NCBI GenBank assembly: GCA_030765065.1
Contig: CM060988.1
Location: 201,250,565 to 201,314,564 of the forward strand
Length of the DNA stretch: 64,000 nucleotides
Origin: Deroplatys truncata
Taxonomy: Eukaryota > Arthropoda > Insecta > Mantodea > Mantidae
Direction of reading: 5' to 3'
Below are positions 1 to 64,000 of the stretch, piece by piece (positions within the stretch are counted from its first letter, which is position 1; every line of letters starts with the position of its first letter). The notes under the pieces are model-generated. The model saw only the letters and a list, made by a program, of their open reading frames with translations. It was not told where the DNA came from and searched no databases. Position numbers and translations under genes: made by a program.

Positions 1-762
1 TATGTTATTGCTAATTTTCTTGTAGACGTAAGGTAAATATATATTTGCAAGGGCAATATAGAAATACAGTAGCCTTTAAGCATATACATATCTCTTAATA
101 GCTGGTTGCTAGGTGCAGCACCATTCTCTTTCCACAGATTATAACTCTTTGCATATCAAAGACAAAAAAAAAATGAATAACGAATTCCCATTTGAGAAAA
201 TAAGTATTGAAAAATTTAAGGGAATAACAAGCAATATCTCGAAAATGGTTCACTCAACAACAAAAATGTATACGACATAAATTGTGTATTTTAACGCGAT
301 CTACATTTTTTGTGTAGTAAAATTTTGTTCACAATAAAGAATACTTTTGGAGACATTCCCAGAAAATTCAAGATATACATTTTATTTACCATAAAAATAT
401 CTTAAACATATGATATTTTAATCAAAATCGTTAGAGCCATTTTTGAGAAGATTAAAATTTTCGAAAAATCTTCCATGTAAAGGGTACTCTGGGGTGGGGG
501 ATTTTCTTGAAAACCTTCGTATCGCATCTCTGGAAGATACTGAACCTAAATACCAAGTTTGGTGTTTATCCGACTGTTCGTTTCTGAGTTATGCTGTTCA
601 CAGACACACACACAGACAGACACACACACGGACATGTTTCCAAAAATGCTTTTTTTGGATTCAGGGGGTCTCAAAACATGTATTTCCGGTGAAATCTCGG
701 TATCGAAATTTTGGGTGGAATACAATACTTCCCCTACTTACTATACGTAGTAGAGAAAGTAA
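1..762 (+). repeat. Family A dispersed repeat, 5' end outside window
   Basis: Copy of the most abundant repeat in the window. Read in this orientation, a complete family A copy begins near AATCTGATGTGTTACACTC, contains a CA-rich stretch (here about 602-630) and ends with GTAGTAGAGAAAGT. This copy is cut by the window edge. It has no coding capacity that I can defend; the open frames in different copies follow the repeat and not a protein family. Both ends of a complete copy contain ACTTTCTCTACT in inverted orientation, which suggests a non-autonomous DNA transposon. Confidence 0.8.
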
Positions 763-1215
763 AAATCTGATGTGTTACGCTCAGATGACTTTCTCTACTC
801 TTGTACAAACTATTTTTACAAACGCTTACTCTCCATATGCTTCATGTTAATGGAGATGTTAATCTTATTGCTAATTTTCTTGTAGATGCAAGGGGAATTG
901 GTAGGTTTTAAGCGATAGTCAAATATTTTTAGAACTGGTCCCTATGTGTAAAATGTAATTATCTTTGCATGTCAAAAGATCGTTTCCTCAAATGTTTATC
1001 TCGATTAATATGAAATAGATGGAGAATAAGAGTTTGTAAAAATAGTTTGTACAAGTGTAGAGAAAGTCATGTGAGTGTAACACATCAGATTTTACATTTT
1101 TTGGATTCAGGGGTCTCAAAACATGTATTTCCGGTGAAATCTCGGTATCGAAATTTTGGGTGGAATGCAATACTTCCCCCACTTACTATACGTAGTAGAG
1201 AAAGTAAAAATGAGT
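763..1215. repeat. Foldback derivative of family A plus a 3' end piece
   Basis: From about 763 to 1095 the first part of family A is followed by its own inverted copy, so the segment starts and ends with the same AATCTGATGTGTTAC motif in opposite orientation and could fold into a hairpin. From about 1096 to 1215 the 3' end of a forward copy follows. Similar short foldback forms occur at 41725-41965 and near 48400-48560. This looks like a MITE-sized derivative. Confidence 0.6.
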
Positions 1216-2545
1216 ATATAGTATATGTTTCAGTTTTTCAAGTAAATACTCAGTTTGGTAAGAATAAAACCTTTAGAGTATCTACTTCATTTTGAGAACA
1301 TACTCAAGTAATGGAAGCAGAGTAGAACATACTCAGGCATCCATCTCACAAGAGTATATACTCTGTTTGGTATGAATAAAAGGTAGTATATTCTCAGTTT
1401 TATGAGTCCATTCTCCTCTCATGTTGAGCATAGTTAGATGCATATTCACTTCTGAGTATATGTTGATTTTTTTTATTTAAAACTAAATATGAAGGGAATT
1501 TTTTTATTTAAAACTAAATATGAAGGGAATGGCACAATTTATGAGCTGTATAGTACTAAAGGAAAAATTACAAACATAGCCAAGGGCATTAAAGAAGTTT
1601 CAAAATCATACATTGTTTCAGAAAAACACAGCCTAGAAGTAACACTGAAAGTCAGCTTTGTTAATTAACCTATGTAAAGTGTTAACTTCAAAATCCAGAT
1701 GCCTACTCATAATTGTTTCATAGTATACCCAAATAGTGTAAATATGCTGGTATTCAAAAACAGTCGGATGACTTCATCCAGCACCTCATGAGTTATGACT
1801 TTCCAGTCCACAATTATTCCTTTCTTTTTGCTTATAACCATTTTATTTATTGGTTTTCTATCATTGTCATGAACATTCGTGGAGTTTTAAAATCCTGCAT
1901 TGCTTCATGAAAACATAACCTAAACGTATCATTGAAATTCAGATTTATTAATTAAGCTATGTAAAATCCTAACCCCAAATTTTAGTTACTTAGGGTTACT
2001 TATAACAAAACTGTTTCGTAGAAAAATAGTGTAAACATCTCGGGATTCTAGAAACAGTCTAGTTGAACCTTCATCCGGCACCTTATAATTATGACTTTAG
2101 AATTTGTGAATATTTTCTTTTTGCCTGTTTTATTGATAATAGACTTTTGCCTATTTCATTTTATGTATTGTTTTGCTAATTTAAATTACTGATATGCTTT
2201 TATGTGTGTTGTTTCATTTAATTTTTCATTTCTTGAGGGACTTGATATTTCTCTGGCATTTCTGCTGAAACTTGTTATGCAACACAGGACAATTCCTGGG
2301 CAGTTTTGATGCGACATAACCAAATACAACAAAATCCACTCCTCTAATTCAGAATGCTAAACAACACAACACCACACACTCTACGAAGCTAGTATAAGAG
2401 TGTAGCTACCACGAGTATATACTTACATTTAAGTGACTGTGGGGATGAGTGAGGTAGTAGGCTTTTATTCTTATGAAAAGGAGTATGTTCTCATAGAGCT
2501 GAGTAAGTGTTCATACTCATGAGTACGAAAAAGTACTTGCTTTTT
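1216..2545. mobile_element. Possible non-autonomous hAT-like element
   Basis: Both ends of this AT-rich block are dense in short GAGTATA/ATACTC motifs (about 1211-1440, and inverted at about 2410-2535), and GAATAAAAG occurs in opposite orientation at the two ends. Clustered subterminal motifs are typical of hAT elements. The interior has a direct duplication of a roughly 30-bp TTTATTTAAAACTAAATATG-containing segment near 1470-1530 and no transposase. I could not define exact termini or a target duplication. Confidence 0.3.
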
Positions 2546-3059
2546 ATCCATATCACCCATTGTATTCCTCTTACACCACGAAGGTTTATCTGTATTAACA
2601 AGAAGTAGATAGAACAATAGCTTGTAGAAGAGTGAGTAGAGAATACAACACATCACGTTTTTAGAGACATAGGAAGATCTTAGCAACGTTGTTTCTGTTA
2701 CACCCAGTTGTCGGTCGGTCGGGAGGGACATTTATGTAAGTTTGCAGGATACAGGGACCCACTCTCCCGTACAAACAGACCCAAAGTTTTCAATCTAATT
2801 GACCAACAGAGACAAGAGGGCACTCGGACGTAAATCCTTCTCTTGAGGGCAGAGTCCAGGCGTCTTTCTTTATACCTACTGTGCTGTTCAGTTCAGGGCT
2901 CCAGGGGGGATGTATAATCTCCAGCTTTAGATTAAGGGGAGAATAAATGACAATTTTTGGAAATCCTGTTTTAATTATTTATATATATTTTATGATAGTA
3001 GGTGCAATGCTTATATTATAAATATATTTTTAAAAAATGATACTGTGCCATTTTATATT
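2546..3059. other. Unassigned intergenic sequence
   Basis: A short piece near 2590-2660 resembles an old inverted end of family A. The rest, including a GC-richer part around 2690-2930, matches nothing I recognise and has no convincing coding frame. Confidence 0.4.
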
Positions 3060-5010
3060 GCCTATTCTCCATAGCTTCACAGACGATAAAACAATCGTGT
3101 TACATTCACGTAGCTTTCTCTGCCCATTCTTCAACAAACTATTCCTATAAAATATTACTCGAGATAAACATTTGTAGAAATGGTTTGATTATATATTACC
3201 CTGGGAATACACTAGGTTTAAACCATAGACAAATCTTCAAACCAGTAACAAGGAATATCTCGGAAATGGTTAACTCGAGGCGAAATATATAAACTGCGTG
3301 CGTTAACCAGATGTATACTATATTTGTGTTGTAAAATAAAACTCGTGCGTCACATCAAGTAATTTCATTTTGAAGCACGTTAACTGTGCAGTTGGTGAAA
3401 ATAATTGTTAAATGTCAGGTGAGATCTGAAGCGTGTTTTTAGGTTAGATTTCTGGGAGATTAACGAAGACGATAAGTTTAATCCCCAGCAATCAGTGCAG
3501 CTGAATTGTGTCAGGAACGCCACCATTACCGTTATCATCACCAGATTACTATCGACTTTCACTAGCTCTCGAATGGCAATTAGAGGGGTTCGGTATCGTA
3601 TTGGATGTCTCTCCAGGGTGGCATTGCCGCTAATGGTCTGCACATTTACATACACCTTCTTGCTCTCCTCACACCCAAAGATATTTACCTATCTTCTCGT
3701 CCCATTTGACGGTAAAATGGGGGGATTCACACCGCATCATAGGCAACACGTTTAACAACTTGTCTACATTAAAATGCCAGAGTAATCGCCGTCAGGGGTC
3801 TTAGTGCAAAGTAATTACAGGAAAAGTAAACTCACACTACGTTTCTCTCAAATTCAGGCAATGTCAAAACGTATATTTCCGGTGAAATCTTGGTATCGAG
3901 CTTTCTCTACTTATTATAGATACGTAGTAGAGAGAAAGAAAATATAAGTTACATTCACACACCACTTTCTCTACCCACTATCGTTTACGTTTATATAGCT
4001 TCTACAAAACTAATCTTACAAAACCTTATTTTTCTCTCTACTTCATGTTAGTCGAGATAAACCGTTGCAAAAGTAGGCATAAGGGGACCGAACCGATAGC
4101 TAGTCACATGTGCGGCTATGTGCTGGCCTTTGACGTTTGAACTCCATACTTTTTGCATGACATCGCGAGAAACAACTGAACAGCGACAGCACTTTAATAC
4201 ATGTGATGTGTTACATTCATATTACTTTCTCTACCGTCTATCGTTTAGTAGTGGCTATAACAATTTGTCTATCTACTTCACTTTAATCGAGGTAAAGCTT
4301 TGCAGAAATGGCTAATTTACACGCTTCGCTATACATATAAAAGGAATAGCGACAGGCAAATGTTTAAGAACTAGACGCTATATGCTGCCGTACTCCTTCC
4401 ATGCAAATGTCAGAAACAACTGAATGCTGACGGATTTTAAAAGAATCCAAGTATTAAATCAAATAACGGATATCTCGGAAATAGCTGATGCCACAAAAAA
4501 GTTATATGAAATACATTGTGTGTTTTAAAGAGATCTACATTTTTTGTGTAGTACGTTTTCGTCTATCACGTAACGTCACCAGTTATACAAGATTATATAA
4601 GATTACTTCCGAATGAAGAGGACTTCACAGGGTATTTCCAGAAAATTCAACACGTTTTATTTCTCAGCTATCTATCTTTAATAAATGGCATCTTAATCAC
4701 AATCATTACAGCCATTTTTGAGATGGTCAACAATTTCGAAAAATGTTCCGTTGAAGTGTAGATGGGGGCGGGGGAGTTTTCTTGAAAATATTCCGTGTCG
4801 TATCTTTGGAAGGTACTAAATATACGACTTTTCGTTTTTGAGTTATGCAGTTTACAGACACACACACGCGAGGTTTTTTTTCTAAATTTTTTCTTTATTT
4901 CAGGGTTCTCAAAACGTGTATTTGTGATGAAATCTCGGTATCAAATTTTTGGGTGAAATGCAATACCTTCTCTACCTGCTATGTACGTAATATATCGCCC
5001 GTAATGTAAG
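3060..5010 (+). repeat. Old, diverged family A copies
   Basis: Several eroded copies lie head to tail. Starts with the ACATTCAC...CTTTCTCT signature are visible near 3100, 3950 and 4210, and the TTTCCGGTGAAATCTTGGTATCG end signature near 3880. A further end occurs near 4900-4990. About 3480-3780 does not match family A and is unassigned. Divergence from the young copies is clearly higher than between the young copies. Confidence 0.55.
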
Positions 5011-5565
5011 GTAGATGAAAGAATCACATTTGACATAATACTAGCTATAATAAAAGGAATATTTCTGAATTTGTCATTGGTACGTTTTCAGGCACGCTAG
5101 ATAGTTACTGCCAAAACCTAACACCAACGTCTACATACAGGTTCCCGAAGACAGAGAACAAAAGCCAAGCGTTATCAGGCGTTACTCCCGGTCGGCCCAG
5201 CCCGGGTTCTTGAACTTCGCTCCAACTTGATGATTCAGCTTTCAAAAAACATTTACCTTTCTTACTTCTCGTGTTTCCTTTCTCAGTTTGGTGGTATTAA
5301 AAGCTTTTCACTGTTTGTTTACACACTTGTGGATTTGTGTTCGTGTACACCATCTCACATTTACGAAAACGTAACCGTTGTTGTCTAATATTACACACCA
5401 TATTTACCCAGCGTGATATCAACACAACGGTGAACGTTTGCGTGACCTTAAGATGGAGGAAATAGAATTATTAAACTTGTTATAATAATTTTAACCATGT
5501 GATCCGTTACTTTCACATGAGCTGCACTGTACATTCTGACAAATGAAAGTTAAAGATAAAGGTAC
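5011..5565. other. Unassigned intergenic sequence
   Basis: No coding frame, RNA gene or repeat that I recognise. A short GC-rich stretch near 5180-5220 contains GCCCGGGTTC, weakly like a tRNA-derived box B. Confidence 0.3.
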
Positions 5566-5975
5566 GAACGAAACCTGGACAGTCAGCCCCTTGTGCTTCT
5601 GTGACCCTCGGGAGGGAGAGACCCACGGGCGTAAGCATAGACGGGGGTCCCTAATGTTTCCAGACAGAACTCATCCGGCAATTTCCCGGGGCAGAAACCA
5701 CTTGGAGGAGAGACCTAACTGAGCAGTCACCGTCCGGCCGCAACCCGCCGAACACTGTCGGCTGACCCTTCAACCCTGGAACACATGACAAGGAAAATGA
5801 TGGGTACAGGAAATGAGAGAGAGGAGAGTCGTGGTAGAAGATGAACCATTCCAGCATTCGCCTGTCCACCCGGGTAAACCATGAAAAACCCAAGGACCAG
5901 AGTGGGTGGTCGCCGGGGATAGAAACCGCGTCACAGACGCCGCCTGAGCCATCCCGCTCGGTACTGACAAATGGA
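5566..5975 (-). mobile_element. tRNA-derived SINE, family B, minus strand
   Basis: On the minus strand a tRNA-like head (GGATGGCTCAGGCGGCG, then TTTCTATCCCCGGCGACC) is followed by a body with GGGTTTTTCATGGTTTACCC and GGCGAATGCTGGAATGGTTC. The same body order occurs on the plus strand at 29661-29830, so these are two copies of one SINE family in opposite orientation. The GC content is much higher than the surroundings. Open frames across it are by-products of its GC content. Confidence 0.6.
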
Positions 5976-7320
5976 ACATATATCTTGAATCTTCTGGGAA
6001 TATCCCGTGAAGTCCTCTTCATTCTCAAACAATTCTGTATAACTGGTTAACCGTAAGAGACAGACAAAATCTTACTACACAAAACATGTAGGTAGATCTC
6101 CTTAAATCACCCTTTTACTATCTCTAACTAGAAAGAGAGTAAGTAGGGGAAGTGTTGCATTCCACCCAAAAATTTGATACCAATATTTCACTGGAAATAT
6201 ATGTTTTGAGGTGCCCTGGATCCAAACTAAGCATTTTTAGAAAAAGGTCCCTGTGCGTGTGTCTGTGAACAACATAACTCAAAAAACGAAAAGTCAGATA
6301 AACACCAAACTTGGTACTTAGGTTCGGTATCTTCCAGAGATGCGACACGAAGGTTTTCAAGAAAATCCCCCACCCCAGATTACCCTTTACATGGAACATT
6401 TTTCAAAAAATTTAATTTTCTCAAAAACGGTTCTAACGATTTTGAATAAAATACCATAAGTTTAAGACATTTTTATGGCAAATGAATTGATCTCGAATTT
6501 TCTGGGAATATCTCCAAAAGTATTCTTCATTGTGAACGACTTTTGTATAACTGGTAAACCATAAGAGATAGACAAAAGTTTACTACACAAAAAATGTAGA
6601 TCGCGTTAAAATACACAATTTATTCATATACTTTTTTTTTTGTTGTTGTTGTTGTTGAGTGAACCATTTTCGAGATATTGTTTGTTATTCCCTTAAATTT
6701 TCCAATACTTACACTTTTTCCCAAATGGGAATTCGTTATTCATTTTTTTTTATGTCCTGGTAATGCAAAGAGAATGGAATACTCCACATAGCAACCAGCT
6801 CTTAAAATATTTGACTATCACTTATAACCTACCATATTCCCCTTGCATCTACAAGAAAATTAGCAATAAGATTAACATCTCGATATCTCGATTAACATGA
6901 AGAATATGGAGAATAAGCGTTTGTAAAAATAGTTTGTACAAGAATAGAGAAAGTCATGTGAGTGTAATACAGATTTTTTTATGCCCTGGACATACAAAGA
7001 GAATGGAATACTCCACATAGCAACCAACTCTTAAAATATTTGACTATCGCTTAAAGCCTAGCAATTCCCCTTGCATCTACAAGAAAATTAGCAATAAGAT
7101 TAACATCTCGATTAACATGAAGCATATGGAGAATTAGTTTGTAAAAATAGTTTGTACAAGAATAGAGAAAGTCATGTGAGTGTAATACAGATTTTTTTTT
7201 ATGTCCTGGACATACAAAGAGAATGGAATACTCCACATAGCAACCAACTCTTAAAATATTTGACTATCGCTTAAAGCCTACCATATTCCCCTTGCACCCA
7301 CAATTAGCAATATTTTTTGT
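5976..7320 (-). repeat. Family A copy with tandemly repeated tail
   Basis: An old fragment (5985-6120) precedes a fuller minus-oriented copy that begins near 6128 with AGTAAGTAGGGGAAGTGTTG. The segment normally present once at the far end, starting at TATGTCCTGG and running to GTGTAATACAGATTTTTTT, occurs about two and a half times in tandem (about 6750-6975, 6976-7196 and 7197-7320). Confidence 0.7.
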
Positions 7321-8075
7321 GAGGGGGGGACGTTAACCAAGACATTTCCAGATTTGTTTGATACCGGTTTACATTTTCAAATAGTTTAGCTTTTCTCAGA
7401 TGGGAAGTCGTCATTTGTTTTTTTTTCTTTCTTTCTTTCTTGAAAGCCATCACATAGCGACGAGCTTTTAAAAGATTTGACTATCGCTTGGAGTGTAGTA
7501 TATTCGCCTATTCCCATTGTGTCTACAAGGAAATTAGTAATGCCAGCGAATGTTTATCTGGATTAACATGAAGCACATTGACGAATAAGTTTAAGTATGG
7601 GTACAGAAAGTCATGTGAATGTAACACAGCAGTTACACCCTGACCCCTCAATGTTTGCTATTTAGTCTTGCCTTTACGGGACACACTGCAGTAACATATT
7701 GGTGTATTTATTATGCTAGCAATCTCGTGTTTCAGATTATGTAATTTAAAAGACATCTTTGTTTATTTTTGTATTACTATGAGAAACACACATGAAACAG
7801 TAATTACTCGAGGAGAACCACACACACACACACACATTACCTGTTCTTTGTGATGGTATTCTTTGTCCTTGGCAGCAGTAATAACTTTTTTTCCTTTGCT
7901 TCTCTCCAACAAAAGGACGAGCAGATGAAAGTGGAGATTCTTTCATCTCCATCCGGAGCTTTGTGCTGCTAATGGCCCACACTTCACTTTCAACTCGATA
8001 ATTGAAACTTCACTATGACGTGATACGTGTTTCTTCCAATCATAGTTTTCCTTCCAAAGTGAGCATTTTGTAATT
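7321..8075 (-). repeat. Old family A fragment, then unassigned sequence
   Basis: About 7395-7632 matches the terminal part of family A in minus orientation at lower identity (ATCACATAGCGACGAGC through AGAAAGTCATGTGAATG). The remainder to 8075 has a short CA microsatellite at 7816-7836 and nothing else that I recognise. Confidence 0.45.
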
Positions 8076-8077
8076 TA

Positions 8078-9307
8078 TGAGGGCAGTACCAGAAGTACTC
8101 GACCTGATGTATAGATAGTGGTTGTTGTGTCAAACAAATGACTATGGTAGAAAGTACCACCCTTATAAAGCTTAAGTTTGAAGTTTGACGATGCTACGTT
8201 GTTTAGCACTTGTTTGGCAGCCATCAATAGTGAACTCTCTCAGTGAATTTGTAAACACTGGCCATCGTTATGTGATACAATACTTTCATTTGAAAGGTTT
8301 TAGTCCAACTAATATTAAAGCTGAGCTAGATTCTACTCTGGGGGAGTCTGCTCCTTCGTTTACAACAGTAAAATGTTGGGTGGCAGAGTTTAAGAGCTGC
8401 CAAGACGAACATCGCAGTGGTCGACCAAATGAGGTGACCACGCCAGAAATTGTCAAGAAAATCCACAAAATGGTATTGTATGACCGTCGACTGAAAGTAC
8501 GCGAACTAACAGACATCGTAGGCATTTCAAAAACTACTGTACATTGCACACTAACTGAACATTTAGACATGAGAAAGCTATGCACAAGATGGGTGCCACG
8601 TTTACTCACAATGGAACAAAAGCAGGATGTTTCGGTCGAGTGTTTGGCGATCTTTTGCTGCAATAAAGCCGATTTTTTGCGTCGATTCATAACCACGGAT
8701 GAAACATGGGTCAATCACTTCACGCCTGAGACGAAGGAACAGTCAAAGTAGTGGATTGCAAGGAGAGAATTGTTCCAAAGAAGATGAAGACTGTTCCATC
8801 TGCAGGCAGGGTCCTGGCGTCAGTTTTTTTGGGATGCGCGTGGGATAACTTTCATTGATTGTCTTCAAAAAGGAAAAGCAATCAATGGCGAGTATTATGC
8901 AAACTTATTGCAGCGTTTGAATGATGAAATCAAGCAAAAACGGCGAAAAAGAAAGTTCTCTTTCATCAAGACAATGCACCAGTTCACACATCCATTATCA
9001 CCATGACCAAAATCAATGAGTTAAGTTCGAACTGCTTCCTCATGCACCCTATTCTCCAGATTTAGCCCCCTCTGATTATTTTCTGTTTCCAAAGTTGAAG
9101 AAATGTCTTGGCGGTAAAAGATTTGCTAACAATGAAGAGACGGAGTTTGCAGTTGATGGCTATTTTGCAGAACTCGACGGTTCTCACTATAAACAGTATC
9201 AAAGCTATTGAACATAGCTGGGAAAAGTGTATCGAGCTGAAAGGAGACTACGTAGAGAAATAAAGATGTTTTTGTGTTTTCTTTGTTAGGTCGGGTGCTT
9301 CTGGGAC
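8078..9307 (+). mobile_element. mariner element, mellifera/mauritiana-like, nearly complete
   Basis: The left inverted terminal repeat starts next to a TA at 8076-8077 with TGAGGGCAGTACCAGAAGT. The right one is recognisable as TTAGGTCGGGTGCTTCTGGG up to about 9307, but its outermost 10 bases are not the expected complement. A second copy of the same subfamily starts at 37303. The right end lies 4 bp from the target duplication of the Polinton-like element. Confidence 0.85.
8185..9261 (+). pseudogene. mariner transposase, disrupted
   Basis: Residues of a mariner transposase: an N-terminal helix-turn-helix region (HRYVIQYFHLKG), the second HTH (VRELTDIVGISKTTVH), the WVPRLLT linker at about 8590, and the first catalytic aspartate in TTDETWVNHFTPE near 8695. 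The open frame ends at 8751. Downstream pieces in other frames retain the second aspartate region (HQDNAPVHT, about 8968) and the third (PYSPDLAPSDYF, about 9050), ending with the family's GDYVEK tail near 9250. Compared with the related copy at 37303, the start region lacks about nine bases that would include the ATG and the residues after it (MDK). The gene cannot make an active cut-and-paste transposase as it stands. Confidence 0.85.
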
Positions 9308-9311
9308 AATA

Positions 9312-9317
9312 CTTGTC
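9312..9317. repeat. Target site duplication, left (CTTGTC)
   Basis: Six bases CTTGTC directly before the AGTAGGG end of the large element; the same six bases follow its other end at 27969-27974. A 6-bp duplication is the length known for Polintons. Confidence 0.8.
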
Positions 9318-9535
9318 AGTAGGGAAATGGGGTTTCTGGCACAGTTAATTTATGCATGGCTATTCATATGCAAATGAGCTCCCCCACCTCTTCTCCCCCC
9401 GCCTCCTCTCCCCCCACCCCCTGCTACTTGGCATGGGGTTTCTGGCACAGTTAATTTATGCATGGCTATTCATATGCAAATGAGCTCCCCCACCTCCTCC
9501 CTCCCCCACCCCCACCCCCCGCTGTGCCTTGGTAG
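9318..9535 (+). other. Duplicated arm tip with octamer motifs; possible replication origin
   Basis: A tip segment of 106 bp starting at GGGGTTTCTGGCACAG (9329) is repeated from 9435. Each copy has the palindrome-rich TTTATGCATGGC and the octamer ATGCAAAT (9368-9375 and 9474-9481), followed by a C-rich strand-asymmetric stretch. TTGGCA at 9429 resembles an NFI half-site. Adenovirus origins use terminal repeats with NFI and Oct-1 sites; applying that here is inference. Confidence 0.4.
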
Positions 9536-10426
9536 TTTTAGTTGCAGCTGCGGTCGTAAATCATGTTGAGTACAATGGAGGCTTGACAATTAGGTAATTA
9601 AGGCTGTCAATCAACTGTCAAAACGAACAAAGGGGTCATAAATTTAAGGTTCTGTAACAAAGGCGAGATGTTTTTCCTACCCATTCCACATCCGGCCACT
9701 TCTGCACCTGGTCAGTTACCCGCCCCCACTTCCATTGTGTGTCGAACACGTGGCATACTCGTTCCACTAGCTTTTAACAAAAGAACAATGCTTGCCCTTC
9801 AGCTGTCAAAATGAACAAAGCCCATGATGAATTAGGGTTGTAACAAAGCCTGACCCTTTCCATTGTGTAAGAGATTCTATTGTGTGTGCCTTTCTATTGT
9901 CCTTGGCAAGCATTCTTTAGAAAGACCACCTGCAGCGTTCCCATCCCAATAACAAAGCCTGACCCTTTCCATTGTGTAAGAGATTCTATTGTCCTTGGCA
10001 AGGCTAGTTTAGAAAGACACCCGCAGCGTTCCCATTGTTTGGCCACCTGCTAGTTTAACAAAAGAATTCGAGGGTTGCTTTATACTCGTCCTGTCCTTGT
10101 TTGTGTGAAAGAGAGAGAAACTTGTTTACCAACTCTGCGTGACGTCATACTTTAGAAAGACACCTGCTCCATAACAAAGCCTGACCCTTTCCATTGTGTA
10201 AGAGATTCTATTGTGTGTGCCTTTCTATTGTTCTTGGCAAGGCTAGTTTAGAAAGACACCTGCGACGTTTCCATTGTTTGGCCACCTGCTAGTTTAACAA
10301 AAGAATTCGAGGGTTGCTTTATACTCGTCCTCTCCTTGTTTGTGTGAAAGAGAGAGAAACTTGTTTACCAACTCTGCGTGACGTCATAGTCGGCCATCAT
10401 GATTTTGCCTGAGGGAGTTCTCTCCG
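9536..10426 (+). repeat. Arm repeat block with CRE motifs
   Basis: A unit with CCTGACCCTTTCCATTGTG and ACCTGC...CATTGTTTGGCCACC occurs around 9846, 9958 and 10180, and a longer 240-bp unit ending in CTGCGTGACGTCATA is present twice (to about 10149 and 10388). Each long unit has a perfect palindromic CRE/ATF motif TGACGTCA (10140-10147 and 10379-10386) and GCTTTATACTCGTCC upstream. No gene is visible, so an enhancer or promoter role is only inferred. Confidence 0.6.
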
Positions 10427-10554
10427 ATGTTTTACGACCTCCTACGAATATACCCGAGCATAGTTAACAAGCATTCTGTTTCAGCCAACGACTCCGAAAA
10501 AGCGTCTAATATACATTTCATTACGTGCATTAAACCTCTGAGTGATATCCATAG

Positions 10555-12620
10555 ATCGGTGTTCGATTCTTACTGTAATCAAAAGTTTATTGCTAATGAG
10601 AAATTAATGATTGATATTATTATATCATTACCCTAATTAATAAAAAGGCGTTCAGAGAATTCTAGTTCGAGTCTTACCAAGTGAAACTCTAACGCGTAAT
10701 AACTATTAAACTATGCAAGGTCAGATTAAAAAAATGTATTTATCAATTATAATTTAATTTTTTATATATCATTACCCTAATTAATGAAAGGGTGTTCAGA
10801 GGGTTCTAGTTCGAATCTTACCCAACGAAACTCTAATGCTTAATAAATATTAAACTATGCAAGGTCAGATTAAAATGCATTTAACAAATATAATTTAATT
10901 TTTATATATCATTACAATAATTAATAAAAGGGTGTTCAGTGGGTTCTAGATCGAATCTCTAATGCTTAATAAATATTAAACTATGTGAGTATTGCGCGGC
11001 CAGATTAAAACGTGTTTAACGAATATAATTTAATTAATGAAACGGTGTTCAGGGGGATCCTAGATCGAATCTGCGAAACTCTAATGCTTAATAAATATTA
11101 AACTATGCACGACCAGATTAAAATGTGTTTAACAAATATAATTTAATATACACGACATTACAATGTTTAACGATCTGTATTCTTAGGAACCAGAGGTCCA
11201 TAGTTCGAATCCAACCCTGTGAAACGCTATAATAACTATTAAGTTATTGAAGCAGCGGGCGGTCGGATTAAAATTGCATTTAACAACTATAATTATTTAT
11301 ATTAAACCCTGATGCATACTTAGATATCTCGATGCCTAGACAACATTCTTTCTTCTTCTCCTCTCTTTTTCTTTCTATCTATCTCTTTCTTTCTCCACGA
11401 CTTGTACACATTCAGGCGTTCACATATACACGAGCGCTTGTACACACATCAGCAAACATACACTGGTGCACGCATGCAAGCACATACACACACGCACATG
11501 TAAGTACACACACGCAAGCACATACACACACGCATATACATACACCAGCACATACACACACACACATGCACATACATACAACAGTACACACACACACATA
11601 CATACACCAGTACACACACGCATTCACGCACCTCATGCGTATACATACATACACCAGTGCTCTTACACTCACACATTCACGCACCTCATGCGTATACATA
11701 CATACATACACCAGTGCTCTTACACTCACGCCTACATATACATGGACACACACACACGTGCAAGCACATATGCCTGTTCACTTACACCCAACAGCAGCAA
11801 CCCACACACGCACACACCAACTCACGCGCATGTCCTGAATGAAAAGAGACAAAATGATGCAATAAAAACTAATTATAGCTCGGGATGCAAGGCTCCATTT
11901 ACGATTGCTCGAAACCGGTCTTCTAATAACTCCAAAACTAATTAAAATAAAGACAGTAAATAAACTTTATTACTTTTATGCCATTAGCTCGTTTCTTGTG
12001 CATGTATATTAGAGTCCGGGTGTCATGGGTTCGATCCTTAACTTTAAATCTCAATTATCTCAGAAACTAGCAGGGATTAAGGTGCGGCCCAAAGCACGAT
12101 TTTTAGTTCCTACGATGAACAATTAATGCTTTATATAATTTCCAATCAGTGTCCCTAGCTCGAATCCCGATCTTTCAGTGACTTCCTTAATTTTCCACTG
12201 TGTTCTAGAATATATCACTTAGATCAATGTTGCAACTGCATACAGGTCTTTTAAACACATCAAACTAATATTATAAATAATTTTGTTTCTGGCGTTCTGA
12301 GTTCGAATACCGATTCAATGAAGTTTACTTATAAATTTAATAACAGTAAATAATTAAGACAAAGGTACCAAATAAACCTATTACGTTTATGTCATCAGAT
12401 AATATCTTGCGGGTGTATATTAGGGTACCTGACGGCCAGGGTTCGATCCTTAAGTTTAAATCTCAATTATCGCAGAAACTAGCAGAGATAGAGCTGTAGA
12501 CGAAAGCATGTTTGATAGCTCATACAATGAACAATTAATGCTGTATATAATTTTCAATCAGTTGCCCCTAGTTCGAACCCCGATCTTTCAATGACTTCAC
12601 TGATTTTCCTCTGTACTCTG
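10555..12620 (+). repeat. Array of about 140-bp units with tRNA-like box-B motifs
   Basis: A TTCGA-type core like the tRNA T-loop/box B (GGTTCGATCC, AGTTCGAATC) recurs at about 10562, 10666, 10810, 10950, 11064, 11204, 12030, 12159, 12302, 12442 and 12572. Two of the copies read ATCGA instead of TTCGA and one reads CTCGA. Spacing is mostly 129-144 bp. Neighbouring units also share flanking sequence such as CATTACCCTAATTAAT and TAAACTATGCAAGG in the first half. In the second half, pairs of units form a roughly 412-bp period (12030 vs 12442, and 12159 vs 12572). A CA-rich microsatellite interrupts the array. Upstream box-A-like sequence is weak and I could not fold a full cloverleaf, so these are not called tRNA genes. 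Confidence 0.65.
11380..11830 (+). repeat. CA-rich microsatellite inside the left arm
   Basis: Interspersed CA/ACAT/ACGC tandem repeats on the plus strand. Long open frames in all readings (Thr/His-rich or Val/Cys-rich) are by-products of the repeat. Confidence 0.9.
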
Positions 12621-12693
12621 GAATACATCGCTTAGATTGATGCTTTAACTGCATGCAGCTTTGTGTAACGACATTATGGATGTACTCTGTGTG

Positions 12694-12745
12694 AGAGAGA
12701 GCGAGAGAGGGAGAGAGAGAGAGAGAGCGAGAGAGGGAGAGGAAG
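12694..12745 (+). repeat. GA microsatellite
   Basis: Alternating GA run with interruptions about 40 bp upstream of the promoter elements. Its length differs slightly from the mirrored run in the right arm. Confidence 0.9.
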
Positions 12746-12780
12746 TGAAACAAGCAGGGATAGAAGTGCTGAGGGCCTCT

Positions 12781-12925
12781 GCGCATGCGTAGCAAGAGAT
12801 GATGCCATTGGCTGCAATAATCACGTGACGTGTAAGCATCACAGCCATGATGACGTGCAGGCATCGCCTGGAGGGGGTTTAGATCCCTATATAAACAGAC
12901 ATCTGTCCCATGTTAGAACTGTTGT
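12781..12925 (+). promoter_or_regulatory. TATA promoter of the OB-fold-like gene, left arm
   Basis: In order: GCGCATGCG (12781, NRF1-like palindrome), CCATTGGCTG (inverted CCAAT, 12805), CACGTGACGT (E-box overlapping a CRE half, 12822-12831), a second TGACGT at 12851, and a TATA box TATATAAA at 12888-12895. Transcription would start near 12920. The elements and spacing look like a genuine RNA polymerase II promoter. Confidence 0.65.
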
Positions 12926-13019
12926 GTACTTATTAACTTTACATTCAAGTTTTAAAGAGCTTTAAAAGCAACGTGAGCTACAGGCCGTCTACACATTCAG
13001 CACATATCAAAACGGGGCA

Positions 13020-13810
13020 ATGCAAGGTGAGTTTTAAATAACTATACAAAATCACTGTTGGCTTTTACAATACATTTAATTTTATTTAAACGTTACAGTA
13101 CATGAAAGACGATTCGTTACAAAGAGCATCATATTTTCTAATCTGTGCTTTACATTAACATGGATTTCACTGCATACTCTTCTTCAGTTCACATGATTTT
13201 CGCCACACATTCTTCTTACATAAACATTCATACGACTTTCCCCTCATTCTTTGTTTCACTATACACTCACATGATTTCCTCTACTCATTCTTTATTCCAC
13301 CTACAGGTTCATGCTTTGTTAACATTCACATGACTTTCTCTTCACATTCTTTGCTTCCATTAACATTCACATGATTTTCGCCACACCTTCTTCTTACATA
13401 AACATTCATACGACTTTACCCTCATTCTTTGTTTCACTATACACTCACATGATTTCCTCTACTCATTCTTTGTCCCCCTGCAGGTTCATGCTTTGTTAAC
13501 ATTCACACGACGTTCTCAGCTCATTTCTCTATTGACATTCACATGATCTTCTCAACACATTCTTCTTACTTAAACATTCATACGATTTCCCCCCCCCTCA
13601 TTCTTTGTTTCACTATACATTCGCACACGATTTCCTCTACTCATTCTTTGGTTCTCTGCTGGCTCATCTTCAATGAACATTCACATGATTTCTGTACTTA
13701 TTCTTTATTTCTCTACACCCTCATAGGCTTACTTACAAAACATACACACCCTAGTTCTTCAACTTGAATAATGTAGTGAAAATAATAATTCATGACAATG
13801 TCTGTTACAG
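13020..13810 (+). other. Short first exon and candidate intron, left arm
   Basis: Downstream of the TATA box the first ATG in good context (GGGGCAATGC) lies at 13020. It is followed within a few bases by a strong splice donor, AAG/GTGAGT, at 13026/13027. A matching acceptor, TCTGTTACAG, ends at 13810, in phase with the main reading frame. The candidate intron is about 784 bp. The upstream ATG at 13792 could instead be used from an unspliced or downstream-start transcript. Confidence 0.5.
13150..13765 (+). repeat. Pyrimidine-rich tandem repeats in the candidate intron
   Basis: A segment with ACATGATTTTCGCCACAC, CATACGACTTT and TCATTCTTTGTTTCACTATAC repeats at about 13191, 13369 and 13541 (period roughly 172-178 bp). 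Within it the short motif CACATGA[C/T]TTTC recurs, as in CACTCACATGATTTCCTCTA. That motif strongly resembles the terminal motif of family A (ACTCACATGACTTTCTCTAC). Confidence 0.7.
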
Positions 13811-14145
13811 ATTGTTTAGCTGATAGACTTAACAAGATGGTGGAAGAGCGTAGTTTCCTACCGACTCGCCGAGTTCAAGATCTCGAAATAGGTCTTAACT
13901 ATGAGATAAAGTCCTTAAAGAGAGTTCAAACAAGATATGGTACCAGGATCGTATCTTCGCTGGAGGATTGTCAAGTGTTCTTGCCAGAGCGCTATAATTC
14001 GTTAACCGATCAAGAGATTGCAGAAATACCTGGGAGCGTATACCTACAGTATAATGGCATGGCAGAGAAGGGGAAATTTAAGACATGTAAATTGTCTTTT
14101 TTACATGCAAAGAAGGTGCGTAGAAGTGTCAAACTTAAGTATTGA
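13792..14145 (+). CDS. OB-fold-like small protein, left-arm copy
   Basis: The main frame encodes about 117 residues if started at 13792, or slightly fewer if the spliced start is used. The order of a strand-rich core, LNYEIKSLKRVQTRYGTRIV then QVFLPERYNSLTDQEI, resembles a family of small arthropod proteins often found in virus-like elements (pattern K-x-V-x-T-x-Y-G ... VFLP-x-RY). I suspect a single-strand DNA-binding OB fold; this is inference from pattern, not a proven function. The tail is basic (AKKVRRSVKLKY), fitting nucleic-acid binding. A TATA promoter, candidate intron and AATAAA signal at 14178 surround it. The frame looks whole and an identical gene lies inverted in the other arm. 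Confidence 0.55.
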   Translation: MTMSVTDCLADRLNKMVEERSFLPTRRVQDLEIGLNYEIKSLKRVQTRYGTRIVSSLEDCQVFLPERYNSLTDQEIAEIPGSVYLQYNGMAEKGKFKTCKLSFLHAKKVRRSVKLKY

Positions 14146-14177
14146 ATGTTCTCCCATTTCACAATGAAAAATTCATA

Positions 14178-14183
14178 AATAAA
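14178..14183 (+). terminator. Polyadenylation signal AATAAA, left arm
   Basis: AATAAA about 33 bp after the stop of the OB-fold-like gene, followed by an A-rich tract; mirrored at 23098-23103. Confidence 0.5.
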
Positions 14184-14353
14184 ACAACTGACTCATTGAT
14201 ATTACATATAAAGATACAAAAGATGCATATTATAGAATTTTATAAAAAATTAACGAAATTACAATATCACATGCTTGAGTTTAATTATATCTAGCGCATT
14301 GAAATAACTCTAAATATCCGAATGTTTATACAAATCTTTGTGCTTCTTTTTAC

Positions 14354-14542
14354 ATGTGCCATATGCTTCATTTTACATGTATCATAACAAAAAATGTAAT
14401 TCTTTACAGGTTGCCTTTACTTGACCAAGATAGTTTTCTAAGAATTTCATTGTGCAATGTTTCAGGGTGTGCAATAAGAGGAAGAAGAAGAAGAGGAATA
14501 GCCTGCTGGCATGCAAAGGATGCTGACGCTATGGGAGGGTAG
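14354..14542 (+). CDS. Doubtful short Arg-rich reading frame, left arm
   Basis: A 62-codon frame whose second half contains a basic run (RGRRRRG) followed by CWHAKDADAMGG. Two splice-acceptor-like stretches (TTCTTTACAG at 14410 and CAATGTTTCAG at 14465) lie inside it, so the basic part could be a 3' exon. I do not recognise it. The surrounding 14184-15100 shows no other feature that I can support. Confidence 0.2.
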   Translation: MCHMLHFTCIITKNVILYRLPLLDQDSFLRISLCNVSGCAIRGRRRRGIACWHAKDADAMGG

Positions 14543-15349
14543 AATACCTACAAGAAACATTTCGGCAAGAAACGGGTGCTGAGACATCTACATCACCGAA
14601 ACACATTAAGACAGGATCCTTATATAACATTACAGGGTATACAATGAAAAACTACGGTCAATTTTGTATACAATTCAATGCATTGCTGAGAGTTAGCTCG
14701 AACTAGTCTCCCTATATTCAATGAAATTAAGCATTGTGAGCAATAATTTAAGTGACTGTGAAAATACTTTAAGTAATTTGTATCCTAAAAGACTTGAGCC
14801 CTGTATACATTAACAGCATTAAGGCTGTTTGCCACGCTGGAATACAAATTATGAAAATAAAAAGACTTTCATTTAAATAATAAGGAAATTTGCATAACCT
14901 GCTGTTACAAGTGTAATGACATATACAGAAACAATGAGTCGGACGAGAAAGTGATGGAAATGTAAGATAAATAATAACAATAAAAGAATTAAGGTATGCT
15001 TTTACATAGTGTTTTTATTCATTAAAAATCCTTGTATTCCTAATGAAAAATAAATCATTACAATGATTAGTTTAAGTTATATCACAATGATCAAAAAGAG
15101 AACCGTCTTTAGATGCATTACTCGATCTTAAGTCAGAGCACCAAAAAATGACAAATCACGGCTTCTCCATTTTAGATGTGGTGTCACTTTTCAGGTAAAT
15201 TCATGTAACACAACAGGTTGAGTATGCAGATCTGTGGTCCTAAATGGGTGAAACAGAGTCTTATCCAGCTTAACAGTCTTGAGATCTCACCATCAGAAAG
15301 TCGAATCACAAACCTTCTCCACTCGCTGAGCACAGGTTTAACAACAGCA

Positions 15350-15490
15350 TTCTCTTCACCCTGAGACGATGTAAAGTATATAAATGTTCAACTTGACAAG
15401 GGATTCTAAACTCGTTGTTAGAGTCCAGAGCTGATGTATTATATGGTGAAAACACATGTTCCTCTTCTTAGTGATCTTGTCGTCGAATCT
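15350..15490 (-). pseudogene. Capsid-like remnant, left arm (fossil)
   Basis: Mirror of 21797-21937. Short peptide matches (SPYNTSAL, FRIPCQ) resemble the N-terminal region of the jelly-roll capsid proteins of arthropod Polinton-like elements. Broken and very partial; only the family resemblance is claimed. Confidence 0.3.
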
Positions 15491-15514
15491 CGGTAGCATT
15501 GAAGATGCCCATGA

Positions 15515-15748
15515 TTATAGGATTCTGAAGCCCAAAAACTGTAGGAACTGCTGATTGCGTGATGTTAACCTGATGGGCGTCAAGGGCAGAGCATGATGTG
15601 TGCGTCGAATGATTCCATTATTATATCCTCGACGTCGTTGACTTCTTCTAAAAACTATAGGCATTATGCTTATATCCTTGTTTCTAAAGGCAATGATATT
15701 GCTGTTAGGCTCCCCTGTTTGCTCTATGAAGCGGATGTTTATGAACAA
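15515..15748 (-). CDS. Small basic protein of the capsid region, left-arm copy (fossil)
   Basis: Minus-strand frame with a basic patch (RSQRRRG) and the ending LTSRNQQFLQFLGFRIL. Many arthropod virus-like elements have a small protein next to the capsid gene ending in a LT-x-x-N-x-x-FL-x-x-LGF pattern; the match is by eye. It precedes the capsid-like remnant in the same orientation. Probably an incomplete relic rather than a full gene. Confidence 0.4.
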   Translation of the reverse strand: MFINIRFIEQTGEPNSNIIAFRNKDISIMPIVFRRSQRRRGYNNGIIRRTHHALPLTPIRLTSRNQQFLQFLGFRIL

Positions 15749-16023
15749 CAGGTAAAATTTGATTTGATGGTTCCTGTGAAATACGTTATCCAGCCGTAAC
15801 AGATGGGAAAACTGGTAGATGGAGTGTCCACTTTTACTATAGAGGAAGGAGACTGATGCAATACTGCGCTAAATTCGTATGATGCTCAACTTAAATATAT
15901 TCACTAGGAAATCAGATTCAGACAGCTGATTAGATGGAATAACTTTGTCACTGAAGGGTCGCAGAACGTTCCTATAGAACAATCACTGGAAAAAATCAAG
16001 AGTGAAAGGACATTTTAATGACA

Positions 16024-16057
<34 letters not shown>

Positions 16058-16133
16058 CTGATCTAATAAAGAAGACATTCGCATCCTAATATGAGGAATC
16101 TTTCTAACTCTTTCATGGCTTTGCAAATGCTAA

Positions 16134-16706
16134 TCACGCTATAAAACCACCCAGCTTTAAATCCTGAATAATGTCGTTAATCGCATCGGAAAAGTCATTT
16201 TTATCTGTTGTATGAAGCATCATGAGTACCCTTAGCATGTTTACCAAATCATTAGGATTGGTGTAGCGGTATAGCATCTCCTCTGTATTCGCTTTGGATA
16301 TATCTTCTAATCTAGGTGAGTTGTCACTAGTATGCTTGCTTTCATTGGTGTGTTTATTCAGAGCTTGCTCATTCAAAGAAACTGCTCTCATTGCTTCATT
16401 AGTGGTAGCTCTTGATGTTATTACAGGGTCGCTTGAACTGGCTTCAAGCACGGTACATCTTGAATCCCGCTCTTCGGGACTTGAGAAGATTTCAGGATCT
16501 CGTTTGGGTGTTGTAGTCAATGCACAGCTGGTCATTGCTTTACAGCATCTTCTCCTATGTTGTTTAAGCCTTGAAATTGTCCTGTTCTTTAAAGTTCTAT
16601 TACATATGCAGCACTTAACAAAGCGATTACTCCCCCCTTGGGAAACATACGAAAAATCAAGATTCTCGTAAATTGACTGTAATTGACCGTCTTTGTGAGT
16701 GTTCAT
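16134..16706 (-). CDS. BED-type zinc-finger protein
   Basis: An uninterrupted frame of about 190 residues from ATG at 16706. Residues around 28-55 carry C-x2-C ... H-x4-C spacing (VKCCICNRTLKN, then SRLKQHRRRC), typical of BED fingers, which bind DNA. The middle is Ser/Thr-rich and low in complexity. The C-terminal part (NPNDLVNMLRVLMMLHTTD to DLKLGGFIA) looks helical and could mediate oligomerisation. The gene lies in the central unique region just inside the left arm and points towards it. A TATA-like TTTATATATAC lies only about 10-20 bp upstream of the ATG, too close for a normal TATA-driven start at this codon. It could be a captured host or transposon gene, or part of the element's regulatory set. 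Confidence 0.6.
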   Translation of the reverse strand: MNTHKDGQLQSIYENLDFSYVSQGGSNRFVKCCICNRTLKNRTISRLKQHRRRCCKAMTSCALTTTPKRDPEIFSSPEERDSRCTVLEASSSDPVITSRATTNEAMRAVSLNEQALNKHTNESKHTSDNSPRLEDISKANTEEMLYRYTNPNDLVNMLRVLMMLHTTDKNDFSDAINDIIQDLKLGGFIA

Positions 16707-17020
16707 GCTCAAGCAGTATATATAAACTAATCAATGTATACTGTAGATGTTGAATTCGTATACGATAACACGAGACTGAGCTATTTTTTAACATTTATGT
16801 ATTTATATATGTACTCAGGTTTTGATGCATATAAACAGCCATGCCCGAATTAGACTAAGCAAAATATTGTAGCATTCGCACATAATAGTTGTAATTTCGT
16901 TAATTATAACTATCTCATTAAGCACAAGCAGATTCAAGTAGCTAGAAATGGATTCATAGAGGTAAGAGTACAAGTTTTCTTGATAGTTAGCACAGAGAAT
17001 GCGAGAGTTGAGGGAGATAC
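16707..17020. other. AT-rich spacer
   Basis: No gene recognised. Minus-strand reading through this spacer continues a frame out of the minisatellite, but the resulting peptide has no recognisable pattern. Confidence 0.4.
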
Positions 17021-20000
17021 TGGTCATTTTCCCTTTGCAGGTCACCTTTTTTTCCCTTTGCTGGCAACCTTTTTCCCTTTGCTGGTCACATTTTCCCCTT
17101 TGCTGGTCACCTTTTTCCCTTTGCAGGTCACGTTTTTCCCTCTTCTGGTCCCATTTTTCCCTTTACTGATCACCTTTTTCCCTTTGCTGGTCACATTTTT
17201 CCCTTTGCTGGTCACATTTTTCCCTTTGCTGGTAACATTTTTTCCCTTTGCTGGTCACTTTTTCCCTTTGCAGGTCGCATTTTTCCCTTCCCTGGTCACG
17301 TTTTCCCCTTTGCTGGTCACCTTTTTCCCTTTGCTGGTCACCTTTTTCCCTTTGCTGGTCACCTTTTTCCCTTTGCTGGTCACCTTTTTCCCTTTGCTGG
17401 TCACCTTTTTCCCTTTGCAGGTCACGTTTTTCCCTCTTCTGGTCCCATTTTTCCCTTTACTGATCACCTTTTTCCCTTTGCTGGTCACATTTTTCCCTTT
17501 GCTGGTCACATTTTTCCCTTTGCTGGTAACATTTTTTCCCTTTGCTGGTCACTTTTTCCCTTTGCAGGTCGCATTTTTCCCTTCCCTGGTCACGTTTTTC
17601 CCTTTGCTGGTCACCTTTTTCCCTTTGCTGGTCACCTTTTTCCCTTTGCTGGTCACCTTTTTCCCTTTGCTGGTCACCTTTTTCCCTTTGCTGGTCACCT
17701 TTTTCCCTTTGCTGGTCACCTTCTTCCCTTTGCTGGTCACCTTCTTCCCTTTGCTGGTCACCTTCTTCCCTTTGCTGGTCACCTTCTTCCCTTTCCTGGT
17801 CACCTTTTTCCCTTTGCTGGTCACGTTTTTCCCTTTGCTGTTCACCTTTTTCCCTTTGCTGTTCACCTTTTTCCCTTTCCTGGTCACCTTTTTCCCTTTC
17901 CTGGTCACCTTTTTCCCTTTGCTGGTCACGTTTTTCCCTTTCCTGGTCACCTTTTTCCCTTTGCTGGTCACCTTTTTCCCTTTGCTGGTCACCATTTTCC
18001 CTTTGCTGGTCACCTTTTTCCCTTTGCTGGTCACCTTTTTCCCTTTGCTGGTCACCTTTTTCCCTTTGCTGGTCACCTTTTTCCCTTTGCTGGTCACCTT
18101 TTTCCCTTTCCTGGTCACCTTTTTCCCTTTGCTGGTCACCTTTTTCCCTTTCCTGGTCACCTTTTTCCCTTTGCTGGTCACCATTTTCCCTTTGCTGGTC
18201 ACCTTTTTCCCTTTGCTGGTCACCTTTTTCCCTTTGCTGGTCACCTTTTTCCCTTTCATGGTCACCTTTTTCCCTTTCCTGGTCACCTTTTTCCCTTTCC
18301 TGGTCACCTTTATCCCTTTCCTGGTCACCTTTTTCCCTTTGCTGGTCATCTTTTTCCCTTTCCTGGTCACCTTTTTCCCTTTCCTGGTCACCTTTTTCCC
18401 TTTCCTGGTCACCTTTTTCCCTTTCCTGGTCACCTTTTTCCCTTTGCTGGTCACCTTTTGCCCTTTGCTGGTCACCTTTTTCCCTTTGCTGGTCACCTTT
18501 TTCCCTTTGCTGGTCACCTTTTTCCCTTTGCTGGTCACCTTTTTCCCTTTTCTGGTCACATTTTTCCCTTTGCTGGTCACCTTTTTCCCTTTGCTGGTCA
18601 CCTTTTTACCTTTGCTGGTCACCTTTTTACCTTTGCTGGTCACCTTTTTCCCTTTGCTGGTCACCTTTTTCCCTTTGCTGGTCACCTTTTTCCCTTTGCT
18701 GGTCACCTTTTTCCCTTTGCTGGTCACCTTCTTCCCTTTGCTGGTCACCTTTTTCCCTTTCCTGGTCACCTTTTTCCCTTTGCTGGTCACGTTTTTCCCT
18801 TTGCTGTTCACCTTTTTCCCTTTGCTGTTCACCTTTTTCCCTTTCCTGGTCACCTTTTTCCCTTTCCTGGTCACCTTTTTCCCTTTCCTGGTCACCTTTT
18901 TCCCTTTCCTGGTCACCTTTTTCCCTTTGCTGGTCACGTTTTTCCCTTTCCTGGTCACCTTTTTCGCTTTGCTGGTCACCTTTTTCCCTTTGCTGGTCAC
19001 CTTTTTCCCTTTGCTGGTCACCTTTTTCCCTTTGCTGGTCACCTTTTTCCCTTTGCTGGTCACCTTTTTTCCTTTCCTGGTCACCTTTTTCCCTTTGCTG
19101 GTCACCTTTTTCCCTTTGCTGGTCACCTTTTTCCCTTTGCTGGTCACCTTTTTCCCTTTCCTGGTCACCTTTTTCCCTTTGCTGGTCACCTTTTTCCCTT
19201 TGCTGGTCACCATTTTCCCTTTGCTGGTCACCTTTTTCCCTTTGCTGGTCACCTTTTTCCCTTTGCTGGTCACTTTTTCCCTTTGCTGGTCACCTTTTTC
19301 CCTTTCATGGTCACCTTTTTCCCTTTCCTGGTCACCTTTTTCCCTTTCCTGGTCACCTTTTTCCCTTTGCTGGTCATCTTTTTCCCTTTGCTGGTCACCT
19401 TTTTCCCTTTGCTGGTCACCTTTTTCCCTTTCCTGGTCACCTTTTTCCCTTTGCTGGTCACCTTTTTCCCTTTCCTGGTCACCTTTTTCCCTTTGCTGGT
19501 CACCTTTTGCCCTTTCCTGGTCACCTTTTTCCCTTTGCTGGTCACCTTTTTCCCTTTGCTGGTCACCTTTTTCCCTTTGCAGGTCACCTTTTTCCCTTTG
19601 CTGGTCACCTTTTTCCCTTTCCTGGTCACCTTTTTCCCTTTGCTGGTCACCTTTTTCCCTTTGCTGGTCACCTTTTTCCCTTTGCTGGTCACCTTTGTCC
19701 CTTTGCTGGTCACCTTTTTCCCTTTGCTGGTCACCTTTTTCCCTTTGCTGGTCACCTTTTTCCCTTTGCTGGTCACCTTTTCCCCTTTGCTGGTCACCTT
19801 TTTCCCTTTGCTGGTCACCTTTTTCCCTTTCCTGGTACCTTTTTCCCTTTCCTGGTCACCTTTTTCCCTTTGCTGGTCACCTTTTTCCCTTTGCTGGTCA
19901 CCTTTTTCCCTTTCCTGGTCACCTTTTTCCCTTTGCTGGTCACCTTTTTCCCTTTGCTGGTCACCTTTTTCCCTTTCCTGGTCACCTTTTTCCCTTTGCT

Positions 20001-20098
20001 GGTCACCTTTTTCCCTTTGCTGGTCACCTTTTCCCTTTGCTGGTCACCTTTTTCCCTTTGCTGGTCACCTTTTTCCCTTTGCTGGTCACCTTTTCCCT
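17021..20098. repeat. 21-bp minisatellite, about 146 copies
   Basis: Tandem units of CCCTTTGCTGGTCACCTTTTT and close variants (TTCCTGG, TTGCAGG, CACG, CATC). The unit length is exactly 21 bp almost throughout. Higher-order duplications are visible: a marker run with TTGCAGGTCACG and CTTCTGGTCCC repeats after 294 bp (17121 vs 17415), and a run with two CTGTTCACC units repeats after 966 bp (17838 vs 18804). Because 21 is divisible by three, several frames stay open for hundreds of codons; on the minus strand the heptapeptide is KGKKVTS or KGKKVTR. No gene is called. Confidence 0.95.
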
Positions 20099-20387
20099 GA
20101 ATGGGTTACGTAATGGGCATGCCAAGGACATTGACATTAAACAGTTTTCCACTAAGTTCACATCTAAAGTCGTTTTCAAAGTCTAACATATGAATAGGCT
20201 GTGGGCATTCTTGTTTCATCCTCTCTAGCTTGACACCTAAAGTAAAATAAATCGCTCTTAATGTATATACGCTAATGAGAAAGTATAAAAGAACTATCCT
20301 GAATAAAAATCGATTAGTATAACGTGAGAGCTAAGGTGGTTAAGCTCGCAAGAGGTTTCGGTTTAATTAACTCTCTTACTAGCCTGC
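20099..20387 (+). promoter_or_regulatory. Spacer with TATA box before the PLA2/pX region
   Basis: TATAAAA at 20284-20290 within AAGTATAAAAGAAC lies about 100 bp before the first recognisable PLA2-like peptide. An AATAAA lies at about 20246. The rest is unassigned. Confidence 0.4.
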
Positions 20388-20640
20388 AACCATTGAAGTA
20401 CATTTACCTGGTTACATAGGCTGAGGAACTGTGGTAAAGCTAGAGAAAAATTAAAGATAGGAGACCCTGGAATCATTCCGTTAGACGATTCGTGTAATCT
20501 TAGTGGCATTGCCAACGCTCAGCATAAGGTCTCTGCTTCGAGAAACATTGCTGCCAAGATCTGACTGAAACGACTTGGAAAAGCGTGCAATCTGATGTTA
20601 CATTAGGTGAAAAAGTTGGCAGCGTGACTAGTAACAGCAA
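20388..20640 (+). pseudogene. Phospholipase A2-like domain remnant (fossil)
   Basis: Short peptides in the order known for PLA2-like domains of parvovirus VP1 and arthropod virus-like elements: a LPGY segment near 20410, a GDPGIIPLD segment near 20461 and a DVTLGEK segment near 20595, directly before the pX-like frame. In related elements this domain sits upstream of the pX-like part, where it is thought to help the virion cross membranes. It is broken by several changes here. Identification is from the motif order by eye. Confidence 0.5.
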
Positions 20641-20642
20641 TT

Positions 20643-21149
20643 ATGAAGGGAAAGGTAGCTCCAGGTACAGTAACCACGAAGAAGAAACGAGGAGGATTTC
20701 TACCTCTCATACCAATTATTGCAGCTCTAGGCGCTTCTGCTGGAGGTGCAGCCCAAATTGCCTCAGCAGTAAATAAGAAAAAGGCAGCAGATAAACAACT
20801 TGCCGAAATGATGAGGCATAAGAGAGAAATTGAGAGAAAGGTATCTGTTGGCGGAGGGTCCAAAAAGAAGAAACGAGGAGGATTTCTACAGCTCATACCA
20901 ATTATTGCAGCACTAGGAGCCGCCGCTGGAGGAGCATCACAAATTGCTACAGCTGTAAATACGAAAAAAGCTGCGGATAAACAACTTGCTGAAATGATGA
21001 GACGTAACAGAGAAATTGAAGCAAGAGGGAGAGGTTTTCGAGTGAAGAAGAATAAGGGAAGAAACACAGAAACGAAGAGGAGACAGAGCCTGAAAGGGAA
21101 TTCAAAAAACTCTGGCAGGGGGCTATACTTGTCCCGGAAAAAACATTGA
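20643..21149 (+). CDS. pX-like core protein with duplicated module (fossil, frame looks whole)
   Basis: About 168 residues. Residues 13-64 contain a basic stretch, GGFLPLIPIIAALGA (17-31), a GGAAQIASAVN segment and a helical AADKQLAEMM part. Residues 75-126 repeat the same module with few changes (GGFLQLIPIIAALGA at 79-93), a spacing of 62 residues. The glycine-hydrophobic core matches the pattern of the adenovirus pX (mu) C-terminal region and of core-like proteins in Polinton and adintovirus-like elements. The C-terminus SGRGLYLSRKKH fits the G-x-GLYL ending that I associate with the arthropod versions. Expected role: a basic virion core or membrane-active protein. The frame is uninterrupted from ATG at 20643. 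Confidence 0.65.
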   Translation: MKGKVAPGTVTTKKKRGGFLPLIPIIAALGASAGGAAQIASAVNKKKAADKQLAEMMRHKREIERKVSVGGGSKKKKRGGFLQLIPIIAALGAAAGGASQIATAVNTKKAADKQLAEMMRRNREIEARGRGFRVKKNKGRNTETKRRQSLKGNSKNSGRGLYLSRKKH

Positions 21150-21236
21150 GTAACATAGACCTTGACTTGTACGCCCGACGTTTAAAGATTCCTCATATTA
21201 GGATGCGAATGTCTTCTTTATTAGATCAGTGAATAA
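21150..21236 (+). pseudogene. Adenain-like protease trace (fossil)
   Basis: Immediately after the pX-like stop, NIDLDLYARRLKIPHIRM resembles the N-terminal segment that precedes the catalytic part of adenovirus-type cysteine proteases in arthropod elements (pattern D-x-x-x-YA-x-x-LKIP-x-F/I-R). No catalytic region is visible. The trace overlaps the inner edge of the right arm, so part of it is also present at the inner edge of the left arm. Confidence 0.4.
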
Positions 21237-21532
21237 TAATAATAATAATAATAAAAATGTCATTAAAATGTCCTTTCACTCTTGATTTTTTCCAGTGATT
21301 GTTCTATAGGAACGTTCTGCGACCCTTCAGTGACAAAGTTATTCCATCTAATCAGCTGTCTGAATCTGATTTCCTAGTGAATATATTTAAGTTGAGCATC
21401 ATACGAATTTAGCGCAGTATTGCATCAGTCTCCTTCCTCTATAGTAAAAGTGGACACTCCATCTACCAGTTTTCCCATCTGTTACGGCTGGATAACGTAT
21501 TTCACAGGAACCATCAAATCAAATTTTACCTG

Positions 21533-21766
21533 TTGTTCATAAACATCCGCTTCATAGAGCAAACAGGGGAGCCTAACAGCAATATCATTGCCTTTAGAAA
21601 CAAGGATATAAGCATAATGCCTATAGTTTTTAGAAGAAGTCAACGACGTCGAGGATATAATAATGGAATCATTCGACGCACACATCATGCTCTGCCCTTG
21701 ACGCCCATCAGGTTAACATCACGCAATCAGCAGTTCCTACAGTTTTTGGGCTTCAGAATCCTATAA
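21533..21766 (+). CDS. Small basic protein of the capsid region, right-arm copy (fossil)
   Basis: Same protein as the left-arm copy at 15515-15748, with the basic RSQRRRG patch and LTSRNQQFLQFLGF ending. Here it lies in the same orientation as, and downstream of, the pX-like gene. That is the order I associate with related elements, which suggests the right arm keeps the original gene order. Confidence 0.4.
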   Translation: MFINIRFIEQTGEPNSNIIAFRNKDISIMPIVFRRSQRRRGYNNGIIRRTHHALPLTPIRLTSRNQQFLQFLGFRIL

Positions 21767-21796
21767 TCATGGGCATCTTCAATGCTACCGAGATTC

Positions 21797-21937
21797 GACG
21801 ACAAGATCACTAAGAAGAGGAACATGTGTTTTCACCATATAATACATCAGCTCTGGACTCTAACAACGAGTTTAGAATCCCTTGTCAAGTTGAACATTTA
21901 TATACTTTACATCGTCTCAGGGTGAAGAGAATGCTGT
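21797..21937 (+). pseudogene. Capsid-like remnant, right arm (fossil)
   Basis: Peptides SPYNTSAL and FRIPCQ resemble the start of arthropod jelly-roll capsid-type proteins, directly downstream of the LGF-type small protein. Very partial and broken. The rest of the expected capsid gene is not recognisable between here and 22300. Confidence 0.3.
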
Positions 21938-22738
21938 TGTTAAACCTGTGCTCAGCGAGTGGAGAAGGTTTGTGATTCGACTTTCTGATGGTGAGATCTC
22001 AAGACTGTTAAGCTGGATAAGACTCTGTTTCACCCATTTAGGACCACAGATCTGCATACTCAACCTGTTGTGTTACATGAATTTACCTGAATAGTGACAC
22101 CACATCTAAAATGGAGAAGCCGTGATTTGTCATTTTTTGGTGCTCTGACTTAAGATCGAGTAATGCATCTAAAGACGGTTCTCTTTTTGATCATTGTGAT
22201 ATAACTTAAACTAATCATTGTAATGATTTATTTTTCATTAGGAATACAAGGATTTTTAATGAATAAAAACACTATGTAAAAGCATACCTTAATTCTTTTA
22301 TTGTTATTATTTATCTTACATTTCCATCACTTTCTCGTCCGACTCATTGTTTCTGTATATGTCATTACACTTGTAACAGCAGGTTATGCAAATTTCCTTA
22401 TTATTTAAATGAAAGTCTTTTTATTTTCATAATTTGTATTCCAGCGTGGCAAACAGCCCTAATGCTGTTAATGTATACAGGGCTCAACTCTTTTAGGATA
22501 CAAATTACTTAAAGTATTTTCACAGTCACTTAAATTATTGCTCACAATGCTTAATTTCATTGAATATAGGGAGACTAGTTCGAGCTAACTCTCAGCAATG
22601 CATTGAATTGTATACAAAATTGACCGTAGTTTTTCATTGTATACCCTGTAATGTTATATAAGGATCCTGTCTTAATGTGTTTCGGTGATGTAGATGTCTC
22701 AGCACCCGTTTCTTGCCGAAATGTTTCTTGTAGGTATT

Positions 22739-22927
22739 CTACCCTCCCATAGCGTCAGCATCCTTTGCATGCCAGCAGGCTATTCCTCTTCTTCTTCTTC
22801 CTCTTATTGCACACCCTGAAACATTGCACAATGAAATTCTTAGAAAACTATCTTGGTCAAGTAAAGGCAACCTGTAAAGAATTACATTTTTTGTTATGAT
22901 ACATGTAAAATGAAGCATATGGCACAT
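22739..22927 (-). CDS. Doubtful short Arg-rich reading frame, right arm
   Basis: Mirror of 14354-14542, with the same RGRRRRG run. Not recognised; may be a 3' exon or nothing. The surrounding 22300-23095 has no other supported feature. Confidence 0.2.
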   Translation of the reverse strand: MCHMLHFTCIITKNVILYRLPLLDQDSFLRISLCNVSGCAIRGRRRRGIACWHAKDADAMGG

Positions 22928-23097
22928 GTAAAAAGAAGCACAAAGATTTGTATAAACATTCGGATATTTAGAGTTATTTCAATGCGCTAGATATAATTAA
23001 ACTCAAGCATGTGATATTGTAATTTCGTTAATTTTTTATAAAATTCTATAATATGCATCTTTTGTATCTTTATATGTAATATCAATGAGTCAGTTGT

Positions 23098-23103
23098 TTT
23101 ATT
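23098..23103 (-). terminator. Polyadenylation signal, right arm
   Basis: AATAAA on the minus strand just downstream of the right-arm OB-fold-like gene. Confidence 0.5.
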
Positions 23104-23135
23104 TATGAATTTTTCATTGTGAAATGGGAGAACAT

Positions 23136-23489
23136 TCAATACTTAAGTTTGACACTTCTACGCACCTTCTTTGCATGTAAAAAAGACAATTTACATGTCT
23201 TAAATTTCCCCTTCTCTGCCATGCCATTATACTGTAGGTATACGCTCCCAGGTATTTCTGCAATCTCTTGATCGGTTAACGAATTATAGCGCTCTGGCAA
23301 GAACACTTGACAATCCTCCAGCGAAGATACGATCCTGGTACCATATCTTGTTTGAACTCTCTTTAAGGACTTTATCTCATAGTTAAGACCTATTTCGAGA
23401 TCTTGAACTCGGCGAGTCGGTAGGAAACTACGCTCTTCCACCATCTTGTTAAGTCTATCAGCTAAACAATCTGTAACAGACATTGTCAT
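23136..23489 (-). CDS. OB-fold-like small protein, right-arm copy
   Basis: Same protein as at 13792-14145, inverted; the translated product is identical over its full length. The pattern KRVQTRYGTRIV ... QVFLPERY and the basic tail suggest a nucleic-acid-binding OB-like protein, by inference only. Carrying the gene in both arms gives two divergently placed copies, each with its own promoter, candidate intron and polyadenylation signal. Confidence 0.55.
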   Translation of the reverse strand: MTMSVTDCLADRLNKMVEERSFLPTRRVQDLEIGLNYEIKSLKRVQTRYGTRIVSSLEDCQVFLPERYNSLTDQEIAEIPGSVYLQYNGMAEKGKFKTCKLSFLHAKKVRRSVKLKY

Positions 23490-24261
23490 GAATTATTATT
23501 TTCACTACATTATTCAAGTTGAAGAACTAGGGTGTGTATGTTTTGTAAGTAAGCCTATGAGGGTGTAGAGAAATAAAGAATAAGTACAGAAATCATGTGA
23601 ATGTTCATTGAAGATGAGCCAGCAGAGAACCAAAGAATGAGTAGAGGAAATCGTGTGCGAATGTATAGTGAAACAAAGAATGAGGGGGGGGGGAATCGTA
23701 TGAATGTTTAAGTAAGAAGAATGTGTTGAGAAGATCATGTGAATGTCAATAGAGAAATGAGCTGAGAACGTCGTGTGAATGTTAACAAAGCATGAACCTG
23801 CAGGGGGACAAAGAATGAGTAGAGGAAATCATGTGAGTGTATAGTGAAACAAAGAATGAGGGTAAAGTCGTATGAATGTTTATGTAAGAAGAAGGTGTGG
23901 CGAAAATCATGTGAATGTTAATGGAAGCAAAGAATGTGAAGAGAAAGTCATGTGAATGTTAACAAAGCATGAACCTGTAGGTGGAATAAAGAATGAGTAG
24001 AGGAAATCATGTGAGTGTATAGTGAAACAAAGAATGAGGGGAAAGTCGTATGAATGTTTATGTAAGAAGAATGTGTGGCGAAAATCATGTGAACTGAAGA
24101 AGAGTATGCAGTGAAATCCATGTTAATGTAAAGCACAGATTAGAAAATATGATGCTCTTTGTAACGAATCGTCTTTCATGTACTGTAACGTTTAAATAAA
24201 ATTAAATGTATTGTAAAAGCCAACAGTGATTTTGTATAGTTATTTAAAACTCACCTTGCAT
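23479..24261 (-). other. First exon and candidate intron, right arm
   Basis: Mirror of the left arrangement: ATG at 24261 on the minus strand, donor just after 24255, and acceptor CTGTTACAG next to the main frame near 23471-23480. Confidence 0.5.
23516..24131 (-). repeat. Tandem repeats in the candidate intron, right arm
   Basis: Mirror of the pyrimidine-rich repeats of the left arm; on the plus strand seen as GAAATCATGTGAGTG and GAAAGTCATGTGAATG units. The poly-C/G run near 23688 is one base longer than in the left arm. Confidence 0.7.
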
Positions 24262-24364
24262 TGCCCCGTTTTGATATGTGCTGAATGTGTAGACGGCCTG
24301 TAGCTCACGTTGCTTTTAAAGCTCTTTAAAACTTGAATGTAAAGTTAATAAGTACACAACAGTT

Positions 24365-24505
24365 CTAACATGGGACAGATGTCTGTTTATATAGGGATCT
24401 AAACCCCCTCCAGGCGATGCCTGCACGTCATCATGGCTGTGATGCTTACACGTCACGTGATTATTGCAGCCAATGGCATCATCTCTTGCTACGCATGCGC
24501 AGAGG
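24365..24505 (-). promoter_or_regulatory. TATA promoter of the OB-fold-like gene, right arm
   Basis: Minus-strand copy of the NRF1-like palindrome (around 24491-24500), inverted CCAAT, CACGTGACGT and TATATAAA (around 24386-24393). Confidence 0.6.
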
Positions 24506-24541
24506 CCCTCAGCACTTCTATCCCTGCTTGTTTCACTTCCT

Positions 24542-24592
24542 CTCCCTCTCTCGCTCTCTCTCTCTCTCCCTCTCTCGCTCTCTCTCACACAG
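24542..24592. repeat. GA/CT microsatellite, right arm
   Basis: Mirror of 12694-12745, slightly different length. Confidence 0.85.
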
Positions 24593-24659
24593 AGTACATC
24601 CATAATGTCGTTACACAAAGCTGCATGCAGTTAAAGCATCAATCTAAGCGATGTATTCC

Positions 24660-26735
24660 AGAGTACAGAGGAAAATCAGTGAAGTCATTGAAAGATCGGG
24701 GTTCGAACTAGGGGCAACTGATTGAAAATTATATACAGCATTAATTGTTCATTGTATGAGCTATCAAACATGCTTTCGTCTACAGCTCTATCTCTGCTAG
24801 TTTCTGCGATAATTGAGATTTAAACTTAAGGATCGAACCCTGGCCGTCAGGTACCCTAATATACACCCGCAAGATATTATCTGATGACATAAACGTAATA
24901 GGTTTATTTGGTACCTTTGTCTTAATTATTTACTGTTATTAAATTTATAAGTAAACTTCATTGAATCGGTATTCGAACTCAGAACGCCAGAAACAAAATT
25001 ATTTATAATATTAGTTTGATGTGTTTAAAAGACCTGTATGCAGTTGCAACATTGATCTAAGTGATATATTCTAGAACACAGTGGAAAATTAAGGAAGTCA
25101 CTGAAAGATCGGGATTCGAGCTAGGGACACTGATTGGAAATTATATAAAGCATTAATTGTTCATCGTAGGAACTAAAAATCGTGCTTTGGGCCGCACCAT
25201 AATCCCTGCTAGTTTCTGAGATAATTGAGATTTAAAGTTAAGGATCGAACCCATGACACCCGGACTCTAATATACATGCACAAGAAACGAGCTAATGGCA
25301 TAAAAGTAATAAAGTTTATTTACTGTCTTTATTTTAATTAGTTTTGGAGTTATTAGAAGACCGGTTTCGAGCAATCGTAAATGGAGCCTTGCATCCCGAG
25401 CTATAATTAGTTTTTATTGCATCATTTTGTCTCTTTTCATTCAGGACATGCGCGTGAGTTGGTGTGTGCGTGTGTGGGTTGCTGCTGTTGGGTGTAAGTG
25501 AACAGGCATATGTGCTTGCACGTGTGTGTGTGTGTGTCCATGTATATGTAGGCGTGAGTGTAAGAGCACTGGTGTATGTATGTATGTATACGCATGAGGT
25601 GCGTGAATGTGTGAGTGTAAGAGCACTGGTGTATGTATGTATACGCATGAGGTGCGTGAATGCGTGTGTGTACTGGTGTATGTATGTGTGTGTGTGTACT
25701 GTTGTATGTATGTGCATGTGTGTGTGTATGTGCTGGTGTATGTATATGCGTGTGTGTATGTGCTTGCGTGTGTGTACTTACATGTGCGTGTGTGTATGTG
25801 CTTGCATGCGTGCACCAGTGTATGTTTGCTGATGTGTGTACAAGCGCTCGTGTATATGTGAACGCCTGAATGTGTACAAGTCGTGGAGAAAGAAAGAGAT
25901 AGATAGAAAGAAAAAGAGAGGAGAAGAAGAAAGAATGTTGTCTAGGCATCGAGATATCTAAGTATGCATCAGGGTTTAATATAAATAATTATAGTTGTTA
26001 AATGCAATTTTAATCCGACCGCCCGCTGCTTCAATAACTTAATAGTTATTATAGCGTTTCACAGGGTTGGATTCGAACTATGGACCTCTGGTTCCTAAGA
26101 ATACAGATCGTTAAACATTGTAATGTCGTGTATATTAAATTATATTTGTTAAACACATTTTAATCTGGTCGTGCATAGTTTAATATTTATTAAGCATTAG
26201 AGTTTCGCAGATTCGATCTAGGATCCCCCTGAACACCGTTTCATTAATTAAATTATATTCGTTAAACACGTTTTAATCTGGCCGCGCAATACTCACATAG
26301 TTTAATATTTATTAAGCATTAGAGATTCGATCTAGAACCCACTGAACACCCTTTTATTAATTATTGTAATGATATATAAAAATTAAATTATATTTGTTAA
26401 ATGCATTTTAATCTGACCTTGCATAGTTTAATATTTATTAAGCATTAGAGTTTCGTTGGGTAAGATTCGAACTAGAACCCTCTGAACACCCTTTCATTAA
26501 TTAGGGTAATGATATATAAAAAATTAAATTATAATTGATAAATACATTTTTTTAATCTGACCTTGCATAGTTTAATAGTTATTACGCGTTAGAGTTTCAC
26601 TTGGTAAGACTCGAACTAGAATTCTCTGAACGCCTTTTTATTAATTAGGGTAATGATATAATAATATCAATCATTAATTTCTCATTAGCAATAAACTTTT
26701 GATTACAGTAAGAATCGAACACCGATCTATGGATA
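24660..26735 (-). repeat. Box-B-like array, right arm
   Basis: Inverted copy of the array at 10555-12620, with GATTCGAAC and GGATCGAACCC cores visible on the plus strand at matching intervals. Confidence 0.65.
25450..25900. repeat. TG-rich microsatellite, right arm
   Basis: Mirror of the CA-rich block of the left arm, with small length changes. Confidence 0.9.
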
Positions 26736-26859
26736 TCACTCAGAGGTTTAATGCACGTAATGAAATGTATATTAGACGCTTTTTCGGAGTCGTTGGCTGA
26801 AACAGAATGCTTGTTAACTATGCTCGGGTATATTCGTAGGAGGTCGTAAAACATCGGAG

Positions 26860-27751
26860 AGAACTCCCTCAGGCAAAATCATGATGGCCGACTATGACGT
26901 CACGCAGAGTTGGTAAACAAGTTTCTCTCTCTTTCACACAAACAAGGAGAGGACGAGTATAAAGCAACCCTCGAATTCTTTTGTTAAACTAGCAGGTGGC
27001 CAAACAATGGAAACGTCGCAGGTGTCTTTCTAAACTAGCCTTGCCAAGAACAATAGAAAGGCACACACAATAGAATCTCTTACACAATGGAAAGGGTCAG
27101 GCTTTGTTATGGAGCAGGTGTCTTTCTAAAGTATGACGTCACGCAGAGTTGGTAAACAAGTTTCTCTCTCTTTCACACAAACAAGGACAGGACGAGTATA
27201 AAGCAACCCTCGAATTCTTTTGTTAAACTAGCAGGTGGCCAAACAATGGGAACGCTGCGGGTGTCTTTCTAAACTAGCCTTGCCAAGGACAATAGAATCT
27301 CTTACACAATGGAAAGGGTCAGGCTTTGTTATTGGGATGGGAACGCTGCAGGTGGTCTTTCTAAAGAATGCTTGCCAAGGACAATAGAAAGGCACACACA
27401 ATAGAATCTCTTACACAATGGAAAGGGTCAGGCTTTGTTACAACCCTAATTCATCATGGGCTTTGTTCATTTTGACAGCTGAAGGGCAAGCATTGTTCTT
27501 TTGTTAAAAGCTAGTGGAACGAGTATGCCACGTGTTCGACACACACAATGGAAGTGGGGGCGGGTAACTGACCAGGTGCAGAAGTGGCCGGATGTGGAAT
27601 GGGTAGGAAAAACATCTCGCCTTTGTTACAGAACCTTAAATTTATGACCCCTTTGTTCGTTTTGACAGTTGATTGACAGCCTTAATTACCTAATTGTCAA
27701 GCCTCCATTGTACTCAACATGATTTACGACCGCAGCTGCAACTAAAACTAC
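26860..27751 (-). repeat. Arm repeat block with CRE motifs, right arm
   Basis: Mirror of 9536-10426. TGACGTCA lies at 26895-26902 and 27134-27141. Confidence 0.6.
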
Positions 27752-27968
27752 CAAGGCACAGCGGGGGGTGGGGGTGGGGGAGGGAGGAGGTGGGGGAGCT
27801 CATTTGCATATGAATAGCCATGCATAAATTAACTGTGCCAGAAACCCCATGCCAAGTAGCAGGGGGTGGGGGGAGAGGAGGCGGGGGGAGAAGAGGTGGG
27901 GGAGCTCATTTGCATATGAATAGCCATGCATAAATTAACTGTGCCAGAAACCCCATTTCCCTACTACT
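27752..27968 (-). other. Duplicated arm tip with octamer motifs, right arm
   Basis: Mirror of the left tip. ATTTGCAT lies at 27802-27809 and 27908-27915. The terminal bases CCCTACTACT contain two ACT triplets where the left tip has one. Confidence 0.4.
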
Positions 27969-27974
27969 CTTGTC
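27969..27974. repeat. Target site duplication, right (CTTGTC)
   Basis: Matches 9312-9317 exactly and directly follows the last base of the right arm. Confidence 0.8.
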
Positions 27975-29240
27975 TTTTTTACTTTTTCTACGTCTTACCT
28001 ATAGTAAGTAGAGGAAGTATTCTATTCTACCCAAAAAAATCGATACCGATATTTCACTGTAAATACGTGTTTTCAGACTTTCTGAATGACCAAAAAAAAA
28101 AAAAGCATTTTTAGATAAAGTTCTCTCTCACTCTCACTCTGTGTAAATTAAATTGAGTTTTATTTATGGACGCTCTTTAACTATTATGGTTCTTAGCGTC
28201 CCATTCTATATTGGGGTGAAAGACCAGTAATTTTGCTCAGAGGCCTCTTTATCAGGCTTGAGGTTCTTTTACGTGTCGTAAATCTACGGCACAGGACCAC
28301 CTGCTTTACTTTCCTTTGGAGGGAAGGCATGCTAAGGATTTTTACGCCCGAAAAAGTCCATCGCCCTCCGCCGGATTTGAACCCGCGACCTCGGTAACTA
28401 GAGGCTAGCATTGTAACCACTACACCACGGAGGACGACACTCTCTCTGTGTGTGAACAGCGTAATTAAAAAACTAAGACTGGGATAAGTACCAAATTTGG
28501 TACTTAACTTAATTATCTTCCAAAGATGCGACAAAAAGATTTTCAAGAAAATCCCCCCTCCAACTACGCTTTACATAGAAGATGTTTCGAACTTTTTCAT
28601 TTTGTAAAAAATGGCTCTAACGATTTTAAATAAAATGTATATACTGAATTTTATGGGAATAGCCTGTGAAGTTCTTTTCATTCGGAAGCAAGTTTGTATA
28701 ATCGTGTATAATCGGGGATAGAGAAAACGTACTACACAAGAAATGTAAAATTTTTTAAAACTCACAATTTAATTCCAATAACTATTTTGTGGTATTACCC
28801 ATTTCCGAGATATGTGTTATTAATGGTTCAATTGTTCAATATTTAAGTCATTCTTTTAAAGTCCAGTGGATTTCAGTTGTTTCTCGCGATGTCATGGAAA
28901 CAGAATGGAATTTTAAGGCAGCATATAGCGTCCAGTTGTTAAACATTTGACTATCGCTGTTCTCTTTGTATCTATAACGATATGTGTAATTTAGCCGTTT
29001 CTGTAATGGTTTTATCTCGATTAAAGTGAAGTAGATAGGAAAATAAACTTTCGTAAGAATAATTTGTATACCCACGATAGAGGAAGAGAAAGTCATGTGA
29101 ATGTATCACAGTAGAACTTTTTCCCAAGTGTACTGTGTACATAGTCAATTCAAAACAGACATTCAGTTGGTAAGAGTTTGTGGGTTCAGGGCCCTCAAAA
29201 TATATATTTTCTGTGTAATCTAAATATCGGAGTTTTGGAT
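27975..29240 (-). repeat. Family A copy, minus, interrupted by a SINE
   Basis: Starts with ACTTTTTCTACGTCTTACC and AGTAAGTAGAGGAAGTATTC, continues after the SINE at about 28441 to the GTGAATGTATCAC signature near 29105, and is followed by part of another old copy. Divergent from the youngest copies. Confidence 0.65.
28150..28438 (-). mobile_element. tRNA-derived SINE, family A-type head (copy 1)
   Basis: On the minus strand: GTCGTCCTCCGTGGTGTAGT (tRNA-like head with box A TGGTGTAGTGGTTA), then a box B GGGTTCAAATCC and a body shared with 43622-43917 and 51733-52020. Inserted into a family A copy. Confidence 0.85.
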
Positions 29241-29660
29241 GGAATACAACTAGATAATTTATCGTCACGTTCATGTTTGTAGTAGTTTGCCAATACCGAT
29301 AGCGATGTAGGTATATAATTTAAAGGCCTGCAGCAGAGGAGGACAGGAAAAGGTTGCTGGTGCCATCTATAAAGAAGCACGGCCCGACTACTTACATGAT
29401 TGGTTCCGTAACATACAACTTGTGTCGAATCGAGAAAGAGATAGCCAGGAGTCGGCGAGGTTCAATCAGGGTGAAATCAACGCAAGGACCAGAAACGTAT
29501 ACCTTGAGTGTCGCCTTCACATATGATCAATCTATACTGTTCTTTCTTACAACGTTGGCTATAAGCCACATAACTCTTAATAAATTAAAAATCTTGAGTT
29601 ACATTCACGTGATTTTCTCCACCCTTTCTTCAAACTATTTTTACATCTACTTCTTGTAAA
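29241..29660. other. Unassigned intergenic sequence
   Basis: No supported gene. A fragment of family A 5' end is visible near 29598-29655 (CATTCACGTGATTTTCTCC). Confidence 0.35.
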
Positions 29661-29830
29661 TAGACATAAACATTTCCGCCTGTGGCCGTATTCGGGAGAT
29701 CCCGGGTTCGATTCCGGTGACCAAACACCCCGACCATGGGGTTTTTCGTGGTTTTCCCCCGGTTGCCTAGGCGAATGCCGGGGTGGTGTATTCTACCACG
29801 ATATCCCATCTCCTCTCCCTTTCACGTTTC
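29661..29830 (+). mobile_element. SINE, family B (plus strand copy)
   Basis: Box-B-like GGGTTCGATTCCGG followed by GGGGTTTTTCGTGGTTTTCC and GGCGAATGCCGGGGTGGTG, the same order as the minus copy at 5566-5975. Downstream, 29831-30230 is GC-rich and unassigned. Confidence 0.6.
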
Positions 29831-30230
29831 AGGTGCGTCTTGCGGTGCTGGCGGTGTCGGGCAGATGGCGTAGTTGCTTGCGCATTGGAAAGATTTCTCC
29901 CCGTGAATGTTAGGGTGCGTTGTCCCGCGCGTTACGCTCGCCGTCTCTCGGAATTCTTTGCTTCTACTGGCGCGTGGGTGTTCAAATTAGAAATATTAGG
30001 GACTTCTGCGCGTCCCTGTGGGCCTGCCTGTGACCTCCTACGGCTACAAGTTCGTCGCAGTGGCGAGGTGTCCCCTTCCGATAAACACACCCTACACCCC
30101 ACACATTTCCCTATAGGTACAATAGCAATAGGAGAATACAATAGGTATTAAGGGACAGTTTTAAGAGCTGGTCGCTATTTGATACCTTTGAAATTCCATT
30201 CTCTTTGTATGGCCAGGAGGGAGGGAAAGA

Positions 30231-30783
30231 GAGAGATAAACTTTCCATTTAATTAAAGTATGCTATTTGAAAGTTCGGACCAGTAGCAAGGAATTTCGGA
30301 AAGGTTAACACCTAAAAATCCAATTTGGCATAAACTGTGTGCTTTAACGAGATTTAGATTTTTTTTGTGTGTGTAGGAAGATTTCGTCTATCTCCATTTA
30401 TATAAAAGTGGTTCAAAATTAAGAAGACTTTAGAGGCTATGGCCAGAAAATTCAAGATAAACATTTTATTTCTCATGCAAATATCTTAAAGATACAGTAT
30501 TTTAATCAAAATTGTCGAGCCATTTTGAGAAAATAAAAAATAAAGTTCCATGTAAAGCGTAGTTTGGTTGGAGGGATTGTTTTTGTTGAAAATGTTGGTG
30601 TGTTATCCTCGGAAGACGCTGAACTTAAATACCAAGTATGGTACTTAACTGACTTTTCGTTTTTGACTTATGCTGCACACAGGCGCTTTTCTAGAAATTC
30701 TTTCTTTTTATTCAGGGAGCCACAAAACGTGTATTTCCGATAAAATTCCCAACTTTTTGGATGGAATGGAATACTTGTAGAGA
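30231..30783 (+). repeat. Old family A copy, plus
   Basis: Recognisable TTTTGAGAAAATAAA and CGTGTATTTCCGATAAAATTCC segments in family A order, clearly diverged. Confidence 0.5.
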
Positions 30784-31032
30784 AGCCTGCGCCGTGGCAC
30801 AGAGCTCTGGTTGCTGACTACAGAATGTGCCCAGGTTAGATCCAACTCAGTCCCGGTGCCCACTTAGCATCGTGCGGAAAGTGAGGAGCTGCGATAGGCA
30901 GCGGTCCTGGCCTAGTGAGCCAACTTTCCGGCTAGCAGATGCGTGATGCTCGCCACATCACCTCCCCGTGTCGGATGGATGAGGGTTGGCACGCCCACGT
31001 CCTTCGCGGACTGCAGCACCACAGGAAAAATT
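30784..31032 (+). mobile_element. tRNA-derived SINE, family C (copy 1)
   Basis: GCGCCGTGGCACAGAGCTCTGG is a degraded tRNA-like box A region. The later GAGGAGCTGCGATAGGCAGC and TTCGCGGACTGCAGC are shared with the better-preserved copy at 36386-36640. Confidence 0.65.
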
Positions 31033-32009
31033 AGCAGAGAAAGTAAAAAGTATTTAAAAGGCCTGGATATTAGAACACGAGCTTGTTGGACTTATAAAAG
31101 AAAATACTTGAAGGCCTTGTCTTTTAGTTGCCGCGGATAATGACGTAAGAAACTTTTGTTCATTTCTCGTGTATTTTGTAATCAAGCATATGTTCCTACA
31201 TAATTATATAGAGACAAAATTGCATCCAATGAAACATCTACCGATATTTTATAATTAACAACTCTCAATTTTTTTTCTCTATGGTTACAGACTATGCGTC
31301 TTTTCCAAAGAGGTTAACTTGGTGGTCTGGCAGTGCGAAATCGTTATACTCACTAGCTTCGCCTCTATTTCGTTGTATATGTTAAGGGTTTCTGTAATAC
31401 TGAAAATTATGCAGCTTTATGTTACAAAGGTTTAAAATTGCACCTACTGCACTTACCTAAAAACTTGCTCGACAATACCGACCGATGATTGTTCCACCAC
31501 CAAAGGATACTTATAGACTATACACCATTTCCAGACTGTTGTGGGGAGGTTAAGATAGTCGGACAGCCTTCACATCCTTTTGTGTGAATACCAGCGGATT
31601 CATACTCTGATGCAGCGGGGAAGGCCAAGGTTATCGGGAAGTCAGCGCCAGGTAGTAGGACATAAACAAAGATAAGTCGGCGTAAACACAAGAAGCGCTA
31701 TCGGTAGATAATTTGAATCTTATAGAAGTTTCTGTGGAAGATTGAATTGGCTATATTGTGCGATTTTAGGGATTATTCTAATGTATTTGGGGGAGTTATA
31801 CATTCAGGGGTTGGTAGTATCGGCTAGCTGTGACGTAGAGATTAGACAGCGGAGTCAACAGTTATTTCACTAACGCGCGTACAGTTATCCCTATCTTTGG
31901 TGCGTGGTCTGCGAGTACGTCAACATGGGATAACACACGCACCTCTTCTGGTGGAAGCAACGATGTTATGCGCAGCTGGAAAAAGGATGGGACAATGTAG
32001 ATGCTAGTA
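31033..32009. other. Unassigned intergenic sequence
   Basis: No gene, tandem repeat or known mobile element that I can support. Confidence 0.3.
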
Positions 32010-32800
32010 TACATAGGAATTTTTGCAAAATAAGCCTGGGATTACCACGGAGTTCACGAATGGAGTAGCACAAGCAGAACTAGGGAGGGTGGGAGCGAAA
32101 GGCAAAATGGTAGAAAGGGCAATCAAATACTGGTTCATAATAAAGCTACTAGAGGAAAATGATATACTAAAACAGTGCTTGGTTGTACAGGAGAAATTGT
32201 GGGAAAAAGAAACCCTGATGCACAATATACAATCAACATTGGAAGAAATAAACGGGCAGAATGAATGAACAAAAGTAAGGGTTTCTAGAAAGAAAATAGA
32301 AGAGTGGAGGATATTGAAAAGCAAGAAAGTATAAGCAGTTTCAAGGAAAAAGGGTCATTAACAGATAACAATTTTCTTGAAACAGAATGGAGAAAAGAAA
32401 TACAGATCGAAGTATGCAACACAGAGGCCAGAATGGGCTATGTATGGGCGAGGACAGGTGTAATGAATTTAAATGGTCTAACAGGGAGAAGAAGGGGGAG
32501 AGATGTACTAAATGCAATTGATTACATGACAATTGGTATTATATTCTGGAATGCCATGATACGGATAGAGAAAGAGAGAGTTTAATACTAGGGAAATGGA
32601 AAAATTTACCAATAGAGCTAAAAAGTTAGGAACATTTTAAATACAAGATCAAATGAATATATGAAGAAAGCAGGAAAATATTTAGGAAAAACAAGGTTAA
32701 AATGCTTAAAAGAAACGTGAAGCAAACTGGAGAAAATATGGAAAAAGGGTAAAAATGCAAATGAGTAAATATTGGATATATTATACTTCCCCATTATACA
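32010..32800 (+). pseudogene. LINE-type retrotransposon remnant (weak)
   Basis: Several short open stretches rich in Lys, Glu and Trp in more than one frame (for example QAELGRVGAKGKMVERAIKYW near 32070 and ARMGYVWARTGVMNLNG near 32428). They resemble the C-terminal part of insect non-LTR retrotransposon ORF2. No catalytic motif is present, so family assignment is open. The stretch to 33135 has nothing else. Confidence 0.3.
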
Positions 32801-33135
32801 TATACACAACAATGTTAAATATAAGCAGAAGAGAAATAATAAGCAACTCCATTGTATAAATATATGTAAAGTTTAAAGCAGACAATAAGTCATTCATTCA
32901 ATAAATGCGCTAAACTGTTGTTGAATCCACGTTAAATTCTTGAAGATGCGGCGGTCAATCCTGAGGCAGTATTTTTAACACTTAAATGATTTCAGTCAAA
33001 TTATATAATATAAAATATTATAACAGCCCGCCTTAAAGCAATATGTGTATATAACAATATATAAAAAGTATATATTATTGTATACATGCGTAATAATGTT
33101 ATGTGAATGTATACGTAATTTAATAATATAGGAGC

Positions 33136-33544
33136 TGTGAGAATAATAGGTTGAAAGTTGCTAACAATAAGGTAACCTTGAGGCAATAATGAGTAAGAAA
33201 GTTTAACAATACTACTTGTGATTCTTGGAGTAACAATAATATAATTTTTGTTACAGTTTATAAAATAGCCAATCAACAACCAGAAAAAGCTTTAGTTAAA
33301 TGAAGGTATTCTATTGGACTAGGATTAGCCAATCAGAGACTTGAAATACAGAAATTTACAAATGTAGGCGGTAGAAATGAAGTCAGTTGCTTGTAGACAG
33401 TGCTCATAACTGGACGTGTTGGTTGTAGACAGTGTTCCTAACCGGACGCGAGATGCGTCCTCGAGAAATTTAATACGTATTCGTGTGAGACGAAAATAGT
33501 TTGTGTTAAAAAGTGCAAGTATTTAATAATAAAAAAATCTCACA
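33136..33544. mobile_element. Possible solo LTR (fossil)
   Basis: Begins TGTGAGA and ends TCTCACA, an inverted 7-bp pair as in many LTRs, over 409 bp. I found no clear target duplication, so this is weak. Sequence to 34080 is unassigned apart from a short CT microsatellite near 33970. Confidence 0.2.
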
Positions 33545-34109
33545 GCTCTCTCTCTCTCTATCAGTGAAGTATTATTTAAATCGAGTCAAACATTAATAAA
33601 TGGAGTGGGGAAAAACTTAAAATCTGTGTAAGCCTACATTCTTCAGCCGCACCACACTCTATTAAGAAATTCATGTCTCTAAAAATAAATACTGACGCAG
33701 CCGAGGCAAACATAAATATATGTAATATTTAAAGAAACAGTCAAATTGCAAAGTTAATGTTTTTAAACTTGGGGCAAAGGCCACCGGAAAGTAAATTTGG
33801 GGCGAAGGCTACTGTAAACCGGGTACTATACGTGCGGTTGCAACTACAAGTTCGGCTCCCCCAACAGTTGAAATATAATACAACTCCTACAACAAAATAA
33901 CTACTTCAAATTGATGACCAAAGCGTGGTGCAAATAACGTAAAGATACTACTTCAAAACCGAGAGTAATGCCTCTCTCTCTCTCTCTGTTTCCCCTTTGA
34001 GTGTCCGAAGCAGATTATGTTCATCTAGTATTAACTGTTGATCTTTCCCGCTAGTGTGCTGTCAGTTTTGTTGTCCTGTGACATAGCAGAAGCAGGGTAG
34101 CGTTCCAAA

Positions 34110-35063
34110 ATGGCTACTCACTTCCAGGTGCATACAAAACAGAGATGTGTGATTGAATTCCTTACCGCTGAACAAATTGCGCCAATTGAAATCCATCAAC
34201 GCTTGTTAAAGGTGTGTGAAGACGATAAAGTAGAAGTGAGTAATGTAGGTACGGCGTTTCAAAAGTGGTGAAAAGGAAGTGCAGGACAAGCCACGCCCTG
34301 CTCGGCTATCACAGCAAATAATGAACAGCGTCTCGATCAACTCATCCGTAATGATCGGCGGATTACGACCAAGGAATTGTGTGTAGAGCTGAATGTCGGT
34401 TGTAATGCCTTAGACAAGATCTTACGCAACCTTAATTTCACAAGACCAAAAAGCTCATCGAATGGAGATTTGTCGGACGAATATGAGGCTGAAGGCGACA
34501 ATTTTCTGAACTCCATCATTAACGGAGATGAGACGAGGTGTCATCACAACGAGCCAGAATCTAAACGACAGTCCATGGAGTGGCGACATGCGACTTCTCC
34601 AACAAAGAAGTTCAAGACTCAGCCATCTGCAGGCAAAGTGATGTGCACAGTTTTCTGGGATAGGCAGGATGTGGAACCTGGAGCAAATGTCAATTCGGAA
34701 CGCTACAAGCCGACACTGACTAGGCTGAAAGCCCGAATTTCCGAAGTTAGGCCAGAGAAGACGACGAACTTCCGCCTGCAGCATGATAATGCCAGACCCC
34801 ATACCAGTTTTGCGACTATGGAGCTCATTACCAAATTTGGCTGGACTGTCCTACCACATCCACCGTACAGTCCTGATTTAGCACTTTCGGACTTCCGTCT
34901 CTTTGGGCCTATGAAAGATTTTCCAGACTCAGATGCTGTTGGCACAGCTGTAAGACAATGGGTAGCCTCAGCTGGTTCAGAATTTTACGAGCGTGGCGTG
35001 CAGGCTCTTGTTCATCGTTGGCAAAAGTGCATAACGGATGGTGGTGATTATGTGAAAAAATAA
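34110..35063 (+). pseudogene. mariner transposase, second subfamily, disrupted
   Basis: Starts with ATG at 34110 in AAAATGGCTACTC, giving KQRCVIEFLTAEQIAP, the usual N-terminus of a large insect mariner subfamily. The catalytic regions are present as INGDETRCHHNEPESK (near 34523), QHDNARPHTSF (near 34783) and PPYSPDLALSDF (near 34862), ending in GGDYVKK at 35061. The first third is interrupted near 34270 and a long frame resumes at 34377. WRHATSPTKKFKTQPSAGKV is the usual loop before the second aspartate. The surrounding ends were not defined. Confidence 0.8.
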
Positions 35064-35189
35064 GGGCATGTAGCTGAAATCTTGCTTTATTTAACTGTGT
35101 TACTGATGATGATATGATGATATGATGATAGGAATCAAATTACCCAACACAGTGTTCGCCTAGCGACCGAGGAAAGCCGAAAAATAAAT

Positions 35190-35285
35190 ATTCGGTCACG
35201 TTGGTCGGCCCCGATAGTTTAAACCCGGGACCTCGCGAAAGCGGGCCACAGACATTACCACCTGAGCCTTCCACTGTATCCAAAG
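35190..35285 (-). mobile_element. tRNA-like SINE fragment, minus
   Basis: On the minus strand GAAGGCTCAGGTGGTAATG resembles a box A region and CCCGGGTTTAAACTATCGG a box B region. Possibly truncated. Confidence 0.45.
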
Positions 35286-35304
35286 ACTTATATTAACTGG
35301 GGTA

Positions 35305-35635
35305 TAGTTGTCCAAGACAATACATTACGGCACGGTTCCAACAAATGTTACCTACTGCTGTTGCAACGCTCCCCATATGGCCACCGACCACCTCGTTCCA
35401 CCAACCAATGGCTGGACCCATATATTAGCTGGACACACCCTATGGGCTATGTCCATTACCTCGGATGGTGGAGCGATAATGGCGTTGGCGATGAAACGTG
35501 AGGACCTACGGCTTTTATCGTGGACTCCAAACCACGTTGCGCTTCGGGTACACCTCACACAACTCGGGAATCGAACTACGCAGCCTCAGCACGAGAGTCG
35601 CGAACGAAACAATTAAGCCACACCGACGCCTTCCA
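35305..35635 (-). mobile_element. tRNA-derived SINE, family D, minus
   Basis: On the minus strand TGTGGCTTAATTGTTTCG and GTAGTTCGATTCCCGAG are the box A- and box B-like parts, followed by a GC-rich body. The open frames across it are by-products. 35636-36385 contains an ATA/ATT microsatellite near 35800 and nothing else that I recognise. Confidence 0.5.
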
Positions 35636-36385
35636 ACAAATAATGTATCTACACAATCAAACATTAAGGATGAAAAACATCCTTCAGGGTTGCCAATGTA
35701 TGTTGTAATACCACTGAAAGAACTTTCCAAAAAAAATGCCTACATTTTAGTAAACGTACAATATTAAAACTCTTTCAGCATTGGTATTTGAGCAATACAT
35801 ATAATAATAATAATAATAGTTCACGGCCCTAAGGCAATCCAACTACCGGCCAGATGCACAAGGCAAAGACAGGCGATGGGGAGGTGATGTGGTCTGCATC
35901 ACACGTCTCCCAACCGGAATGTTAGTTTGCCAGAATTTTGATCATGTACTCCAGATCACAACTCAAACCTTCAGATTATTACCTTTCTTTACCAACCTGA
36001 GGGCTCAGAGAGAAAATAATGCGAATTCATTTTAATTATTTATTAGTTTAAGAACTACGGGAATTCCTGCTAGGGGTGATACAACATTGTTCACCGCAAA
36101 AACTGCTATGACTTGGTGCCAAAATTTCAACCCTGATTATGCCTTGCATTCTGACAATAGTTGCAGTAATGCTATGAAATACAAATACTAAACTACCCTT
36201 AATGTTGCACCTTTTCCCACCAAACCTGAAATGTCTACACGATTCTTTTTCAAGTTATATACGAAATTCGATCTCTGTGCTTGGAAAGGCGGAGAGGGGG
36301 TTTCTTACGTTACGGACGGACGCCAATATGGGCTCGTGGGATAGCGAACGCACCTAACAATTGTTTTACTGAGGAGTATAGGAAA

Positions 36386-36640
36386 GTGCAGCGCCGTGGC
36401 GCAGTGGGCTGGCTCCCGACCGGGTTCGATCCATCCCTGTGGGTGCGGATTTTATATCCCGGGTATAGAACAGGTGCACACTCAACACCGTGAGGAAAGT
36501 AAGCAGCTGCGATAGGCAGCGGTCCGGGCCAAGTAGGTCAGCATTCTGGCTGGAGATGCATGCTGCTGCACACATCAGCTCCTCTTGCGCACATGGGCGT
36601 GAGGCTGGCCTTCGCGGGCTGTAGCGCCTCAGGATTTATT
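36386..36640 (+). mobile_element. tRNA-derived SINE, family C (copy 2)
   Basis: GCGCCGTGGCGCAGTGGGCT (tRNA head with box A) and CGACCGGGTTCGATCC (box B), then a body with CAGCTGCGATAGGCAGCGG, ending near GTAGCGCCTCAGGATTT. Same family as 30784-31032. Confidence 0.75.
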
Positions 36641-37300
36641 TATAGGAAACTGCAAGAAAATTATTAGGCCTTGTAAAAGCGAAATAATTAGGTAGAGGTT
36701 ATGTGTGTAGCCAGTTTGGCGATGAATGGCTGGAGTCACGTATTGACGTCGCCATCAATATCTGCGGTTGATTCTGCTGCTGGCTGCTATAGTGGTTAGC
36801 TATGAGATCTTCCTCTCAGGATATGTGTGGGCGTAGTGTGAAAGCAGAACACCAATTTAAATTGACTGAGAAATTTAATGTGATCTAATATTTCAGCTAT
36901 GGACTGTTTGAAGATAGAGAATGAAGCCAATTATGTATCGTAGCACACGAAACCATTACAACTGAATTGTCACACCGGCTAACTTCTGCAGTATCAATTT
37001 TACGGTTTGACATAACTGTTTCCGAAATAAAAAAAACTAGGAGCGTAACTTGCCGTGAGTTACTAAAATACTTACCGGTCAAGCCCCTCGCAGCTACCGC
37101 CAAGTAACTGATAACCCAACGCTAAGAACTGCCCAACACCGTAGAAGACTACCTATAAGCCCCTAAGGCTGTACACGAAAGAAAATACGCTAATTTTAGC
37201 AATACACGCTCCGCCTACCTATCGCTACCCCCACCAACGTTACTTCTCTTGCGGCCCAATCTCAAAACACTGATTATACATATGTACACTTACTGGGCGA
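36641..37300. other. Unassigned intergenic sequence
   Basis: No supported gene or repeat. Confidence 0.35.
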
Positions 37301-37302
37301 TA

Positions 37303-37556
37303 CGAGGGCAGTCCCAGAAGTACCCGACCTGACGTGTATATAGCGGTTGTTGTTTCAAACAAATGACTATGGTAGAAAGTACCACCCTTATAAAGCTTAA
37401 GTTGGAAGTTTGACGATGCTACGTTATTTAGTAATTGTTTGGCAGCCATTAATAGTGAACTCTCTCAGTGAATTTGTAAACATGGATAAAACTGGTCATC
37501 GCTATGTGATACAATACTTTCATTTGAAAGGTCTTAGTCCAACTAATATTAAAGCC
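37303..37556 (+). mobile_element. mariner 5' fragment, same subfamily as 8078-9307
   Basis: TA followed by CGAGGGCAGTCCCAGAAGT, then the same untranslated leader and an ATG at about 37483 giving the N-terminus MDKTGHRYVIQYFHLKG. The similarity stops at 37556, where Helitron sequence begins. This copy keeps the start codon that the copy at 8078 has lost. Confidence 0.85.
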
Positions 37557-38450
37557 TGGCAAATCAAGCGAATTCAAGAATTCAGTTGGATAGTTGACAA
37601 CTTCGTCTTGATTCACAACAGTATCGATGGACTTATATGTTGTCGTTTCTCTGGATATTCCATTCTGAATAGTGAAGTTGATGATATTGACATCGATGTT
37701 TTTGGCCGCTAATATAGCACGCGTACTCAGCCACTGATGAGTTTTGTAGTTCTGTGCAATGTTTGGGAAAACGTTTTGCACCAGTTCGTCTATGCTTTCT
37801 GTGATCCTACAGAAGTTTGCTGGCAGGGTGATACATTGCGTAGATTCATCAATTTGCATTCGCCCATTTCCAATATCCATTAATTGTTTTGCAAAGTTTT
37901 CAGCCGATGCATCCCGTTGTAGTTGTACACGCATGTCGGTTTTCAAAGTCAATTTCTGTAACTGACACCATAAAACTGATGATTTGAGACATGCGTTAAG
38001 TTCATCAGCGGGTGTTGAACGTGGTATAATCGGCAGTGTGTGTCGAAAATCACCAGACAATAAAATGAGTGCGCCACCGAAGATCCGTGCGTTTCCTCTC
38101 AAATCTCGCAGAGTGCGATCAAGCGCCTCCAATGATTTCTTGCGAGACATTGTACATTCGTCCCATATGATAATTTGACACTTTGCCCATTCCAGAGTTT
38201 TTGCTGATGTTGCATATTCGTGCCTCAGTGTTTTGCAAATTTAACGGTAGTTTCAATGCTGAATGCGCTGTTCGGCCGCAATTCCACATGATGCAATGGC
38301 GATTGCAATATTATTTTGTGATCGTATGGTTGCCAAAATGAGTGAAAGAAGAAAACTCTTGCCTATACCACCGGGCGCATTTGTGAAAAACAGTCCACCG
38401 CTTTGTTCTGCGATTGCACGCAATGCGTTGTAATCAGCATTAACTGTCAC
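37557..38450 (-). pseudogene. Helitron PIF1-type helicase fragment, minus
   Basis: Minus-strand pieces: Walker A region NAPGGIGKSFLLSLILA (near 38390), then GGALILLSGDFRHTLPIIPR (near 38070), KSSVLWCQLQKLTLKTDMRV (near 37950) and DEVVNYPTEFLNSLDLPG up to the mariner junction. The order fits the Helitron RepHel helicase C-terminal domain. Pieces are in more than one frame, and the Rep/nuclease part and Helitron termini are absent. The last codons of this frame run into mariner sequence, so both elements are truncated at 37556/37557. Confidence 0.85.
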
Positions 38451-39352
38451 GGCAATATATGAAATTCATTGGAATGATAGTGGCGCCATCTGTCGAAGAT
38501 TGGTCGTACCAACTCAGCAACCTTCGTGGGCTCATGCACAACACTTTGCTGAAGATCATCACATGATCAAATACATAGTTCACGATTCCATAAAGAACAT
38601 GCACACAAACATTCATTATATAGAAGATAGAAGAAGATACGGAAACTATTTCTTTATTTAACTGTTCACATCTTCCTGTCAATAATTACGGCATCAAGCG
38701 ACAGAACCGCACTTTGCAATGCTGGGTAAGACAGCTATTTCTGCAAACGTTTACCATCAAGTACGTACTTAACAGTTTAAAGTAAGCCTAGATCACGTAC
38801 ATATTAACATTCTGTAAGTCAACCCGCCAGCCACACCAATACATATTACATGATACAGAGTGGACGAGAACGTTTAAAATCCCGTCACGTACACTGCTTG
38901 GGGAGTTTGATTTATATCGATTGGTAGCACTGCACTCTCTGTCTCTCTATATGAATACTACTGAGGAGAGATGTGCTAACGATGGACCAGTGTGTTACAT
39001 CTTAGCTTAATTTTATTCAGGACTAGCTCGCTTAGGCCTTTAAACTATAGTGGCGAATTAATTAATTAATTTCATTTGCCTCTCCCCTTCTATATAAAAT
39101 TACTGCACAATGAAGTTGAATCAGAGGGTTTTATGGTGAACCCTCCCCTTTACCCTTACAATTGTCATTTCGTACAGTCACGGCTATTTCTAATAACGAT
39201 GAAAACTCCTCTGATATTAGCACAAAAGTATGTGAAACATCTGACTTCCTTAACCTCCCCCTTCAGTCTTCTAAGTTGTGGAAATGCTACATTCTCTCCT
39301 TGGGGGTGGAAGAATCCTCAATCGGAATGGTCAAGTAATGTTTACTTTCTCT
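38451..39352. other. Unassigned sequence
   Basis: Possibly more of the Helitron region near 38460-38690; I cannot confirm it. Nothing else recognised. Confidence 0.3.
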
Positions 39353-41025
39353 GCTACGTAAAGAAAGTAGGGGAAGTATTGTATTCCACCCAAAAATTCG
39401 ATACCGAGATTTCATCGGAAATACATGTTTTGAGACCCCCTGAATCCAAAACAAGTATTTTTGGAAACATGTCCGTGTGTGTGTCTGTCTGTCTGTGAAC
39501 AGCATAACTCAGAAATGAACAGTCGGATAAACACCAAACTTGGTATTTAGGTTCAGTATCTTCCAGAGATGCGACACGAAGGTTTTCAAGAAAATCCCCC
39601 ACCCCAGATTACCCTTTACATGGAACAATTTTCGAAAGTTTTAATTTTCTCAAAAATGGCTCTAACGATTTTGATTAAAATATGATATATTTAAGATACT
39701 TCCATGACAAATAAAATGTATATCTCGAATTTTCTGGGAATGTCTCCAAAATATTCTTCATTGTGAACGACTTTTGTATAACTGGTAAACCATAAGAGAT
39801 AGACAAAATTTTACTACACAAAAAATGTAGATCGCGTTAAAATACACAATTTATGTCATATACATTTTTGTTGTTGAGTGAACCATTTTCGAGATATTGC
39901 TTGTTATTCCCTTAAATTTTTCAATACTTATTTTCTCAAATGGGAATTCGTTATTCATTTTTACTTTCTCTACTACGTATAGTAAGTAGGGGAAGTATTG
40001 CATTCCACCCAAAAATTCGATACCGAGATTTCACCGGAAATACATGTTTTGAGACCCACTGAATCCAAAAAAAGCATTTTTGGAAACATGTCCGTGTGTG
40101 TGTCTGTGTGTGTGTGTGTCTGTGTGTGTGTCTGTGTGTGTGTCTGTGAACAGCATAACTCAAAAACGAACAGTCGGATAAACACCAAACTTGGTATTTA
40201 GGTTCAGTATCTTCCAGACATGCGACACGAAGGTTTTCAAGAAAATCCCCCCACCCCAGACTACCCTTTACATGGAACATTTTTCGAAAATTTTAATTTT
40301 CTCAAAAATGGCTCTAACGATTTTGATTAAAATATCATATGTTTAAGATAATGACATGAGAAATGAAATGTATATGTCGAATTTTCTGGGAATGTCTCCA
40401 AAAGTATTCTTCATTGTGAACGACTTTTGCATAACTGGTAAACCATAAGAGATAGACAAAATTTTACTGCACAAAAAATGTAAATCTCGTTAAAATACAC
40501 AACTTATGTCATATACATTTCTTTTGTTGAGTGAACCGTTTTCGAGATATTGCTTGTTATTCCCTTAAATTTTCCAATACTTATACTTTTTCTCAAATTC
40601 GTTATTCATTTTTTTATGTCCTGGACTTGCAAAGAGAATGGAATGCGCCGCATAGCAACCAGCGTTAAAATATTTGACCATCGCTTAAAAGCTACCATAT
40701 TCCCCTTGCATCTACAAGAAAATTAGCAATAAGATTGACATCTCGATATCTCGATTAACATGAAGCATATGGAGAATAAGCGTTTGTAAAAATAGATTGT
40801 ACAAGAGTAGAGAAAGTCATGTGAGTGTAACACATCAGATTTTTTTGTCTTGGATATGCAAAGAATATTAATCTGTGACAAAGCGAATGGTGCTGCACCT
40901 AGCAACCAGCTATTAAGAGATATGTATGTGCTTAAAGGCTACTGTATTTCTATATTACCGTTGCAAATACAAAACAAGGGGAACATAGTACGCCTTAAGC
41001 GATAGTCAAATATTTTTTATACTGA
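39353..41025 (-). repeat. Family A copy nested inside another family A copy
   Basis: The outer copy runs 39353-39960 and resumes at about 40847-41025. The inner copy is about 39963-40846. The inner copy begins after a run of T (TTATTCATTTTT) and ends in a run of T (CAGATTTTTTT), consistent with insertion into a T-tract of the older copy. 41026-41724 is unassigned. Confidence 0.7.
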
Positions 41026-41724
41026 GAAATAAACGAATTGCTATGATTTTGTGATTCTTCTATCGACTTTTCCTTCAAAGGAATGCTGATTTGAACCAAT
41101 TTCGTAAGATCGTTTCATTTTATTAATTCATATCTTAGTTTTCTTTATAGTAGCATTTTAAATTTTCCTATTGTAGTTTATATTTTTTGTTTCCACGGTT
41201 TAAGGGCTGTTTCATTTTATTCATTCATATATTATTTGTTATAGTCCCATTTTCAGGTGTTTCTGTTTTGGTTTCTGTTCTTTGTTTACTGGTTTACGTT
41301 TTAAGACTTTTCATAATGCCTAGTAAGAAACGAACTAGTTTTAATTTTAATGTTAAGTAGTTATTTTCCGTGAAAGCAGCCAAAGTGATTGCTGGCACTT
41401 GAGCCAAAATAACGACATATTTGGTGAGGTTAAAAACACACAGTGCACAAGTAACTCGGTGATGACGTTATGTTTTTCAACTATAATAAATATTGATGCT
41501 TGAGTTCTGAAGTAATTGATAAAACTCTTCATTTAGGCAATGATTTGCACTTAAAATTACTTTCAAATTATGATGGTGTTATGCCATATCCGCCTTTCTT
41601 GTGCGCAGATGAGGTTTGACTGCAGGATATTGTAATTGATAATGTAAAAGTAATCTGCAATGCAATGACAAATAATTTTACATTACAAGGGATCAAGGAG
41701 GGATTTAGGCAGTGTGCTAAAAAC

Positions 41725-41965
41725 ATTTTTTATGTCCTGGACACACAAAGAGAATGCAATGCGTCACATAGCAACCGGCTGTTAAAAGATTTAAATATCG
41801 TTTAAAGCCTTCCACATTCGCTTCACGCCTACAAGAAAATTAGCAATAAGATAGAGTCTGTAAATGTTTATCTCGATTAACATGAAGTAGATGGAGAATA
41901 AGCGCTTGTAAAAATAGTTTGTACAAGAGTAGAGAAAGTCATATGAGTGTAACACATCAGATTTT
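41725..41965 (-). repeat. Short family A end fragment
   Basis: Contains TATGTCCTGGACACACAAAG through CATATGAGTGTAACACATCAG, that is, only the terminal part of family A. Confidence 0.65.
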
Positions 41966-42052
41966 ATATAATTATAGTAGACTACATTTTAAACGTATGT
42001 ATCTGCTTTTTGGTCCTGAGCATCGATGAAGATAATCTTCTCAGTTAGACTA

Positions 42053-43276
42053 TACTGCCGTTTGTGAAAACATCAACACCAAGAAGGAAACGCAATAGCA
42101 CAGGTTAGGTACATGACAAGTAACAAATGATAAACTTTACATGGCATTTGAGCTGTGGCCTCCATGCGCTGCAATTAGAGCATTCAATCAAAAACGTTCC
42201 TGAGGGATTTCCCTCCACGCAGTTTGTATTCGAGCCCACAAATCCGTGACACTGGAGGACCGTGACGCCCCAACCATATCCCAGACTTGTTCGATGGGTG
42301 AACGTGCAGCAATGGTACCCGTTGCTTTTCGAAGAAGGCTTTTACATTCCTCGCAATATGTGGCCGGGCATTGTCCTGTTGAATTGTGGCCTGTGGAGAT
42401 GCCTGAAGCAGGGGGAGTACCTCAAGCACTACAACCACCGTAACGTACCGGTTGCTGTTCAATGAGATCGAGTGTTATAACCAATGGCGCCCCAAACCAT
42501 CACACCAGGTGTTGGTCCGCTATGACACTCAACAATGCAGTCCTCCAGGTTGCGCTCACCACGGTACCGCCGGACACGTATGCGGCCGTCACTGTAGGAC
42601 ACGTTGAAGCGGGACTCCTCCGAAAAAACTACATTTTGCCACTCAGCACCCCAGTGACGGTATTCACGTGCCCATTGCAGTCGGAGGAGCTTGTGGTTTC
42701 TGGACAATGGAAGCAGACGTAATGGCATGCATGCAACCAGTCCAACCTGCAGCAGACGGCCACGAACCGTTGATGCAGACAAGTTCACATCTGTTGCAGT
42801 GCTCCAGCGTCGAGCCAACATTGTGAATGAAGCTGTACGGCCCGTTATGACCATGCGGACAAGATGAAGGTCATCCCGTGCTGTGGTCCAGTACACGCTC
42901 TTCGCTGCGTGCGATCTTCATCTATCCACTGCTTCCACACACGCATCACTGCCGTAGCAGCATGCCCTGTACGAGCCGAAATGTCACGGTACGACAAAGA
43001 CAGATCATTCTGCCCCGTTCAAACTCACTCAATATATAGCTCCCTTTGACGTCGACGAGGCATACTGGCACTCACTTTATTGTTTCCACCTTGTTTGTCA
43101 GCTCTGCACTAGGCGCAACACTGAGCTTGTCGGACCGACACTAGAGGCCCCTGCTCGGCCTACGTGTACCCCATCTCTCTGTAAACCTAATCACTTATTG
43201 CTTGCACACTCTTCTCACTTCCATCAAGTTTGGAGTTATTCTTTCTTGGTGTTGGCAATTTTCACAAACGGCAGTG
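42053..43276 (-). mobile_element. Tc1-like transposon, minus strand
   Basis: Flanked by TA at 42051-42052 and 43277-43278. Terminal inverted repeats share CTGCCGTTTGTGAAAA and CAACACCAAGAA. The element is about 1.22 kb, within the usual range for Tc1. Confidence 0.85.
42184..43064 (-). pseudogene. Tc1-like transposase, disrupted
   Basis: Minus-strand frame 42459-42896 carries the HTH region and VVFSEESRFNVSYSDGRIRV around the first catalytic position, where most Tc1 proteins have S-D-E-S; here the first acidic residue is glutamate. A second frame 42184-42462 retains QQDNARPHIARNV, the second catalytic aspartate. The third acidic residue region is degraded. An N-terminal MPRRRQRELY segment lies near 43062. 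Frame changes separate the parts, so the element is inactive. Confidence 0.8.
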
Positions 43277-43344
43277 TACTTTCACGAAAAAGCCGTTAGA
43301 GAATCGGACGTAATAAGAAGCTAAAAACCTTAAATTGTATTACT

Positions 43345-44011
43345 TTTCTAGTTTTCACCAATCTTTCTTCTTAAGTAGATCTATATTTTTTGTGTAATAA
43401 GATTTTCTTTTTCTCTTACGGTTTAACAATTATACAAAAGTCATTCAGAATACAGAGCACTTCACAGGCCATTCCTAGAAAATTCAAGATATGCATTTCA
43501 TTTGTAATTAAAATATGTTAAACATATGATTTATAATCAAAATTGCTAGTCATTTTTGGAAAAAAACGAAAATTTTCAATATAAAGGATAGTTTGTGGTG
43601 GGAGATTTTCGGAAAATCTTCAAAATTAAATTGAGTTTTATTTATGATCGCTCTTTAACTACTGTAGTTCTTAGCGCCCCATTCTATATTGGGTGTGAAA
43701 TACCAGTAATTTTGCTCAGAGGCCTCGTTATCAGGTTTGAGGTTCTTTTACGTGCCACAAATCTACGACACGGGACCACCGGCTTTACTTCCCTTCCGAA
43801 AGAAGCCATGCTAAGGATTTTTACGCCCGAGAAAATCCATCGTCCTCCGCCGGATTTGAAGCCGCGACCTCGGGAATTAGAGGCTAGCATGGTAACCACT
43901 ACACCACAGAGGACGACTTCGTGTTACATCCGTGGAAGTTGAAGAAGTTGAATGCTCTTTGAGTTATGCTGTACAGATACACATAAGGACCTTTTTCTAA
44001 AAGTGCTTTTT
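43345..44011 (+). repeat. Old family A copy with SINE insertion
   Basis: Family A sequence before 43621 continues after the SINE at 43918 up to the T-tract where the copy at 44012 inserted. Confidence 0.55.
43622..43917 (-). mobile_element. tRNA-derived SINE, family A-type head (copy 2)
   Basis: Minus-strand copy with GTCGTCCTCTGTGGTGTAGT and the shared body (TAGAGGCTAGCATGG on the plus strand). Inserted in an old family A copy. Confidence 0.85.
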
Positions 44012-44835
44012 ACTTTCTCTACTACGTATAGTAAGTAAGGGAAGTATTGTATTCCACCCAAAAATTCGATACCGATATTTCACCGGAAATACGTTTTGAG
44101 ACCCCCTGAATCCAAAAAAAGTATTTTTGGAAACATGTCCGTGTGTGTGTCTGTGAACAGCATAACTCAGAAACGAACAGTCGGATAAACACCAAACTTG
44201 GTATTTAGGTTCAGTATCTTCCAGAGATGCGACACGAAGGTTTTCAAGAAAACCCTCTCACGCCAGATTACACTTTACATGGAATATTTTTGAAAATTTT
44301 TAATTTTCTCAAAAATGGCTCTAACGCTTTTGATTAAAATATCATATATTTAAGACACTTTCATTACAAATGAAATGTATATCTGGGAACGTCTCCAAAA
44401 GTATTCTTCATTGTGAACGACTTTTGCATAACTGGTAAACCATAAGAGATATACAAAATTTTACTACACAAAAAATGTAGATCGCGTTTAAATACACAAT
44501 TTATGTCATATACATTTTTTTGTTGTTGAGTGAACCATTTTCGAGATATTGCTTGTTATTCCCTTAAATTTTCCAATACTTCTTCTCAAATGGGAATTCG
44601 TAATTCAGTTTTTTTATGTACTGCACATGCAAAGAGAATGAAATGCTCCACATAGTAACCAGCTCTTAAAATATTTGACTATCGCTTAAAGCCTACCAAT
44701 TCCCCTTGCATCTACAAGAAAATTAGCAATAAGATTAACATCTCGATTAACATTAAGCATATGGAGAATAAGCGTTTGTAAAAATACTTTGTACAAGAGT
44801 AGAGAAAGTCATGTGAGTGTAACACATCAGCTTTT
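44012..44835 (-). repeat. Family A, nearly full length, minus
   Basis: Starts ACTTTCTCTACTACGTATAG after GTGCTTTTT and ends CACATCAGCTTTTT, again between T-runs. 44836-45019 is GC-richer and unassigned. Confidence 0.8.
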
Positions 44836-45019
44836 TCATTGTTTGAGTCTGCTGCGTATAGTGCTCGAGTGTTACATTGCTAGTGAACTCTGCGCCGGCC
44901 GGTCCTGCAGCCGATACGTCTCCTGCTGCCCCTTCATCTCATCCGTGCCACCCCTGGGTATATGTACAAAAGACCCCTTTTGGGTCGAGGGGCTGGGTGT
45001 CCCGTCCGTCCAACTAATG

Positions 45020-45330
45020 CTACATTTTATTTGTCATGGACATACCTTAAACATACGGTATTTTAAACAAAAGTGTTGAGAGAACAAAAAATCTGGAAAA
45101 TTGTCCCCTGTAAAGGTTACTTTGCGGTGGGGGAGATTTTCTTGAAAATGTTGGTATTGCATCTTTGGAACATCCTCAATTCCAAGTTTGGGATTTAACC
45201 TTACTTTCGTTTTTAAGTTACGCTGCTTACACAAACACGAACCTCCTTCAAAAATTGCTCTTTTTGGGTTCAGGGGACCACAAAACATGTGTTTCCGATG
45301 AAAACACTTGTTCTAGTCACTAGGTACATA
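45020..45330 (+). repeat. Old family A fragment
   Basis: Matches the part with TTTTCTTGAAAATG and CCACAAAACATGTG at low identity. 45331-45730 is unassigned; it contains a GGCCGGCC run near 45421. Confidence 0.45.
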
Positions 45331-45730
45331 GTTGCTATGGTGATATGATGAGGCAGATTCGCAAATCTGCACGCAGTAGGTACAGCAGGCCACAGGCACG
45401 TTAAGTGGGAGGGTGCCTGCCGGCCGGCCGGCCGTGTGGTTTTATATGGAATTTCAGCTCACAGGTCGAGTTTAATGTAGCGAGTGTAATGTTATGTTGT
45501 CAAGTTGCCTGGAAGATAATACTGGGGGGACCACGTGCTACAGTCTGCCTGCCTGCAAGCGGATATTTAATTCCTACACTTGCCAACACCATAGCCAGAC
45601 AGTCAAATATGGCATTCAAACTCCATGACCATGAGAAACAAAAGAATGGTGACATAGAATTTAATTATTATCCTAAGTAGTAGATAATTCCAACTAACAA
45701 CAGCGAAAATCTTACAAATACGGGAGATTC

Positions 45731-46244
45731 CACCGGAAAAATACTTTTTGAGGACCACTTAAGGAAATTAGATAGAAGTTCCAGTATGTGACTGAAAAAC
45801 ATAAGTCAAACACTAAGTTTACACCGATGCGACAGGAAAATTTTCAACAAAATTCCCCCCACCCCAAATTACCGTTTACATGGGAAAACCTCCGTTATTT
45901 TTTATTTTCTCAAAAATTTGTCTTAACGATTTATGATTAAAATACCATACATTGAAGACATTTAGACGACAAACAAAATGCATAGGTATCTTGAATTTTC
46001 TGGGAATAGCCTATGAAGTCCTCTTCATTCGGAAGGAATTTTGTACAATCTTGTATAACTGGTAAACGTTAGCCGACAGACGAAAACGTACTACACCAAA
46101 AATGCAGAGCTCTTTAAAACAAACAATTCATTTCAAACAAATTTTTGTGGCATAAGACACCCGTTATTAATGGTTCGAATTGTTCAATACAGTCATTTGA
46201 GTCCTTTCAACATTCAGTTGTTTCTCGTGATGCCATGTAAACAG
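45731..46244 (-). repeat. Old family A copy, minus, split by a transposon
   Basis: Family A order is visible to about 46244 and resumes at about 47539 (TCTATAACGAAATCTGTAATG), with the transposon between. Confidence 0.5.
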
Positions 46245-47538
46245 TATGGGTGATTTATGAAGAACTGACACATTTATTTCTTTAATTGAATCAAAACGAG
46301 TTATACTAGCGAGAAATTATTATACCTGAAATGCAGAGGAATTTTGGGAGATTATTTATCTCTATAGCAAATGTTGAAAATGTCCTCCATCCTGCATAAG
46401 CATAACTCAACACGTCGTTTCATGTTACTGGCCACTCGTTGGAGGACTTGGTTGTAAATAGCTTGAATCTCCTGTGTAATGTTGTGCTTCAGATCGTCCA
46501 ATGTCTGGGGCCGTGTGGCATAAACCCTGCCTTTTAAGTAACCCTATAAAAAGAAGTCCAGGCGATGTCAAATCCGGAGATCTCGGTGGCCGCAGGTTCT
46601 TGGAAATTATCCGGTCGTCAAAGAAACTTGCAATTAGTGCCATGAATTCATTTGATGTATGGCATGTAGCGCCATCCTTGACTCAGCTCTACATCGTCTA
46701 GTTGCTCAGCAAACTCCATGAAAATCCATCGGTACTCTGCAATGTTCACGTTGTTTTAAAAACAAATTGGTCCCACTATTCTCTGTGCGGATATTGCGCA
46801 CCAAACTCCGATTTTAGCCTGGTGCCTATGTGAGTTCACATAGCCGGATAAATGGAACTATGCTTCATCTGTGAACCATGTGATGGACAATATGGCTGGA
46901 TTTGGCACAATGAACGCCTGAAACCAACGACAATAATCAGTTGTCTATCCTTATCTGGTTCCTGTAACTAATGGACAATCGTAATCCTATACGGCTTTAG
47001 ACCTGCACTTTTCACAGCTCTGTGACACATTGAGTAGCTGTACCCTGTCTCCTGCGACAAACGTCTTAATGATTTTTTGGGTGACTGATCCAGTCGTGCT
47101 CTTACGTCAACAACAACCGTGGGAAGCCTAGATAAACGAGTTTTGCCTTTTTCACTCACCAGAGATCCAATTGTTTCAAATTTGTTTACCAGTCCCAGTA
47201 ATGTGTTTCTTTGGGGAGAATTCCAACACCAAGTTGTCTCTGGTATGCACTTTGAGTAGCTGTAATTGAATTCGTAATCCAGTATTGCTTTACAAGGAAG
47301 AGTCGTTCATTTAATGTGCACTCCATTTTCACGTTGACTAGAACAAAATCTCAAAAACAGTTGCTGACAATAAAACTAACAATTACGAATAAAATATGAA
47401 GATCTGCGCATCTAGTGACAGTAAATCGAAACTTCGGAACATTCTGTTTAATTTGGTGCTAAAATTGGGGCATTGAGTGAATTTTGAACAGAGTAATTAA
47501 AGAAAGAAATGTGTCCGTTCTTCATAAATCACTCTGTA
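46245..47538 (-). mobile_element. Tc1/mariner-superfamily element, minus strand
   Basis: TA-flanked with long inverted ends sharing GTGATTTATGAAGAAC and CACATTT[A/C]TTTCTTTAATT. Peptides on the minus strand: MECTLNERLFLVKQYW (near 47325), KSLRRLSQETGYSYSMCHRA (near 47060) and DDRIISKNLRPPRSPDLTSP (near 46600), which holds the region of the third catalytic residue. Frame changes and stops separate them. The exact DDE subgroup is not decided. Confidence 0.75.
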
Positions 47539-48740
47539 TCTATAACGAAATCTGTAATGTAGGTATTTCTGTACAGGCTTATCTCGATTAATACTTTCTC
47601 TACTACTATAGTAAGTAGGGGAAGTATTGTATTCCACCCAAAAATTCCAAACCGAGATTTCACCGGAAATATATGTTTTGTGGCCCCTGAATCCAAAAAA
47701 GCATTTTTGGAAACATGTCTGTGTGTATATGTGTGTGTGTGTGTCTGTGTGTGTCTGTGTGTGTGTGTGTGTGTCTGTGAACAGCATAACTCAAAAACGA
47801 ACAGTCGGATAAACACCAAACTTGATATTTAGGTTCAGTATCTTCCAGAGATGCGACACGAAGGTTTTCAAGAAAATCCCCCCACTCCAGATTACCCTTT
47901 ACATGGAAAATTTTTCGAAAATTTTAATTTTCTCAAAAATGGCTCTAACGATTTTGATTAAAATATCATATGTTTAAATATTTTCATGACAAATAAAATG
48001 TATATCTTGAATTTTCTGGGAATGTCTCCAAAAGTATTCTTCATTGTGAACGACATTTGCATAACTGGTAAATCATGAGATAGATCAAATTTTACTACAC
48101 AAAAAATGTAGATCGCGTTAAAATACACAATTTATATCATATATGTTTTTTTTTTGAGTGAACCGTTTTCGAGATATTACTTGTTATTTGCTTAAATTTG
48201 TCAATACTTATTTTCTCAAATGGGAATTCGTTACTCATTCTTTTTGTCTTGGATATGCAAAGAGTATTAATCTGTGACAAAGAGAATGGTGCTGCACCTA
48301 GCAACCAGCTATTAAGAGATATGTCTGTGCTTATATTGCCCTTGCAAATACAAAACAAGGGGAACACAGTACGGCTCAAGCGATAGTCAAATGTTTTTTA
48401 GAACTGGTCGCTATGTGTAAATGTAATTCTCTTTGCATGTCAAAAGATCGTTTCTGCAAATGTTTATCTCGATTAATATGAAATTGATGGAGAATAAGAG
48501 TTTGTAAAAATAGTTTGTACAAGAGTAGAGAAAGTCATGTGAGTGTAACACATCAGATTTTTTTCTCGTGGCCATGTTAAGAGCATGGAATTTCAAGGCC
48601 GTCAGCAAACGATCCACTTTTTAAAAATCCGACTATCGCCTTAACCTGCTGTACTCTGTTACACAATGTGTAAATACGATATGAAAGTTTATCTCGAATA
48701 GTTTGTAGACTGAGTAGAGAAAGTCGTGTGAATGCAACAA
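47539..48740 (-). repeat. Family A copies, minus
   Basis: A young copy starts at 47593 and runs to about 48240, continued by a variant tail (GTCTTGGATATGCAAAGAG) and a foldback-type end to about 48566; an older fragment continues to about 48740. 48741-49439 is unassigned. Confidence 0.7.
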
Positions 48741-49439
48741 GCAGATTTTGAAACCCTTAATATCACGTTTAAAGGAAAACAAACTTGTGAACTAATTTCG
48801 ATAGACACCCTAAATGAGTATAATTCAGTATTTAAGACACCAACCCCAATTTCCACCTGAGTTTGAAGAGCAGGCAATTAGCAGGAATAACTCTCTCACA
48901 GAGAGCTAATTAACGAATCCCTTCACTTCAAAAGAAATCCGACTAAATTAGGTTTTCGTGCACACCACTACACACCGCCTGCAGGTTGTGCTTGCTTCTT
49001 GCCGGACAAAAGGTGGCTGTATGAATAATACAGCGTGCTTGTTAGTGTGGGCCATTGTCTCGCTTGTCAGGTGTTACAGCCAGAAAACTGACTGACGAAA
49101 TCACCACCTTCATCTTTCTCAGAAAAAAAGCGTTCAAAATCCATGTTAATTCTCCTTCAGATCTCTTATTTTACATACTGCACTGTATGCCTTGTAGCGT
49201 TTTAGGTGTTCTCATTAGACCCTTGTTATGCATTTCTATTTGCTGAACCATTGCTAGTTTATTTCTGTGAAGTAGGACACAGTAAATTTATCCGTTTTAG
49301 ATTCTTAAGAGGAGACAAAGGCACGAAAATAGTCAAACAATTTCATTTTTAATTGTTTTTATATTTTAAATATATATTTGTTTTAAAAAATGGCACTGCG
49401 TCCGACTATTTATAATTGAATTTTGCACCACTTCACAGA

Positions 49440-49660
49440 AGAAAAGTAACTCTGCTATATCACATTCACATGACTTTTCTCTACCGTCTTTCGTTTATTA
49501 GTGGGTAGATATACAAATTATTCTTACGAAAGTTTACTTCATTTTACACTTGTGCAGAAATAGCTACATTACGCACGTGATTATAGATGCAAAGAAAACA
49601 GCAACAGTCAAATATTTAACAACTGAACGCTATATGCTGCCCTTAAAATGGTTGGTCACT
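49440..49660 (+). repeat. Old family A 5' fragment
   Basis: CACATTCACATGACTTTTCTC and the following segment match the beginning of family A at reduced identity. 49661-50879 has nothing that I recognise. Confidence 0.5.
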
Positions 49661-50879
49661 TAAAAAAACAAATTTAATATAAAAATTGATGAAATAAAGT
49701 GCCAAAAGTAGTTTCTGATATCCATATTCAACGAAACGGGATTGAAATTTGGTGATATGAATATGAAAAAGAAACGTCTAACCCACCAGTTTTCAAAATT
49801 TTTTGGAAACATTATATAGCCTGCGACCATCTGAAAAAATAGGGCTTTTCAATGTCGAAATATTACTATAGATTACGTAGAACTACTTGCTTCTTTTAAA
49901 AGCGTTTTAACATTGCTAACACTGTCACCCCTGATTTCATTGCATTTAGTCGTAATGAAGGAGGCAAGAAGGGCACTTGTCGCAGAAATCAATGACTAGT
50001 GTTATCTTATTTGTTGGGCGCTCGTGTTTAATTGGGTTCTTTGTCCTCCAGCTAGCTATTATAACTCAGTCGAGCAAGTACCTCTAAGCAGGGCGTGTAA
50101 ACGGAAAGGAGTTGTTACTAAAAGATAACACTGATAAAAAAATCTGAATTTAGACTTTTATTGCCGTCACACTTAATTAATAATTGACATATTTAATCTT
50201 TATACACGCCTGACTGAATACTGTGATATTTCCGAATGTAACTACAGTCGTTTAGTTGCCGCGCACCAATTACTTCGCGTACTTCACATTTTTGTAACTA
50301 ACTCTGCGACGTGCACCTCGTGAGAGATTCTTCAAAACTGCGCGACACTTCCTTATGGCTCGAGAATATATACTCCTTCACCTCGAATTGCCTAAACATT
50401 ATAATAGAGCTACTATTGGTTACCAAATTGCGCCAACTTTAGCGTCTGTTTTGGTCAGCCAATCACTACTACTAACATATATGCTCTAGGGAAGATATTC
50501 CCTCCAATTCTAAAAAAGGCACGCTACCCTGACGTCATTTGTTTATCTCTTCTTAGTGATAAAACAACTCACCCCCTCGGTTTATTGTTACCCACTTCTA
50601 TTGTCAGTTTCAGTTAGGCCGTTTAAACTTATTTCCAAACAATACTTATGGCTAACAAACATCTAAAATCCTGTACATACAATAATATTAATTTACACTA
50701 TAATCACTCTGGCATTCACAGCATGTTATGATATAAAATATTGCCTCACACTCTATAGATTGTAACATGCTAAACATTAGGAAATGCATAGATGCATCTT
50801 TAGAAATGCCGTCAGACTATTTAATTCCAATTAAACACTTTATAAAGAACTGTGGGGTCATTAGTAACCCTAAAGTTGG

Positions 50880-51720
50880 ACGAATACAACTCTGGAAACT
50901 CCTGAGAAAACTAGGATGAGGTTTACAGACGGTTCAAAGGATGGATCAGGAACAGGATCTGGAGTATATGGCATAACACCAAGTTGCACAATGTTTTTTC
51001 CCTTGGATGAATATGCTACGTTTCTGAAGCAGAAATTTAAACATTATTCATTTCATACATGAAAAAGTAAGGGGAGGTTTTACAGACAGCCAGGCTGCAC
51101 TTAAGGCTCTAAGTGGTCCTAAGGTAACGGCAGGACTGGTTTTATGTTGCCTGCTTACAAACTTGGCAGAACAGAATGAAGTTCAACTCATCTGGGTGCC
51201 CGGCCATATTGGCATGGAGGGAAATGAAAAACTGATGAACTTGCAAGACAAGGAGCAGCTTCACAATTTATTGAGCCAAAGCCGGCTCCAGGAACATCTC
51301 GATGTTTAATAAGAGAGGCTATTAAGAAATGGTCCAGAGTAGAACATCACAAAGCCTGGCTTAAAACTCCAGAAAACAAACATGGAAAACTATTTATTAG
51401 AAAACCATGTAAGAAAAGAGCTGAAAGCTTACTTAAGTGTAACAGACTTCATCTGAGAACAGTTATTGCATTTCTCACACGACATGCTCCTGAAAAAGCA
51501 TCTTAATATAGTGGGGGTGTTTCAGGGTAACCTAGATTGCAGATTGTGCAAGAAAGAAACTGAAACAGCCAGTACATTATATGCTCCTGTGAGGCCTTGA
51601 CTTTTGGGAAAATGTTTTCAGAACCAGAAGAGTTTGAAACATGTCTGCTATGAGACTGCGTTTCTTGGTAAAGGATGCAGGTGTAACGAATTGGCTTTAA
51701 AACGATACAGGTAGCACAAA
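50880..51720 (+). pseudogene. LINE ORF2 remnant with RNase H domain
   Basis: FTDGSKDGSGTGSGVYG at 50922 is the first catalytic region of the RNase H domain found in I, R1 and related insect LINEs. A serine/alanine segment before SDSQAA is eroded, and QLIWVPGHIGMEGNE near 51184 is the last conserved part. Frames change repeatedly, so it is a dead copy. The 3' part continues past the SINE. Confidence 0.75.
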
Positions 51721-51732
51721 AAGCTCAAGGCT
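51721..51732. repeat. SINE target site duplication, left
   Basis: AAGCTCAAGGCT, repeated exactly at 52021-52032. Confidence 0.85.
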
Positions 51733-52020
51733 AAAATTAAAATTAAAGCAAGTTTAATTTTAACTGCTGTGGTTCTTAGCGTCCCATTCCATATTGGGTG
51801 TGAAAGAGCAGTAATTTTGCTCAGAGGCCTCTTTATCAGACTTGAGCTTCTTTTACGTGACGTAAATCAGCGAGACGGGACCACCGGCTTTACTTCCCTT
51901 CCAAAGGAGGCCACGCTAAGGATTTTTACGCCCGAAAAAATTCATCGCCCTCCGCCGGGTTTGAACCTTACCTCGGGAACTAGAGGCTAGCATGTTAACC
52001 ACTACACAACAGAGGACGAC
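51733..52020 (-). mobile_element. tRNA-derived SINE, family A-type head (copy 3), with 12-bp target duplication
   Basis: Minus-strand SINE with GTCGTCCTC head and the shared body. The perfect 12-bp duplication defines both ends and shows L1-type target-primed insertion into the LINE remnant. Confidence 0.9.
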
Positions 52021-52521
52021 AAGCTCAAGGCTGAGTGCGTCCGGAACACTGACGGAAATCTATATCGTATAAGACAAGACAAGGAGACACTGTCACCGTG
52101 TACGAGACAAGTGCATTTGGTGTACGTTATTTTGTTTTGATTGTAACATCGACCTACTGTTTGTGTATTATTATATTATAACGTTTATATTATGAATACT
52201 AATGTAATATTCTGTTAGAAATTGCATAATAATAATTATAATAATACTTCTCGTTGTCATGAATTCAGACATCTGAAGATTATCTACTCCTTTGAGCTGG
52301 ATATCCTCTGCTTTGTGTACGAATGGTTCGAGCGGCAGGTTTTTAATGTGTTTCTAGTTCGAATCCCGTTCCCGTCTGTACAGTTTCATGTGCGTAATAC
52401 ATACTCTACTTTATATATACAAGTATGTACATAGCTTCAAGAAGTGCACCCAAAAAATTAGGTAGCAAGATTTCAGAGCAAAAACGAATTTTGAGGTTGC
52501 CTAAATAAATAATAATAAAAC
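52021..52521. other. LINE 3' tail and AT-rich sequence
   Basis: The LINE continues after the second target duplication. A weak tRNA-like CTAGTTCGAATCCCG lies near 52352. No gene. Confidence 0.35.
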
Positions 52522-53477
52522 AAATCTGATGTATTACACTCATGACTTGTACAAACTATTTTTACAAACGCTTACTCTCCATATGCTTCATGTTAATCGA
52601 GATGTTAATCTTATTGCTAATTTTCTTGTAGGTGCAAGGGGAATATGGTAGGCTTTAAGCGATAGTCAAATATTTTAAGAGCTGGTTGCTATATGGAGTA
52701 TTCCATTCCCTTTGCATTACCAGGACAAAAAATCTGATGTGTTACACTCACATGACTTGCTCTACTCTTGTACAAACTATTTTTACAAACGCTTATTCTC
52801 CATATGCTTCATGTTAATCGAGATAAACATTTGCAGAGTCTATCTTATTGCTAATTTTCTTGTAGATGTAAGGGGAATATATATTTACAAGGGCAATTTG
52901 GAAATACAGTAGCCTTTAAGCACATACATATCTCTTAATAGCTGGTTGCTAGGTGCAGCACCATTCCCTTTCTCACAGATTAGTACTCTTTGCATATCCA
53001 AAACAGAAAAATGAATAACGAATTCCCATTTGAGAAAATACGTATTGAAAAATTTAAGGGAATAACAAGTAATATCTCGAAAATGGTTCACCCAACAACA
53101 AACATGTATATAACATAAATTGTGTATTTTAACGCGATCTACATTTTTTGTGTAGTAAAATTTTGTCTATCTCTTATGGTTTACCAGTTATGGAAAAGTC
53201 GTTCACAATGAAGAATACTTTTGGAGACATTCCCAGAAAATTCAATATATACATTTTATTTGTCATAAAAATATCATAAACATATGATATTTTAATCAAA
53301 ATCGTTAGAGCCATTTTTGAGAAAATTAAAATTTTCGAAAAATCCTCCATGTAAAGGGTAATCTAGGGTGGGGGGATTTTCTTGAAAACCTTCGTGTCGC
53401 ATCCTTGGAAGATACTAAACCTAAATACCAAGTTTGGTGTTTATCCGACTGTTCGTTTCTGAGTTATGCTGTTCACA

Positions 53478-53531
<54 letters not shown>

Positions 53532-54533
53532 GACATGTTTCCAAAAATGCTTTTTTACTTTCTCTACTACGTATAGTAAGTAGGGGAAGTATTGCATTCC
53601 ACCCAAAAATTCGATACCGAGATTTCACCGGAAATACATGTTTTGAGACTCCCTGAATCCAAAAAAAGCATTTTTGGAAACATGTCCGTGTGTGTGTGTG
53701 TGTCTGTGTGTGTGTGTGTGTGTGTGTGTCTGTGAACAGCATAACTCAAAAACGAACAGTCGGATAAACACCAAACTTGGTATTTAGGTTCAGTATCTTC
53801 CAGAGATGCGACACGAAGGTTTTCAAGAAAATCCCCCCATCCCAGACTACCCTTTACATGGAACATTTTTCGAAAATTTTAATATTCTCAAAAATGACTA
53901 ACGATTTTGATTAAAATATCATATGTTAAAGATATTTTCATGACAAAAAAAATGTATATCTCGAATTTTCTGGGAATGTCTCCAAAAGTATTCTTCATTG
54001 TGAATGACTTTTGCATAACTGGTAAACCATAAGAGATAGACAAAATTTTACTACACAACAAATGTTGATCGCGTTAAAATACACAATTTATGTTATATAC
54101 ATTTCTTTTGTTGAGTGAACCGTTTTCGAGATATTGCTTGTTACTTCCTTAAATTTTCCAATACTTATACTTTTTCTCAAATTCATTATTCATTTTTTTG
54201 TCCTGGACATGCAAAGAGAATGGAATGCGCCACATAGCAACCAGCGTTAAAATATTTGACCATCGCTTAAAAGCTACCATATTCCCCTTGCATCTACAAG
54301 AAAATTACCAATAAGATTGACATCTCGATATCTCGATTAACGTGAAGCATATGGAGAATAGGCGTTTGTAAAAATAATTGTACAAGAGTAGAGAAAGTCA
54401 TGTGAGTGTAACACATCAGATTTTTTTGGATTCAGAGGGTCTCAAAACATGTATTTCCGGTGAAATCTTGGTATCGAATTTTTGGGTGGAATACAATACT
54501 ACCCCTACTTACTATACGTAGTAGAGAAAGTAA
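52522..54533. repeat. Family A plus copy interrupted by a minus copy
   Basis: The plus copy covers 52522-53550 (with a duplicated 5' end from about 52726) and resumes at 54426-54533 with GGATTCAGAGGGTCTC. The minus copy 53556-54425 sits in between, entering the older copy at its T-tract AATGCTTTTTT. A pure CA run lies at 53480-53528 and its TG counterpart in the inner copy near 53690-53730. Confidence 0.85.
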
Positions 54534-55840
54534 AGCACGACAAATCGATGAATAAACTAGGTATTCTTGTTGAGCATCTCCCAAAGATGGGACATGAGAC
54601 GATTTTGAACACAATCCCCGCGCCACATCAAACTACCCTTTATATAGAACATTTTTCTATTTTCTTTATTTTCTCAAAAATTCTAAGGATTTTGATTAAA
54701 GTACGCATGTTTAAGATATTTACATGGCAAATAAAATGTAGGTCTATATTGAATTTTCTAGGAACACCTGTTAAGTCATCTTTACTCGGAAGCAATTTTA
54801 CATAACGGATAAAGCATAAGAGATATACAAACCAACACACAAAATAAATCTCTATAAAACACACAATGTACTTCAAGTGACATCAGCCATTTCCGAGATG
54901 TGCGTTATTATCAGTTTGAACTTTGAATAATAAGTCACCATTCAGTAGCTTTAGTGATGTCATGCAAATAGTACGCAATTTCGAGGCCACAATATAGTGA
55001 CCCGTTTTTAAACATTTCACTATCAGTTCACTTTCGTGTATCCCTCTTGTATACCAACAGCGAAATGTGTAATGTAACTATTTCTGTAAATGTTTATCTC
55101 AGTATGAAGTAGAAAGATATAGTCAAACGTTTAACTGGACGCTATTCGCTGGCCTTAAATTTCCATATCATCGCGAGGAACAACTGAATATCGACAGCAC
55201 TTTCAAAGAATAATAAAGGACTGAACAATCTCAAAACTGGTTGATGCCACAAAAAATTATTTGAAACAAAATTGTGTGTTTTAAAAGTTTGTGTTGTAGG
55301 TACGCTTTCGTCTATAGCTAAAATTTTATCAATGATACACGATTAATTTTGAATGAAGAAGAATTCACAGGATACTCCAAGAAATTCTAAGACATACATT
55401 TTTTGTTGTGAATACCTTTAACCCAAATCGTTAAGAGCCATTTTTAAGAGAATCAAAAACTTCGAAAAATGTTCCATTTAAAAGGTAGTTTGGAGTGCCA
55501 GGACTTTCTTGAAGATTCTCGCGTCGCATCCTTCGAATACGCTAAACGTAAGTACCAAATTTGGTATTTATCCGTCTTTTGGTTTCTGAGTTATGCTGTT
55601 CACAGACACGCACGGACCTTTTTCTAAAAATGCTTTATTTGGATTTAGGGGATCTCAAAACATGTATTTTCGGTGAAGTCTCGATATCGAAGTTTTGAAT
55701 GCAATGCAGTACCTTCCCTACCCACTATGTACATGGGGGAGAAGTAATAAGCTTTTGTAAGTATAGTTTATAGAAGAGTCAGCAAATGTAACACACAAGA
55801 TTTCCTCTACCTAGCATAAATGAGTGGTAGGGGAAGTAAG
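54534..55840 (+). repeat. Old family A copies
   Basis: At least one plus copy with AATTTTCTAGGAACACC, and TGTATTTTCGGTGAAGTCTC near 55660, all at lower identity. 55841-56273 is unassigned. Confidence 0.5.
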
Positions 55841-56273
55841 TTTGGCCCGAGAAGCCCGCAGCAGTTGCCCACATGAAAGGTATCAAGCAACGCGATACAA
55901 GCAGCGCCCAGCTGCTACTGAGATACTGAACACCCCTCCCTCCCGCCCTCCCCCAAGTAATTAAACCATGCAGTGTTGTGTTAATTTACCGGCCAACTCT
56001 GTCTGCCTCATCACAAACTGTTAACATTATTCCAGGACCGAGGAAAATTGTTTCCATTCATTATTTATCAGCTCAACTGCGTTCTAGACCAGGTGGTGCG
56101 GTAGCGCGGGGACGGTTCTTTCACAGCCGCTTTCAAATTTCATGCTCTCTCATGACCATCAGGGGGAAAAAAAGAATAGTCACTTTATCGCTAAACGAAT
56201 GCTTGGTTGAATAATTTGATCGGCGAATTTTCCTTTCATTCCCAAATTGCCTTTCCTTCTTCACCGTCATACC

Positions 56274-59200
56274 AGGCATTGGGTTCATCACAGATCCTGG
56301 ATATACTATGATCCAAAGTTTACTTGCTCCTCGACAGGCTACTGACCCAAGGCATTGCGTTCATCACCCATCCTGGATATGCTATGAACCGGAGTTTGCT
56401 TGCTCCTTGACAGGCTACTGACCCAAGGCATTGGGTTCATCACAGATCCTGGATGTGCTATGAACCGGAGTTTGCTTGCTCCTCGACAGACTACTGACCC
56501 AAGGCATTGGGTTCATCACAGATCCTGGATATACTATGATCCAAAGTTTACTTGCTCCTCGACAGGCTACTCACCCAAGGCATTGGGTTCATCACCCATC
56601 CTGGATATGCTATGAACCGGAGTTTGCTTGCTCCTTGACAGGCTACTGACCCAAGGCATTGGGTTCATCACCCATCCTGGATATGCTATGAACCGGAGTT
56701 AGCTTGCTCCTCGACAGACTACTGACCCAAGGCATTGGGTTCATCACCCATCCTGGATATGCTATGATCCAGAGTTTACTTGCTCCTCGACAGGCTACTG
56801 ACCCAAGGCATTGGGTTCATCACCCATCCTGGATATGCTATGACCCGGAGTTTGCTTGCTCCTTGAAAGGCTACTGACCCAAGGCACTGGGTTCATCACC
56901 CATCCTGGATATGCTATGATCCAGAGTTTGCTTGCTCCTCGACAGGGTACTGACCCAAGGCATTGGGTTCATCACAGAACCTGGATATGCTATGAACCGG
57001 AGTTTGCTTGCTCCTCGACAGACTACTGACCCAAGGCATTGGGTTCATCACCCATCCTTGATATGCTATGATCCGGAGTTTGCTTGCTCCTCCACAGGCT
57101 ACTGACCCAAGGCATTGGGTTCATCACCCATCCTGGATATGCTATGAACCGGAGTTTGCTTGCTCCTCGACAGACTACTGACCCAAGGCATTGGGTTCAT
57201 CACAGATCCTGGATATGCTATGAACCAAAGTTTGCTTGCTCCTCGACAGGCTACTGACCCAAGGCATTGGGTTCATCACAGATCCTGGATATGCTATGAA
57301 CCAAAGTTTGCTTGCTCCTCGACAGGCTACTGACCCAAGGCATTGGGCCCATCACCCATCCTGGATATGCTATGAACCGGAGTTTGCTTGCTCCTCGACA
57401 GGCTACTGACCCAAGGCATTGGGTTCATCACAGATCCTGGATATGCTATGAACCAAAGTTTGCTTGCTCCTCGACAGGCTACTGACCCAAGGCTTTGGGT
57501 TCATTACAGATCCTGGATATGCTATGAACCAAAGTTTGCTTGCTCCTCGACAGGCCACTGACCCAAGGCATTGGGTTCATCACAGATCCTGGATATGCTA
57601 TGAACCAGAGTTTGCTTGCTCCTCGACAGGCTACTGACCCAAGGCATTGGGTTCATCACAGATCCTGGATATGCTATGAACCGGGTTTGCTTGCTCGACA
57701 CGCTACTGACCCAAGGCATTGGGTTCAGCACAGATCCTGGATATGCTATGAACCGGAGTTTGCTTGCTCGACAGGCTACTGACCCAAGGCATTGGGTTCA
57801 TCACTCATCCTGGATATGCTATGAACCGGAGTTTGCTTGCTCCTCGACAGACTACTGACCCAAGACATCGGGTTCATCACCCATCCTGGATATGCTATGA
57901 ACCAAAGTTTACTTGCTCCTCGACAGGATACTGACCCAAGGCATTGGGCCCATCACCCATCCTGGATATGCTATGAACCGGAGTTTGCGTGCTCCTCAAC
58001 AGACTACTGACCCAAGGCATTGGGTTCATCACCCATCCTTGATATGCTATGATCCGGAGTTTGCTTGCTCCTCGACAGGCTACTGACCCAAGGCATTGGG
58101 TTCATCACCCATCCTGGATATGCTATGAACCAAAGTTTACTTGCTCCTCGACAGGCTACTGACCCAAGGCATTGGGCCCATCACCCATCCTGGATATGCT
58201 ATGAACCGGAGTTTGCTTGCTCCTCGACAGGCTACTGACCCAAGGCATTGGGTTCATCACAGATCCTGGATATGCTATGAACCAAAGTTTTTTTGCTCCT
58301 CGACAGGCTACTGACCCAAGGCTTTGGGTTCATTACAGATCCTGGATATGCTATGAACCAAAGTTTGCTTGCTCCTCGACAGGCCACTGACCCAAGGCAT
58401 TGGGTTCATCACAGATCCTGGATATGCTATGAACCAGAGTTTGCTTGCTCCTCGACAGGCTACTGACCCAAGGCATTGGGTTCATCACACATCCTGGATA
58501 TGCTATGAACCGGAGTTTGCTTGCTCGAAAGGCTACTGACCCAAGGCATTGGGTTCATCACTCATCCTGGATATGCTATGAACCGGAGTTTGCTTGCTCC
58601 TCGACAGACTACTGACCCAAGACATCGGGTTCATCACCCATCCTGGATATGCTATGAAACAGAGTTTGCTTGCTCCTCGACAGACTACTGACCCAAGGCA
58701 TTGGGTTCATCACAGATCCTGGATATGCTATGAACCAAAATTTACTTGCTCCTCGACAGGCTACTGACCGAAGGCATTGGGCCCATCACCCATCCTGGAT
58801 ATGCTATGAACCGGAGTTTGCTTGCTCCTCGACAGATTACTGACCCAAGGCATTTGGTTCATCACCCATCCTTGATAGGCTATGATCCGGAGTTTGCTTG
58901 CTCCTCGACAGGCTACTGACCCAAGGCATTGGGTTCATCACCCATCCTGGATATGCTATGAACCAAAGTTTACTTGCTCCTCGACAGGCTACTGACCCAA
59001 GGCATTGGGCCCATCACCCATCCTGGATATGCTATGAACCGGAGTTTGCTTGCTCCTCGACAGGCTACTGACCCAAGGCATTGGGTTCATCACAGATCCT
59101 GGATATGCTATGAACCAAAGTTTGCTTGCTCCTCGACAGGCTACTGACCCAAGGCTTTGGGTTCATTACGGATCCTGGATATGCTATGAACCAAAGTTTG

Positions 59201-59751
59201 CTTGCTCCTCGACAGGCCACTGACCCAAGGCATTGGGTTCATCACAGATCCTGGATATGCTATGAACCAGAGTTTGCTTGCTCGACAGGCTACTGACCCA
59301 AGGCATTGGGTTCATCACACATCCTGGATATGCTATGAACCGGGTTTGCTTACTCGACAGGCTACTGACCCAAGGCATTGGGTTCAGCACAGATCCTAGA
59401 TATGCTATGAACCGGAGTTTGCTTGCTCGACAGGCTACTGACCCAAGGCATTGGGTTCTCACACATCCTGGATATGCTATGAACCGGAGTTTGCTTGCTC
59501 GACAGGCTACTGACCCAAGGCATTGGGTTCATCACACACCCTGGATATGCTATGAACCGGAGTTTGCTTGCTCGACAGGCTACTGACCCAAGGCATTGGG
59601 TTCATCAGTCATCCTGGATATGCTATGAACCGGAGTTTGCTTGCTCCTCGACAGACTACTGACCCAAGACATCGGGTTCATCACCCATCCTGGATATGCT
59701 ATGAACCAGAGTTTGCTTGCTCCTCGACAGGCTACTGACCCAAGGCATTGG
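56274..59751. repeat. 76-bp satellite array with an 11-mer higher-order repeat
   Basis: About 46 tandem monomers of GGGTTCATCACCCATCCTGG ... ACTGACCCAAGGCATT. Most are 76 bp; some lack CCT within GCTCCTCGACAGG and are 73 bp. Variant monomers recur with a period near 830 bp: the variant GGCTTTGGG at 57491, 58320 and 59153, and the variant GGGCCCATC at 57345, 57946, 58174, 58779 and 59007. Eleven monomers of 75.5 bp equal about 830 bp. Confidence 0.95.
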
Positions 59752-60792
59752 CTCTCAACTCTTTCAAAGAAGAGGGCAATCAGAAAATATTTTGTCCATC
59801 TCTTGCGGTTTCCTAGTTGTACAAAAGTCATCCAGAATCAAGAGGACTTCAGACTGTTCCCAGAAAATTCAAAATGTCCATTCTGTAATGCAAATATCTT
59901 AAACAAATAATCGTAGAAGATATTTTTGAGAAAATAAAAATAACAAATCATGTTCCACAAAAGGGTAATTTGGTGTGGGCAGATTTTGTTGAAAATCTTC
60001 GTGTCGCTTCCTATGCCAGTATGGTATTTAACCGAATGTTAGTTTTTTAAATACGCTCTTCATATATACACACAGAACCTCATGTAAAAACGATCTTTTT
60101 GGTTTCAAACACATTTTCGGTGAAATCTTAGTGTCGATATTTTTGGGTGGAATTGTGCGACCGCTTGAGTGTTGGACAGGAAATATGGAAACGCCCAGTG
60201 AGTGAAGATTCTCTCGCTACAAGGGTCAGTCTATATTCCGGGGCTGTGTATTCCCCACGGTACAATACCGGAACATGTGGCTTCTGTCTACCACCAAACT
60301 AAACTTCACACGCCCGCCCAGCCCGAGTTCAAATTTAACAGTACACAGTGTTTTACTGTAACTCGCAACAGCTCTACGTGTTCTAATGCCCAATATATCT
60401 CCACCAATTAAAACTTTACCTTTGTATTTATAAAAAAATTATGATGTGATACATTCACACAACTTTCTCTATTCTCTGTCGTTTATTAGTGGGTATACAA
60501 AGTAGTTTTACTAAAGCTTATTTTTATATCTACTTCACCTTAATCCAAATAAACTTTTGCTACATTACACATTTCGTTATATATACACATATGCATCAAG
60601 AGAACAGTGATAGTCAAATGTTTAACAACTGGACGCTATATGCTGCCTTAAAATTCCATACTCTTTCCATGACATCGCGAGAAACAACTGAAATTGACAG
60701 GACTTTAAAAGAATGGCTAAGTATGGAACAATTCGAACCGTTAATAACCGTTTCCTAGGAAATGGCTGATGCTACAAAAAAGTTATTTGAAA
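59752..60792 (+). repeat. Old family A copies
   Basis: Two eroded pieces, 59752-60150 and 60440-60792, separated by a GC-richer unassigned stretch. Confidence 0.5.
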
Positions 60793-60794
60793 TA

Positions 60795-62078
60795 CGAGGG
60801 CGGATAGATAAATCCATGACTTTGACGAGAGATAGCGTTCTAACCACAGGTTTCTTGTTTTCACCCAGGTCTTACATCTATTCTGGGTATAATCGCGGGA
60901 ATTCGTCGTCATTTGTTTCTTAGAACATTTTTGAGAGCGTTCAAAATAAGCAGATGCGTGTCGCTTCGTAGAAAATAGAGAAAACTGAATTTCCTGTTGT
61001 GATAAACCAGTACTTTTTACGTGGTAAGACGGTGAAGGAAACGGAAGAAAAGCTGGACAAGTATTATGAGGACTTGTTCCATCACATGGCATGGTTCACA
61101 GAATTTCGATGTGGCCGTTCGAGCACAAGAGATGCCGTGTGCACAGGACGGCCGGTTGAGGCCACAACAGAAGAAATGGTGAACAAAGTTCACGATGTTG
61201 CGTTGGAAGACCGCTGAGTGAAAATCCGCGAGATAGCCAAGACCGTAAACATCTCGAGTGAACGGGTGTACAACATTCTGCACGAATTTTTGGGTATGAG
61301 AAAGCTGTCAGCAAGATGGGTGCCGCGACTACTCACAGTTGAGAACAAGTGGAATCGTGTGGCCATTTCACAGGGATGTTAAAACATGTTCCAGCGCTAC
61401 CCAAGTGAGTTTTTGCGGCGTTATATCATGGTTGACGAAACTTGGATCCATTATTATCAACTTGAAGCCAAACAACAATCAAAATAGTGCATGTCTTCGG
61501 CGAACCTGCTCCAAAGAAAGCGAAAACCATTCCGTTGGCAGGAAAAATCAAGGCAGCTGTCTTTTGGAATTCACAAGGGGTGATAGACATCCACTACCTG
61601 GAAAAGGGTAAAACGATCACAGATTCATATTATGCTGAAATGCTGGATCAGTTTCACAAGGAATTGTTAAAGAAACGATCCCATTTGGTGAAGAAAAAGG
61701 TTCTCTTTCCCCAGGATAATGCATCCGCACACAAGGAAGTCATTGTCATCGCAAAGTTTGTGGAATTGGGCTACGAACTGCTACCTCAACCACCATATTC
61801 TCCAGATTTGGCTCCGAACGACTTGTTTCTCTTCGTAAATCTGAAAAGTTGGCTCGCTGGGAGGAAATTCACGTCCAGTGAACACATCATGGCAAAAACA
61901 AACCTCATATTTTGCAGACTTCGAAAAATCATATTTTTTGGAAGGGTTAAAAAAATTGGAGAAGCATTGGACAACGTGTATTGAATTGAAAGAAGACTAT
62001 GTTGAGAAATAAATCTGATTTTTTTTGAAACAATTGTTATTTTTTTTAAAAGGTTACTGCCTTATCAATCCGCCTTCG
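60795..62078 (+). mobile_element. mariner element, third copy group, TA-flanked
   Basis: TA at 60793-60794 and 62079-62080; ends CGAGGGCGGATAGATAA and its near-exact inverted counterpart. It splits an old family A copy: the bases on either side (GTTATTTGAAATA and CACTGTGTGTTTTAACG) are contiguous in other copies. The element is therefore younger than that copy. Confidence 0.9.
60999..61984 (+). pseudogene. mariner transposase, disrupted
   Basis: Frames retain VKETEEKLDKYYEDLF and the GRPVEATTEEMVNKVHDVAL part of the HTH region, then WVPRLLTVE, then MVDETWIHYYQLEAKQQSK (first catalytic aspartate, near 61430). KVLFPQDNASAHKEV (second, near 61696) and PPYSPDLAPNDLFLF (third, near 61790) lie in the long frame 61487-61984. 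In-frame stops and frame changes lie between them, so it is inactive. The C-terminus LKEDYVEK is present near 61988. Confidence 0.85.
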
Positions 62079-62616
62079 TACACTGTGTGTTTTAACGAGA
62101 TCTACATTTTCGGTAGTACGTTTTCGTCTATCGCTTAACGTTTATCAGTTATACAAGATTATACAAAATTCCTTCCGAATGAAGAGAACTTCACAGGCTA
62201 TTCCCAGACAATACAGATTAACATTTTATTTTTTAAGTGGAAAATCGAAAATTTAGAAAAAAAAGTTCCATGTAAAGGGTAGTTTGGAGTGGGGAAGTTT
62301 TCCTCAAAATGTTTATGCCGCAACTTTGGAAGGTACGAACTTGAACTTTAGTTTCTGAATTGTGATGTTCAGAGACACACAGATGCACCTTTTTCAAAAA
62401 ATGCTTTCTTAGAGGGTGGTGATTTAGGGGCTCAAAACATGTATTTTCTGTGACATCTCGATATTGAATTTTTGGGTGGAATGCAATACCCTCTCTACCT
62501 ACTATGCACATAGTAGAGAAAGTAAAAACCAATTCAAGAAGTTAAGCCTTACAAAATTCAAACCAATAACAAAGAATTTATCAGAAATGTTTAACTCTTG
62601 TACGATATCATCTACA
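62079..62616 (+). repeat. Old family A copy, continuation
   Basis: Resumes after the mariner and ends at GTAGAGAAAGT near 62522. Confidence 0.55.
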
Positions 62617-62617
62617 T

Positions 62618-62656
<39 letters not shown>
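62617..62656. repeat. Poly-T tract
   Basis: A nearly pure run of T directly before the start of a family A copy, in line with that family's T-run target preference. Confidence 0.9.
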
Positions 62657-62662
<6 letters not shown>

Positions 62663-63590
62663 TCTATTACTGCTTTATAGTAAGTAGGGGAAGTATTGTA
62701 TACCACCCAAAATTCGATGCCGAGATTTCACCGGAAATATATGTTTTGAGGGCCCATTAATGCCAAAAAAGTATTTAAAAAAAACCGTGCGTATGTGTCT
62801 GTGAACACCATAATTCAATAATGAAAACTATTAAATACCAAACTTGGCATTTAAGTTCAAGATATTCCAAGGATGACACACGAAGATTCTGAACAACCCC
62901 CCCCCGAAGCTACCCTTTACATGAAGAAATATTTTATAAAATTTTGATTTTCTCAAAATTATCTCTATGATTCAGATTAAAATAATATATATTTAAGATA
63001 TTTTCATGACAAATAAAATGCATAAATTCAATTTTCTGTGAATTCCTTCTGAAGTCTTCATTGCGAATGAGTTGTAAAACTTGTAAACCGTAAGAGACAA
63101 ACAAACTCTTACTACACAAAAAAGTGTAGATCTCGTTAAAGGATGCAAGTTATGTCAATTTTTTATTATTTTTTTAATATTTATGTATAAACTTTCTCAA
63201 GAGGAAAATCTCTATTGCTTCTCTCTCTGTCGTGGTCATGCAAAGAGAACGGAATTTCAAAAGCATCACATAGCGACCAGCTCTTAAAACATTTGACAAT
63301 GCTTAAAGCCGACTGTATTCCCCTTGCAGCATCTACAAGGAAATGTGCAATAAAGCCAGTTCTACAAATGTTTATCTCGATTAACTCGAAGTAGGCAGAA
63401 GAATACGAGTTTCTAAGAACACTTTGCGCAAGAGAAACCACATTAGATATTTTGTATAGTAAGATTTGTATATCTGTGATAAAGTCATTCAGAATGAAGA
63501 GGACCTTACAGGCTATTCCCATAAAATTCAAGATAAAGTTAAATACAAGGTAGGTTAATCATTTTTGAGAAAACCAAAAAACAACGAACA
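62657..63590 (-). repeat. Family A copy, minus, and older fragment
   Basis: ACTTTTTCTATTACTG and TAGTAAGTAGGGGAAGT start the copy; recognisable to about 63420, with an older fragment to 63590. Confidence 0.6.
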
Positions 63591-63596
63591 TTTTTA

Positions 63597-64000
63597 CGAG
63601 GGTGGATCGAAAAGTAACGCACAATATTTTCTTCTACAAAAACGTTTAATAGTTAAAACAAACAAAAAACAAACAAAAATCACAAATGAACTTGCAACTT
63701 TTACCTACTTTTCGACATAGTCACCAAGTTTCTCAACTAATTTCTCCCATCGTGATACCACTTCCAATATGCCCTGTTCTTAGAAGTCCGTTTCCGTGGA
63801 GTAAGGCCATCTGCGGACTGCTGATTTCACTTCCGCATCTGTCGCAAAGCGTTGGCCGGCCAAGAATTTCATGGGACCAAACAGATGAAAGTCCGACGGT
63901 GCAAGGTCCGGACTGTATGGTGGATGCTGGAGCACCTCCCAACCAAATTGGTGATTTTCTGACGAACAGCAGCAGCAGCAACATGGGGGCGAGCATTGCC
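63597..64000 (-). mobile_element. mariner 3' end, minus strand, continues outside window
   Basis: Preceded by TA, the end CGAGGGTGGATCGAAAAG is a mariner-type inverted repeat. On the minus strand the third catalytic region reads as fragments near 63905-63935, with ATTTGGTT and CTCCAGCATCC around it, and the usual tail before it (near 63720-63770). Disrupted; the remainder lies beyond the window. Confidence 0.75.

Follow-up and report, generated by a model that had tools for sequence, protein, structure and literature searches.

The window studied here, a stretch of 64,000 nucleotides from Deroplatys truncata, contains an element of 18.65 kb (9318–27968), whose two ends are one 6.8-kb stretch in inverted orientation. 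What kind of element is built in this way, and how do its two ends stay alike?

Anatomy of the element

The giant terminal inverted repeat has a left arm (9318..16103, plus strand, 6,786 bp) and a right arm (21184..27968, minus strand, 6,785 bp), which surround a centre at 16104–21183. The inner boundary of the left arm is also present in sister copies, and the right arm is delimited by self-alignment and by sister copies. According to the alignment, the arms differ by five substitutions and five small internal indel runs, with a blastn identity of 99.7%, and an additional AGT is present at the right end. The initial annotation described a giant palindrome with near-identical 6.8-kb arms and a perfect 6-bp target duplication, and both descriptions hold, the duplicated sequence being CTTGTC at 9312..9317 on the left and at 27969..27974 on the right.

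The left terminus (9318..9323, plus strand) consists of a single AGT unit followed by AGG and reads 5′-AGTAGGG, and the right terminus (27963..27968, minus strand) has two AGT units (5′-AGTAGT) and reads 5′-AGTAGTAGGG. A 106-bp tandem repeat lies near each end, at 9327..9520 (plus strand), with perfect octamers ATGCAAAT at 9368 and 9474, and at 27763..27956 (minus strand), with the octamers at 27802 and 27908. A 21-bp minisatellite of about 146 units occupies positions 17027..20098, its length differing among copies. Due to the repeat period being divisible by three, long frames remain open there on both strands, and these very long ORFs were rejected as genes. The Rfam scan of the window yielded zero matches.

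Gene content

Among the eight element ORFs scanned against Pfam, only the pX-like one, already named in the initial annotation, scored above the cut-off. This gene (20643..21149, plus strand, 168 aa) is internally duplicated, stops about 35 bp before the right arm, and matches Adeno_PX with an E-value of 6.2e-09 and 36 bits (cut-off 25). A 190-aa ORF on the left side of the centre (16134..16706, minus strand) contains a BED-finger-like stretch, which at 16.3 bits does not reach the Pfam cut-off of 20.6. A 117-aa ORF of the left arm (13792..14145, plus strand), with its counterpart in the right arm (23136..23489, minus strand), has no family match. The scan of 54 further ORF pieces (of 72 listed) gave five weak matches only, the best being Atrophin-1 (E 0.0039), and no Polinton family. 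The other virus-like fragments noted initially thus did not hold up, pX being the only family above the Pfam cut-off in the ORF scans.

No Pfam match in the 8 + 54 ORF pieces was obtained for PolB, the retroviral-type integrase (rve), a transposase, the packaging ATPase, the protease, or capsid proteins, and Pfam may miss divergent capsids. Outside the minisatellite there is no ORF of PolB length; the longest stop-to-stop ORF, with the minisatellite and a 201-aa simple-repeat ORF set aside, is 198 aa. The absence of a replication or integration gene from the Pfam scans agrees with the proposed non-autonomous status. The label "Polinton/adintovirus-like" stands in its first part, given the Polinton-type ends and duplication. 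Adintoviruses are kin of adenoviruses and Polintons, and the element shares an adenovirus-like pX gene, but it has no PolB or rve match in Pfam. Since passages of PMC11071296 define this group by a PolB with an OTU-like domain and by the hexon gene, and assign it an rve-chromodomain integrase, the adintovirus part of the label is unsupported.

The 117-aa ORF has 21 full-length matches in the sampled copies, none with a stop and two with a frameshift. Its protein has no match in phage records, neither it nor pX matches PDB sequences, and pattern scans of IMG/VR gave nine hits for it and two for pX, none of them confirmed. Its predicted structure (mean pLDDT 40.6) is useless. PHROGs gave weak matches only, and the best one, the holin phrog_1350 with the repetitive pX (E 6.8e-05), was judged unrelated. 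The Adeno_PX family search of the host genome (0 matches, 150 scored candidates, 14 controls) was uninformative, the window protein itself matching the model. About 134 out of 150 pX places are without a stop, and 16 have one, among the places listed, which are ranked by protein score.

Protein-changing differences in pX are fewer than a rough neutral expectation (N:S = 30:25, expected N 38.6, p 0.010, uncorrected). The same is true for its antisense frame (43:31, p 0.018) and for an ORF without known kin (20:15, p 0.038), while the BED-like and the 117-aa ORFs look neutral in this N:S comparison. A 49-aa reading at 15515–15664, considered as a known Polinton motif, was dropped; its shared changes are five N and no S.

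Sister copies, their arms and isomers

The element is one of many copies that form a family, and its arm/centre junctions occur by the hundred in the host genome. The 35-mer of the right arm/centre junction has 237 exact matches, and the 34-mer of the left one has 377 with one mismatch allowed, the mismatch being the first query letter in the places listed; the control (a reversed pattern for the right junction) gave zero in both cases. The left count rests on the commoner form of the junction. The window's own left 35-mer has four matches only, because it contains a base common to just one out of 20 sampled copies (L018). The genome-wide search for other copies, proposed initially, found many, and the recurrence of the junctions, together with the end pairs, places the boundaries where they had been predicted.

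All 20 sampled pX-bearing copies have the arm on both sides of the centre, in agreement with the proposal of an enlarged, gene-bearing terminal repeat. As copies were sampled by a high pX score, forms without pX are under-represented. A perfect 6-bp duplication surrounds each of the 13 copies resolved at both ends (the window copy, ten pairs, and two isomers); a fourteenth copy, on C1, is outside this set, its right end not being found in the stretch L062. The 5′ AGT is present in all 33 end records (29 distinct ends), confirming the Polinton-type 5′-AG ends, and the size is 15–20 kb in 12 out of 13 end pairs. Shorter and longer end pairs also exist in the genome, and on contig C6 three right junctions stand in tandem with a spacing of about 5.48 kb.

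The two arms of a copy seem to stay alike and to evolve together. They are sisters, that is, closest relatives, in 17 out of 19 copies, the exceptions being L012 and L013, and in L009 this grouping has a support of 0.085 only. In 15 out of 19 copies, none of the other sampled arms is as close to the left arm as the right arm of the same copy, and in the other four the arms are no closer to each other than to the nearest relative. The difference between arms within a copy ranges from 0.05% to 1.97%. The first ten terminal bases are the same at both ends in nine out of 13 copies, and in several copies private changes are common to both ends.

Two copies are re-folded isomers, each having one end of the element on both sides. 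In the right–right isomer (L014), the minisatellite, pX, and the arm are present on both sides, the join lies about 33–34 bp inside the lost arm, and the duplication is a perfect CATGTG. In the left–left isomer (L063), both sides consist of the arm and 707 bp of the left side of the centre, with a join that lies some 20 bp into the lost arm and a perfect 6-bp duplication CACATT.

Propagation of the family and related systems

Taken together, these data probably describe a Polinton-like family that is non-autonomous and mobilized in trans, its giant terminal repeats having originated in fold-back copying while the linear molecule was replicated. As part of the same reading, the window element likely is a young copy of a "satellite Polinton" family in which the terminal inverted repeats grew to 6.8 kb, giving the two ends one common set of sequences and genes. 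An autonomous Polinton would provide the polymerase and integrase in trans, the linear molecule would be copied from its AGT-repeat ends through protein-primed strand displacement, and the linear copy would then be inserted, giving the 6-bp duplications. The two arms of the displaced strand could anneal into a panhandle, and such pairing could allow the correction of one arm by the other. If the 3′ end of a strand stops close to the border between arm and centre, the strand could fold back on itself and use its own far end as a template, making or enlarging a palindrome. Against this model, homogenization of the arms may come from gene conversion after insertion, and copying after insertion could also yield the isomers, leaving the duplications untouched.

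More tentatively, and with considerable doubt, one may imagine a satellite-virus-like lineage that lives as a palindrome. Its arms would form a self-correcting panhandle, keeping ends and genes alike in each replication round, and fold-back copying could establish it anew from either end, hence the left–left and right–right isomers. Its own pX core protein and the full length of 15–20 kb, perhaps padded by the minisatellite, would serve packaging into a helper capsid, and the AGT repeats and the octamer site at a fixed place would be an origin with the adenovirus-origin layout.

To our knowledge, the replication of Polintons has been deduced mostly from their genes. The giant co-evolving arms and the isomers may be traces left in the genome by three steps, namely linear replication, panhandle pairing, and fold-back copying, which could be tested by comparing sequences. 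The family also suggests that Polintons, like viruses, have satellites equipped with a structural gene of their own, and the arms of each copy may serve to date its insertion, as if by a built-in clock.

Other parts of the genome contain PolB matches in open frames as long as 1,350 aa, and two out of ten proteins scanned beside PolB genes are Polinton-type integrases (rve and chromodomain). The search through PolB lineages found no helper. Comparison of the element with eight 5-kb pieces taken from beside the PolB genes in four lineages yielded no more than a 26-bp stretch (E 4e-4) and a single weak match at the protein level (E 0.004), and among the matches listed (best hits of both lists) none out of 79 element end places is within 25 kb of the 72 PolB places. 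One PolB lineage likewise ends in AGTAGT, being otherwise unlike the element.

Inverted duplications are a known assembly error, and arms with 99.7% identity could raise the suspicion of an assembly or library artefact. We reject it with near certainty: the limits of the palindrome coincide exactly with the 6-bp duplication, the same junctions occur hundreds of times on many contigs, the arms are on both sides in all sampled copies, and they differ within copies, several pairs having their own shared changes. It is also highly improbable that the family is a decayed, immobile remnant spread by chromosomal duplication. The failure to find a polymerase or integrase gene in the Pfam scans and the tandem junctions on C6 would fit such a remnant, but in the window copy no more than five substitutions separate the two arms, and each of the 13 resolved copies has a duplication peculiar to its own site, which shows that they were inserted separately.

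Gene conversion can take place between long inverted repeats of a chromosome, and the long arms might be old, fixed in the family, and kept alike by this process after insertion, with no linear protein-primed cycle. The concerted arms fit homogenization at either place. We nevertheless consider this unlikely: the ends with their AGT repeats, the 6-bp duplications, and the presence of pX all suggest the Polinton cycle, and strong conversion predicts arms of old copies as alike as those of young ones, at odds with the observed range of differences. A separate fold-back-type superfamily, Polinton-like at its ends only, would explain the overall plan, a short centre enclosed by long inverted arms that contain tandem repeats, which recalls Foldback and Galileo, and the lack of convincing shared sequence with the four PolB lineages, the AGTAGT end of one excepted. 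With the 6-bp duplication, the AGT ends, the typical length of 15–20 kb, and the adenovirus-type pX gene speaking for Polintons, it appears very unlikely.

Polintons, or Mavericks, have 6-bp duplications, 5′-AG ends, a characteristic size, and terminal repeats that usually measure from a few hundred bases to about 1 kb. The element is like them in the first three features, but its repeats are 6.8 kb long and contain genes, and the PolB, integrase, and capsid genes were not found in it. PolB and the DDE integrase are carried by autonomous Polintons, as stated in a section of PMC6431247. No described palindromic or giant-repeat Polinton was recognized in the literature search of open-access full texts. 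Non-autonomous derivatives have Polinton-type ends without replication genes; the element has ends of the same kind and likewise no replication genes found, but it is full-size, palindromic, and has a mostly open pX, rather than being a small deletion form.

Symmetric recombinants of adenovirus 12 (SYREC) and other defective genomes reportedly have a linear genome, replicated by protein priming, in which one viral end is present on both sides, producing a palindrome, and are said to be by-products of cell culture. The element shares the plan with one end at both ends, but represents a genomic family. Foldback and Galileo, with long inverted arms containing tandem repeats and a short centre, have a P-type transposase and 7–9 bp duplications; their arm plan is similar, while the element has 6-bp duplications and no transposase match. 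Poxviruses, a different virus class with covalently closed ends and much larger genomes, also have multi-kb terminal repeats. These measure 8.4 kb in an entomopoxvirus (excerpts of PMC8363768) and are expanded in an MVA isolate (excerpts of PMC11680203). Teratorn, a virus–transposon hybrid of 41–182 kb in which long inverted repeats enclose a unique region, according to PMC6431247, shares the inverted-repeat plan and differs from the element in its size and in its origin from a herpesvirus and piggyBac.

Structure of the palindrome and its sister copies

As proposed in the initial annotation, the element (9318–27968; 18,651 bp) is a palindrome with near-identical inverted arms, the left (9318–16103) and the right (21184–27968) being inverted copies of each other that differ in the alignment by five substitutions and five small indels. 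In the centre (16104–21183) lie an ORF of 190 aa whose match to a BED finger is weak, a minisatellite (21-bp unit, about 146 units), and the expected pX-like gene, recognized by Pfam Adeno_PX (6.2e-09). CTTGTC is present on both flanks, in agreement with the claimed perfect 6-bp target duplication, and the termini carry one (left) and two (right) AGT units. No match to the arm or the centre was found in the remaining window (blastn, 1e-5).

The initial annotation had proposed a genome-wide search for further copies. In the host assembly (4.29 Gb, 818 contigs), the 35-mer across the right junction occurs 237 times without mismatch, and the 34-mer across the left junction, with one mismatch allowed, 377 times (reversed-pattern controls, 0 in both cases). 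Such numbers count junctions and do not translate strictly into copies. The pX protein search yielded at least 150 places (150 scored of 5,025 first-look candidates), and 20 stretches around high-scoring pX genes were sampled as sister copies. Arm sequence flanks the centre on both sides in all 20, and the proposed arm boundaries recur: the one on the pX side agrees to within 1 bp in 18 copies (exceptions are a small shift in L023 and a deletion in L028), and the opposite one agrees to within 3 bp in 19, the exception being the isomer L014. The arms of two damaged copies, L026 and L028, are interrupted.

The 6-bp duplication is perfect in ten out of ten sampled end pairs and in all 13 copies resolved at both ends (these ten, the window copy, the right-right isomer, and one left-left isomer; a second left-left candidate on contig C1, whose right end was not found, is left out). 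The octamer ATGCAAAT sits 51–59 bases from the terminus in all 33 end records (29 distinct ends), even in subfamilies with different outermost 30 bases; the weight of this fixed position is reduced by the excess of the octamer across the window (13 observed vs. 3.9 expected from base composition), only four of the 13 being near element ends. This end layout would resemble that of the adenovirus origin, which has an Oct-1 site and a doubled terminal triplet.

Distances between paired ends are 15.5–19.5 kb in 12 out of 13 pairs of the window's subfamily and 8.9–25.6 kb in the diverged subfamily (n = 15 pairs), odd-sized pairs being known from spacing alone. The remaining pair, spaced 6.7 kb (G000:C1:290205868-290212537 of the host genome), is perhaps a deletion form. 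Three same-strand right-junction motifs about 5.48 kb apart (G000:C6:221604363, 221609843, 221615321) suggest tandem amplification of a portion of one element.

Kinship of the arms and re-folded isomers

The arm tree was built from 1.9 kb of the inner arm for 19 copies with both arms readable (the window copy and 18 of the 20 sampled ones, with L026 and L028 dropped). The two arms of the same copy are sisters in 17 copies, with support no lower than 0.79 in 16 of these and of 0.085 in L009; the exceptions are L012 and L013. Within a copy, the arms differ by 0.05–1.97%, and in 15 out of 19 copies (all except L009, L012, L013, and L021) the left arm lies farther than this from even its nearest foreign arm, and the first ten terminal bases are identical between both ends in nine out of 13 copies. 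This kinship in the tree, distances, and termini shows that, repeatedly during the family history, one arm has been corrected by the other, or both have been made from one, either in replication or in the chromosome.

Two copies are re-folded. The right-right isomer L014 has two pX genes, one per side, and in the middle of the sampled stretch a 4.1-kb inverted repeat (96.8%), which now takes in the pX gene together with roughly 1 kb of minisatellite; at the join, about 33–34 bp of the lost arm are still present. Its mirror, the left-left isomer L063, has the arm and 707 bp of the left centre on both sides (an inverted repeat, 95.8% in the sampled part), and at its join about 20 bp of the lost arm are still present. 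Both break points thus fall within the arm, some tens of bases from its border. Judging by these two cases, a strand whose 3′ end stopped just inside the arm, folded back, and copied its own other end would yield exactly such products. The founding palindrome may have come from the same fold-back in a short-repeat ancestor; no such ancestor of the family was found.

Placement of the family and a putative helper

With general Polinton features, e.g., the usual terminal repeat lengths, as the comparison standard, the ends, duplication length, size, and pX place the family with Polintons. It appears to work like SYREC, a symmetric defective adenovirus genome, but differs in being a lasting, high-copy lineage; the palindrome anatomy records how the family may replicate. 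As the initial annotation suggested, the family is likely non-autonomous, since no polymerase or integrase was found in the element. Its adintovirus-like label is not retained: the element falls outside that group as defined in PMC11071296.

The search for PolB, the protein-primed polymerase, in the host genome gave at least 152 matches (76 scored of 11,882 first-look candidates), with open frames reaching 1,350 aa. Among ten ORFs beside PolB genes, two matched rve (integrase) plus chromodomain, one dUTPase, and seven nothing. By these sequence matches, machinery of the right kind for a helper exists in the host genome. The end of one PolB lineage was mapped, the 39 other scored matches all starting at query positions 800–812, with AGTAGT at 812. 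In this autonomous-looking lineage (L055:812-905), the AGTAGT terminus is followed about 40–50 bases in by TGACGTCA, an ATF/CREB-type palindrome. AGTAGT aside, its terminal sequence is unlike that of the palindrome, and comparison of the palindrome with pieces of four PolB lineages revealed no convincing shared sequence.

Other features of the window

A mariner-type ORF (8182–8751; Pfam HTH_48, 6.5e-06) adjoins the element, and ORFs at 34272–35063, 42459–42917, and 61466–61984 look similar to it by eye only. The PIF1-like helicase fragment at 37449–38240 (Pfam, 2.3e-27) is probably a Helitron remnant. Strong purine skew is seen at 32000–32800, and a tandem repeat (76-bp unit, about 46 copies, 91% matches) at 56274–59751.
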